From: Halichondria panicea
Lineage: Eukaryota > Porifera > Demospongiae > Suberitida > Halichondriidae
Reading direction: 5' to 3'
NCBI RefSeq assembly: GCF_963675165.1
Contig: NC_087386.1
Location: forward strand, 1,881,669-1,945,668
DNA: 64,000 nucleotides
Below are positions 1 through 64,000 of the stretch, piece after piece (the first letter of the stretch is position 1; every line of letters starts with the position of its first letter). A program made the translations under genes and the position numbers. A model generated the notes under the pieces. That model saw only the letters and a list, made by a program, of their open reading frames with translations, was not told the origin of the DNA and did no database searches.

Positions 1-2534
1 TTGCCTCCCACACATACAGGGTCCCAAAGGTCCCCCCGAGTCAATGCCACGAGAAAACGGACAATTCTCCGCTCCTCCAGGGGGATTCTATCCAGGGGGT
101 CCCCCCATGAGAGGGGGCGAGGCTTACGGACCAGGAAGGGGGGGATTCAGGAGACGATTCCCACTCACAGGTGTGTCTAGCTTTGGGAGGGCTCATGATT
201 TTGTTTTGATCCACTGATTAGCAATTTCTTCGCAGAGTTACATTGGTACAACATTTATAGTTCAGATGTGTGTATTTATTTTTGTGAGGCCTTGGGAAAT
301 TTCACTTGGGATTTTCATAGCGATAGGACTGCATTTACTCGCCTAGCAACATGTGTAGTTTTGAATACGATATTGAAGTGTTGCTATCCCTTGAGTGTGT
401 GTGTAGCTCTGTGTGTGTGCGTGTGTGTGGTGTGTGTGTGTGTGTCGCTAAGACTAATTTTGTCTGGCCATTTTTGGTGAAATCGTCAACCTAGGAATGA
501 AGAAAATTGTGTACTGTATTTCCGTCCCGGCCAGCTCATGCACAAACAAGGCATTTGATAATCTGATACAGTTACCGTGGTAGTAAACACAATGCGTTCC
601 TTTGTCACAACATTGTTTGAATAACAAGGGGCTCTAGAGCATCATATCGTGAGATCCGTTCAGTGTCCAGTGTTACAGTTGAAAGATATTTTGAACCTCC
701 GTGTAAGCTTATATACCATTCTTGAATACTTGTTATCAATATTTCAAACATTCTCATGTTGATATGAGGAGAAACGTTATGCAGGTTAATCAACAATAGT
801 AGCTCATGTTAATATGAGGAGCCAGGTTAATCAATAGCAGCTTTGTTGATAGTATAAAATGAGATGCACATTCTTGTAACCCATCCACTAAGCCTTCATG
901 TACATGTACATGTACGTATAAGAACTTGTTGAAAGACGCCAAAACATTTTGGGGGGAAACATCAACTGAAATTTGAACGTAGCCACGTAAAATTTGATAC
1001 GCAATACCCTCTAGTCATACTAACATCAAAAGAGCGTGTGTGTTAATTAGTTACGTTTGAATAAGTAAATAGATGTACAAAGTCCCTAATCATAGAAAGT
1101 GGTCATATGACTGTGAGAATACAACCTGTCCTCCGCACCTCATTCCTTGTGATCTCACATTAGTTAATCATGCCTCGGTACTTCCAACCACCCCCCCTCC
1201 CTCTCCCCTGTGTCTAAACTAATTTCCCTTTTGTAATAGGTTTAATCTGATATAATAACAAGTAGTATCACACCCACCCATTCAATTCAGACTGGACTCT
1301 TTGGGTAGTTGATTAGGCAACGACTCGTATCCCATCACGTCCGTCTCTTACCTTGGGCAAACAGCTGTGTCTGTTTTTCAGTTCTCCCAAATTAATGACT
1401 TGTTCGTCTGTATATACAGTGCGTAATGACCCATGCCTAAGTTTGAAGAGGAGGGTTGTTTTGTTAGAGTGTGTTGTGCTTCTTACAAATTAATGTGTTT
1501 CTAGAGCCATTACGCTGTTACTGTAATGTATCCTCCTCCTTCATAAGGCTTCCTTTCATTGTGAGCTGTCCCATTCTGAACTATACCTGTGTGTGTACTG
1601 GAGATTGCAGAATCTTTGCATGAAAGTGTTGAGCACTGTGGTCCTTATATACATTAAAACAGACCACAGTGTGTACACAAAATCCATATAAGGAACGCGT
1701 AACGCTCCACGCTTTACTGATGTGTTGCAAAGATTCTGAAAACTCCCAGTATAGCAATTAGCTAGGCTCCCCCCCCCTCTTCCAATTACACTGTGTGTAG
1801 CTTTAGCTACATGTACGCACATGTAGTTAGACTGCTCCCTCTCCCTTCAATAAAGGCCTTCTTTCTTATACTGTAAGCTCCCTTCTCAACTATATTCACA
1901 CTGTGTGTAAATCTCTTTTCATAGCTAGCCCCTTAATTGTAATATCAGCCTGTTGGACCTGTGTGTGGTTCCTCTAGGAATGGTGTAGTTCGAGTTAAAG
2001 GATGCCTTGACATGCGAGACACCTCATGTCTTCCGTCCACTGATGAAATACTTCCGGCTGTAGGACATCATTTCCTATCTCCTCTCTGTACTATATCTAT
2101 TAAAACACATCCATTCATCTGTTTAGATAGGCATTGATAATCACTCCTACAGTTTCAAATTAACGTAACCCGATATCCATGACGACTATCTATGTCATTA
2201 TTACTGCCATAATTATTAATTTCTCTCTTTTACAGGACTTGAATCAAAAATCTGCAAACACTTTCTGACTCATGGTTGTCGTATGGGCACCAACTGTCGA
2301 TTTCTACACTGCACACCCGAGGAGCTCGCTGACAAGATATCGCTAGATCAGCGGCCACCCATGAGAGGGTTCAGAGGTCGCGGACGGCCGTGGGGACGAG
2401 GACGAGGGGCTCCGCTGCTCCCCTCAGGACCACCCCCTAATATGGTAGAGGAAATGGACACCTCGCTACCACCACCGACTAGTAATGATGATGGAGAGAC
2501 TAAACCTGTGAACACTACCATAATGTCATCATAG
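1..2534 (+). CDS. CCCH zinc-finger, RG-rich protein (3' end; join 2..170, 2236..2534)
   Basis: Two exons of a gene that begins before the window. The first exon reads GPKGPPESMPRENGQF and on into a Pro/Gly/Arg-rich stretch, ending at a GT donor at 171. The second starts after TTTTACAG at 2235 in matching phase. It encodes one CCCH finger (SKICKHFLTHGCRMGTNCRFLH, shown here as C-x7-C-x5-C-x3-H), then an RG-rich run with FRGRGRPWGRGRG and an acidic Ser/Thr tail ending at 2534. CCCH fingers with RGG-like arms are typical of RNA-binding nuclear proteins, and PNUTS (PPP1R10) ends in a similar way, but the fragment is too short to assign a family. The intervening 2.07 kb intron holds a TG microsatellite and short AT-rich repeats and no other exon I can support. 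Confidence 0.72.
394..446. repeat. (TG)n microsatellite
   Basis: An interrupted TG dinucleotide run in the intron of the CCCH zinc-finger gene. Confidence 0.9.
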
Positions 2535-4122
2535 CTGTTAGCTTTATGATGTCCATAATATGCAATTGATGGATTTATTCTGTCTCTCTTCTTCACTTTG
2601 TTCTGTGTGCACTCATTTCTAGTAATTTTGGTATTAAGAAACTGAATAATTATATCGATTATCGTTCTACTATTATTGACAACTATAATTATTATAGCTG
2701 GTTGATAACTGTACGTACTATTAATTAGTTAGGTGCGTCCATAGCAACCAGTTTATAGTGTTGCGATTATAACCTTTTGCTAAAATTGAGAGGCTTCTAT
2801 TGATGTTGGTATAACTTGGAAAGGTTACCCATGCACATCCACGATGGCCAACAGCACTTAAGATAAAACCACATCCTCCATATGCACGCACACATACTAG
2901 ACTGACTAGTTGATGTCATTCCCATGCAGTGTATAATTGAGGTGGTACGCATGTTGTTGGATACAATCATGACTGTATTGATTTGTTGTTAATTGCTCTA
3001 CAAGAGGTGTGCATGCAGTTGCAGACAGCTGTCTAGAAACATATGATCGTACAATTTATAAAATATAACTGCAGCAGAATTACGTATTATTATGTAGCAT
3101 GAACTTGAAGTTAAGAGGATGTGAAAATAAGGTGTGTATAATGTATATTATATTATAGCTAATAATCATCATTATTATAGTACGTCTGGCGATAGTGTTT
3201 CTATAGGAAAGTTGCGGATATAGTGTTAAAATAGAGTATGTTGATCTCTTATAAGCTGCATCAGTCCGTTGCCGTCATGTGATCCGCCAGTGTATTGTGT
3301 ACGAACAAGTACTGCTCCTGTGTGTGTGCGTGCGTGTGTGTGTGTGTGTGTGTGTGTGTACGTGTGTGTGTACGTGCGTGTATGTGCGTGTATGTGCGTG
3401 TGTGTGTGAGTGTGTGTTATGTGTGTATGTGTATGTGTGTGTGTGTGTGAGTGTGTGTCATGTGTGTGTGTATGTGTGGTCTACATTCCTACAAGGCCGA
3501 CATCCACTTGTGCTATGAGAAGTATTTAATCTGAATAAGTGACGAACCACAAACTACTTTGAATGTACAGAAAACGGATATCTTAAGATTGCTCACAAAG
3601 TAATAAAATACGACAAAACAAATAATAAAACACATACGTAATCCAAGCTTTGGCACAGGCATCCTGGAGGTCACAGTACAACCCTTTATGTTTGATAAAC
3701 CTCCGCAAAGTTGCTTGTGATTGAACAAAGAGGTTGCCATGTACTCTAAAGCCATAATTACGAAATACTTATTACAAAATGTCACGAATGTCTGTATTGT
3801 GCTAGTATACACACAAACAGAAGTCTTTCGATGTACAATTGTTCTATTATTGGCAATATCAGAACTAAAACATACACACTCGAGTAGTTCAAAGACTTCC
3901 GACTGTCACAGTACCAGCGAATGAACCCGCTAGAATGCTGCTTGCTTGTTAATCAATTATTATCTTATCTCTCAGAAATGACTCCATGTGGGGGTGTGAA
4001 ACGAGGCCATACAAGTACACATCTAAATTACAGCCAGCGATCGCTTTTTAAAGTACGTATTATGAAATCACATTTTTACAGGCGTTCAGTATGAAATCAT
4101 GTGATGTACGTACTCTACTTAC
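2535..4122. other. Convergent spacer between the CCCH gene and the RPTP 3' end
   Basis: This stretch lies between the stop of the CCCH gene (+) and the last RPTP exon I can support (-). It must hold the 3' UTR of the first gene and probably the final coding exon of the RPTP, which I could not place. A candidate acceptor near 4046 would give a frame containing VYLYGLVSHPHMESF, but its phase does not match the upstream exon. Otherwise it is AT-rich sequence with a long TG microsatellite. Confidence 0.5.
3318..3480. repeat. Long (TG)n/(CGTG) microsatellite
   Basis: About 160 bases of TG repeats interrupted by CG, TA and GA steps. It produces spurious Cys/Val-rich open frames that should not be read as genes. 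Confidence 0.95.
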
Positions 4123-7100
4123 AGGTGTTTGAATGATCCCACCCCTATCTTGCCGCATCTCACAGATGTATTTCAGTGGGTCCACTTTGCCTTCCTTCTC
4201 AAACTATGGGATGAAGATAATTGGTTGTAATGAGGTGATAAAGTGTGTATGCCGAATACCAACCTGAGAAATTCCCATGTCGATTGCAATGTACGTTCCA
4301 GTTCGTCCGAGTCCAGCGCTATATGGGGGGTGTGGTTAATACCAATTATACCACACACGAACAAACAACACATAAACAGGAAGAATGCCATGACAACTAG
4401 GGGGGAGGGTTAATTTCTCTTTAATTGTTCAATGTAAAACATCAAGTGGGAGAATTTCTCAGTCGGTACCATCTTGTACAAAGGTCAGGTGACTTCTAAA
4501 ATTACCAAACACAGAGGATAAAGTATGATCGCAATGTTAACAATTTCAATTGGATTTCTTAATCTGAAGAAATAAACAAAATCCATAGAAGTTCAATAAC
4601 TGACTTATGGGCACGCTAAGAAAAGCAACAACTATTTGACACAAAGTGTGATGGACGCTCCCGTTCTTTCAAAATGATATCATATGATGTAGGTCATACA
4701 CCCACTCACCACCCACGCATGCAGGAATAGTATAATATCCTATATCGTACAACATGCATGCAGCTGTGGTCTGCAAAACCACGTGCACTAAAGCTGTATC
4801 TGTGTATCTGTGTGTATCATTTTACCCCAGGCACACTCTCTATGTAAACACACGCATGTATTATCTCACAGCAATCTACCGAGCATGTAAACACCCACGA
4901 TCAAGCCATATCGTTTTTCATTGCTAAAGTAAGAGAATTTGAAAACAATATGAACAGAGACATAGTTACATAACAAGTCTGTAATTGAGAAGCATTCTAT
5001 TTATGGTGCGTGGGTGTTCAAAGTTGGAGAAAGGATAGTTTGGAATGTTAGCTGTGTATAGCTATAGACGATGATGACAGAGCTATATAGACGATGGTGA
5101 CAGAGCTATATAGACGTGTATTTGCCATTCTTCCTCTGTTGGTGCAGGAGTTGCAACCGTTATAGTTACACACTTGTACTATTATTGCAGGACCACTAAC
5201 TCTGACACGTGCTACACTGTAAACAAGTACTGCATGGACTACACATACATGCATGCACATACATGCATATATGCATGCACCTTATGGGAAGTAAAAATAT
5301 ATGCTGAATATTAAAAGGCAAACCCACGTGGGGTATAATTATACGTATAGCAAGGGCCATTAAGCACCAACTGGGAATAGCTGCAGACTAGGACACACAA
5401 AGGCCAATTAGATTCATGCCAGTAACTCTAACACAACAGTCCGTCTGCAGACCATAGCTCCATCCTATTAAGCTCAGCTGCACACTAGACTGACGCAGGC
5501 GTAGGAATTCATGAGTGTGAGTTGGCATCATTCAACAGGTGATGCATGTGTCAATTGTTGTTCGAAATTACAGAGACATGCAAAACATCAACACATGCAT
5601 GGGGCATCTAGAATGTACACAATAGTCCAATGAAGAATTATCCCACAATGCAAAACTAAAGACATAATTATCGAGGTGCATGCATGCATGCAGCCAGGAA
5701 GCCTTCAAGTACTGCATGTATAGTAAGTGTGCAGCCTTGCAGAAGCTGCAGTAATATTCATCCATCCTCCCACATCCACCTGATGACATAATGAATGGTG
5801 GCAACTTGATACCCTGCATGAAGTTGCCTATATAAGAGGCCAATTGATTCATTGCAACTATAAGATATTATTCATCATCAGACTATTTGCAAAAGCGTAA
5901 GCTACAAACAAGAATCAATCAATATCATGCAGCTCTCAAAGATATTAGTGGCAGCTGCCGTACTAATTATCTCAGTAAAGGGATCAAGATATCGCCGCTG
6001 CAACAGACATAAAAACAGCTGCATGCTGTATGAAAAAGACAACTGCGACAGTGTACTAGATTCCCAACCGTGGGACTCTTGTTGCCAACCTGCAATGGGC
6101 GTCGAGGGCAGTGGTGGATACATAAAGAACTACAGTTCCGGTGTCTACAGTGTTAAGACTGGCGCGTTCAGCAAATCGCAAGTTTATTGTGACATGGAGA
6201 CCGAACGAGGAGGTTGGCTGACGATTCTCAGAAGGACACAATCAGCCAATACAATTGAGTTTGACAAGTTCCAAGAACATTACGAGAACGGATTCGGAGA
6301 TTTGAACGGAGAATTTTGGCTCGGGCTCAGAACGATGCATCAGCTTACAAAGAACGGAGACTGTGAAATGAGAGTCGATCTTTACGACGAAGTCGATTCG
6401 AACGTTGCATATATTTATTATGATCTCTTCAAAGTCGACCACTTTCCAGAATATACGTTGCATCTCGGAAAATCCAACCGATCAAATAGCTCACTAACAG
6501 ACAGCCTGAGGCAATTCAACGGACAAAAATTCACCGTTTCCAAACACGAACTAGACAATAAACAAGACACAATGTGTGCCCAAGGGAGAGGAGGATGGTG
6601 GTATATAAACAATGTGTGCTCGCAACAGGGCTCCGTACTGACCAATTCTGCTGATGAACTTGAGTGGTGGGTAACCGACAAAGAACAGACAATAAAAAAA
6701 CAGAAGTTCAACAGATACGAAATGAAGATTAGACCGAAAAATTGCGTCCTCAAAGAATTAGGGACATAACATTTTTACAACAACTTTTATAATTGTCATG
6801 GCATTGGTTTTATTTGTGTTCAAGTGTCCGTTCATTCAACCCAGACTTAACGTCGTCATAGAAATAATATTGTATGTACATATAATTACTTATTTGCAGT
6901 GTTAATTCAACACAAAGTACATAACTTTTTGTATATCGATCACATCACACTCAGCAGTAAAGGCTGATCACCAACCAGTCACTTATAAAGTTTTTTTTTT
7001 ATTACATCGTTTCCATAATGTTTTGTAACTCGAATATATCGATCCAATATCTATAATTATGCTCTCAACTTAAATTAAAGTTACAAGGTGCAATTGATGA

Positions 7101-10100
7101 TTTAAAGGTACACAGTATAACCGTATAATCATATGAAACGTACGTACATATATGTACATGCAATAAAAGACACAGTTGGAGAGGGTTAATGAATCGACAG
7201 AGTAGTACGGTACTATCTTAATTCGTTAGCTGTGATTAGTTTAGCAAGAATGATGAGACTAGAACAAATTACGAACCTAAAAATCTGTTTGAACGCAATC
7301 ACTGAACCATGAAATCCCCAAAGATGAACTACAAAAGAGCGCATGTTATTGGAAACCAGTTACTCCTACCTATACTAAGTACTGGCGTTATGTGTTAGCA
7401 ACCAATTGTATAGGGTTTATAGGTACAGTACATAAGGTTATAGTGATTATGCGTAGCTGGTACAGGTAATTAAGGCTGATTTAACCTAACGTGTGTGTAG
7501 GGGGGAGGGTCACCAATGTTATAATTTTAACAAGGTTTAAATATCAACAATTTTTACACTTTAAGTGCATGTACATACCAAAGAACTCAATATAATAATA
7601 CAAACTGCATACGTGTACCTTACACATACGCACTACCTAAACTGAATGTAAATAGCAGCTCAAGGGGATAACGAAATTACCAATTGTGGTCATCTCAAAT
7701 ATCAATCCGACTGTAAGTGCAAGTACTCTCTAATTTAGTGTCCTGTCCACAAGGTTTCGCATCATTGGGCACTTAAAGGTGTCCCATTTCCCTAAATGTG
7801 GGCAGCTGACTGTATAATGGGTGTACAATCAACACATACAAACCACACTGTGTACACAGTCGTCCTTAAAACACTAGTTCTGCCCCGGAACATGACCATA
7901 TACAAGCACACCAATTAGCGTTTAAGTGGGAGAAACAATCGAGCGTGGGTCGTTAACGCTCTCAACAATCATCCTACGGCTGTGTTGCTTGGTACCCATA
8001 GCCAACAACAAGCCAACAATCAAGGGAGAACCATACAGCCTACAGTCACACAATGCCAGCTGCTGGGGAGGTCCGGAACTCAATCAAAGCTAGTCGTACT
8101 AATCACTATTCAACGAGCAAGGGGGGGGCATGGGGTCACATAGTTCACACGTACCTGCAATGAACAAGGAGAGGCTTGTCATTGTCGTGGCAATAATCCC
8201 CCACCGTCTGTTGCAGTGCCAATATGGAACCAGTCTCTTTGGGAACACCTGTACAACGAAAACAGAAATCAACTTAATCCAAAGAGCTAGCGTGATTCAT
8301 CTTCAATTTCATATTTCAATATCTGCATCAGTATGCAATTAATTATGTCTGTTTCAAAAAACCACTAATAATTTCGTCTCTACTTCATTGACCCGGGAAG
8401 GGGGGAAATTGGTGTAATCCCTTGCTAACTCAATCAGTAGTCATGGGCCTAACCAACCTAGCGACAGTGGCTACTAATTACTGGCTGTGGTGAGCGTGGG
8501 CGGGTGGGCGAAATCCCAGATGAGAAGTAAGACTGTTTGATCGAACAGTGGGCATAACACAATAATAAATTAATACAATTAACCTTTCCGTCTTCCACCC
8601 ACCACAAAGGGTACCACGTCTAAACCTTTGTGATATTATCTGGCAAGCTTCTCAAATACAAGTGTAATTCTAAGTAAACATAAACTATGATCACTACATC
8701 TAGCCACCAAATATAAGTGTAGCTACACATACAAAATTAATTTTTTTGTGATTTTTTGTTTGTTTGTTATTTACTATCTGCGAGTAAGGGCCGGTGTCTG
8801 TAGTAACACTGAATACACTATGACCACAAGATAATGAGCACGGTTTTTTGTGACCACTTACTTCCATCCCACTATGTTGTGGAAGTAATTAAGTTAGAAC
8901 TGACATTACCATGGTAACAGTGTGGCCACACACAAGTTGTCAGGCGTGGGTCCAAACACACAGCTGGCATGATAATCAATATCAAAGGCTGTGTTTCAAA
9001 AACGCTTTGGTACGAAATCTGAACGAGAGTTAGAATCTTAAATATAGTAACTCGTTCTATTTATACAACAGAGCAGTTATAAGGTAAAATTAAGTGATAA
9101 TTTGCCAATAATTCCTCTTACGAAATTCTTTGCTTGATAGACTTACAATTATTCATTGCAAAGTCTTGGTTGTGTTGGCACGGGAACAACCTACCCTAAT
9201 GAATATCAACAATTACCTACAGACTGACTTTATAAGGTGTTTACATGCCAATAAATTAGTCTAATTATCAATATCCGATGTATAGCACTTTGAAAAATTA
9301 AGCCCTTTCAAATCAATGCTATTATGTAATCCCTAGTGGCACACCCCCTCTCTTGATATCACAGTCCCTAGCGAAATGAGTAATTATAGTGCACCCATAC
9401 AAAAGACGATAGCTATAAAAACCTAGCAGGGAGGTAGAAGTCAATGAATATCGTTAGGCCTGCCTTAAGGAGTTACCCTGAGGCTATTATAACGTGCGTC
9501 AGTGCATTTCCCACGCTACCATTGTTAGTAGCAGCTATCGTTATTCACGATCGCATTGTGACCATACACACACAGTGACAACGGTATTTATCAGCCTACT
9601 GTCACACATGTGTAGGTCCCACTACAGTGCTAACAAATGAATATCAAGAGTCAGCCATACTAAGGACAATTCATAGCTATAAGCCGTCCATATTTGCACC
9701 AGTTAGAAAAGCTCCCACCAGCAAATGCGTCTAGGAGACTGATAATTGGTGGCACCTGATGAGTGTATTCACTAGACACATGTACACTGGCTATTCCCCA
9801 ATGAGTCCATTTTCCAGGGCTCTGTGTAAGTGCAGCAGCTTATAGGGCCACACACACATACAATCAAGATGGCAGCACTTCCTAAACAGATGAGTCGCTG
9901 TAACTGAAGCTACCCCCTTCCCACTCGAAACGTGACAACCTACAGTCTAGTGTTTCCTCCACATCCACTGGGCATGCAGTTTTAAAATACATTATCTCAG
10001 TTTAGAGGCCATACTTATTTTCATTATCCAAACTTGCAGCAGTCTAATTCCCTGTTAAATGAATTGTTCCAATGTGGGAGGCAGGCTATACTGGCTAATT

Positions 10101-13100
10101 ATGGAAAATAAAATAATTTTAGTAGTGTCTGTGAAAGCCAGCCAAGGAACAACTCTATGTAACTAAATCTTACTCTCCCCACGTCTAGCTTAGCGGATTT
10201 ACTACAGTTTACAACTCAGCTCATCTGCGCTTAGTTACTTCCTTCCATTCACTATAGCAACAGGTAGACAGTGTCTACTGAGGTCACCTCTTGGGCAGAC
10301 CATCAGTGGCTACAAATAAAAGGTGGCCTCCCTCTAACATAATTTGGAACACCACACACTACGCCCAAGCAATAGCACACACACATACAGACAAACCATC
10401 CCATAAGACCTCTAGGTAGGAACAAAAAACTTCTAGGAGCAGCTGCAATTAGGTTGTCTAGCCGAGAAGTACGTACATAATGGTGTAATGGTACACTATT
10501 GACTTACCAAAATCAGGCCAGTTGGTATACCAGAAGTGATGTATTTCCCTCTCTTTGCCCTCCTGTTTGGGAAAGCAGACATTTTGGTGATGGTGCATAA
10601 TGTATACAGAAAATAGACCACTAAAGAATCAAGGGTGACCAATGGTCTGGTATTGTACAATCTTTAAGCAAGTTAATGGCTAGTGATTTAAAGACTTAAT
10701 GAAAGAGCAAATGCATGCCCTTAGACCAGCTCAAATGAGCATCACGCGATGTTATACAGCAGTTGATACCACTATCAATGACACATCCCACCGTAAAAAT
10801 GTGTTTTTTAGCGTTGCAACAAAAAGCAAGCTTAAAGTTAGACATCACACATAAACAGAGAGACTCAACCTTTGTCAATTAATCTACAATTAAAATTACA
10901 AAATTACAAATGACGTGTATCCCTTACTACAACGTAATATCTCGGTGGCCACTATTACAATTCTTACTCCATATTCTAATAGGCCAATTAAAGCACTGGT
11001 ATTGTTTCATTGCAGGTGTCCTTTTGTTCTCGGGGCCTAATGGATACTGAATCACGTTATACACCACACGTTGTGAGAATTCATACGATCTCTATCCAGT
11101 CAGTCAGCAGGTCTACATACATAATTATAGCCCATGGCATTATACGGATTAAGTGGTTATTCATGAAGCCTCCTTCCAGCCTCCAGGCTGTAATACACTG
11201 CACCTCAATTATGAGTGTGTAATAATAATTAGATGTATTGATCAATTGCATCGTCATCGTAGTAAATAATAGTTTTGGGTCCTAAGCTGTACCTTTCAAC
11301 AAGTACCTTCCAACGTGGTGATGTTTTCATACTATAAGACAAGTCAACCACCAAGGAAGTGAACACTTGACTACATGCATGCAAAACAAAGATGAATAGT
11401 TGAACTTTGGACTGATGTTGGGTCCATAAAACAGAAAACACGGCAATCAATAGTTAATGATGCGTGAATAGTACGAACATACGTATAAAGTACAGCAACT
11501 AATCCATCCAAAAGTGAAATTGATACTCTAACAAAACTTTGATCTCAACTCACTACAACTAAGAGCAGTAGTGTGGGTACTACCAAACACAAGTTGCGTA
11601 TTTCACACGGAACCTACGTGGGACATCAAAGTACATGTAGGCGAGCGCATGCAGGTGGGCCTATATGCGGTGATAGATACAGTGTAGCTTACACACAGGT
11701 GTTACCACTATTACTATGGGGACGGGGTAAGGGATAGCTTTAACTTATTATCACACCCACCACCACTGATTGCTACACATGTAGGTATGGCTGGAACGGT
11801 ATACAAATCCTTCAATAAAGAGCCGAATGAACACAAATGCACACTTTAAGTTTCAAAAGAAGTGCATGCGCAACAACGGGGGGGGGGGGGGGAGTTAATA
11901 GGCTGAACACAAAAGCACACTTAGGCAATCTACACAGTTAGGGATTTACGCTCAATAATTATGTTTTCCGCAGTTGTACAAGAGGAGGTGGGTGTACAGA
12001 GGTCATAGTTCAGTCATAACACAAGACCATTCATGCATGCAGAGGATTGAACGTAAACTATTGATAATCAGGACTTCTTCATTTCAAGCAGTGGGGAAAA
12101 GTTAATCATGCGGCAAGCTATTGAGTGCCCCTACCTACCACAACTAATTACACTTAATTAGATTATACTCACCTCGCTGATGAGAGTGAGATAGGAGATG
12201 ACACCAATAGATTTCTTCTCGTCAAAATTATTCTTCACTGCAAATCTTCCGTACTGCGTCTGAGGGAGAGAGGGGGTGTGGTCATGTGACTATATCGTAC
12301 CAGGGAAGAGGACTGTTGAGCAGTATGCAAAGTAGCTAGCAAAAAATTGATATCCAAATCCTTGGCTTCCTTTCTTCGAATAAATTGGGTTTGTGGATTT
12401 ACACCAAGAGAGGTGACTCATCCAGTGGCGGAGGAAGCAATTTCTCAATGGCGGGGCTCTAGTTTTTCGAATGGAAAAAAGTACAGCTATCTACATATAT
12501 TTAGAACAGCTTGATAAGTCATATCTCCAGATGGGGGCTTCAGCCCCTGGAGCCCCCCTTCCTACGCCACTGTTATCATCATAAGGTTACATGTACATGT
12601 GTAGAAGAAGGAAAAGGATGTAATTTTCACGGAAGACCATTTTAGGTCGCTTTCATCACTAACAGGTTACTATGGAATAAAATTCTGTTTCCCAAAACCG
12701 TGAACCCCAGCTTCCGCACTGAAACACAAGCTGTGACATTGAATGGAATACTCTCTAATAAATGTGTAGTCTCACGGGAAGCTTTGTGTGATACTCAGTT
12801 CTGTATTGGGACAATATTATGTGGGCGGTGCTATTGATCATGAAAGTGGATACAGCTACAATGTAGGTAAGTTCTATGCAGAACCATTTGAGTGTGTGTG
12901 TGTGTGGAAAGCATTCAACCAGGGCTGTATTGTAACGTATAGCCTCAGGGGGAGGGTGTTGACGTTGATCACATGTTACAATCTCGGTTTCGTTTGTGAG
13001 ATCATACACCAGATATATTTATAGTCAACCAGATGTCAACACACACCTCCAGGTCGCCGATAACAATATCCTATTATATTATTATAGGTACTAACATACA

Positions 13101-14743
13101 AATGCTGTACACACATTTGTATGTAGTTATTATTAGCGTACGTATAATAATGTGTGTGGGGGTGGGCGGTGTTACTTACTGGGTTTTCCTCTTTCACTTC
13201 GGGCCAGTACTGGGCACACTTGTTCTGTGTGTGTGTGTGTGTGTGGTGGTGTGGGTGGGGGGAGTCCCATGAAAGCATGATGGATAGCAGTGCAGCTATA
13301 TAGTGGGTATGGGTGATTGCGTGTGAGGACTTACCACGCCTCTCTCAATGAGCCCTGTGATCATGATGACCACACTCACTTCCTGTTCCCAAACCATCCT
13401 CCAAAAGTCGCTCATTGTGTCAAATGTTGGACCTGCAGTCAAGCGTGGAGTGCATGGTTAATTTTATCGGCTTAAAATTAATACTACAGGAAGCTTACAG
13501 GTGGTATGCACGACCACAACAGTACCACTTTTTACTTTGTACTAAAGAGGTAGGCAATTATTTCACACACACTTAGATATAATGTGCTTCCTAGTAAATT
13601 AGGTGGGAGTTAGATGAGTTCCCGGTACAGCTCAGCCAATTAGATTACACCCACTGCTATTATAATCGGTTGCTTACCTTGTGAGGCGATGTACGCCCTC
13701 TCTCTGTCATCATAGCCCTACAGACACAAGAATTGAGTGTGTCCGGCCCACAACAAACAATTAGCATATAAAATTAATGATGAGAGTATAAATACAATCA
13801 GTCCCCAATCCCCCCTCTCTGGTGTATATACTAGCTACCAGTGGGACTATACAAACACACTCACCCGGCCTACTGCATATTCATTACTTAATTAATAGCA
13901 GAGAATTAATTAGCACTGAGTGTGAGTACAAGCATAATAATGCCGGTTGATTTAATTTCTTTATTAGTCACAATCCCTACTACCAGGGGCTGCATACACT
14001 CACCCTAATGTAGTTAGCGTTGATGTAGGTAGAGCCAGGCTCACCGAGATCAGAGAGGTGCACTCGGGAATGAGCATCTGAGAAATAAGTAACAAATTGT
14101 AAGTGTATAAATCAGTTTTAAGAATAAACGACCATTACCAGCCTCAAGCATATAAATCAGTTTAAGAATAAACGACCATTACCAGTCTCAAGAGCAATGT
14201 CAGCTTTTTAGTTAGACAACCATGTGGTCGTGGTTATGATTAATGATCTTTACCGAATAAAAAACTTACTCGGTAGGACATTTCTGTATCTGTTCTTAGC
14301 CTTCTCTTGAGGGAGGAGGTCCATCAGTTTGGCAGAGTTACTGGGGACAGACTAGAGGCATGGAAACAATCATTTCACTCTATAATAATTATGTTATGAT
14401 TTCTATATTAGAAACATACTGCAAGAGAGGCATGCGCTACATATAGAACATGATCTTTTCCGAATGGGAAGTTATGGCCCGTACCAATTTGAGATTTGAG
14501 TATACCATCTAAGCTTTCGTTGAATTTGACCATTAGAACTCGACTCTAGTTACAGATCGAGCCATGCAACTAGTCTTCCAAAAAGAAGGACTTTTTTGAA
14601 GCTTTGCCACTTGGTATTATAACTATGGCAATTTTCTATTCGGATAGTGTTAGCACCTAGAACAATCAATCAGTCCTCTCTTAGTTCCTCGACAACGAAC
14701 CTCGTCTAGTATCGGAGACAGTAGTACACAATCCCCCCCCCCC

Positions 14744-14780
<37 letters not shown>

Positions 14781-17700
14781 CGCTCACCTTGTACTCGTCC
14801 AGTAAGGGGTGGGTTTTAGTGTAGTGCTCTGGGTTGTAGACCAGATCGTTGATTTGCTCAGCGTTGAGGGGATGTGAACGTGTGAGCAGCTCAACAAAAG
14901 ACACAGTCCTGCCCAGTTTCTTGGCTCTCTCGGTTAAAGCAGTTACTCTGAGGAGAGAGACAATTCTGTAGTAGTGTGCACACACCCACACACACACTTA
15001 TGCATACTCATGGATACAGTGGTGTACATGTATATACAGGGGGTGATGTTGAATCCAGTGGACATACAGACCATAGAAAGTTTGATAACTAGAAGAGACG
15101 TTAACTGTGAGTGCAATGGTAGATAGGGCTATATAAGCTTCTGTCAACTGTCTACACAGAGTGTCTATTCCATTACCGTATATCTTCTAATTTATCGGAC
15201 ACTTCTAATTACCCCGGACACTCTTTTGGGCAATTTTCGTTGTTCTAATACAATGGACACTCCAGTGCTTTAATATTACATTTGTTCTAAATATCCGGAC
15301 AATACCCTTGAAAAGTTGAGTTTCATTCATAGACGGCAAGTAAGACTTAGAGTGCTGCAGTTAGATAGCTTTGAGAGCTAGTTTTAGATAGCTAGTGCAA
15401 CTATTCAGTCGCACACTGTTCTATTAAACTTAGCTAGCTCGCATGCAGCTGCTTGCTTGTTCTAATTATTCCGGACACTTTGCATGCTCTATAAAAATCT
15501 GTTCCAGACAATTTCCAAAATAATTATTTTTTGCTGTCCGATAAATTAGAAGATATACGGTACACTGTATTTCAATACTAAGCTCATAATTATAGGGATT
15601 TGTTTTTGTTTGCGAGAGCTAGTGTAGCTTCAAAGTATACAAAGCCAGGTTTCCCAGAGACACTACTGATTGAACCCTCTTCAACAACTGTACACAGGCA
15701 AACTATTCAATTGTGTACGAAACCTCTGGAACGCTGTTTGCAAACTAACAAGAGTGTGCAACAGCTGCAACAAATATGCACACACCTGGAGGCCTCATCC
15801 GATTGGTCGTCCACTGGTATGCTCTCCCACTCTTTCTTGTCCTCCTGAGATGAGTCATCCCCCCACACCATCGTCACTCCACTCTCCTCACCAGGCACTG
15901 CCCCCTCACCAGTCACCGCCTCCTCACTAGGCACCGCCTCCTTCTCTGCCGGCAGTACCTGCACGTACAGTAAGGTTGAATAATGGATATCTTCCAGTTT
16001 CTATCAAACATTTAACTTAGTTGCAACACAAAACATATTAAAATAAGGCAACTCGGCAACTATCTTTGACTATCTGTACACAACTTTCGTTTGGATCTAC
16101 ATGTACAAAGTTCAAAACAAAAACATGCATTCTGTAGCTAGTAGTTCTGGGACTAATCCATCCATTTTGGATGCTTTGATTTTCAAGGGGCAACAAGCTC
16201 CCAATAATGATGGCACCATAATAATATAGCTATCTGCCAAATAATGGTGAGAACTATATAATTACACTTGGCAAACAGCCATACTTGTGTGTACACATAC
16301 CTTGTCCCCACTGTTGTCCTGGGAGAGAGGGCTCTCCACTGCCGGGGTGGTCTCATTTACCTCTGACCTCTTCCCAGAGCCACTTCTCCTCTTTTGTTGC
16401 CTCTCTTCCTCATCGGCACTGTCCAATGAAATGAGCAGCTCCTTGTCCGGACTTTTACTCTTCTTTTTCTTCCCTACTTTAGGGCTGCTTCGGCTGAGTG
16501 AGATAAACAGTGTCATGGATATCTCAGAACTCAGAAATTGTTTTAACAAGAAGTTTGTAGCCTAGGCAATGAAGTGTTGGTTCACATGTACTGTAAGGTA
16601 ACTTTTGGGCAGATCGTTTAGTGACAATAACAAAAGGTTTATGGCCTGCCAACATACAGGTCCAAACACATGCTATGGGAAACACCTGTTTTATGATAGA
16701 GGATGCATGACTCATAGCAAGCTGTATCACATGAAAGTGCATGACAAACGATTTCTTCGTAGGCTTTAATTTAATTGGTAAACTAGAATTCTATATATGT
16801 GTCCCTACCGTTCTGTTTGCTTTGCCTTCTCCGTCCTATGTTCAGGGGGGGTTCTCGACTGTGGGGGGTCATCCTGTGTGGTAGGAATAAGCAGAACGGT
16901 ACACATCACTGATCAATACTTCGAGGAGCTATACACACGTGACAAGATAAACACACAGTTGTTGTTGACACAGTTAAGACTCATTAGTTTAGAATGGTTT
17001 CCTCAAAATAACAAATACCGATTCACAAACACACGGGTAAGTAACATACACAGTTCTATACATCAGTTAAAGCTTCCTCTGAACCTTAAACTACCATACA
17101 AGACACACAGTAATAGATTACTGTAGAGTGCTATACATTAGGTATATACATTATTATAACACCGTATAGCTGTTAATATTCGTGGGACAAAATATTCGTG
17201 GTTTTCGTGGTTGAAATATTTTACCCATGAATGAAGCGACCTTGCCTACCTTTACCTGCAGTGCAAGCAGCACCACGAAAATATTATCACGAATTGACTG
17301 AATATTACTCAACCACGAATGTTTTTCCACCCGAAAATTACCCGCTATACGGTGTACATAAAACCCACACTCACCTTAAACGCAGTAGTGACAGTGGATG
17401 GTTTGGCAGTCTCCAAGTTCCCATAGCCCACCTCCCCCTCGTCCTCACGTCTCTCCCCATTGGACCCCGGGAGAAGAGAAATTTCATCTGATGGACGACG
17501 TGCTTTGACCCTCTTGCAACACAGGCTAAATGGTGGGGGGGGGGGTAAAGCTGATTAGTGCGTACACAGCTCTTGGGGTATTAATAACAACACAGAATGG
17601 TGGGAGAGGGGTGGACTGGGGTGAAGCTGGTTAGTGCGTATACAAAGCACTTGGCGTGCTAATAAGTGAGATTCACAAGTGGTCCCAATTTAGAGCTGCT

Positions 17701-20155
17701 AAACTCTCATCAGGTCTCTTTGTGTGTACTAGCTAAAATAGAGCGAAAATTAGCGATTCTTGTCAACTTTATTAGCCTCACTATTTTCTAGAGGCTGATG
17801 GGTATAATTAGGTACGTACATAATGTGTGTTTGACGATAATTTAGCTGACCAAAAACAGATGGTGTTGATTTAATTGCGGATGTCTAGCTAGTCTAGCTT
17901 CACACCAGCTTTACCACTGACTGACAGTTGAGGGTATTGGATGTCCGTGTCCAGCTATACATGGTTACTTTACAATGGATATTTAGTGATACGTTTATTT
18001 CATTGTCTTATACAGATATAGAACAATGGACAAGAGTATAATTATACTGTGCCATATTTATAACATAAAGCGAGTGAATTTCAATTCCCCCGGCCGGCCA
18101 TAACAGAGTGGCTACCAACACTTGATTTGTAGATATATCTTTATTAGACTGCCTGTACAATCGAAGCAATCTACCTGCCTTGTAACAAGCTTCTTACAGA
18201 GGCTGTGAGCTCCTAGTACCTATACAAACATTAGTCACATATACATGTATATACACTAGTTCTGGATCGAGTGCATAGGGATGTCTTATATCAGACAAAG
18301 CATTCGACAAAGCATTCGTGACAATAGCTTTGTTTATGCTCAAACACAACAAACAGACAAAGGTCGAGTTAGACGTACAGAGAGAGCTACATCTATGTGT
18401 CTATCAGTATCTACATAACACTCACCATCCCATTAGGAACAGCAGGACCACCACTCCCACACTGAGAACACAGCTGAGTACTAACAGTAAGATGAAGGGC
18501 ACTTGTACTAGATGCAATATGTTGCCAGTAGTTGTGGCATCCATGTTAGCATTCTTGTCAGTCTGTGAACTGTCACTGCCTGTAGTATTTAGTGTGTGGG
18601 AGGAAGTGAATACTTGCAGCCCACACACAGAGGAAGTAATTTGTAGTCATGACAATGCCAAGTGAACCACAAATTATACACTGTCTTACCTGCAGCTGTG
18701 CTTGTAATTCCTGAGTGGTGTGTGTGCGTGTCATGGTGCGAGTGAAAACAGAGCCACTTTTTATTGGAATAAGAGCAAAGGGTGCAGTATAAAAACTGAT
18801 AATTATGCTCAAAAACAAACTGGTAAACAACAAATCCAGCCATGCATGCAGTCTCACCTGTACTAACAGATACAGAGTGGTTCCTAGCGACAGTTCCCCT
18901 GATATTGGTAGCCTTGCATTGGTAGACTCCCTCCTGATCCTGAGTGATGGACATAATACTGTAGTTGGCCATTGATGACACACTGGCTGTGACAGAGGAA
19001 CTCAGATTCAGCCACTATAGAGGAAGGAAAGATGCATCATCTCAATAAGCAAGTATGAACCACCTGTACAGCTGGAGCGTTAGCTAGCGGTATCATTATA
19101 CAAACACAGGGGTCTCACTAAAAGGTATTATTACTGAATAGTGAGCAAACGTAAATACCGTCCTCAGCCATTTTGGAAGCTGAAATAGTTTGAAGCCACC
19201 ACTGCATGATAATTAAATAAACACCGCTATGCTTATACTGGAAAACTGAGCACATAATTATTATTTTGGTTCAATTAAAGCATGGACCCTCAGAGTTAGT
19301 CACCAAATTGAGCCTGGTATGACAACTGCATTTATATGCAGCTAGCTACTGCCATACATTGCGTCCCTTACCATGACTTCCGGGACAGGCCATCCTTCAA
19401 CCTTGCAACTGAGAGTTATCATCTCCCCCTCCATCACTGAGCTGTTCCCACCAACAGGAAGGAGCTGAACGATGTTTGGCATAGCTGCAACAATTAAAAG
19501 GTGGTAGACATGTGCATTTATAGTACGATCTGACTTACTTGTGATGGTTGATTTGTTTGAGAAGATATTTATAGTATTTTGACAAGCAACCCCGCATTCA
19601 TAGACACCTCCATCAGTAGCAGAGACAGAGGGGATGGTATAAACAGAGTTACTGCATGTGTAAAGATTCATTCAAGGAAAACAACTTCTTTCAGCAGGCT
19701 TACCTTGGACCATCGTTTGTGAATTCTATATCGTTTTTTCTCCAGATGAAGTTAGTCTGGTTCCCATCAGACATACACCTACAAAGATAGTGTTTAATCA
19801 TACAAGCTATCAATATTTTATCCGATCTTCTTACGTCAAGTTCACACTAGACTCGAAAGCAGGGTCTGTGGCTGTTGTCATTAGTGACAGGACAGGAGGT
19901 GGATCTGAAGGGAGTGTACAGTGTATCATGCCATATACAGAGAACTACCTGCATTCTAACTTACTGCACTGTGAGAGGGAGAGGGGGTTCAAGGTACACC
20001 ATTGCATGTAGGATCCAGAAGAGAGCATAAATTTATCATTAGGAGTAAATGCAATAGCTATTAACAGCTAGTAGGTAGCTCATTGAACTCACATCAATCT
20101 GTGATTGAACTTTGTAGATTCCAAGGAGTAGCAGTAACAGTAGATAGGGGACCAT
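4123..20155 (-). CDS. Receptor-type protein tyrosine phosphatase with Ig ectodomain (24 exons found; C-terminal exon not located)
   Basis: Exons (-): 20093-20155, 19965-20067, 19835-19904, 19704-19778, 19539-19651, 19372-19484, 18858-19014, 18690-18710, 18426-18579, 17375-17525, 16809-16873, 16301-16493, 15786-15958, 14788-14947, 14270-14351, 14004-14077, 13678-13717, 13335-13432, 13180-13224, 12173-12259, 10508-10562, 8155-8248, 4264-4318, 4123-4203. They sum to 774 codons with every junction in phase. The first intron (25 nt) is unusually short, but the same exon boundary recurs in the neighbouring paralogue. The protein has a signal peptide (MVPYLLLLLLLGIYKVQS), an Ig-like module (C..W, then DGGVYEC), a second Ig (LSCKVEGWPVPEVM, then EGVYQC), a membrane segment (FILLLVLSCVLSVGVVVLLF) and a charged acidic linker. 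It ends in one PTP domain with KNRYRNVLP, YINANYI, KCAQYWP, the acid loop NWPDFGVP, the P-loop HCSAGLGRTGT and MRQDRGGIIQTP. The catalytic Asp, Cys and Arg are present, so an active enzyme removing phosphate from phosphotyrosine is expected. The usual terminal helix (QYxFxH) was not found. Confidence 0.9.
5067..5115. repeat. Short tandem duplication
   Basis: Two neighbouring copies of a roughly 23-base unit, gacgatgrtgacagagctat, in the largest RPTP intron upstream of the nested gene. No function is suggested. Confidence 0.6.
5829..5836 (+). promoter_or_regulatory. TATA box of the nested fibrinogen-related gene
   Basis: TATATAAG lies 98 bases before the ATG at 5927, a spacing that fits a TATA-type core promoter with a short 5' UTR. 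It supports the nested gene having its own promoter. Start-site mapping is not available from sequence. Confidence 0.55.
5927..6769 (+). CDS. Secreted fibrinogen-related protein, intronless, nested in an RPTP intron
   Basis: A 280-residue single-exon gene. Residues 1-19 form a signal peptide (MQLSKILVAAAVLIISVKG). A Cys-rich stretch with an RYRRC start and a DSCCQP motif follows. From about residue 65 comes a fibrinogen C-terminal domain with its hallmarks: SGVYSVKTGAF, VYCDMETERGGW, ENGFGDLNGEFWLGL, HQLT, the DNKQDTMCA loop, GRGGWWY and the terminal MKIRP. The later part diverges from vertebrate members: the NLNG element after the second Cys is replaced by SQQGSVL. Family members are secreted lectin-like or immune-recognition proteins that bind acetylated sugars or other ligands, but the ligand here is unknown. 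Lack of introns amid intron-rich neighbours suggests either retroposition or an intron-poor lineage. A TATA box precedes it and the frame is intact, so it looks functional. Confidence 0.88.
   Translation: MQLSKILVAAAVLIISVKGSRYRRCNRHKNSCMLYEKDNCDSVLDSQPWDSCCQPAMGVEGSGGYIKNYSSGVYSVKTGAFSKSQVYCDMETERGGWLTILRRTQSANTIEFDKFQEHYENGFGDLNGEFWLGLRTMHQLTKNGDCEMRVDLYDEVDSNVAYIYYDLFKVDHFPEYTLHLGKSNRSNSSLTDSLRQFNGQKFTVSKHELDNKQDTMCAQGRGGWWYINNVCSQQGSVLTNSADELEWWVTDKEQTIKKQKFNRYEMKIRPKNCVLKELGT
11877..11893. repeat. Poly-G run
   Basis: An uninterrupted or nearly uninterrupted G homopolymer in the RPTP intron between the exons at 12173-12259 and 10508-10562. It could be a site of assembly length error or of G-quadruplex formation. 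Confidence 0.8.
12423..12572. mobile_element. Non-autonomous hAT-like DNA transposon (about 150 bp)
   Basis: Terminal inverted repeats CAGTGGCGGAGGAAG (left) and CTTCCTACGCCACTG (right) match at 14 of 15 positions and begin CAGTGGCG, the common hAT terminus. Flanking 8-mers GACTCATC and TTATCATC share their last five bases, as expected for a decayed 8-bp target duplication. It has no coding capacity and lies in an RPTP intron. Confidence 0.7.
13225..13262. repeat. (TG)n microsatellite at a splice acceptor
   Basis: On the RPTP coding strand this CA-rich run directly precedes the AG acceptor of the KCAQYWP exon (13180-13224), replacing a normal polypyrimidine tract. The microsatellite may therefore influence splicing of that exon. 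Confidence 0.65.
14103..14200. repeat. Tandem duplication of about 49 bp in an RPTP intron
   Basis: Two consecutive copies contain tataaatcagttttaagaa and then ataaacgaccattaccag, differing by one T and one C/T change. This is a recent local duplication. Confidence 0.75.
14733..14779. repeat. Poly-C plus (CA)n microsatellite
   Basis: A C homopolymer followed by a CA run, immediately downstream (coding sense) of the donor of the RPTP exon 14788-14947. Confidence 0.9.
15176..15560. mobile_element. MITE with 26-bp terminal inverted repeats (about 385 bp)
   Basis: The left end CCGTATATCTTCTAATTTAT(CGGACA) at 15176-15201 is matched by its perfect inverse at 15535-15560. The element is flanked on both sides by TA, as for Tc1/mariner-derived MITEs. 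The interior repeats the subterminal motif TTCTAATTA..CCGGACA several times in both orientations. There is no open reading frame. It lies in the RPTP intron between exons 15786-15958 and 14788-14947. Confidence 0.85.
17159..17355. mobile_element. Small palindromic MITE (about 197 bp)
   Basis: The ends ACACCGTATAGC and GCTATACGGTGT are perfect inverse copies. Inside, ATTCGTGG-type motifs recur in both orientations (TTAATATTCGTGG on the left, CCACGAATGTTT on the right). It is non-coding and lies in an RPTP intron 20 bases from the donor of exon 17375-17525. It shares only the CCGTATA core with the 15176-15560 element, so it is probably a different family. Confidence 0.75.
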
Positions 20156-20368
20156 CTTGTGAGACTCTTGGCTAGCTAAGCACCAGTGATACACACCCCC
20201 TTGGCTGCACCCATGTGTGAAGTAAAAGGGGGTGGGGCTCATTAATTTCAGCCTAATTTTAGATGCATTTGTACATTGTAGGTGTACATTTTTTTTCAGT
20301 ATACACAAACAAAAACTATAAAACGTTCAGCACAACACACATATTCCTATCTATTTCCATTAGAGAGT

Positions 20369-22241
20369 TCAGTACATTAGACTTGTTTCGATTGTCTGCA
20401 AGTCAGTGTTGCTCTCTTCCTCCTCCTGGTACTCCGCCTCCCTCTCAGATTTACGCTTCTTGTAACACCTGTCAGAGGGAAAATTATGAGCTTTGTATAT
20501 AAAGTATAGTACGAATAATCCATTTCACAGCTATAGATATCTATACAGGTGGTTGGATAATTCGTCTATAGCTATATAGCTATAGCTAATTACATATTTA
20601 CCATATTGTGACTGAAAAGATTGTAGTGCCTGTTAGAAAGAGGCATACAAAAGTCGTCACAGCAATAGCAATGTAGAATCCATTCTCTGTTGGTCCTGAA
20701 AAATTGAACAACCTTCAGCATAATTACGTTCGGACTTATAGAACCAGACGGAAACCACTTACTTATTACTGGTCCTCCCAAGTTGTTAGCACTGTCTACG
20801 GCACCCTGTACATGCATACAAAGATACGTACCATACAATCAAAGTAACACAATATTGTCAGCCAAGCTTACGAGAGTTACATCTGTTGGAGCGAGAGTGA
20901 CTGGATCAGTTACTGCGTGGATGAGTGTTTTTTGTGTACGTATAGTAACTAAGAATGGAGCTGTATATAGTTGGTCTTACCAGTAGCTATAGTGATGGTG
21001 ATGGTTTGTGTCATTATTGCATCTTGGTCCGTAAAACCATTGTCTGCAACACATGAATATTGCTCACTGTCGGCAGTTGTTGCCGAGTCAATCACTAGCA
21101 CAGGATTTTGACTGATCTCTATCACTGTATTACTAGTAGTAGCTTTCCTCCACTGCAGTGAAATGTAAATTTAAAGTTCTTTAATATAGACTTTTCCTTA
21201 CACTAAGTGATGGAGTAGGCCATCCTTCAACGTCGCAGGTGATTTCTACATTGTCTCCCACAACGGCAGAGATGTTACTTGATGGACTCAAACTCACTGT
21301 CGGGGCCGCTATTAAAGAGAATATTGTTATAGCTCAAGCAAGCTGTTTATACAATTAATATATTCTACACAGATTAAGCAACTTACTGTTGACCACTGTT
21401 TCGTCAGATTGCATTGTAGTGCATGGGAGGTCAGTCACTGCACTGCATCTGTACACTCCCCCATCGCTACTTTGCAGACGAATGATCTGTAACATCCTCC
21501 TGTGAATAACAGTAGGTTTTATTTTGCTATGACCTGCATAGTCGTGAATACATTATAGTATATGCAGCCCATGGTGAACAGAATGTGATTAAGTAGATGT
21601 CACTATAGTGCAGCGCAAACAACTAGCTAACAACAGCTATAACAGTATAAGTACAGTGAATGCGTTATTTAGTTAACTTACCCTGTAAATTCGTTCAATG
21701 TATCACCATTTCTTGTCCACACGTACGATGTAATGGTTGGTTCAGTATCTGACACAGTCCCTGGTACATCTAGTGTCACTGCACATCTATACAGAGCAAA
21801 AGATCTTGTCCAATAAACTGTCTTTTCATTTAACTTACTCTAAGGATAATCGTCCATCGATGTTACCAGGTATGAAAGAAGTTTCTGCTAGTGTGATGTC
21901 AATGGTTACTGTAATTCCCTCACCACCTGTTCAAAATATTAACACAGTGAATTTAGCTATCTACATGATTGTACATGGATATAATACAGGCACTAGCTTA
22001 TTACTTACCACACTGTAAGTTGTTCCAGGAGATGAGCAATGTGAGGTGAGGTGTGTGTGTAGTGTAAAGAAATGTAATAGCAGAATTAGATTTAGATATT
22101 AAAAACTGTGGCAAACCAATCAGGTCTATCAAGCACAACATTACCATTACATAGAGAGCTAGATTTTCTACTTACATCTTGTGATAGAACAGATGATAGG
22201 CAGCAGAGCAAAAGAATTGTCAGTGAGAAACTACACTTCAT
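20369..22241 (-). CDS. Ig-domain membrane protein, paralogue of the RPTP ectodomain without phosphatase
   Basis: Exons (-): 22176-22241, 22009-22105, 21839-21926, 21682-21786, 21387-21499, 21202-21308, 20981-21152, 20872-20882, 20763-20805, 20602-20695, 20369-20468. The total is 996 nt, or 331 residues, with all phases consistent. It has a signal peptide (MKCSFSLTILLLCCLSSVLS), an N-terminal module ending ISWNNLQC, an Ig-like pair (VWTRNGD, then DGGVYRC) and a second Ig (ITCDVEGWPTPSLS, then SEQYSC). A membrane segment (FYIAIAVTTFVCLFLTGTTIF) and a 35-residue Glu-rich tail ending TSLMY follow. Exon order, lengths (two 113-nt exons align with 113-nt exons of the RPTP) and the phrase DVEGWPxP match the RPTP directly downstream, so the two arose by tandem duplication. 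Without an enzyme domain it could be a decoy, adhesion partner or co-receptor; that role is inferred. Its stop lies only 213 bases before the RPTP start. Confidence 0.85.
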
Positions 22242-22457
22242 CTTGACCATTGATTATTGTGCAGCTTCAGCCCCACCCCCAAAATATGTTCTTCTTGTCC
22301 TTTTTTCTTACCACTATGAATAACGCCAACATTAACGCGCATGCACACAGAAAAAAGTAGTTAATGATCTTTATCAACATCAAAATGAAATGGCACATAA
22401 TTATAAATATAAAAATGAAATATCTTGCGTCACTGTTTCTTTAAGCAATGCTTCCTT

Positions 22458-24471
22458 TTAATTCTCAGTAGATAACCTTTCTTCTTCGGAATCCGAGCTG
22501 TCATGAGAGACACCAATCTCTTCAAAACCTGCACAATGAATAGGAGCACTGTCAGTACAGTTCACACAATAAGCTAGCTACATGCAGCAATAGCAACAGT
22601 TGAACTAGCTGCTACAAATATCATTGGTAGAGCTTCCTATAGCAAACTAAGATTAGCACTTACCAACTCGTCCCACCATTGGCATAGATGCAGTTGCAGG
22701 ATGAGAGTCACTGTCATAGAGCTGGGTCACATCCATGCGAGGTTTGATGAGATTCAGTCCTCTGTAACGTGTCTTAGGATTGATGCTATAGTGAGCAATA
22801 TCCTTCTGTAGAGTGTGGGCGAATATCTGTGGGAAAATGGTCAGAATAGACTCTCTTTCCTCCAGTAGCTTAATAGGGTCGGCCCCTTCAGAACAGAGCC
22901 CTCTGAACATCCAGGCTGCATCGAACACACCGAGAAACCCTCTATTACAGCCTGTCCCTGATGGCCAGAATGGCTGTAGTGAGGAAAATTAGTAGATAAA
23001 GTTTACACTCAAAAAAGAGGAAGAGAATTTATAATATATTAACGAGTGTACACATTTAGCTCTGCACAATCACAAATGTACCTGCAGGAGAGTGTCTCCA
23101 GCCACACAGAGAAGCAATTTCTTTCCCCTCCTCTCAACAATTCTCGAGGCATTCTCAGACTCGTGCATGGTTGTGAAGTCAAACAGAGCAACGTCTTTTT
23201 CACCTCGATGATTCCTCACAATCTCTGGGTTTTGCAGACCCGAGCAAGAGGTGGCTGCCTCGTCAGCAAAGTCTGCCAGAGCTTCGTTACAGACATTGCT
23301 TCTTTTTAGCAGCTCTTGAACATCTTTACTGTCCTGTATGGGTACAAGAAAAGGTTAACAACATTTCCCACAATTTATGAAGCAGCAATAAAAATAACAA
23401 TTTAGTGTACATGTATTAATCAAAAACCAAAGCAACCTCACCTTCTTTATGACACCTTTGTTTATAAGGCTTGCTTTCTTGGCAGTCATTACAAAATAGT
23501 GAGTCTCATTTTTGAAGTAGATGATATTCTCCAGCTCAATTCCATGATCTGTTGTAAGAGTGGCGAAGGTGTCAGAACATTGCATCACTGATAGACCACC
23601 CAGTTCCTTCACGGCACTATCCTTTGCCGTATTGTTGTTCACAAAGTTAATAGTGATCCCGAGAGCGAGTTTGGGCCGGAAAACACGTGATCGAAATCCG
23701 GGTAGTGTACGTTTGTTCCCGTCAGCAGCAATAATGGCATCAAAGTCATAAGAAGAGAGAGAAGCTATTTGAGGGGTCGTAGTCACTCTCCAGCCAGCAC
23801 CAGTTTCAGTCGGCTCCACAATTTCGTCAAAGGAAACTCCCCTGTGCACTTTAACTCCCAACAGAAGACTGATCTTGAGCAATATGCTCTGAAGAAACTT
23901 TGTACCTGGAAAGAAAATTAAATTGTGTATAATATTATGATCAAAATGATTATTAAAGGGCCGGGTTATAATTATAACTGCACTGAATTAAAGTTTTTAA
24001 CTTACTGATGTGCTCAAGTGTCCCATAGGCAAATCTTGAGTAGAGGACTTTCGCTCCAAGGTTACGCAAGTCAGTGATGCAGAACGGCCAAAGATGGAGG
24101 CAGTTATTACGAGTGAATTCTGTCCTCTTCTCTACGAGGTCGACCTTTGCCCCGAGCATTGCTAACTCAATGGCTCCACGGAGACCCACTGGACCTGCCC
24201 CCACCACCAGCACTCTCCTACCAGCACACACACTCCCTCCCTCGTACTCCGGCAGAGATGATCGATCATCCAGCAACTGGAAGAGCGACGTTGCCTTCCA
24301 ATGTTTGAGCGACTGTTTTATTGCAGGGTAGAACCCGTCTTGCTGGTTGGGGTCCACTCCTAGCTGGGTACAGATCTCATCGAATAGCTGCTGGATCTCT
24401 GGGAAGCTTATACTGTTACAGAACTTGGTGAAAAGTTGCTCCACTGAAGATGTTGGTTTGCTCATTGCCAT
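22458..24471 (-). CDS. MICAL: MICAL-type flavin monooxygenase, catalytic domain only
   Basis: Exons (-): 24006-24471, 23442-23905, 23082-23333, 22664-22973, 22458-22528, giving 520 residues. The Rossmann motif VLVVGAGPVGLRGAIELAML (residues 85-104) is followed by VDLVEKR, NNCLHLWPF and DLRNLGAKVLYSRFAYGT. Later come LLLGVKVHRGVSFDE, IIAADGNKRTLPGF, DVALFDFTTMHESENAS, PFWPSGTGCNRGFLGVFDAA and the terminal SINPKTRYRGLN. All follow the order of the MICAL FAD monooxygenase, which oxidises actin methionines using NADPH and oxygen. Animal MICALs continue with CH, LIM and coiled-coil domains. Here the last exon adds only an acidic 24-residue tail and a stop, so actin and partner binding would need other means. 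The start is the first in-frame ATG, with a second at residue 3. Confidence 0.9.
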
Positions 24472-24974
24472 TGCAATTTTGTAGTTCTGGTTTTTCTTTT
24501 TTGAGTTGAGTTCAATTATTATTATGATATAATAATAAGGTTTGTGTTCAATCCTCTTTTATACCCACCCGTGGCCAAACTGTTTTAAAATGTATGCTGC
24601 AATCTCGCCCGAGTACAAGGTGCAAGAATGAATTATGTTGCTAAATAAAACTCTCTTTGTCCTTATAAGGTATCATTGTGGGTGTAGATGTCACACAGGA
24701 AGCACACTTGACCTCCATAATAGGATATGATTGTCTTAAAATAGACCAAACGATGTAATGGTAAGAAATGTGTTTAGGCATCACACGAACCGCCCTCGAA
24801 ATAGATGCTTAAAACAGTAGCACAGCAGACAACAAATAAATATTGTCCATATAATATGCACATCACATACAGATTTACACAAATCAGATTTACAAATTGA
24901 AATTGAAAGAGAAACATACAAATGAAATTATATTGATGAATTATGAGATTATTATGAGATATAAGACATCGATC
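24472..24974. other. Spacer between TRIM45 and the MICAL-type gene
   Basis: About 500 AT-rich bases. It should contain the MICAL-type promoter and the TRIM45 3' UTR. I see no open frame, RNA gene or repeat worth naming. Confidence 0.5.
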
Positions 24975-26925
24975 TCAAGCTAAACAGTCTGATTTCTTAT
25001 CTCTGCTCCCACAGCAAGACCAGTGATTGCATCCCGGGTGTCCAAGGTGACCGTGACCACACCCACTGTAACCCCCAGACATTCGACTCCCACATCCACA
25101 CCGCACGTGCTTCTTGCCTTTAGACGAACACCACGAGCAGCAGTGAAACACACCGGAATGCTCGCTCCCTTTGGGCAGTACGTTCACAAGAAATGGACTC
25201 GATCGAATATGCTTCCCTTGTATCAAAACAGATACATTATGGTCTCCGCTACTCTTTGGTATGTAAGAGAATCGAACCACACCCTTTCCGAGATCGCTCA
25301 CAGAGGGGGTGATGGGGGATCCATCACTCGCCTGTATCTTACACTCAACACTGTCTTCACCACTAACCCGCCGCTGTTTAAACCGATCATTGACCGTAAC
25401 TTTGAAAGTTGTCGTTTGTCCGTGCTGTGCCTCGAATAGCCCCTCCCCCTCCGCTACTGAGTGGGCGGCTGAGGGTCCTCTGGAGTCCAGTGTACCGAAC
25501 ATCTTAATCCCTCTTACTTCGTTACCAGGAGAAGTGGGTCGGTATTGAATATAGTCGTCTTCCCTCGGAGTTAGAGCTTGGTCTGATCCTATGAGAGTCT
25601 CCAGTTCGACTATAACAGGTCGATTTGCTGAGAATATTGGTGTTGGGCTGTGCTCCTTCAGTGCTGTGCTTGCAATATTGGAGAGGGTGGACACCGAGTC
25701 AAACATGGTCACTAGCTCTTCTTGTTGCTGACTTAAAGTGTTCAGTTTGTGTGTCTTGATGGCCTCTAGTTCAGACAGCAGAGAGCGCTTGTGTTCCTGT
25801 GTAAGGGAAGAATACGTATTCAAATACTACATTTACATGCATAGCGTTAAATATTTGAGACAATCACTTTAGTTCCATTGGTCCAATAACGTAATTTCAT
25901 GATTCTCTGAAGGCTTAGAGATAGGCTATCCAGATGATGTGTTAAAAGTACTAATAGATCATCCAAGGTTCATTGCTGTACAAGCTCTGATACTAATGTC
26001 TTAGTTAGGCGTTTTAAGTGCACTAATAAGCTGAGACTTTTAGAAGGCAAGGCTACATACAATTATGACTACATGTAGCAAGACTTACCTGTAGTGCCTT
26101 CATTCGCTCGTCTATGCTGTCACAGATCTCCGTGGCAACTACATGCGCTCGTTCCTCTACACTCCTCGTCGTAAATTCGATATTTTTCAGAGAATCGCCG
26201 ACTGACACGAGAAACGGTTTGGTTCGAGTTATGAGATTACGTAATATTTCTTCTTGTTGCCTACTAACGGTGTCCAAAAGATTAAAAGTATGTCCACAAT
26301 GTTTTGTAAGCGTGCATTTTTGACAAACTGGAAATGAGCAGTCTTCACAGTAGACACTCGCCGCTTCACCTCTGTGCGTTTTGCAAAATAACAACTTCGA
26401 CTTTGTGGAGTTACCATTCACGACTGAGTCCAGTACTAAACTAGGAGACATATTTTCGAGTCGAACAAGTTTGTGCTGCGATGTTTTTCTCTGTCTTTGG
26501 TGAGCTTGGGAGCATAGAGTACAGAGGTTATATCTGCAAGTTTGACAGTATTTTGAAGCCAAGTCTTTAACAGCACAGAGGTCACAACTTCTAGTATCGT
26601 TTCCGGCGCCATCTTGCAAATCGAGTAGATGCTTTACATACAAGTTCTTGGGGAGTCCCTCGATCCCTCGCGAATTCAGTAGAGTCTCGTCCATACACAC
26701 TGGGCAGTAAACAGAGGGGGCAGTCTCAGAGTATTGCAAGCATGATTTCTCTAAACAGTCAGCACAAAACGAATGCAGGCACGGCAATATTCTAGCATCG
26801 TTGAAGCTCTGTAAGCACAGACTGCACTGCAAGTTTCTGATGGGGCTATGAGATCTCTTTGGACTGATGTTAGGGGAGGTACCTCTGGATCTAGCTGATG
26901 ATGCTGTGAGCGTCACTGTGGCCAT
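24975..26925 (-). CDS. TRIM45: TRIM45-like RING E3 ubiquitin ligase
   Basis: Two exons (26089-26925 and 24975-25796) encode 552 residues, close to human TRIM45. Order: RING finger from about residue 34 (CSLCLQSF..CLHSFCADC..CPVC), B-box 1 (CDLCAVKDLASKYCQTC), B-box 2 (CKTHRGEAASVYCEDC, then CGHTFNLLD) and a coiled coil spanning the exon junction (RQQEEILRN; EHKRSLLSELEAIKTHKL). A filamin-type Ig repeat follows (FKVTVNDRFKQRR..GVVRFSYIPKSSGDHNVSV..IRSSPFLVNV). The C-terminal signature CGCGSRMSGGYSGCGHGHLG, then HPGCNHWSCCG, is the most specific TRIM45 hallmark and separates it from TRIM2/3/71, which carry NHL repeats. RING-domain TRIMs transfer ubiquitin; vertebrate TRIM45 has been tied to MAPK and NF-kB signalling. 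All zinc ligands appear present. Confidence 0.93.
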
Positions 26926-28061
26926 ATCGAGTGGAGTAGAGAGAGCTCAGGTGATACGGTTGCACCTGCGAAAATTGAAAGTTCTTTCGTTGCTTATTAA
27001 TCACAAGTTTCAGTGTTTATTTTGAATCCTCGCAACATTAAAGTTTGGGAATCTAGTCGTTGCTTTTAGATATTCTTTTCACCCCTGCATAGTGGAAGAA
27101 ACATGACACTTATTATTATCTTACTTTGTGTGGATGCCAATTCATGATTATGAGACTACATTCCATCTCTCTAATATGAGTTACTATAAGCAACACACTC
27201 GTCCTGTGATTGACGCTTAAATTACAAGTAGTGTAAGACAAACAAGCCAAGGTGGTTGATTAAGGTATTGCGTTATAATAATTATATAGACACATCAATA
27301 ATGAAGTTTTAATACATGAAGGGGTATCCAAGATCAGTAAAGAAGGTAACGTTTAGTTTCAGAATTGGGTAAACTCAGGTTACAGTACATACGTACGGGC
27401 ATTTGGAGCATGATAAACGAACAATGTCACTTCGGATCCAACTCAACTACACCTAGATAGAATCACCATTGATCTTAAACTGATAAAATCTTACACACCT
27501 AGCCTCGAGACCAGCCGTTCGTTATCTGAAAGAACGCCTGGTCAAGTTCCAATGTACAACTCGTCTAGCTGAGTCAGCGTTTTACAGCATCATAATGATA
27601 TTCATGGGTAATACACCTTGTGCTGGCGATTATCGGTCTAAGAAATTCCTGGACCAATTAGACAAGTTGTACATTGGAACTTGACCAGGCGTTCTTTCAG
27701 ATATTAAACGAATAGCTGGTCTCGAGGCTATTAATACACACTCTAGCTAGACTAGTCACTAGTCAATATACAGTAGTTAATAGTATTGCACATACCTCAC
27801 AGCTACTAGTTCAGTTACTTTCTATCCACTCTGCCTCACCACAGGTAATGTCTATGGTCTCACTCAACTCAGCTCAGGAGCTTCTTCAATGTTTTGGTCC
27901 AAGGGAATTCTAGGAGAAGGCGTGTTAGATCTAGGTGTGGTTCACTCACTGCATGCTGTTATTAAATATTAAATGTGGCTGCAAAATGCCAGGAAGTAAG
28001 ACAGACAATGCCAGCTAGATAGTCAGGTCTACGATTGACGCAGCTTCCAGCCCAGAGGGAA
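26926..28061. other. Divergent intergenic region between TRIM45 and a type II membrane protein gene
   Basis: A head-to-head spacer of 1.1 kb that must carry both promoters. It holds the inverted repeat at 27500-27730 and otherwise AT-rich sequence without supported genes. Confidence 0.6.
27500..27730. repeat. Imperfect palindrome with arms of about 70 bp
   Basis: The left arm (27500-27567) starts tagcctcgagaccagc and runs through tctgaaagaacgcctggtca and agttccaatgtacaac. The right arm (27658-27730) is its near-exact inverse, with a few substitutions and a 3-base length change. The loop is about 90 bp. It could be a foldback MITE lying in the TRIM45/28062 divergent promoter region. Confidence 0.85.
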
Positions 28062-29777
28062 ATGTTTCCACGGCTATGTAAGACAGGAGTGAAGTGTGTG
28101 GTGGCACTGCTTGTGTTCACACTGGTTGTCGTGTGGAATATCAGCTCACAGTCTATGGTAGACCATCAATGGAGGGACCAGATCTTGTCGCCATTCAATA
28201 TGAGTAAGTTAGCAATCTGTTTGTACCCTCGTTAAGCAAGGACGATACATAGTCGGCCAGGGGTAGGGTCTTTACGAGCTAGTAATTGAGTTAGTTGTCA
28301 TGTCGTAATTTGTATTTTTATTTCTTCAGGAGCGCTTGCAGAGGAATTTTTTCATTCTGGATCCACTCACAAAACTCATTCCGATAATCAATCACAAGTA
28401 GCGAGACCACGGCAAAAACTATCGTTAAAACTTCACTCATTGCATCAACCATCTCCACCGACACTAAGAACACATTCTCACCGACCCACTTCCTTTCTCC
28501 TTGCCCTAGGCTACACAGAACAACTCAGCGCTGCTACTCACACTATGTTCAACCTGGGGGGTCTGGCCGCTGACTGGGGGGTCAATATGGTAGAGCCTTT
28601 CGTGAAGAAGTCGTTTATATTCGGACTTCAAAATGTCTTACCTCCTGAGTTTACAATCGCGGACAAAAACACAATTGAACTGTTTCAAATCTACGACCAG
28701 GAGAAAGTTAATAAAGTTTTTCATGAGAAAATTTCACCTCAAGTAACGATGTTCGATTTCAAGCATTTTATCGAAGATGCACCTGAAGATATTACCCTGT
28801 TCCATTTCGGAACTAGAAGCAGTGATCAAACTCAGAGAATATTTGCACTTAACGCTCATGACACTAGCAAAATAGAGCAGCAATTGAGTAAGAGTAAAGA
28901 CTCTGTTCTGCAATGTCACTCCATGGAACTGAACGATCTACAGCGGCTAGCTCAAGACATTGAGGGGGAAATGAATTCTGAGAGACTCAAACAAACTCTT
29001 AAAAATGATAAAAGTTTCAAAGTGAACCGTATCTTGTGCCTTGATCCCCAAAAGGTGTACAGAAGTGACAAACTCAGACAGTATTTGCCGAGTGCCACGA
29101 CGATTATATTCACTAATTGGAAGGGGTGTGGTCTCCGAAAGTGTACCTATAACGATGAAGAGTTAGACACGCCACCACCATTGTGGAAAGATTCATTTCG
29201 ATATGCCATTCGTACAAGAACACATGCCAATCCACGGCTGAACAATCAACATATTCTGCATCATGCAAGTGTGGAAAATTACGCTAAACGCTATTTGAAA
29301 CACCTTGGTTACACAGAATCGTTTGTATCTGTTCACGTGCGAATTGAGAGACTTTTGAAACTTTCTATTGAAAAGAACAATCCAAATTTTGTTCAGCGAT
29401 GTCTGAAAGAGCTTCTAGTAATAGCTCACAATTTAACGTACAGTGGAAACAAGAATACAAAGACTCTATTACTGACTGATGTTGGATCTAAATATGGTAC
29501 CAGTACTTGTAGGAGAGGAAAAAAGTGCAATACATCTCGTACAAGTTTAATTATGAGTCAGCTGCAAGAGCTAGGATTGCAACACAACTGGTACGACCCG
29601 AGTGTATTGAACAGTACTGAGAACAGTGGATATGTGTCCCTTGTAGAGATGCACATGTTAGCTTTAGGTGAGCAGCTGTTGTTAGTTGGTTTTGGTGGAT
29701 TCCAAGCTATTGCAAAGAGCTTGTTTTTATCTTATGGTCATTCAAACAATGATGTCAATCATATCTGTCATTCATGA
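28062..29777 (+). CDS. Type II membrane protein, possible fucosyltransferase-like enzyme (join 28062..28203, 28330..29777)
   Basis: Two phase-matched exons encode 529 residues. Residues 1-12 are basic and cytoplasmic and 13-28 form a signal anchor (CVVALLVFTLVVVWN), the layout of Golgi glycosyltransferases. The lumenal part includes LGGLAADWGVNMVEPFVKKS near its start, SVHVRIERL around the middle and a closing HMLALGEQLLLVGFGGFQ. The first element and HVRxE resemble the donor-binding region of GDP-fucose O-fucosyltransferases, where a conserved His-x-Arg motif is seen, but the overall similarity is too weak to name a family. I therefore do not assign a reaction. The upstream in-frame TTG near 28035 is not a plausible start; the ATG at 28062 directly precedes the anchor. 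Confidence 0.65.
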
Positions 29778-30040
29778 GCCTTGCTATATAAAAAAAATTT
29801 CAACGTAATTTTATCATTACAATAGTTTAATGATCGTTAATGGAACATGCTGCATTTGAGGATAGCACCGTATGATAGCCTAGTGCGCTGACACACATGA
29901 CAGAGAAGGCAATGGAGTGCATGTGCTGACAGTTGATAAACAATGTGTTATCATATCCACCAGATGTCATTGTTCCCCGACCCATAACTTGTTATTTGAG
30001 ATGATAAGTCGTCTCTTGCATGCTGTCAGCCTGAACAATC

Positions 30041-33000
30041 ATGATTCTATTTCTAACTGCTCTGCTCATCAGTGGCTATTGTGATGCTCTCACTTGTAAT
30101 CAAACAGGTAAGTTTAGGCAGACATTTGAAGATTTATTTACTTCATTTTACTGTTTTAGTGAACCCTATGACGTATCGACGTCTGTGGTCTGATAATGTG
30201 AATGATTACAATGGTGTTCCCATCACCTATCCACTAAACTGTATGCGGCAAAATCTTCAGGAAATCTCCATCCTCTGTGACTATGATGTGGTACTGGGTG
30301 ACGGAGCAATCATTGCATCTCCTCCTGATCTCAATAGTTCAAGTTATTTTGAGCATTTCATTGGGATGAGCAACTCAAGGAATTCGTATATTGACTTTGA
30401 CCTCACTACAGCAACGGCTGGGATTACTGCTATAGAGCTCAGTTTCTTGAACAGTCCTGCCAACAGAATCAGTTTGCCAGACATTACAATATCAGTAGTT
30501 CAATTTGGAACTGTATCGTTTATTGCAAGCTGGATATTTGATAATGAACATCTTGATCAGACGGACAACCAAATCAGAACTATTAGTATTCAGCCATTCA
30601 GACCACTTAGTGCTGTGAACCTCAGAATTAGGTTTCAGTTTACAGAATTTCATGATTTTAATTGGATCTTTCTAAGTGAAGTACGCTTTTGTACAGACCT
30701 TCAACCAAACTTACAACCAGAAGTAACATTTCAAATGCCACCATCAAACAATATCCAGCCAGATGCAGAGGACCTGAGAAGGGGATCAACAGAGTTAGTG
30801 TGCACTGTTTCCAGTGAAGGTTCATACACATGGCAGTGGAAGAGAGATAACAATATGATAGAAAATAAAGGGGACTACAGAATAACCATTGGAGATGGAA
30901 GCAGAACAACTGAGTTGACAATCAACAAACTAGGCTTTAGTGATGCTGCTGAATATGAATGTACGGGAATGACAAGACGAGATGCAAATGTTATGAACTC
31001 AATAATGTATGTATTGGAGTTTCCAGGTACTTAAATATCATACTTACACTACATTTTTTTAGTGATGTTCATTCCATTTTATAGAGCATGCCATTACAAC
31101 ACCTTATGTCAGTGGACATCTACTGACTGGAGAGGTTACTCTAACCTGTGAGCTCCATGGTTACCAGTTATCACTCTCTCCTCCGGTGTGGCTAAACACA
31201 AATGGCAGTGAAACAAATGGCTCTACCAAATACACTGTGTCCATGTGTGAAGGAAACAACACAATAATTCTACAGAATGGCACTATTCTTCCTAGTATTA
31301 TTCTGAGCATCACAATTCACAACCTTTCATCAGCTGATGGAGGTGCCTACACGTGTCATGGTGGTGTCAGAGGAGAGAGTGTCACTCAACTCACAATAGT
31401 AGAAGGGACCTTGTCTCCAAGTACGAGTACCATGTTATCCCAAACATGCATTCCTACACCTGGTTCTAGAGAAAGTGAGTAAACAGTGACTGAGTTTATG
31501 CTTTCAATATATGCCTTGTGTATTGTATTGGTGTACTGTTGACCTATAATGAAATGCATCAGCCATTTATCATTCTACATTCCTTATACAGCCATAACCA
31601 CCCCTCTATTGTCTGTCAACAATACTACCACTCAAGTTCCGGTGGATACTATTACTAATACAATCATCATAGCAGCTGCAGTAATCATCGTTATTATAGT
31701 ACTCACAGCAGTGGGTATTCTCGCAACAACTTTGTTGCTTGTTAAAATGTATCGGAGCAAGACTCTAACCAGCTCAATACAAAACGAGAACAATTACATA
31801 GAAATTGAGCTCAAGTCTGATTTGACGGAAAACGATGCCGGGAATTGCAATTGGCACCCTATGGCACGAGACAGTTTGAATCCTCCAATACCTCCCCAGT
31901 ATTTTGACGAAACTGATTTTCAGCAGTTAGAATTCGAGCATGAAGAGTTAGACTATGAAGATGGAGAGTTGTACAGACAGAGGAGAACAACAAATTCAAC
32001 TGAGCCTAAATTAACGAAATTAATTGCAGTTGATTTTGAGGATGCACTTGATTCCAATCCAATATATGATACTACATCTGTTTTAGGTGGTGGTTTCATA
32101 GAGGAAAATCCACTGTATGATGATCGAGAAACCTGTGGGGCAGAGGGCATACTCGGTGAAGAAAAATCATTGCTTGAACCAAATCCGATGTATGAGTCCG
32201 CACAGAATCTCGCTAGGTTTATGGAGGAGAATCCATTGTACGATAGGCGGAGCTGCAGTATCGACAGCGAACTCAGTGGAGAAGAACCCATTTACAATGA
32301 GGCTCTTAATCCAGCTATGTTTTCATGCAAAAGAGATCAATTTTATCATGAAGAATTAAATCCAATGCAAGATGGTAGTAATGCTGATTTGCTGCCATTT
32401 GAACCAGTGTACGACATACCTTCGCTGGTGGTGGCATCCGCAAAGCTCTTGCTAATTGAAACTGGAAACATTTGTGAAGAGAGGGTTCTTGGAATCGGGC
32501 AGTTTGGAGAAGTAGTGTTAGCGGAAACTGTGGGTTTGAGCGAGAAAGACCTGAAGCTTGGTTGCAGCACTGACAAGAATGCACGGATCCTAGTGGCAGT
32601 GAAGAAGTTGAAAAATCAGGCCGACAACTCCATGAAGGAATCGTTTGAGAAAGAGATCAAGTTCATGTCCGGGCTCTCCGATGAGAACATTGTTAGACTG
32701 TTGGCTGTGTGTGATAAGGAGCCTAAGTTCATTGTGATTGAGTACATGGAAAACGGAGATCTTTATCAGTTCTTGAATCAACATCAACTGGACACTTCAT
32801 CTGCCGAATTGCTGGAAAACAGATTAACAGTTTCGAATCTCCTGTACATCAGTGTTCAGATAGCCAGTGGAATGCGATATCTTGCTTCTCTTAAATACGT
32901 GCACAGAGATTTGGCCTCTAGAAACTGCCTTGTAGGCAAGAATTTGACAGTGAAAATTTCTGATTTTGGCATGAGTCGCAATCTGTACGAATCAGTTTAC

Positions 33001-33345
33001 TATCGATTGCGAGGACGAGCCGTACTTCCTATTCGCTGGATGGCTATGGAAGGCTTTTATGGGAGATTCTCTGAGAAGACAGACGTCTGGTCATTTGGTA
33101 TCACACTGTGGGAGATATTCACTCTGGGAAGATTCCTCCCTTACGAGGAACTAGATGATCAGCAAGTTGTTGATGAAGCAATTAGAAACAAACAACGTAA
33201 ACTACTATCGAAGCCCGAGGCATGCCCCGAGGATGTCTACCAACGTGTGATGCTTAAATGCTGGGAGTACAAACTAGAAGATAGAGCTGATTTCGTAGAG
33301 CTCCACAACTGTTTAGAAGAGATTCACAAGCACTTAGAAATATAA
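30041..33345 (+). CDS. RTK1: DDR-like receptor tyrosine kinase with discoidin-like and two Ig domains (subtype A, intact)
   Basis: Join 30041..30107, 30160..31026, 31085..31474, 31592..33345, in phase, 1025 residues. Exon 1 encodes a signal peptide (MILFLTALLISGYCDA). Exon 2 encodes a domain of about 210 residues resembling the DDR discoidin-like domain (YIDFDLTTATAGITAIELSF; FNWIFLSEVRFC) plus Ig1 (ELVCTVSSEGSYTWQW; DAAEYEC). Exon 3 is Ig2 (VTLTCELHGYQ; DGGAYTC). Exon 4 holds the membrane helix (about 464-490), a juxtamembrane region with NPIY, NPLY, NPMY, NPLY, EPIY and EPVYDIP, and the kinase from about 732. Kinase hallmarks: [45 protein letters not shown] and [11 protein letters not shown]. 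These last motifs match DDR1/2 far better than other RTKs. DDRs bind collagen; the ligand here is unknown. It is the most diverged unit at its 5' end. Confidence 0.92.
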
Positions 33346-33402
33346 TGCAGACAGCTATTTTTTAGAGGAAAGGATTTTATTACTGGCTTATAATAATTAT
33401 TG

Positions 33403-33414
33403 TAATGATCATTA
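33403..33414. repeat. Shared 3' palindrome TAATGATCATTA of the RTK units
   Basis: A perfect 12-bp palindrome 58 bases after the RTK1 stop. It recurs at 37545-37556 (RTK2), 44656-44667 (RTK4), 48277-48288 (RTK5) and 55026-55037 (RTK7), and at 41180-41191 (RTK3), where the flank reads AGTGA. A one-base variant, TAATGATCGTTA, sits at 29828-29839 before RTK1. It is missing after RTK6 (deleted) and RTK8. It could be a mark of the duplication unit, a 3' processing region or a homeodomain-type binding site. Confidence 0.8.
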
Positions 33415-34062
33415 ATGAAATGAAAGCACCGCAGGTGCTGATGCCTCGGTGGAGATGCCAAAGCTACATAACATAAAGCTACTAATAGCTTTTATACTGC
33501 TGATGAACATTTTTGCAAAAATTTAGCATGCAAAGCTCACGGAGTGGGTAATGATCAACCATGATTATTGTTAAAAACGTCGATTGATGCCAAAAGTTCA
33601 AGTCTAAAATTAATATACCATCAGCAGAGCCTTGCAGCTCTCTTCCTCACTAGCACTTTTGCAGCTACCAATAGCTAGCATTCTAGTGCAGAGCTAACTA
33701 CTAAGTAGAGTAGTAACACTCGGTAACAAGTTTGGCTACGTGCTCTTCTGAAAAGGCTGCAATGGCATTCCAAGTAAGCAAAACTAGGCATAACTCGAGA
33801 AGGTAGCATTATTTTGAAAATCCACGAAGTCAAATCCAAGTAAACATGACTAGAAGCCTATAGAAACTCTTACTTGCACTTGATTCAGCAGCTGTAAGCA
33901 GTCTACACATGACAGACAGACAGACTCACACACAACACACACACACTAGATCTACCTCGCTTGCGCATGTGCACTGAGGCATAAAAAGACTTAGACTATA
34001 TTATAACTCCGGAGTTTACTGCCGATGGAAACTATTGTCAGTTTCTACACCATATCAACTCA

Positions 34063-34148
34063 GGTCAAATGTTATTGCTTCAGCCAGTTTACATAGTCTG
34101 AGATGATCTCTTGTCTGCAGAAATTATAGCTAGATCTACTACACAATC
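34063..34148 (+). promoter_or_regulatory. Conserved upstream block of RTK units
   Basis: Directly before the RTK2 ATG, ggtcaaatgttattgcttca, gccagtttacatagtctgag and atgatctcttgtctgca occur in that order. The same block precedes RTK3 (about 37660-37749), RTK4 (41255-41341), RTK5 (44730-44824), RTK6 (48350-48436), RTK7 (51630-51701) and RTK8 (55143-55231). Before RTK1 only the atgat..gtctcttgc part is recognisable. The conservation suggests that proximal promoter and 5' UTR were copied with each unit; no TATA box is obvious. Confidence 0.65.
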
Positions 34149-37100
34149 ATGATTTCACTGCATCTATTTCTAACTGCTCTGCTCATCAGTGGCTATTGTG
34201 ATGCTCTCACTTGTAATCAAAAAGGTGAGCTTAAGCAGACATTTGAAGACTTACTTTCATGTTGTATATTTCAACTGATTAGTCCTTCCTACACTGTATC
34301 GAGGTCTGTGGTTAGATGGTGATCCAATTACATACAACGATGTTCTGATCACTTATCCATCAAATTGTACACTGCCAAACATTCTTGAAAGATCCACTGT
34401 CTGTAATTACAGTGTTGTACTGGGTGACGGAGCAATCATCCCATCTCCTCCTGATCTCAATAGTTCAAGTTATATCAGACATTTCATTGCTTGGAACAGA
34501 GACTCATTGAATAGTTTTCTTGACTTTGACCTCACTACAGCAACAGCTGCGATTACTGCTATAGAGCTCAGTTTCTTAAACAGTCCAGTCAACGGAATCA
34601 GTTTGCCAGAACCTAGACTATCTGTAGTTGAATATAAACGAGGCCTTAGTGTTCGAAACGAAACAAGTATTTCAACCTGGATATTTGATAATCAAGATCT
34701 GGCTCAGACAGACAACCAAATCAGAACTATTAGCATTCAGCCATTCCCACTATTTAGTGCTGCGAACCTCAGAATTAGGTTTATATTCACAGTGTTTCAT
34801 GATTTTGATTGGGTCTTTCTGAGTAAAATACGATTTTGCACACAGCCTCTACCACCTCTTCAGCAACTTAAGACTATAATCCTTCAAACACCATCATCGA
34901 TTGTTATTCAGCCAAGTGCAGACGACCTGAGAAGAGGATCAACAGAGTTAGTGTGTACTATTTCCAGTGAAGGATCATACGTATGGCAGTGGAGGAGAGA
35001 CAACGCTACCATAATGATGGAGAATAACGGGGACTACAGAATCACCATTGGAGACGGAAGTAGAATAACTAAGTTGACGATTAACAATCTGGACTTTAGT
35101 GATGCTGATAATTATGAATGCATAACAACAACACACGATGTGGATTTAATGAACTCAACAGTGTATTTAGTGGAGTTCCCAGGTACGTAAATATAGCTGT
35201 GTTATACTGTTTAATTCTTCCATACTATATAGAGCATGTCATTACTACACCTGATGTCAGTGGATATCTACAGACTAGAGAGGTTACCCTGACCTGTGAG
35301 CTCCATGGTTACCAGTTATCACTCTCTCCTCCTGTATGGCTAAACACAAATGGCAGTGAAACAAATGACTCTACCAAATATACTGTGTCTGTGTGTGAAG
35401 GAAACAGCACCATAATTCTACAGAATAGCACTGTTTTCTCCAGTATCATTTTCAACATCACAATTCACAACCTTTCATTAGCTGATGGAGGTACCTACTC
35501 GTGTCGTGGTGTCAGAGGAGAGAGTGTCACTCAACTCACAATATTAGAAGGGACCTCGCCTCCAAGTACGAGTACTTTGTTATCCCAAACATGCATTCCT
35601 ACAACTGGTTGCATGAAAAAACAGTGACTGAGTTTATGTTTCAATATGAGTGTGTCTATAGAACATTGTGTATTGTTGTTTCGTTCCTATAATGAAATGC
35701 ATCAGCCATTTATCATTCTACATTCCTTATACAGCCATAACCACCACTCCATTGTCTGTCAACAATACTACCACTCAAGTTCCGGATATTACTAGTACCG
35801 TCACCATAGCAGCTGCAGTGATCATTGTTATTATAGTACTCACAGCAGTGGGGGTTCTCACAACAACTTTGTTGCTTGTTAAAATCTATCGCAGCAAGAC
35901 TCTAACCAGCTCAATACAAAACAAGAACAATTACATAGAAATTGAGCTCAAGTCTGATTTGACTGATCTTTCTGCAGGGAATCGCAATTGGCACCCTATG
36001 GTACAAAATAATTTGATTCCTCCAATACCTCCCCAGTATTTTGACGAGACCGATTTTCAGCAGTTAGGATTCGAGCATGAAGAGTTAGACTGTGAAGATG
36101 GAGAGTTGTACAGACAGTCAAGAAGAAGATCAACTGAGCCAACATTGACGAAATTAATTGCAGTGGATTTTGAGGATGCACTTGATTCCAATCCAATTTA
36201 TGATACTACATCTAGAGGTTTCATGGAGGAAAATCCACTGTATGAGGATCGAGAAACCTGTGGGGTAGAGGGCATACTCAGTGGAGAAAAATCATTGCTT
36301 GAACCAAATCCGATATACATGTCTGCACAAAATCTTGCCAGGTTTATGGAGGAGAATCCATTGTACGATAGGCAGAGCTGCAGTACTGACAGCGAACTAA
36401 ATGGAGAACCCATTTACAATGAGGCTCTTAATCCAGCTATGTTGTCATGCAAAGGAGATCAATTTTATCATGAAGAACTAAATCCAATGAAGTTCAAACA
36501 AAATCAGCAAGATGGCGGTGATGCTGATTTGCTTCCATTTGAACCAGTGTATGACATACCTTCGCTGGTGGTGGCATCCGCAAAGCTCTTACTAATTGAA
36601 ACTGAAAACATTTGTGAAGAGAGGGTTCTCGGAATCGGGCAGTTTGGAGAAGTTGTTTTAGCGGAAACTGTGGGCTTGAGTGAGAAAGACCTGAAGCTTG
36701 GTAGCAGCACTGACAAGAATGCACGGATCCTAGTGGCAGTGAAAAAGCTGAAAGATCAGGCTGATAGCTCCATGAAGGAATCGTTTGAGAAAGAGATCAA
36801 GTTCATGTCCGGGCTCTCCGATGATAACATTGTTAGACTGTTGGCTGTGTGTGATAAGGAGCCAAAGTTCATTGTGATTGAGTACATGGAAAACAGAGAT
36901 CTTTATCAGTTCTTGAATCAACATCAACTGGACACTTCATCTGCCGAATTGCTGGAAAACAGATTAACAGTTTCGAATCTCCTGTACATTAGTGTTCAGA
37001 TAGCCAGTGGAATGCGATATCTTGCTTCTCTTAAATACGTGCACAGAGATTTGGCCTCTAGAAACTGCCTTGTGGGCAAGAATTTGACAGTGAAAATTTC

Positions 37101-37485
37101 TGATTTTGGCATGAGTCGTAATCTGTACGAGTCAGTTTACTATCGATTGCGAGGGCGAGCCGTACTTCCTATTCGTTGGATGGCTATGGAAGGCTTTTAT
37201 GGGAGATTCTCTGAGAAGACAGACGTCTGGTCATTTGGTATCACACTGTGGGAGATATTCACTCTGGGAAGATTCCTCCCTTACGAGGAACTGGACGATC
37301 AGCAAGTTATTGATGAAGCAATTAAAAACAAGCAACGTAAACTACTACCAAAGCCCGAGGCATGCCCTGAGGATGTTTACCAACGTGTGATGCTTAAATG
37401 CTGGGAGTACAAACTGGAAGATAGAGCTGATTTCGCAGAGCTCAACAACTGTCTAGAAAAGATTCACAAGCACTTAGAAATATAA
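34149..37485 (+). CDS. RTK2: DDR-like receptor tyrosine kinase (subtype A, intact)
   Basis: Join 34149..34224, 34283..35182, 35233..35607, 35735..37485, 1033 residues. The domain order is as in RTK1, with the fuller signal peptide start MISLHLFLTALL. The ectodomain begins LPTLYRGLWLDGDPITYNDV and ends SEIRFC. The exon 3 donor is unusual: the gtgagt seen in other units is lost and the only phase-preserving choice is ACAACTG|gttgca, so this junction is the weakest part of the model. The juxtamembrane motifs are NPIY, NPLY, NPIY, NPLY, EPIY and EPVYDIP, and an Asn-to-Arg change gives YMENRDLYQ in the hinge. The kinase motifs [16 protein letters not shown] and DFG are complete. Confidence 0.88.
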
Positions 37486-37749
37486 TGCAGGCAGCTTTTT
37501 TTTAGAATATGACTGGCATGGCTTATTAACAATAATAATTATTGTAATGATCATTAATGAAAAAAGACTTAGACTGAGTTTACTGTCGCTATTGTCAGTT
37601 TCTATATTACACCATAAATTGATCATGAAGAGTTCAATCTATGATTACACCGACAACTCTGGTCAAATGTTATTAGTCAAGAATACTGCCAGTTTACATA
37701 GTCTGAGATGATCTCTTGTCTGCAAAAATTAGCTACACAATCATGAATC

Positions 37750-40700
37750 ATGATTGACATGATTTCCCTGCATCTATTTCTAACTGCTCTGCTCACCAGT
37801 GGCTATTGTGATGCTCTCACTTGTAATCAAACAGGTGAGCTTATAATTATAGGCAGACATTTGAAATTTTATTTTCATATTGTATTCCACCAATTAGTCC
37901 TTCCTACACTGTATCGAGGTCTGTGGTTTGATGGTGATCTAATTACATACAACGATGTTCTGATCACCTATCCATCAAATTGTACGCAGCCAAACATTCT
38001 TAATAGATTCAGTGACTGTGATTACAGTGTTGTACTGGGTGACGGAGCAATCATCCCATCTCCTCCTGATCTCAATAGCGCAAGTTATTTCACACATTTC
38101 ATTGCTTGGAACAGAGACTCATTGAAAAGTTTTATTGACTTTGACCTCACTACAGCAACGGCTGGGATTACTGCTATAGAACTCAGTTTCTTGAACAGTC
38201 CTGCCAGTGGAATCAGTTTGCCAGAACCTAGACTATCTGTAGTTGAATATGCCCAAAGCCTGAGAGATCGAAGTGAAACAAATATTACAACCTGGATACT
38301 TAACAATCAAGATCTGGCTCAGACAGACAACCAAATCAGAACTATTAGCATTCGGCCACTCACACCACTTAGTGCTGCGAACCTCAGAATTAGGTTCCAA
38401 TTCATAGTGTTTCATGATTTTGATTGGATTTTTCTGAGTGAAATACGATTTTGCACACAGCCTCAACCTCCTTTACTTAATAACTCTGTTATCCTTCAAA
38501 CACCATCATCAATTGTTGTTCAGCCAAGTGCAGACGGCCTGAGAAAAGGATCAACAGAGTTAGTGTGCACTATTCCGGGTGAAGGATCATATGTATGGCA
38601 GTGGAAGAGAGACAATAGTATCATGATTCTAGAAAATAATGGGGATTACAGAATCACCATTGAAGACGGAAGCAGAACAACTAAGTTGATTATTAACAAT
38701 CTGGACTTTAGTGATGCTGCTAATTATGAATGCATAGCAACAACAACACACGATGTGGATTTAATGAACTCAACAGTGTATTTAGTGGAATTTCCAGGTA
38801 CCTAAATATTGTCTTAGAATTATTTGTTATAGTACTTCTATTCTAGAGCGTGTAATTACTGCACCTGATGTCAGTGGATATCTACAGTCTGGAGAGGTTA
38901 CCCTGACCTGTGAGCTCCATGGTTACCAGTCATCACTCTCTCTTCCTGTGTGGCTAAACACAAATGGTAGTGAAACAAATGACTCTGCCAAATACACTGT
39001 GTCCGCGTGTGAAGGAAACAACACCATAATTCTACAGAATGGCACTGTCGTCCCTAGTATCATTTTCAACATATCAATTCACAACCTTTCATCAGCTGAT
39101 GGAGGGAACTACACGTGTCGTGGTGTCAGAGGAGAGAGTGTCACTCAACTCACAATAGTAGAAGGGACTGATCCAAATAAAATATTACCCCAAACATGCA
39201 CCTCTACGTCTATAGAGGGTGAGTAAACTGTGATTGAGTTTACTTTCATTTTGCACCTAAGCCTATATACCTATTATCAGTAAACAATTATAACTTGTTG
39301 ATTGCCATTTGGTTTCAATACTTGTAATTGACAGTTGTAAACATGATCGTTTTTACAGTAAATATCACCCCCACTCTACCCCCTGGTAACGAAACTACCA
39401 CTCGTGTCCCTGTAACGGACGACACCATTGTCATCATAGCAGCTGCAGTCGTGACTGTTTTTATAATACTCACAGCAGTTGGTATTCTTGCAACAGCTTT
39501 GGTGTTTATTAAAATGTATCGCAGTAAGACTCTAGCCATTTCGACATACAATGAGAACAATTACATAGAAGTTGAACTCACGCCTAATTTAACAAAAAAT
39601 GTAACCGACATTCAGAACTCCCCTATGGCACGAGACAGCGTTATCCCTACAATACCTTCCCAGGATTTGGCTGAGACAGATTTTCAACAAATGGGATTTG
39701 ATCGTGAAGAGCTAGAGTACGAAAATGGAGAGTTGTACAGACAGCCGGGAAGAATGCAACTAAAGAGGAGATCAACAAATTCAACTGAGCCAAAATTGAC
39801 GAAAGTCATTACAGTTGATTTTGAGGAAGCGCTTGATTCCAATCCAATATATGATACTGCATCTATTTTAGGTGATGGTTTTATGGAGGAAAATCCACTG
39901 TATGATAATCAAGAAACCTGTGGGGCAGAGGGCATACTCAGTGGAGAAAAATCATTGCTTGAACCAAATCCGATGCACGAGTCTGCACAGAGTCTTATGA
40001 AGGAGAATCCATTGTACGGTAGGCGGAGCTGCAGTACTGACAGCGAACTCAGTGGAGAATCAATTTACAATGAGGCTTTTAATCCAGCTATGTTGTCATG
40101 CAAAGGAGATCAATTTTACTATGAAGAAATAAATCCAAGTAACTTTGAACCAAGTCAGCTAGATGGCGGTGACACGAATTTGCTTCCATTTGAACCAGTG
40201 TACGACATACCTTCGCTGGTGGTGGCATCCGCAAAGCCCTTGCTAATTGAAACTGAAAACATTTGTGAAGAGAGGGTTCTTGGAATCGGGCAGTTTGGGG
40301 AAGTTATTTTAGCGGAAACTGTGGGTTTGAGTGAGAAAGACCTGAAGCTTGGTAGCAGCACTGACAAGAATGCACGGATCCTAGTGGCAGTGAAGAAGCT
40401 GAAAGATCAGGCCGACAACTCCATGAAGGAATCATTTGAGAAAGAGATCAAGTTCATGTCCGGGCTCTCCGATGAGAACATTGTTCGTTTGTTGGCTGTG
40501 TGTGATAAGGAGCCAAAGTTCATTGTGATTGAGTACATGGGAAACGGAGATCTTTATCAGTTCTTAAAACGACACCAGCTGGATACTGCCGAATTGCTGG
40601 AAAACATATTGACAGTTTCGAATCTCCTGTACATTAGTGTTCAGATAGCCAGTGGAATGCGATATCTTGCTTCTCTTAAATACGTGCACAGAGATTTGGC

Positions 40701-41130
40701 CTCTAGAAACTGCCTTGTGGGCAACAATTTGACAGTGAAAATTTCTGATTTTGGTATGAGTCGTAATCTCTACGAGTCAGTTTACTATCGATTACAAGGG
40801 CGAGCCATACTTCCAATTCGTTGGATGGCAATGGAAAGTTTCTATGGGAGATTCTCTGAGAAGACAGACGTCTGGTCATTTGGTATCACACTGTGGGAGA
40901 TATTCACTCTGGGAAGATTCCTCCCTTACGAGGAACTGGACGATCAGCAAGTTGTTGATGAAGCAATTAGAAACAAGCAACGTAAACTACTACCAATGCC
41001 CGAGGCATGCCCTGAGGATGTCTACCAACGTGTGATGCTGAGATGCTGGGAGTACAAACTGGAAGATAGAGCTGATTTCGCAGAGCTCAACAACTGTCTA
41101 GAAGAGATTCACAAGCACTTCGAAATATAA
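37750..41130 (+). CDS. RTK3: DDR-like receptor tyrosine kinase (subtype B, intact)
   Basis: Join 37750..37834, 37898..38797, 38847..39218, 39359..41130, 1042 residues. The start MIDMISLHLF is three residues longer than RTK2 and is shared with RTK5. Subtype B is defined by the stalk encoded after exon 3 (VNITPTLPPGNETTTRVP instead of the A-type PLSVNNTTT), a different membrane helix (VVTVFIILTAVGILATALVF) and an insertion GRMQLKRRSTNS. The third NPxY is altered to NPMHES. The remaining tyrosine motifs are NPIY, NPLY, NPLYGR, SIYNEAF and EPVYDIP. The kinase has all catalytic motifs; its activation segment reads [19 protein letters not shown]. Confidence 0.92.
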
Positions 41131-41341
41131 TACAGACAGCTTTTTTTTTAGAATAAATTATGACTGATTGATTTTATTGTAATGATCATTAGTGAAAAAA
41201 GTCTTAGACTGAGTTTACTGTCGCAATGGAAACTATTGTACACCATGTCAACTATGGTCAAATTTTATTGCTTCAAGAAAACTGCCAGTTTCATACATAG
41301 TTTGAGATGATCTCTTGTCTGCAAAAATTAGCTACACAATC

Positions 41342-44300
41342 ATGATTTCACTGCATCTATTTCTAACTGCTCTGCTCATCAGTGGCTATTGTGATGCTCT
41401 CACTTGTAATCAAAGAGGTACGTAAGCTTAGGCAGACATTTTAAAACTTATTTGTTCATGTTGTATTTCGATTAGTCTTTCCTGTCTGTGGTTTGAAGGT
41501 GGTCCAATTAAATACAACGATGTTCTGATCACCTATCCATCAAATTGTACGCATAACATTCTTAATAGACTCTCTGCCTGTGATTACAGTGTTGTACTGG
41601 GTGACGGTGCAATCATTCCATCTCCTCCTGATCTCAATAGTTCACACATTTCATTGCTTGGAACAGAGACTCATTGAATAGTTTTATTGACTTTGACCTC
41701 ACTACAGCAACGGGCTGGGATTTTACTGCTATAGAACTCAGTTTCTTGAACAGTCCTGCTAGTGGAATAAGTTTGCCAGAACCTAGACTATCTGTAGTTG
41801 AATAGAAACGTGGCCTTAGTGTTCGAAATGATTTAAAACCTGGATATTTGATAATCAAGATCTGGCTCAGACAGACAGTCAAATCAGAACTATTAGCATT
41901 CAGCCACTCACACCACTTAGTGCTGTGAACCTCAGAATTATGTTCCAATTCACAGCGTTTCGTGATTTTGATTGGGTCTTTCTGAGTGAAATACGATTTT
42001 GCACACAGCCTAAACCTCCTTTTCAACTTAAGGTTATAACATCATCATCAATTATTGTTCAGCCAAGTGCAGATGACCTGAGAAGAGGATCAACAGAGTT
42101 AGTGTGCACTGTTTCCAGTGAAGGATCGTACACATGGCAGTGGGAGCGAGGCAACGCTATCATAATAGAAAATAAAGGCGACTACACGATCACCATTGGA
42201 GACGGAAGCAGAACAACTAAGTTGACGATTAACAATCTGGACTTTAGTGATGCTGATAATTATGAATGCATAACAACAACACACGATGTGGATTTAATGA
42301 ACTCAACAGTGTATTTAGTGGAGTTCTCAGGTACCTAAATATAGCTGTGTTATACTGTTTAATTCTTCCATACTATATAGAGCATGTCATTACTACACCT
42401 GATGTCAGTGAATATCTACAGACTGGAGAGGTTACCCTGACCTGTGAGCTCCATGGTTACCAGTTATCACTCTCTTCTCCTGTGTGGCTAAGCACAAATG
42501 GCAGTGAAACAAATGACTCTACCAAATACACTGTGTCTGTGTTGTGTGAAGGAAACAACACCATAATTCTACAAAATGGCACTGTCGTTCCTAGTATTAT
42601 TCTGAGCATCACAATTCACAACCTTTCATTAGCTGATGGAGGGAACTACACGTGTCATGGTGTCAGAGGAGAGAGTGTCACTCAACTCATAATATTAGAA
42701 GGGACCTTGTTTCCAAGTACGAGTACCTTGTTATCCCAAACATGCATTCCTACAACTGGTTGCATGAGAAAACAGTGACTGAGTTTATGTATTGATATGA
42801 TTGTGCATAGTATTGTTGTTTCGTTCCTATAATGAAATGCATCAGCCATTTATCATTCTACATTCCTTATACAGCCATAACACTACTCCATTGTCTGTCA
42901 ACAATACTACCACTCCATTTCCGGTGGATATTACTAGTACCGTCACCATAGCAGCTGCAGTAATCATCCTTATTATAATACTCACAGCAGTGGGGGTTAT
43001 CGCAACAACTTTGTTGCTTGTTAAAATGTATCGCAGCAAGACTCTAACCAGCTCAATAAAAAAAGAGAACAATTACATAGAAATTGAGCTCAAGTCTGAT
43101 TTGACAGATTTTTCTTCAGGGAATCACAATTGGCACCCTATGGTACAAAACAATTTGATTCCTCCAATACCTCCCCATTATTTTGACGAGACCGATTTTC
43201 AGCAGTTAGGATTCGAGCATGAAGAGTTAGACTATGAAGATGGAGAGTTGTACAGACAGTCAAGAAGAAGATCAACTGAGCCAACATTGACGAAATTAAT
43301 CGCAGTGGATTTTGAGGATGCACTTGTTTCCAATCCAATATATAATACTACATCTAGAGATTTCATGGAGGAAATCCACTGTATGATGATCGAGAAACCT
43401 GTGGGGCAGAGGGCATACTCAGTGGAGAAAAATCATTGCTTGAACCAGATCCGTTATACATGTCTGCATAAAATCTCGCCAGCTTTATGGAGAAGAATCC
43501 ATTGTACGATAGGCGGAGCTGCAGTACCGACAGCAAACTCAGTGGAGAAGAACCCATTTACAATGAGGCTCTTAATCCAGCTATGTTGTCATGCAAAGGA
43601 GATCAATTTTATCATGAAGAACTAAATCCAATGAACTTCAAACAAAATCAGCAAGATGGTAATGATGCTGATTTGTTTCCATTTAAACTAGTGTATGACA
43701 TACCTTCGCTGGTGGTGGCATCCGCAAAGCTCTTACTAATTGAAACTGAAAACATTTGTAAAGAGAGGGTTCTCGGAATCGAGCAATTTGGAGACGTTGT
43801 GTTAGCGGAAACTATGGGTTTGAGTGAGAAAGACCTGAAGCTTGGTAGCAGCACTGACAAGAATGCACGGATCCTAGTGGCAGTGAAGAAGCTGAAAGAT
43901 CAGGCCGACAACTCCATGAAGGAATCGTTTGAGAAAGAGATAAAGTTCATGTCCGGGCTCTCCGATGAGAACATTGTTCGTTTGTTGGCTGTGTGTGATA
44001 AGGAGCCAAAGTTCATTGTGATCGAGTACATGGGAAACGGAGATCTTTATCAGTTCTTAAATCAACACCAGCTGGACACTTTAGCTGAATTGCTGGAAAA
44101 AAGGATTAACAGTTTCGAATCTCCTGTACATTAGTGTTCAGATAACCAGTGGAATGTGATATCTTGCTTCTCTTAAATACGTGCACAGAGATTTGGCATC
44201 TAGAAACTGCCTTGTGGGCAAGAATTTGACAGTGAAAATTTTTGATTTTGGCATGAGTCGTAATCTGTGCGAGTCAGTTTACTATCGATTGCGAGGACGA

Positions 44301-44620
44301 GCCGTACTTCCTATTCGTTGGATGGCTATGGAAAGTTTCTATGGGAGATTATCTGAGAAGACAGACGTCTGGTCATTTGGTATCACACTGTGGGAGATAT
44401 TCACTCTGGGAAGATTCCTCCCTTACGAGGAACTGGACGATCAGCAAGTTATTGATGAAGCAATTTACAACGTAAACTACTACTAAAGCCTGAAGCATGC
44501 CCTGAGGATGTCTACCAACGTGTGATGCTGAGATGCTGGGAGTACAAACTGAAAGAGAGAGCTGTTTCACAGAGCTCCACAAAGTTCTAGAAGAAATTCA
44601 CAAGCACTCAGAAATAATAT
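41342..44620. pseudogene. RTK4: broken DDR-like receptor tyrosine kinase (+ strand, subtype A)
   Basis: All parts are recognisable in order on the + strand: exon 1 41342-41417, degraded exon 2 to 42336, exon 3 from about 42382, exon 4 from about 42875. Lesions include a 13-base loss at the start of exon 2 (near 41483), an in-frame TAG at 41803-41805, a one-base loss in the juxtamembrane region near 43374, a TAA in the third tyrosine motif near 43469 and a frame change in the kinase near 44100. The end is altered near 44465. The nucleotide loop reads GIEQFGDV, losing a key Gly. Ig1 and Ig2 remain open. The spread of damage indicates an older loss than in RTK7. Confidence 0.9.
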
Positions 44621-44824
44621 TATAATGCAACAGTAGAAAATGATTTTCTTACTGGTAATGATCATTAATGAAAAAAGACTTAGATTAACTCCTGAGTTAC
44701 TAGCTATTGTAGTTTCATAATAACAACTCTGGTCAAATGTTATTGCTTCAAGAATACTGCCAGTTTCTACATAGTCCGAGATGATCTCTTGTCTGCAGAA
44801 TTAGCTACCTCTACACATGCAATC

Positions 44825-47800
44825 ATGATTGACATGATTTCACTGCATCTATTTCTAACTGCTCTGCTCATCAGTGGCTATTGTGATGCTCTCACTTGTA
44901 ATCAAACAGGTGAGCTTAAAGCAGACATTTGAAGATATATTTTTATATTGTATTTCAACCGATTAGCCCTTCCTACACTGTATCGCGGTCTGTGGTTAGA
45001 TGGTGGTCCAATTACATACAACGATGTTCCGATCACCTATCCATCAAATTGTACACTGCCAAATATTCTTGCTAGATATATTGCCTGTGATTACGGTGTT
45101 GTACTGGGTGACAGAGCAATCATTCCATCTCCTCCTGATCTCAATAGTGCAAGTTATTTCACCTACTTCATTACTTGGAACAGAGACTCATTGAATAGTT
45201 TTATTGACTTTGACCTCACTACAGCAACGGCTGGGATTACTGCTGTAGAACTCAGTTTCTTGAACAGTCCTGCCAACAGAATCAGTTTGCCAGAACCTAG
45301 ACTATCTGTTATTGAATATAATCCAGGCTTTAGAGATCAAACAGAAACAAATATCACAACCTGGATACTTGACAATCAAGATCTGACTCAGGCAGACCAC
45401 CAAATCAGAACTATTAGCATTCGGCCACTCACACCATTTAGTGCTGCGAACCTCAGAATTAGGTTCCAATTTACAGCGTTTCGTGATTTTGATTGGGTCT
45501 TTCTGAGTGAAATACAATTTTGCACACAGTTTCAACCTCCTTTTCAACTTCAGGCTCTAATCTTTCAAACACCATCATCAATTGTTGTTCAGCCAAGTGC
45601 AGACGACCTGAGAAAAGGATCAACAGAGTTAGTGTGCACTGTTTCCAGTGAAGGATCGTACACATGGCAGTGGAATAACACTTTTTTAGAAAATAAAGGC
45701 GACTACAGAATCACCATTGGAGACGGAAGCAGAACTACTAAGTTGACGATTAACAATCTGGACTTTAGTGATGCTGCTAATTATGAATGCATAGCAACAA
45801 CACACGATGTGGATTTAATGAACTCAACAGTGTATTTAGTGGAGTTTCCAGGTACCTATATAGATCTACTTACATAATATACTTATTGCACTACAAATTA
45901 TTGCTGTTTCATTCTAGAGAGTGTCATTACTGCACCTGCTGTCAGTGGATATCTACAGACTGGAGAGGTTACCCTGACCTGTGAGCTCCATGGTTACCAG
46001 TCATCACTCTCTCCTCCTGTGTGGCTAAACACAAATGGCAGTGAAATAAATACCACTACCAAATACACTGTGTCTGTGTGTGAAGGAAACAACACCATAA
46101 TTCTACAGAATGGCACTGTCTTCCCTAGTATCATTTTCAACATCACAATTCACAACCTTTCGTCAGCCGATGAAGGGAACTACACGTGTCGTGGTGTCAG
46201 AGAAGAGAGTGTCACTCAACTCACAATATTAGAAGGAACTGATCCAAACATGTTACCCCAAACATGCATCTCTACGTCTATAGAGGGTGAGTAAACTGTG
46301 ATTGAGTTTACTTTCATTATGCACCTATATGCCTATTATCAATAAACAATTGTAACTTGTTGATTGCCATTTGGTTTCAATACTTGTACTAATTATATAT
46401 AATACTAGTAATTGACAGGTGTAAACATGATTGTTTTTACAGTAAATATCACCCCCACTCCACCCCCTGGCAACGAAACTACCACTCGTGTCCCTGTATT
46501 AGACGAAAACATTGTCATCATAGCAGCTGCAGTCGTGACTGTTTTTATAATACTGACAGCAGTTGGTATTCTTGTAACAGCTTTGGTGTTTATCAAAATG
46601 TATCGCAGTAAGACTCTAGCCATTTCGACACACAATGAGAACAATTACATAGAAGTTGAACTCACGCCTAATTTAACAGAAAACGTAACCGACATTCAGA
46701 ACTCCCCTATGGCACGAGACAGCGTCATCCCTACAATACCTTCCCAGGATTTGGCTGAGACAGATTTTCAACAAATGGGATTAGATCGTGAAGAGCTAGA
46801 GTACGAAAATGGAGAGTTGTACAGACAGCCGGGAAGAATGCAACTAAAGAGGAGATCAACAAATTCAACTGAGCCTAAATTGACGAAAGTTATTACAGTT
46901 GATTTTAAGGATGCGCTTGATTCTAATCCAATATATGATACTGCATCTATTTTAGGTGATGGTTTTATGGAGGAAAATCCACTGTATGATGTTCAAGAAA
47001 CCTGCGGGGCAGAGGGCATACTCAGTGGAGAAAAATCTTTGCTTGAACCAAATCCGATGCATGAGTCTGCACAGAGTCTTATGAAGGAGAATCCATTGTA
47101 TGGTAGGCGGAGCTGCAGTACAGATAGCGAACTCAGTGGAGAACCAATTTACAATGAGGCTTTTAATCCAGCTATGTTGTCATGCAAAGAAAATCATTTT
47201 TACTATGAAGAAATAAATCCAAGTAACTTTGAACCAAGTCAGCAAGATGGCGGTGACACGAATTTGCTTCCATTTGAACCAGTGTACGACATACCTTCGC
47301 TGGTGGTGGCATCCGCAAAGCCCTTGCTAATTGAAACTGAAAACATTTGTGAAGAGAGGGTTCTTGGAATCGGGCAGTTTGGGGAAGTTATTTTAGCGGA
47401 AACTGTGGGTTTGAGTGAGAAAGACCTGAAGCTTGGTAGCAGCACTGACAAGAATGCACGGATCCTAGTGGCAGTGAAGAAGCTGAAAGATCAGGCCGAC
47501 AAATCCATGAAGGAATCGTTTGAGAAAGAGATAAAGTTCATGTCCGGACTCTCCGATGAGAACATTGTTCGTTTGTTGGCTGTGTGTGATAAGGAGCCAA
47601 AGTTCATTGTGATCGAGTACATGGGAAACGGAGATCTTTATCAGTTCTTAAAACGACACCAGCTGGATACTGCCGAATTGCTGGAAAACAGATTGACAGT
47701 TTCGAATCTCCTGTACATTAGTGTTCAGATAGCCAGTGGAATGCGATATCTTGCTTCTCTTAAATACGTGCACAGAGATTTGGCCTCTAGAAACTGCCTT

Positions 47801-48214
47801 GTGGACAACAATTTGACAGTGAAAATTTCTGATTTTGGCATGAGTCGCAATCTCTACGAGTCAGTTTACTATCGATTGCGAGGACGAGCCGTACTTCCAA
47901 TTCGTTGGATGGCAATGGAAAGTTTCTATGGGAGATTCTCTGAGAAGACAGACGTCTGGTCATTTGGTATCACACTGTGGGAGATATTCACTCTGGGAAG
48001 ATTCCTCCCTTACGAGGAACTGGACGATCAGCAAGTTGTTGATGAAGCAATTAGAAATAAGCAACGTAAACTACTACCGAAGCCCGAGGCATGCCCTGAG
48101 GATGTCTACCAACGTGTGATGCTTAAATGCTGGGAGTACAAACTGAAAGATAGAGCTGATTTCGCAGAGCTCAACAACTGTCTAAAAGAGATTCACAAAC
48201 ACTTTGAAATATAA
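44825..48214 (+). CDS. RTK5: DDR-like receptor tyrosine kinase (subtype B, intact)
   Basis: Join 44825..44909, 44967..45851, 45918..46286, 46443..48214, 1036 residues, all phases consistent. It is nearest to RTK3 in the cytoplasmic half. Ig1 is shortened by a few residues (WQWNNTFLENKGDY), removing the KRDN segment present in the other units. The stalk reads TPTPPPGNETTTRVPVLDEN. Tyrosine motifs are NPIY, NPLYDV, the altered NPMH, NPLYGR, EPIYNEAF and EPVYDIP. Kinase motifs [25 protein letters not shown] and DFGMSRN are complete. A Gly-to-Asp change follows the catalytic loop (VDNN where others have VGKN or VGNN). Confidence 0.92.
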
Positions 48215-48436
48215 TACAGACAGCTTTTTTTTTAGAATATGACTGGCATGGCTTATTGACAATAATAATTTTATTGTAATGATCATTAATGAAAAAAGAC
48301 TTAGACTGAGTTCACTGTCGCAATGGAAACTTTCTATATTACCATGTCAACTATGGTCTAGATCTACTTCAAGAATACTGCCAGTTTACATATAGTCTGA
48401 GATGATCTCTTGTCTGCAAAAATTAGCTACACAATC

Positions 48437-51400
48437 ATGATTTCACTGCATCTATTTCTAACTGCTCTGCTCATCAGTGGCTATTGTGATGCTCTCACTT
48501 GTAATCAAACAGGTAAACTTAGGCAGACGTTTTAAAACTTATGTTGTATTTCAACCGATTAGCCTTTCCTACACTGTATCGTGGTCTGTGGTTGGATGGT
48601 GATCCAATTAAATACAACGATGTTCTGATCACCTATCCATCAAATTGTACATAGCCAAACATTCTTGAAAGGTTCACTGTCTGTGATTACAGTGTTGTAC
48701 TGGGTGACGGAGCAATCATTCCATCTCCTCCTGATCTCAATAGTGCAAGTTATTTCACACATTTCATTGCTTGGAACAGAGACTCATTGAATAGTTTTGT
48801 TGACTTTGACCTCACTACAGCAACGGCTGGGATTACTGCTATAGAACTCAGTTTCTTGAACAGTCCTCCCAGTGGAATAAGTTTGCCAGAACCTAAACTA
48901 TCTGTAGTTGAATATAAACGTGGCCTTAGTGTTCGAAACGAAAAAAAATTTAAAACCTGGATATTTGATAATCAAGATCTGGCTCAGACAGACAACCAAA
49001 TCAGAACTATTAGCATTCGGCCATTCCCACCACTTAGTGCTGCGAACCTCAGAATTAGGTTTCACTTCACAGTCTTTCATGATTTTGATTGGGTCTTTCT
49101 GAGTGAAATACGGTTTTGCACACAGTCTCTACCACCTTTTCAACTTAAGGTTATAACACCATCATCAATTATTATTCAGCCAAGTGCAGATGACCTGAGA
49201 AGAGGATCAACAGAGTTAGTGTGTACTGTTTCCAGTGAAGGATCGTACATATGGCAATGGGAGCGAGGCAACGCTATCATAATAGAAAATAAAAGCGACT
49301 ACACAATCACCATTGGAGACGGAAGCAGAACAACTAAGTTGAGGATTAACAATCTGGACTTTAGTGATGCTGACAATTATGAATGCATAACAACAACACA
49401 CGATGTGGATTTAATGAACTCAACAGTTTATTTAGTCGAGTTCCCAGGAACGTAAATATTAATTGTGTTATATACTGTTTTATTCTTCCATACTATATAT
49501 AGAACATGTCATTACTACACCTTATGTCAGTGGATATCTACAGACTGGAGAGGTTACCCTGACCTGTGAGCTCCATGGTTACCAGTCATCACTCCTGTGT
49601 GGCTAAACACAAATGGCAGTGAAACAAATGACTCTGCCAAATACACTGTGTCTGTGTGTGAAGGAAACAACACCATAATTCTACAGAATGGCACTGTCGT
49701 CCCTAGTATTATTCTGAGCATCACAATTCACAACCTTTCATCAGCTGATGAAAGGAACTACACGTGTCGTGGTGTAAGAGGAGAGAGTGTCACTCAACTC
49801 ACAATATTAGAAGGGACCTCGCCTCCAAGTATGAGTACTTTGTTATCCCAAACATACATTCCTACACCTGCATGGTTGCATGAAAAAACAGTGACTGAGT
49901 TTATGTTTCAATATGAGTGTGCCTATAGAACATTGTGTATTGTTGTTTCGTTCCTATAATGAAATGCATCAGCGATTTATCATTCTACATTCCTTATACA
50001 GCCATAACCACCACTCCATTGTCTGTCAACAATATTACCACTCCATTTCCGAATATTACTAGTACCACCATAGCAGCTGCAGTAATCATCGTTATTATAG
50101 TGCTCACAGCAGTGGGGGTTATCGCAACAACTTTGTTGCTTGTTAAAATGTATCGCAGCAAGACTCTAACCAGCTCAACGATAACAATTACATAGAAATT
50201 GAGCTCAAGTCTGATTTGACTGATCTTTCTGCAGGGAATCGCAATTGGCACCCTATGGTACAAAATAATTTGATTCCTCCAATACCTCCCCAGTATTTTG
50301 ACGAGACCGATTTTCAGCAGTTAGGATTCGAGCATGAAGAGTTAGACTATGAAGATGGAGAGTTGTACAGACAGTCAAGAAGGAGATCAACTGAGCCAAC
50401 ATTGACAAAATTAATCGCAGTGGATTTTGAGGATGCACTTGATTCCAATCCAATATATGATACTACATCTAGAGGTTTCATGGAGGAAAATCCACTGTAT
50501 GAGGATCGAGAAACCTGTGGGGCAGAGGGCATACTCAGTGGAGAAAAATCATTGCTTGAACCAAATCCGATATACGAGTCTGCACAAAATCTCGCCAGGT
50601 TTATGGAGGAGAATCCATTGTACGATAGGCGGAGCTGCAGTATCGACAGCGAACTCAGTGGAGAAGAACCCATTTACAATGAGGCTCTTAATCCAGCTAT
50701 GTTTTCATGGAAAGGAGATCAATTTTATCATGAAGAACTAAATCCAATGAACTTCAAACAAAATCAGCAAGATAGTAATGATGCTGATTTGCTTCCATTT
50801 GAACCAGTGTATGACATACCTTCGCTGGTGGTGGCATCCGCAAAGCCGTTGCTAATTGAAACTGAAAACATTTGTGAAGAGAGGGTTCTCGGAATCGGGC
50901 AATTTGGAGAAGTTGTGTTAGCGGAAACTTTGGGTTTGAGTGAGAAAGACCTGAAGCTTGGTAGCAGCACTGACAAGAATGCACGGATCCTAGTAGCAGT
51001 GAAGAAGCTGAAAGATCAGGCCGATAACTCCATGAAGGAATCGTTTGAGAAAGAGATCAAGTTCATGTCCGGCCTCTCCGATGAGAACACTGTTAGACTG
51101 TTGGCTGTGTGTGATAAGGAGCCAAAGTTCATTGTGATCGAGTAAATGGAAAACGGAGATCTTTATCAGTTCTTAAATCGACACCAGCTGGACACTTTAT
51201 CTGCCGAATTGCTGGAAAATAGAATAACAGTTTTGAATCTCCTGTACATTAGTGTTCAGATAGCCAGTGGAATGCGATATCTTGCTTCTCTTAAATACGT
51301 GCACAGAGATTTGGCCTCTAGGAATTGCCTTGTGGGAAAGAATTTGACAGTGAAAATTTCTGATTTTGGCATGAGTCGTAATTTGTACGAGTCAGTTTAC

Positions 51401-51570
51401 TATCGATTGCGAGGACGAGCCGTACTTCCTATTCGTTGGATGGCTATGGAAGGCTTTTATGGGAGATTCTCTGAGAAGACAGACGTCTGGTCATTTGGTA
51501 TCACACTGTGGGAGATATTCACTCTGGGAAGATTCCTCCCTTACGAGGAACTGGACGATCAGCAAGCTTA
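48437..51570. pseudogene. RTK6: broken and 3'-truncated DDR-like receptor tyrosine kinase (+ strand, subtype A)
   Basis: Exon 1 (48437-48512) is normal. Exon 2 carries TAG at 48652-48654, where relatives have a sense codon after NCT. Its donor is changed from gtacgt to gaacgt near 49450. A short deletion in exon 3 near 49590 and another in the juxtamembrane region near 50180 shift the frame. TAA interrupts the kinase at 51143-51145 (IVIE then stop). The gene ends abruptly after ELDDQQA near 51570, where it joins sequence normally found upstream of the next unit, so the kinase tail and the 3' flank are gone. Otherwise the kinase is very close to RTK2, which suggests recent duplication or conversion. 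Confidence 0.92.
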
Positions 51571-51701
51571 GACTATAAGTTTACTGTCGCAATGGAAACT
51601 ATTTAGTTTCTATAATTATTACACCAACTCTAGTCAAGATCTACTTCAAGAATACTGCCAGTTTGAGATGATCTCTTGTCTGCAAAAATTAGCTACACAA
51701 T

Positions 51702-54700
51702 CATGATTTCACTGCATCTATTTCTAACTGCTCTGCTCATCAGTGACTATTGTGATGTTATTTTTTCATATTGTATTCCACCGATTAGTCCTTCCTACAC
51801 TGTATCGCGGTCTGTGGTTAGATGGTGATCCTATTACATACAACGATGTTCTGATCACCTATCCATCAAATTGTGCACAGCCTAACATTCTTGCTAGATA
51901 CATTGTCTGTGATTACAGTGTTCTACTGGGTGATGGAGCAATCATTCCATCTCCTCCTGATCTCAATAGTGCAAGTTATTTCAGACATTTCATTACTTGG
52001 AACAGAGATTCATTGAAAAGTTTTATTGACTTTGACCTCACTACAGCAACGGCTGGGATTACTGCTATAGAGCTCAGTTTCTTGAACAGTCCTGCCAGTG
52101 GAATCAGTTTTCCAGAACCTAGACTATCTGTAGTTGAATATACCCAAGGCTTTAGAGATCGAAGTGAAACAAATATTACAACCCAGATATTTAATAATCA
52201 AGATCTGTCTCAGACAGACAACCAAATCAGAACTATTAGCATTCAGCCACTCACACCACTTAGTGCTGCAAACCTCAGAATTAGGTTCCAATTCACAGTA
52301 TTTCATGATTTTGATTGGATCTTTCTGAGTGAAATACGATTTTGCACACAGCCTCAACCTCCTTTACTTATTAACACTGTTATCCTTCAAACACCATCAT
52401 CAATTGTTGTTCAGCCAAGTGCAGACGACCTGAGAAAAGGATTAACAGAGTTAGTGTGCACTATTCCGGGTGAAGGATCATATGTATGGCAGTGGAAGAG
52501 AGACAATAGTATTATGATTCTAGAAAATAATGGGGATTACAGAATCACCATTGAAGACGGAAGCAGAACTACTAAGTTGATTATTAACAATCTAGACTTT
52601 AGTGATGCTGATAATTATGAATGCATAGCAACACACGATGTGGATTTAATGAACTCAACAGTGTATTTAGTGGAATTTCCAGGTACCTAAATATTGTCTT
52701 AGAATTATTTGTTATAGTACTTCTATTGTAGAGCGTGTAATTACTGCACATGATGTCAGTGGATATCTACAGTCTGGAGAGGTTACCCTGACCTGTGAGC
52801 TCCATGGTTACCAGTCATCACTCTCTCCTCCTGTGTGGCTAAACACAAATGGTAGTGAAATAAATGACTCTGCCAAATACACTGTGTCCGTGTGTGAAGG
52901 AAACAACACCATAATTCTACAGAATGGCACTGTCGTCCCTAGTATCATTTTCAACATCACAATTCACAACCTTTTATCAGCTGATGAAGGGAACTACACG
53001 TATCGTGGTGTCAGAGGAGAGAGTGTCACTCAACTCACAATATTAGAAGGGACTGATCCAAACATGTTATCCCAAACATGCATCTCTACGTCTATAGAGG
53101 GTGAGTAAACTGTGACTGAGTTTACTTTCATTATGCACCTAGGCCTATATACCTATTATCAGTAAACAATTATAACTTGTTGATTGCCATTTGGTTTCAA
53201 TACTTGTAATTAACAGCTGTAAACACGATCGTTTTTACAGTAAATATCACCCCCACTCCACCCCCTGGCAACGAAACTACCACTCGTGTCCCTGTAACGG
53301 ACGACATTATTGTCATCATAGCAGCTGCAGTCGTGACTGTTTTTATAATACTCACAGCAGTTGGTATTCTTGTAACAGCTTTGGTGTTTATCAAAATGTA
53401 TCGCAGTAAGACTCTAGCCATTTCGACACACAATGAGAACAATTACATAGAAGTTGAACTCACGCCTAATTTAACAGAAAACGTAACCGACATTCAGAAC
53501 TCCCCTATGGCACGAGACAGCGTCATTCCTACAATACCTTCCCAGGATTTGGCTGAGACAGATTTTCAACAAATGGGATTTGATCGTGAAGAGCTAGAGT
53601 ACGAAAATGGAGAGTTGTACAGACAGCCAGGAAGAATGCAACTAAAGAGGAGATCAACAAATTCAACTGAGCCAAAATTGACGAAAGTCATTACAGTTGA
53701 TTTTGAGGATGCGCTTGATTCCAATCCAATATATGATACTGCATCTATTTTAGGTGATGGTTTTATGGAGGAAAATCCACTGTATGATGATCAAGAAACC
53801 TGTGGGGCAGAGGGCATACTCAGTGAAGAAAAATCATTGCTTGAACCAAATCCGATGCATGAGTCTGCACAGAGTCTTATGAAGGAGAATCCATTGTATG
53901 GTAGGCGGAGCTGCAGTACAGATAGCGAACTCAGTGGAGAACCAATTTACAATGAGGCTTTTAATCCAGCTATGTTGTCATGCAAAGAAAATCATTTTTA
54001 CTATGAAGAAATACATCCAAGTAACTTTGAACCAAGTCAGCAAAATGGCGGTGATGCTGATTTGCTTCCATTTGAACCAGTGTACGACATACCTTCGCTA
54101 GTGGTGGCATCCGCAAAGCCCTTGCTAATTGAAACTGAAAACATTTGTGAAGAGAGGGTTCTCGGAATCGGGCAATTTGGAGAAGTTGTGTTAGCGGAAA
54201 CTGTGGGCTTGAGTGAGAAAGACCTGAAGCTTGGTACCAGCACTGACAAGAATGCACGGATCCTAGTGGCAGTGAAGAAGCTGAAAGATCAGGCCGACAA
54301 CTCCATGAAGGAATCGTTTGAGAAAGAGATCAAGTTCATGTCCGGGCTCTCCGATGAGAACATTGTTAGACTGTTGGCTGTGTGTGATAAGGAGCCAAAG
54401 TTCATTGTGATCGAGTACATGGAAAACGGAGATCTTTATCAGTTCTTAAATCGACATCAGCTGGATACTGCCGAATTGCTGGAAAACAGATTGACAGTTT
54501 CGAATCTCCTGTACGTTAGTGTTCAGATAGCCAGTGGAATGCGATATCTTGCTTCTCTTAAATACGTGCACAGAGATTTGGCTTCTAGAAACTGCCTTGT
54601 AGGCAAGAATTTGACAGTAAACATTTCTGATTTTGGCATGAGTCGTAATCTGTACGAGTCAGTTTACTATCGATTGCGAGGACGAGCCGTACTTCCTATT

Positions 54701-55057
54701 CGCTGGATGGCTATGGAAGGCTTTTATGGGAGATTCTCTGAGAAGACAGACGTCTAGTCATTTGGTATCACACTGTGGGAGATAATCACTATGGGAAGAT
54801 TCCTCCCTTACGAAGAACTGGACAATCAACAAGTTATTGATGAAGCAATTAGAAACAAGCAACGTAAACTACTACCGAAGTCCGAGGCATGCCCTGAGGA
54901 TGTCTATCAACGTGTGATGCTTAGATGCTGGGAGTACAAACTGGAAGATAGAGCTGATTTCGCAGAGCTCCACAAAGTTCTAGAAGAAATTCACAAGCAC
55001 TTAGAAATAAGGATTTTCTTACTGGTAATGATCATTAATGAAAAAGACTTAGACTAA
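51702..55057. pseudogene. RTK7: broken DDR-like receptor tyrosine kinase (+ strand, subtype B)
   Basis: Parts on the + strand: exon 1 from 51702, exon 2 51789-52682, exon 3 52732-53100, exon 4 from 53241. A deletion after the signal peptide removes the end of exon 1, its donor and most of intron 1 (CDALTCNQT is lost), so normal splicing into exon 2 is impossible. The second Ig2 cysteine is Tyr (NYTYRG). TAG at 54755-54757 replaces the Trp of DVWSFG in the kinase, and the normal stop is lost (reads LEIRIFLL). There are few lesions, so inactivation is probably recent; population polymorphism is possible. Confidence 0.88.
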
Positions 55058-55231
55058 CTCCTGAGTTTACTATCGCTATTGTCACTATCGCTATTGTCAG
55101 TTTCTATATTATATTTATATATAGATCTACTACACCATATCAACTCTGGTCAAATGTTATTGCTTCAAGAATACTGCCAGTTACTACATAGTCCGAGATG
55201 ATCTCTTGTCTGCAGAATTAGCTACACAATC

Positions 55232-58200
55232 ATGATTTCACTGCATCTATTTCTAACTGCTCTGCTCATCAGTGGCTATTGTGATGCTCTCACTTGTAAT
55301 CAAACAGGTGAGCTTAAGCAGACATTTGAAGATTTATTTTTATATTGTATTTCAACCGATTAGCCATTCCTACACTGTATCAAGGTCTGTGGTTAGATGG
55401 TGATCCTATTACATACAACGATGTTCTGATCACCTATCCATCAAATTGTACAAAGCACATTATTGCTGACACTGTCTGTGGTTATAGTGTTGTACTGGGT
55501 GATGGAGCAATCATTCCATCTCCTCCTGGTCTCAATAGTGCAAGTTATTTCAGACATTTCATTGCTTGGAACAGAGACTCATTGAATAGTTTTATTGACT
55601 TTGACCTCACTACAGCAACGGCTGGGATTACTGCTATAGAACTCAGTTTCTTGAACAGTCCTGCCAATGGAATCAGTTTGCCAGAACCTAGACTATCCGT
55701 AGTTGAATACGTACGTATGGCACGTGGCTTTAACGAAACAAGTATTACAACCAGGATATTTGACAATCAAGATCTGGCTCAGACAGACAACCAAATCAGA
55801 ACTATTAGCATTCGGCCATTCCCACCACTTAGTGCTGCGAACCTCAGAACTAGTTTCCAATTCACAGTATTTCATGATTTTGATTGGGTCTTTCTGAGTG
55901 AAATACGATTTTGCACACAGCCTCAACCTCCTTTTCAACAACTTAATGTCATTTTTCAAACACCATCACATATTATTGTTCAGCCAAGTGCAGACGATCT
56001 GAGAAGAAGGTCAACAGAGTTAGTGTGCACTATTCCGGGTGAAGGATCGTACGTATGGCAGTGGAAGCGAGACAATGCCACCATAATAATAGAAAATATT
56101 GCGGACTACAGAATCACCATTGGAGACGGAAACAGAACAACTAAGTTGACGATTAACAATCTGGACTTTAGTGATGCTGCTAATTATGAATGCATAGCAA
56201 CAACAACACACAATGTGGATTTAAGGAACTCAACAGTGTATTTAGTGGAGTTCCCAGGTACCTTACTTACATAATATACTTATTGTACTACAAAATATTG
56301 CTGTTTCATTTTAGAGAGTGTTATCACAGCACTTGATGTCAGCGGGTATCTACAGACTGGAGAGGTTACCCTGACCTGTGAGCTCCATGGTTACCAGTCA
56401 TCACTCTCTCCTCCTGTGTGGCTAAACACAAATGGCAGTGAAAGAAATGACTCTACCAAATACACTGTGTCCGTGTGTGAAGGAAACAACACCATAATTC
56501 TACAGAATGGCACTGTCTTCCCTAGTATTATTTTCAATATCACAATTCACAACCTTTCATCAGCTGATGGAGGTATCTACACGTGTTGTGGTGTCAGAGG
56601 AGAGAGTGTCACTCAACTCACAATATTAGAAGGAACTGATCCAAACATATTATCCCAAACATGCATTTCCTCGTCTATAGAGGGTGAGTAAACTGTGACT
56701 GAGTTTACTTTCATTATGTACCTATATACCTATTATCAGTAAACAATTATAACTTGGATTGTTTTGGTTTTAATACGTAATTAACAGCTGTAAACACGAT
56801 CGTTTTTACAGTAAATATCACCCCCACTCCATCCCCTGGCAACGAAACTACCACTCGTGTCCCTGTATTAAACGAAAACATTGTCATCATAGCAGCTGCA
56901 GTTGTGACTGTTTTTATAATACTCACAGCAGTTGGTATTCTTGTAACAGCTTTGGTGTTTATCACAATGTATCGCAGTAAGACTCTAGCCATTTCGACAC
57001 ACAATGAGAACAATTACATAGAAGTTGAACTCACGCCTAATTTGACAGAAAACGTAACCGACATTCAGAACTCCCCTATGGCACGAGACAGCGTTATCCC
57101 TACAATACCTTCCCAGGATTTGGTTGAGACAGATTTTCAACAAATGGGATTCGATCGTGAAGAGCTAGAGTACGAAAATGGAGAGTTGTACAGACAGCCG
57201 GGAAGAATGCAACTAAAGAGGAGATCAACAAATTCAACTGAGCCAAAATTGACGAAAGTCATTACAGTTGATTTTGAGGATGCGCTTGATTCCAATCCAA
57301 TATATGATACTGCATCTATTTTAGGTGATGGTTTTATGGAGGAAAATCCACTGTATGATGATCAAGAAACCTGCGGGGCAGAGGGTATACTCAGTGGAGA
57401 AAAATCATTGCTTGAACCAAATCCGATGCATGAGTCTGAACAGAGTCTTATGAAGGAGAATCCATTGTACGGTAGGCGGAGCTGCAGTACTGACAGCGAA
57501 CTCAGTGGAGAACCAATTTTCAATGAGGCTTTTAATCCAGCTATGTTGTCATGCAAAGGAGATCAATTTTACTATGAAGAAATAAATCCAAGTAACTTTG
57601 AACCAAGTCAGCAAGATGGCGATGACACGAATTTACTTCCATTTGAACCAGTGTACGACATACCTTCGCTGGTGGTGGCATCCGCAAAGCCCTTGCTAAT
57701 TGAAACTGAAAACATTTGTGAAGAAAGGGTTCTTGGAATCGGGCAGTTTGGGGAAGTTATTTTAGCGGAAACTGTGGGTTTGAGTGAGAAAGACCTGAAG
57801 CTTGGTAGCAGCACTGACAAGAATGCACGGATCCTAGTGGCAGTGAAGAAGCTGAAAGATCAGGCCGACAACTCCATGAAGGAATCGTTTGAGAAAGAGA
57901 TCAAGTTCATGTCCGGGCTCTCCGATGAGAACATTGTTCGTTTGTTGGCTGTGTGTGATAAGGAGCCAAAGTTCATTGTGATCGAGTACATGGGAAACGG
58001 AGATCTTTATCAGTTCTTAAAACGACACCAGCTGGATACTGCCGAATTGCTGGAAAACAGATTGACAGTTTCGAATCTCCTGTACATTAGTGTTCAGATA
58101 GCCAGTGGAATGCGATATCTTGCTTCTCTTAAATACGTGCACAGAGATTTGGCCTCTAGGAACTGCCTTGTGGGCAACAATTTGACAGTAAAAATTTCTG

Positions 58201-58580
58201 ATTTTGGCATGAGTCGCAATCTCTACGAGTCAGTCTACTATCGATTACAAGGGCGAGCCATACTTCCAATTCGTTGGATGGCAATGGAAAGTTTCTATGG
58301 GAGATTCTCTGAGAAGACAGACGTCTGGTCATTTGGTATCACACTGTGGGAGATATTCACTCTGGGAAGATTCCTCCCTTACGAGGAACTGGACGATCAG
58401 CAAGTTGTTGATGAAGCAATTAGAAACAAGCAACGTAAACTACTACCGAAGCCCGAGGCATGCCCTGAGGATGTCTACCAACGTGTGATGCTTAAATGCT
58501 GGGAGTACAAACTAGAAGATAGAGCTGATTTCGCAGAGCTCCACAAAGTTCTAGAAGAAATTCACAAGCACTTGAAATAA
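55232..58580 (+). CDS. RTK8: DDR-like receptor tyrosine kinase (subtype B, intact)
   Basis: Join 55232..55307, 55364..56257, 56315..56683, 56812..58580, 1035 residues. It is the last unit of the array. Its ectodomain is the most distinct among the B units (NCTKHIIADTVCGYSVVLG; VEYVRMARGFNETS), and an extra Cys follows the Ig2 motif (IYTCCGVRG). The stalk is TPTPSPGNETTTRVP. The motifs are NPIY, NPLYDD, the altered NPMH, NPLYGR, EPIFNEAF (Tyr lost) and EPVYDIP. Kinase motifs are complete and the segment [19 protein letters not shown] is identical to RTK3. The C-terminus ends EEIHKHLK, one residue short of the usual EI ending, and the shared 3' palindrome is absent. Confidence 0.92.
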
Positions 58581-58869
58581 AGTACAGTCTGGATACTAAT
58601 TTTGGTATCGACATTTGTGTGCATTAACTCATATAAGCAGAACGAGCCTAGAATAAGTACAGTGCACATGCATCACTAACCTACTGTGATTCTTTGTATA
58701 AAGTAGATTGCAATCCATTTATGCACTTGTAACAACAATTCCACTAATATGTACTAAAGTATAATAATTTTTATTACTGAGTGTACATACTTCAACAAAA
58801 CATACCACGTAATTATAGTATGAATATTGTCATAATTATATCACAAAGTCTCTAGGCTGTTTCTACTGC
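58581..58869. other. Convergent spacer between the RTK array and the SDR cluster
   Basis: About 290 AT-rich bases holding the RTK8 and SDR1 3' ends. The RTK 3' palindrome is absent, so the array's repeated unit ends at the RTK8 stop. Confidence 0.6.
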
Positions 58870-60381
58870 TTAAGCGTCTTGATCTACTGATTCGTCTTGT
58901 CTGTTTTCGTCACCTCCACTCAAAGTTGCTTCATTTCCTTCGGTTGGAAAAGGCCCACTTTCAATAGCCGTTGAGGGACCGTACTTTTCCAGTATCTCTG
59001 GTGAGAGGCGGTCTCTAAAAGCCTCGATACTTCTTCTCCAGAGCTCCTCCTGATACGTCTCATTCCTGTCAGTGGTGGCAGCTCACTAGTGGTCACAGTA
59101 CACTGAGCACACACTCACCTGGCGTCAGGGTTAGGGGCAGTCACTTTACAGCTGTCGTAGTAGAAGGCTTCGTGAGAGTTGAGTGCAGGGTTGATGGCAC
59201 AGTTCAGAGTTGTGGCCGCTCCTTCTTTAGGCTCTCGACCAGAGGCTATAAGAAGATGAAGGTGGTGGGGTTAATAATATACACAAATTAAAGGCTTACT
59301 TGCAAGTATGACCTTGAAGAAAAGCACAAGAGCCTTGCTGTCATTAATACCCCTGCTAAGTTCAGTTTGTACCTGTAAATCAAATTCATTATGTGTGTAC
59401 AGTTGCCAATATGCATGTTCCTATATTATGTATAAGCAGTTACTTACTGCACCAGGATGTTGAGCAGACACTGTGATGGAGACATCCTTTAGTCTACGCT
59501 GTAGGGAAAATGTTGTCATCACCTAGGTGGGAGGAAAAATGAATACCGGTACATATCCAATTCTATTAACATCTTACATTGTACAATTTCGTACGTCCAT
59601 AGGCTTTCGTCCTTGTGTACATCTCCTCAGAGTCAATGCTTGAAGTCCACTTCCCCAGCATATCGTTTGTAGTGAGCAGAAGAGGAGACGAACAGTATCC
59701 TACCATCTCCGCTGGTGGAGGCAGTCTCCAAGACGATGGGCAGTAGCTCCAAGGTGACGAGGAACGGACAGAGATGGTTCACCTGCGTCCCCATGCATGC
59801 ATATAGAGGGTGTGAATGACTACATGGGTTACATGAATATGTATAAAATAACCGACTATCATACGTATAATAATATGCAATATCACATGCACAAATTATA
59901 CACTACACCTGATACTGCATCTCATGTCCATCATCTGTTCTTGCTGAAAAGAAAAGAATGCATTGAGTATATACTGAATTGCATGCATAACTCTATTACC
60001 AAATGGGATGGCCATAATACCAGCGTTGTTGATGAGTATGTGCAGTGGCAGGTTTTTCTCTTTGAATGCCCTCACAAAGTCTTTAGTGGACTGGATAGAG
60101 CCAAGGTCGAGACGCATAAACTCCACTTTCAGATCTTTCTCAGAACTCTCTTTCATACGAGCTATTGCCTACAGGTATATTATGTACAATCATGCAACGT
60201 TATATTTCAATAATCTCCTTACAGCAGTGGCTCTCTCCTCTGATCTGGAGGCCATGATAGTGTGAGCACCCATCTCTGTCAGTCCCTTGACCAACTCATA
60301 GCCAATGCCAGTGTTCCCTCCAGTCACTATGGCCACCTTGCCACTCAGATCAACTATAGGCACTTCTAACTTGTTTCCCAT
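58870..60381. pseudogene. SDR1: short-chain dehydrogenase (retinol-dehydrogenase type), - strand, frameshifted
   Basis: Exons (-): 60223-60381, 60000-60168, 59909-59943, 59578-59782, 59448-59522, 59300-59372, 59119-59245, 58870-59065. Motifs: cofactor site TGGNTGIG, NNAG, active-site Ser in LFVSSSAHY, and YGRTK carrying the catalytic Tyr and Lys. The 205-base exon is two bases shorter than its counterparts in SDR2 and SDR3 (both 207). The loss lies between VDF and the following SIDSEE, giving VDFKH and a stop before the catalytic YxxxK. All other exons keep length and splice sites, so this is a very recent pseudogene, a segregating allele or an assembly error. The predicted C-terminal tail (ESGPFPTEGNEATLSGG) differs from the other two copies. 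Confidence 0.8.
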
Positions 60382-60471
60382 ATTTTGTCTTGTGAAGTAG
60401 TATCTCAATAATATAGATATATTTCCAGCAAGTCACTTGTTATTTGCTGAGTGTATACAATATGTAATAGT

Positions 60472-60613
60472 GAAAATTCTTGCAGTGCTTCATGAGGGTG
60501 GGGCTCAATAGCACAGTGGTGTGTACACAGTAAGTTAAAATAAAGCTGAGTGTATTACACTAAGGTGAAATTGATCTCCCCACCCTCATGCATGAAGCAC
60601 TGCAAGAATTTTC
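60472..60613. repeat. Inverted repeat between SDR1 and SDR2
   Basis: The left arm 60472-60503 (gaaaattcttgcagtgcttc..) and the right arm 60577-60613 are inverse copies, differing mainly by a 4-base insertion, with a loop of about 70 bases. A related right arm (cttatgaagcactgcaagaa) occurs at about 62466-62494 in the SDR2-SDR3 spacer, with a shortened left arm near 62348. The repeat therefore predates the gene duplication. It may be a small foldback element. Confidence 0.8.
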
Positions 60614-60690
60614 ATTCCAATCCCACACATAGAATATCTAGAATATCAAGTTGTTAATGTACTGTACTAGTGTTCTAGTCATCACTGTCC

Positions 60691-62343
60691 TTAGTCTGTG
60701 GCATTTGCAGCTGATTCATTTTCTATTTCGGGTGAGGAAGGTGGTGCTCCAGCTTCAGGCTGCCCATCACCAGTCATTTCCGTCGTAACTGTATCTCTAG
60801 CAGTAACGGTAGCAGCTGCAGTAGTAGGAATCTCTTCACCTTCTTCGGTCTCACCCTCAGTAGGGAGTGGCGGGGAAGGGGGTTCAGGTTGCACACTTTC
60901 AACAGCCATTGAGGGTCCGTACTTCTCCAGTATCTCTGGTGAGAGGTGGTCTCTAAGAGCCTCGATACTTCTTCTCCAGAGCTCCTCCTGATACGTCTCA
61001 TTCCTGTCAGTGCATGGTGGAAACTCACTAGTGGTCACAGTACATTGAGCACACACTCACCTGGCGTCAGGGTTAGGGGCAGTCACTTTACAGCTGTCGT
61101 AGTAGAAGGCTTCCTGGGAGTTGAGTGCAGGGTTGACGGCACAGTTCAGAGTTGTGGCCGCTCCTTCTTTAGGTTCTCGACCAGAGGCTATAATTATACA
61201 AAGGAGATGAAGTTGGTGGGTTAATCATCCACAAATTAAAGCTTACTTGCAAGTATGAACTTAAAGAAGAGCAGGAGAGCCTTGCTGTCACTAACACCCC
61301 TGCTAATTTCGGTGCGTACCTGCAAATCAAATTCATAATGTATATACAGTTGCCATGCAATGTGCATGCATGTGCCTATGCAGTGTTCCACTTACTACAC
61401 CAGGATGTTGAGCAGACACTGTGATGGAGACATCCTTTAGTCGACGCTGTAGGGAAAATGTTGTCATCACCTGGGAGGAAAAATGAATACGGGTACATAT
61501 AATTTTGTTCCAATTCTATTAACATCTTACATTGTACAGTTTCGTACGTCCATAGGCTTTCGCCCTTGTGTACATCTCCTCAGAGTCAATGCTATTGAAG
61601 TCCACTTCTCCAGCGTATAGTTTGTAGTGACCAGAGGAGGAGACGAATAGTATCCTACCATCTCCGCTGGTGGAGGCAGTCTCCAAGACGATGGGCAGTA
61701 GCTCCAAGGTGATGAGGAACGGACAGAGATGGTTCACCTGTGTCCATGTATGCATATAGAGGGTATGAATAACGTGTGAATAACTGCATGGGCTACATGC
61801 ATATACATATGCCAACAATTGTACCATATATGCAATATCACATGCACAAATTATCACTACACCTGATACTGCATCTCATGTCCATCATCTGTTCTTGCTG
61901 AAAAAGAAAGAATGCATTTAGTAATTGAGCTGAATTGCATGCATAACTCTGTTACCAAATGGGACGGCCAAAATACCAGCGTTGTTGATGAGTATGTGCA
62001 GTGGCAGGTTCTTCTCTTTGAATGCCCTCACAAAGTCCTTAGTGGACTGGAGGGAACAAAGGTCCAGACGCATAAACTCCACTTTCAGATCTTTCTCAGA
62101 ACTTTCTTTTATACGAGCTACTGCCTACAGAATAGATACAATCATGAATATACTCATGCAACACTAGTTCTGTAATCCCCTCACAGCAGTGGCTCTCTCC
62201 TCTGATCTAGAGGCCATGATGGTGTGAGCACCCATCTCTGCCAGTCCCTTGACCAACTCATAGCCAATGCCAGTGTTCCCTCCAGTCACTATGGCCACCT
62301 TGCCACTCAGATCAACTGTAGGCACTTCTAACTTGTTTCCCAT
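60691..62343 (-). CDS. SDR2: short-chain dehydrogenase (retinol-dehydrogenase type), intact
   Basis: Exons (-): 62185-62343, 61956-62124, 61863-61897, 61531-61737, 61396-61470, 61247-61319, 61061-61187, 60691-61003. They total 1158 nt, or 385 residues, all in phase. It has an NADP(H)-type Rossmann start with TGGNTGIG near residue 20, NNAG, GRILFVSSSGHYK with the catalytic Ser, YGRTK with Tyr and Lys, and ITVSAQHPG. The layout matches RDH11-14/WWOX-type SDRs, which act on retinoids, steroids or other lipid carbonyls; the substrate is unknown. The N-terminus MGNKLEVPIVDL has a Gly at position 2, which could be myristoylated (inference). A 90-residue acidic, Thr/Pro-rich tail (TEEGEEIPTTAAATVTARDT) follows the enzyme domain and varies among the three copies. 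Confidence 0.9.
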
Positions 62344-62544
62344 ACTTGTGAACTATTCATGAGGGAGGGGCTCAATAGCTTCTATTTCACTGACAGTGTA
62401 GAGTAACACAGTATACACTAAGGATAGCTGAGTGTATATATACACTAGAAATATAGAGCCTCACCCTTATGAAGCACTGCAAGAATTTTCATTCCACATC
62501 CCACACATAAATAATTAATATAAAGTTGTTAAAGTACTAGTGTT

Positions 62545-64000
62545 CTAGTCATCATTACTATCCTTAGTGGCATCTTCGATTGCAGATGGATCTTCTGGTT
62601 CATTTTCAACTATTTCGGGTGGGGAGGGTTGTGCTCCAGCTTCAGGTTCCTTATCACCAGTTGTTTCTGTTGTAACTGTATCTCCAGTAGTGACGGTGGC
62701 AGCTGCAGTAGTAGGAATCTCTTCACCTTCTTCTGTGTCACCCTCAGTAGGGATTAGTGGGGAAGGGGGTTCAGGTTGCACACTTTCAACAGCCGTTGAG
62801 GGTCCGTACTTCTCCAGTATCTCTGGTGAGAGGTGGTCTCTAAGAGCCTTGACACTTCTTCTCCAAAGCTCCTCCTGATACGTCTCATTCCTGTCAGTGG
62901 TGGCAGCTCACTAGTGGTCACAGTACACTGAGCACACACTCACCTGGCGTCAGGGTTAGAGGCAGTCACTTTACAGTTGTCGTAGTAGAAGGCTTCCTGG
63001 GAGTTGAGTGCAGGGTTGACGGCACAGTTCAGAATTGTGGCCGCTCCATCCTTAGGATTACGGGCAACAGCTGAGAGAAATAGTTAAAATACGTGTACAA
63101 ATATTTTGCAAACGTACTTGCATTTATAACGCTCCCAAGGAAGGAGACAAAACGATTCTCACCGTACCCCCTCTTGATCTCAGTGGCAACCTATAGTTAC
63201 GGATATGCAAATTATCAATCAGTGATAGACTATACACACCAAGTGATAGAACTAAAAAAATAAATAACTCCAATAAAGTTTGAATCATTTATTTACCAGG
63301 CCAGGATGTTGGGCAGACACAGTAATGGATACATTCTGAAGCTTACGCTGGAGGGCAAAGGTCGTCATCACCTGGGAGAACAAACAAAACACAGTGAGAC
63401 CAAAATCGCTTAGTAAACTCACATTGTACAGTTTGGTGCGGCCATAGCTTTTTAGCCGACCGTAGTCAAGGTCTGAATCGATTGTCTCAAAGTTGACGGG
63501 TCCAGTCACACTACTCATATGACCAGAGGAGGAGACAAACAGTATCCTACCATCTCCGCTAGTAGAGGCAGTCTCCACGACGATGGGAAGTAGCTCCAAG
63601 GTGACGAGGAATGGATAAAGGTGGTTCACCTGTAGGAACGATTATTATAACATTTTGTGTACAGATCTTTGGGATGATTTACCTGATAGTGCATTTCATG
63701 GCCTTCATCTGTCATAGCTGTACGGCATTTTCATTGTATTGAGGTATACATGTAGAAACAGATATTAAACTTACTGAATGGTAGCAAAGCAATACCAGCG
63801 TTGTTGATGAGTATGTGCAGTGGCAGGTTCTTCTCTTTGAATGCCCTCACAAAGTCCTTAGTGGACTGAATGGAGCCAAGGTCCAGACGCATAAACTCCA
63901 CTTTCAGATCTTTCTCAGAACTCTCTTTTATACGAGCTATTGCCTACAGAATAGATACAACCATGAATACTCATGCAACACTAGTTCTATAATCCCCTTA
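62545..64000 (-). CDS. SDR3: short-chain dehydrogenase (retinol-dehydrogenase type), 5' end outside window
   Basis: Exons seen (-): 63775-63943, 63683-63717, 63423-63629, 63297-63371, 63118-63190, 62944-63070, 62545-62890. The first exon lies beyond 64000; the donor signal of that exon (ccctta) is at the window edge. Exon lengths equal SDR2 except for the last (346), which encodes a longer acidic tail ending EDATKDSNDD. Motifs NNAG, LFVSSSGHMS and YGRTKLYN are present. Exon 5 is the most divergent part (EIKRGYGENRFVSFLGSVIN), and the loop after the catalytic Ser reads VTGPVNFETIDSDLDYGRLK, so SDR3 separated from the SDR1/SDR2 pair earlier. Confidence 0.88.

Follow-up and report, generated by a model that had tools for sequence, protein, structure and literature searches.

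Vertebrate paired receptors, such as KIR, Siglec, and PIR, come from gene clusters in which ectodomains are shared, and exchanged, between two classes with opposite tail types; the activating arm in these systems is an ITAM adaptor. In the known receptor tyrosine kinases (RTKs) DDR1 and DDR2, the discoidin domain is the collagen-binding part. In Botryllus (fester/FcoR) and Hydractinia (Alr), candidate genes for allorecognition have been reported to carry motifs of the ITIM and the ITAM or hemITAM type, and the available text of a 2025 review (PMC12065747) presents ITIM/ITAM motifs as a link between allorecognition systems from cnidarians to mammals, while it describes the candidate proteins of sponges, cnidarians, and ascidians as not conserved between these groups. 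For sponges, the available text of PMC12018476 cites a Geodia RTK with Ig-like domains, that of PMC10573612 reports the closeness of DDR1 to the Geodia kinase, and that of PMC8242945 describes close to 200 putative cytokine receptors from Halichondria panicea transcriptomes, with domains of the tyrosine kinase, Ig, and FN3 types.

The H. panicea locus described here resembles KIR, Siglec, and PIR in organization: its genes are clustered and an ectodomain is shared and exchanged between tail classes, but the putative activating arm is apparently a tyrosine kinase built into the receptor. Set beside the published descriptions of Alr and FcoR, it likewise has ITIM-like motifs but differs in that an RTK class shares the ectodomain; the term "tyrosine kinase" had no matches in the available text of PMC12065747. 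The array resembles DDR1 and DDR2 in the predicted DS-like fold of its N-terminal domain and in a kinase 49 to 50% identical to theirs, whereas two membrane-adjoining Ig domains, a tandem arrangement, kinase-less partners, and the lack of a discoidin domain in the exons scanned set it apart. An Ig pair is shared with Geodia proteins, whereas genomic pairing, array size, and ectodomain mixing are described for Halichondria alone. The available text of PMC8242945 names no array, shared ectodomain, or ITIM-like tails and has no matches for "discoidin." In a literature search of titles and abstract openings, with subscription papers mostly outside its scope, no description of this array was recognized and no report of ITIM/ITAM-type allorecognition motifs in a sponge was found. 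The reading favored here, with a probability of roughly 0.6, is that about 155 kb of the sponge genome forms a putative recognition complex of paired receptors, RTKs on one side and ITIM-like partners on the other, of which the window would be the kinase end.

RTK units in the window and their kinase

The window is the whole 64,000-nucleotide stretch that was analyzed (contig C10, positions 1881669 to 1945668); C10 has 6,998,024 bases, and the source assembly contains 131 Mb in 39 contigs. Eight RTK units (G1 to G8) were found in the window as direct repeats, in register, with a spacing of 3.3 to 4.1 kb. Over a 300-base kinase stretch, seven units were 92 to 98% identical to the eighth, used as the reference copy. 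In the spliced gene model, four exons separated exclusively by phase-1 introns encode the signal peptide, the N-terminal domain plus Ig1, Ig2, and, in a single exon, the transmembrane helix (TM), an NPxY-rich juxtamembrane region, and the kinase. The features, in window positions, were as follows.

30041..33345, plus strand: RTK G1, intact, with GT-AG phase-1 introns, an open frame, and Pfam Ig and kinase matches
30041-30107, 30160-31026, 31085-31474, and 31592-33345, plus strand: G1 exons, encoding the signal peptide; DS-like domain and Ig1; Ig2; and TM, NPxY-rich juxtamembrane region, and kinase, respectively
34149..37485, plus strand: RTK G2, exons 34149-34224, 34283-35182, 35233-35607 (uncertain), and 35735-37485, with an abnormal exon-3 donor
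37750..41130, plus strand: RTK G3, exons 37750-37834, 37898-38797, 38847-39218, and 39335-41130, intact as a spliced model
37900..38475, plus strand: G3 N-terminal domain used in structure prediction (DDR1 DS-like fold)
41342..44616 (end approximate), plus strand: RTK G4, broken, with loss of frame in both exon 2 and the kinase exon
44825..48214, plus strand: RTK G5, exons 44825-44909, 44967-45851, 45918-46286, and 46419-48214, intact as a spliced model
48437..51571 (end approximate), plus strand: RTK G6, broken, with an exon-2 stop, the exon-2 donor changed from gt to ga, and stops in the kinase match
51703..55009 (end approximate), plus strand: RTK G7, broken, with the 3' end of exon 1 and its donor deleted and a TAG in the kinase exon
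55232..58580, plus strand: RTK G8, exons 55232-55307, 55364-56257, 56315-56683, and 56788-58580, intact as a spliced model

Uninterrupted spliced receptors were obtained from G1 (1,025 aa), G3 (1,050 aa), G5 (1,044 aa), and G8 (1,043 aa). The exons of G2 were open, but its normal exon-3 donor has been lost and the model assumes a weak alternative GT; G4, G6, and G7 either are disrupted or contain assembly errors. A sequence-only reading of the window had proposed a tandem array of eight genes with DDR-specific wording in the kinase. Eight units were indeed present, but the clearly intact genes number four, and the DDR wording occurred in some copies (e.g., G1) but was slightly varied in others. 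The order of two Ig domains, TM, and tyrosine kinase is that of the Geodia-type sponge Ig RTK, with the TM helix judged by eye.

Compared to PDB sequences with phmmer, the kinase matched DDR2 and DDR1 first (283 to 269 bits), followed by a two-stretch EGFR chain (228), TrkB (225), and MuSK (188). Identities to the G3 kinase were 50% for DDR2, 49% for DDR1, 45% for TrkB, 41% for MuSK, and 38% for MET. In a 21-row tree, a single clade (99/99) was formed by 10 kinases of C10, 3 in the window and 7 in C10:1701-1734k, with DDR1/2 as its sister (78/58). Forced grouping of the sponge clade with TrkB was borderline (p-AU, 0.054), as was forced grouping of DDR with TrkB (p-AU, 0.054), and grouping of the sponge clade with MuSK was rejected (p-AU, 0.0005); for its grouping with two other RTK rows, P0003 and C10_45k, p-AU was 0.037. 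The phylogeny places DDR1/2 beside the sponge kinases, but with a support of just 78/58 and a borderline TrkB alternative; DDR-like is the best single label for the kinase, not a proven one. Across five RTKs, dN/dS was 0.57 in exon 2, 0.48 in Ig2 (exon 3), 0.46 in the TM and juxtamembrane region, and 0.15 in the kinase, a pattern of sequences relaxed or diversifying outside the cell and constrained inside. A separate kinase expansion was seen on C1 at about 15.5 to 17.4 Mb, with more than 20 PK_Tyr_Ser-Thr matches of similar score and ∼770 bases on both strands.

Other ORFs in the window included one with a fibrinogen C-terminal domain (5864-6769; Pfam E value, 1.3e-30), TRIM-like ORFs with RING/B-box and filamin repeats (24975-26946, minus strand), and a 495-aa ORF that directly precedes the array and gave no Pfam match above the cutoff (28290-29777). 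FAD-monooxygenase-like ORFs, presumably MICAL-like as judged by eye, occurred near each receptor cluster (window 23355-24558, minus strand, and C10:1682101-1683730) and were perhaps duplicated together with the clusters.

Composition of the shared ectodomain

The structure of the G3 N-terminal domain was predicted from a 93-row alignment, and the DS-like domain of DDR1 was the top match in both structural searches, in agreement with the earlier suggestion that the N-terminal ectodomain is the discoidin-like domain of DDRs. A sequence search of the PDB with the N-terminal domain alone (input of 17 of 27 diverse rows, the 27 drawn from 81 of the 93 aligned rows) returned no DDR, only three ubiquitin hydrolase rows with E values of 1.2 to 1.3, and none of these receptor genes was among the matches listed in a genome scan with PF21114. 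Assignment of the domain as a predicted DDR-type DS-like domain is therefore based mainly on its fold.

Six RTK exon ORFs were scanned with Pfam (exon 2 of G1, G2, and G3, exon 3 of G2, and exon 4 of G1 and G8). Ig matches reached the Pfam cutoffs, as expected for the two membrane-adjoining Ig domains that had been proposed. No match to the N-terminal discoidin (F5/8 type C; PF00754) domain of DDRs appeared in these six ORFs or in a further scan of G3 exon 2 plus 21 relatives; the suspected absence of this domain was thus upheld over the sequences scanned, and a collagen-receptor reading was set aside on the same grounds. The genome contained 11 PF00754 matches, 8 of them above the cutoff, on C17, C16, and C1, and none was near a kinase match among those listed from a scan that scored 129 of 1,749 candidates, so that a canonical gene joining a discoidin domain to a kinase may still exist in this genome. 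Eight F5/8 type C domains above the cutoff were clustered at C17:349854-376970, away from the kinase matches listed.

The best two PDB matches to the spliced Ig1-Ig2 piece, each spanning both Ig domains, were 8ovq (E value, 6.7e-15; "Cell recognition molecule, long form") and 8qpx (E value, 4.9e-14; "Receptor tyrosine kinase [Fragment]"). We take both chains to be Geodia cydonium proteins and 8ovq to be a sponge adhesion molecule. The two chains look near-identical in the alignments, as if the Ig pair were shared in Geodia between a kinase and another molecule. Together with the available text of PMC12018476 and PMC10573612, these matches give an Ig-bearing, DDR-like sponge RTK a precedent. 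A DDR-related receptor that has the DS-like domain but no discoidin domain offers a way into the question of how DDRs came to be assembled.

Kinase-less units and their tyrosine-motif tails

A genome search with G3 exon 2 produced 75 matches, 74 of which were on C10. Mapping of receptor modules over C10:1780001-1882000 by tblastn revealed 36 ectodomain units without a kinase, whole or broken, at C10:1786142-1872469, 9 to 96 kb upstream of the window start. The modules were the same as those of the RTKs, 35 of the 36 units shared one orientation, and the kinase of the window had no tblastn match among them in this interval. Exon 2 was open over its full length in 15 of the 36 units, and 9 of these 15 yielded complete receptors of 544 to 560 aa under simple splicing rules.

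The upstream units end in a TM and a short tail, and the tails are of three related kinds. The sequence [IVLS]xYxx[ILV] in a cytoplasmic tail is the ITIM consensus. Tails were collected with the pattern [VA]xYEE[ILV], and [DN][VA]xYEEI was found in 35, of which 32, with V at position −2, match the ITIM consensus and 3 have A at this position. A second tyrosine motif, NEAY[VM]C[VL], was present in all 35 tails and stands 13 residues from the first. An ITIM-like motif is short, and the copies stem mostly from recent duplication, so the 35 tails do not amount to 35 separate cases of conservation. A motif scan that included the window placed all 35 tail motifs upstream of it and none within it. 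The kinase and short-tail classes therefore look like separate genes, and alternative splicing of one gene to a kinase or an ITIM tail was rejected for the same reason.

Diverged relatives form a side cluster at C10:1666-1714k. The relative at C10:1666535-1668557, 56 to 58% identical in exon 2, retains NVTYEEIAER...NESYVVM. One relative in the cluster ends in NVTYEEIAERTEMKLKTNESYVVM; in another, the tail contains PPPPLPQP, TTIYETI, and NPAYG, and the TM region matches, as judged by eye, the one in an RTK at a distance of 34 kb (1712848-1714621). RTKs at C10 1699-1702k and 1705-1708k follow, as judged by eye, the order seen in the window, with a DS-like signature first, then Ig-like stretches, a TM, and a kinase; their first domain is 30 to 35% identical. 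No YEEI motif was found in the stretches examined of two more relatives (on C6 and at C10:196k). For the gene at C10:1666535-1668557 (P0081, LOC135343285), NCBI gives an isoform X2 of 454 aa that lacks the TM and tail encoded in frame downstream, so that a soluble form of this receptor may exist.

Such a form would fit a soluble decoy, and the many broken copies and the DDR-like character of the DS-like domain and kinase also agree with a rival reading: DDR-like RTKs that sense the matrix would have expanded in this lineage, the copies lacking a kinase would act as decoys or dominant negatives, and the tail motifs would serve trafficking or adaptor binding, leaving no inhibitory arm. We consider this unlikely. 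The discoidin domain through which DDRs bind collagen was not found in the scanned exons, and a two-tyrosine-motif tail, for which a pure decoy would have no need, is kept in a relative whose exon 2 has diverged to 56 to 58% identity.

Potential downstream partners were found elsewhere in the genome. At C3:8406287-8404573, the minus strand has successive matches to SH2, SH2, and phosphatase domains, one of the SH2 matches being incomplete and containing a stop, and at C9:5259157-5255365 the succession is SH2, SH2, and kinase; read from unspliced domain matches, these look like SHP-type and Syk-type genes. Among the tyrosine phosphatase matches listed (176 in the genome), most were on C4 from about 41 kb to 2.6 Mb, an expansion that could be a counterpart of the kinase expansion. 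The Syk-like order, the two YxxI/YxxV-type motifs of each tail, and the YxxM-type YVVM of the 1666k relative would suit short tails that are ITAM-like or that dock PI3K or adaptors once phosphorylated by the RTKs, so that both classes activate and the array merely widens the range of ligands, for instance, for microbes. This alternative is doubtful, as the motif spacing of 13 lies outside the usual ITAM spacing of 6 to 12, the first motif is an ITIM consensus in 32 of 35 tails, and the genome also has the SH2-SH2-phosphatase order.

Ectodomain exchange, a second contig, and the proposed complex

An exon-2 tree was built from 21 open copies (6 RTK and 15 short). The RTK and short labels required five changes on this tree, at least three of which were forced by well-supported branches, and shuffled labels required 5.3 on average. 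Exon 2 of G1 was 90.7% identical to a kinase-less copy versus 65.6% to the nearest RTK, and the kinases of G1, G3, and G8 were 94 to 98% alike. As a counterexample to mixing, exon 2 of G3 and that of G7 were mutually nearest (91.9%). By these comparisons, tail type does not predict how the ectodomain exons group. At the sequence level, the locus thus has the clustering, shared ectodomain, differing signaling tails, and exchange between classes by which paired receptors are recognized. Exon-2 dN/dS was 0.57 over 210 pairs, with dN exceeding dS in 3, and pN/pS in 15-codon windows ranged from 0.14 to 1.9 among the 21 copies, with only some windows reaching 1. Positive selection on exon 2 is not claimed, since dN/dS was below 1 overall and dN exceeded dS in only these three pairs.

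Two further contigs carried related proteins. On an 800,893-bp contig, 18 ectodomain proteins among the matches listed were 99.3 to 100% identical to the reference, 4 of them being listed as proteins of the window itself. On an 811,764-bp contig, 24 ectodomain proteins were among the matches listed, 22 mapping to the array and 2 to the side cluster. Best reference identities of the 22 array proteins were 79 to 93% in 18, a range that stands without a genome-wide baseline, and 98 to 99% in 4, 1 of which was matched over 146 of 234 residues. The two side-cluster proteins had best identities of 84% and 100%. The protein database is clustered at 90%, and close alleles may hide under the representative of another contig, so the diverged share on this contig is an upper bound. 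The occurrence of a 100% side-cluster match beside diverged array copies suggests that the 811,764-bp contig is another haplotype of this species, with allelic status assumed.

Repeated similar blocks and many broken frames in a heterozygous genome could also be expected if copy number and divergence were largely an assembly artifact or haplotype duplication. This is very unlikely: the 800,893-bp contig, unlike C10 in length, has the 18 listed proteins at 99.3 to 100%, the divergence among the open exon-2 copies (mean dS, 0.25) far exceeds sequencing error, and 35 of the 36 kinase-less units are in one orientation.

The sequences themselves document how the receptors are built and clustered, that ectodomains are mixed between classes, that the kinase is constrained, and that a second contig carries diverged copies. 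In the paired-receptor reading, two classes of type I membrane receptor carry one variable ectodomain (DDR-type discoidin-like domain and two Ig domains): the RTKs, with their DDR-like kinase and NPxY sites, and the short receptors, whose tails combine a VxYEEI motif of ITIM-like type with another tyrosine motif, YVCV. Because the ectodomains are shared, both classes would be expected to meet the same kind of ligand, on neighboring cells or on microbes. The RTK would be the activating arm, phosphorylating itself and co-engaged short tails, and the ITIM-like short receptors would be the damping arm, their tails recruiting SH2 proteins, either an SHP-type phosphatase to damp the signal or a Syk-type kinase. 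The short tails would in this way set the threshold for a recognition response, possibly allorecognition or microbe sensing. A more specific version, put forward tentatively, is that of a sponge histocompatibility-type complex of haplotype-diverse paired receptors, in which the DDR-like RTKs would be activating and their ITIM-tailed siblings inhibitory.

If true, recognition through activating and inhibitory tyrosine motifs would lie at the base of animals, with the kinase built into the receptor. Kinase-bearing and ITIM-like receptors with one ectodomain would extend the ITIM/ITAM logic of allorecognition to sponges, and the array would be a concrete, testable candidate locus for self/non-self or microbe recognition in a sponge.
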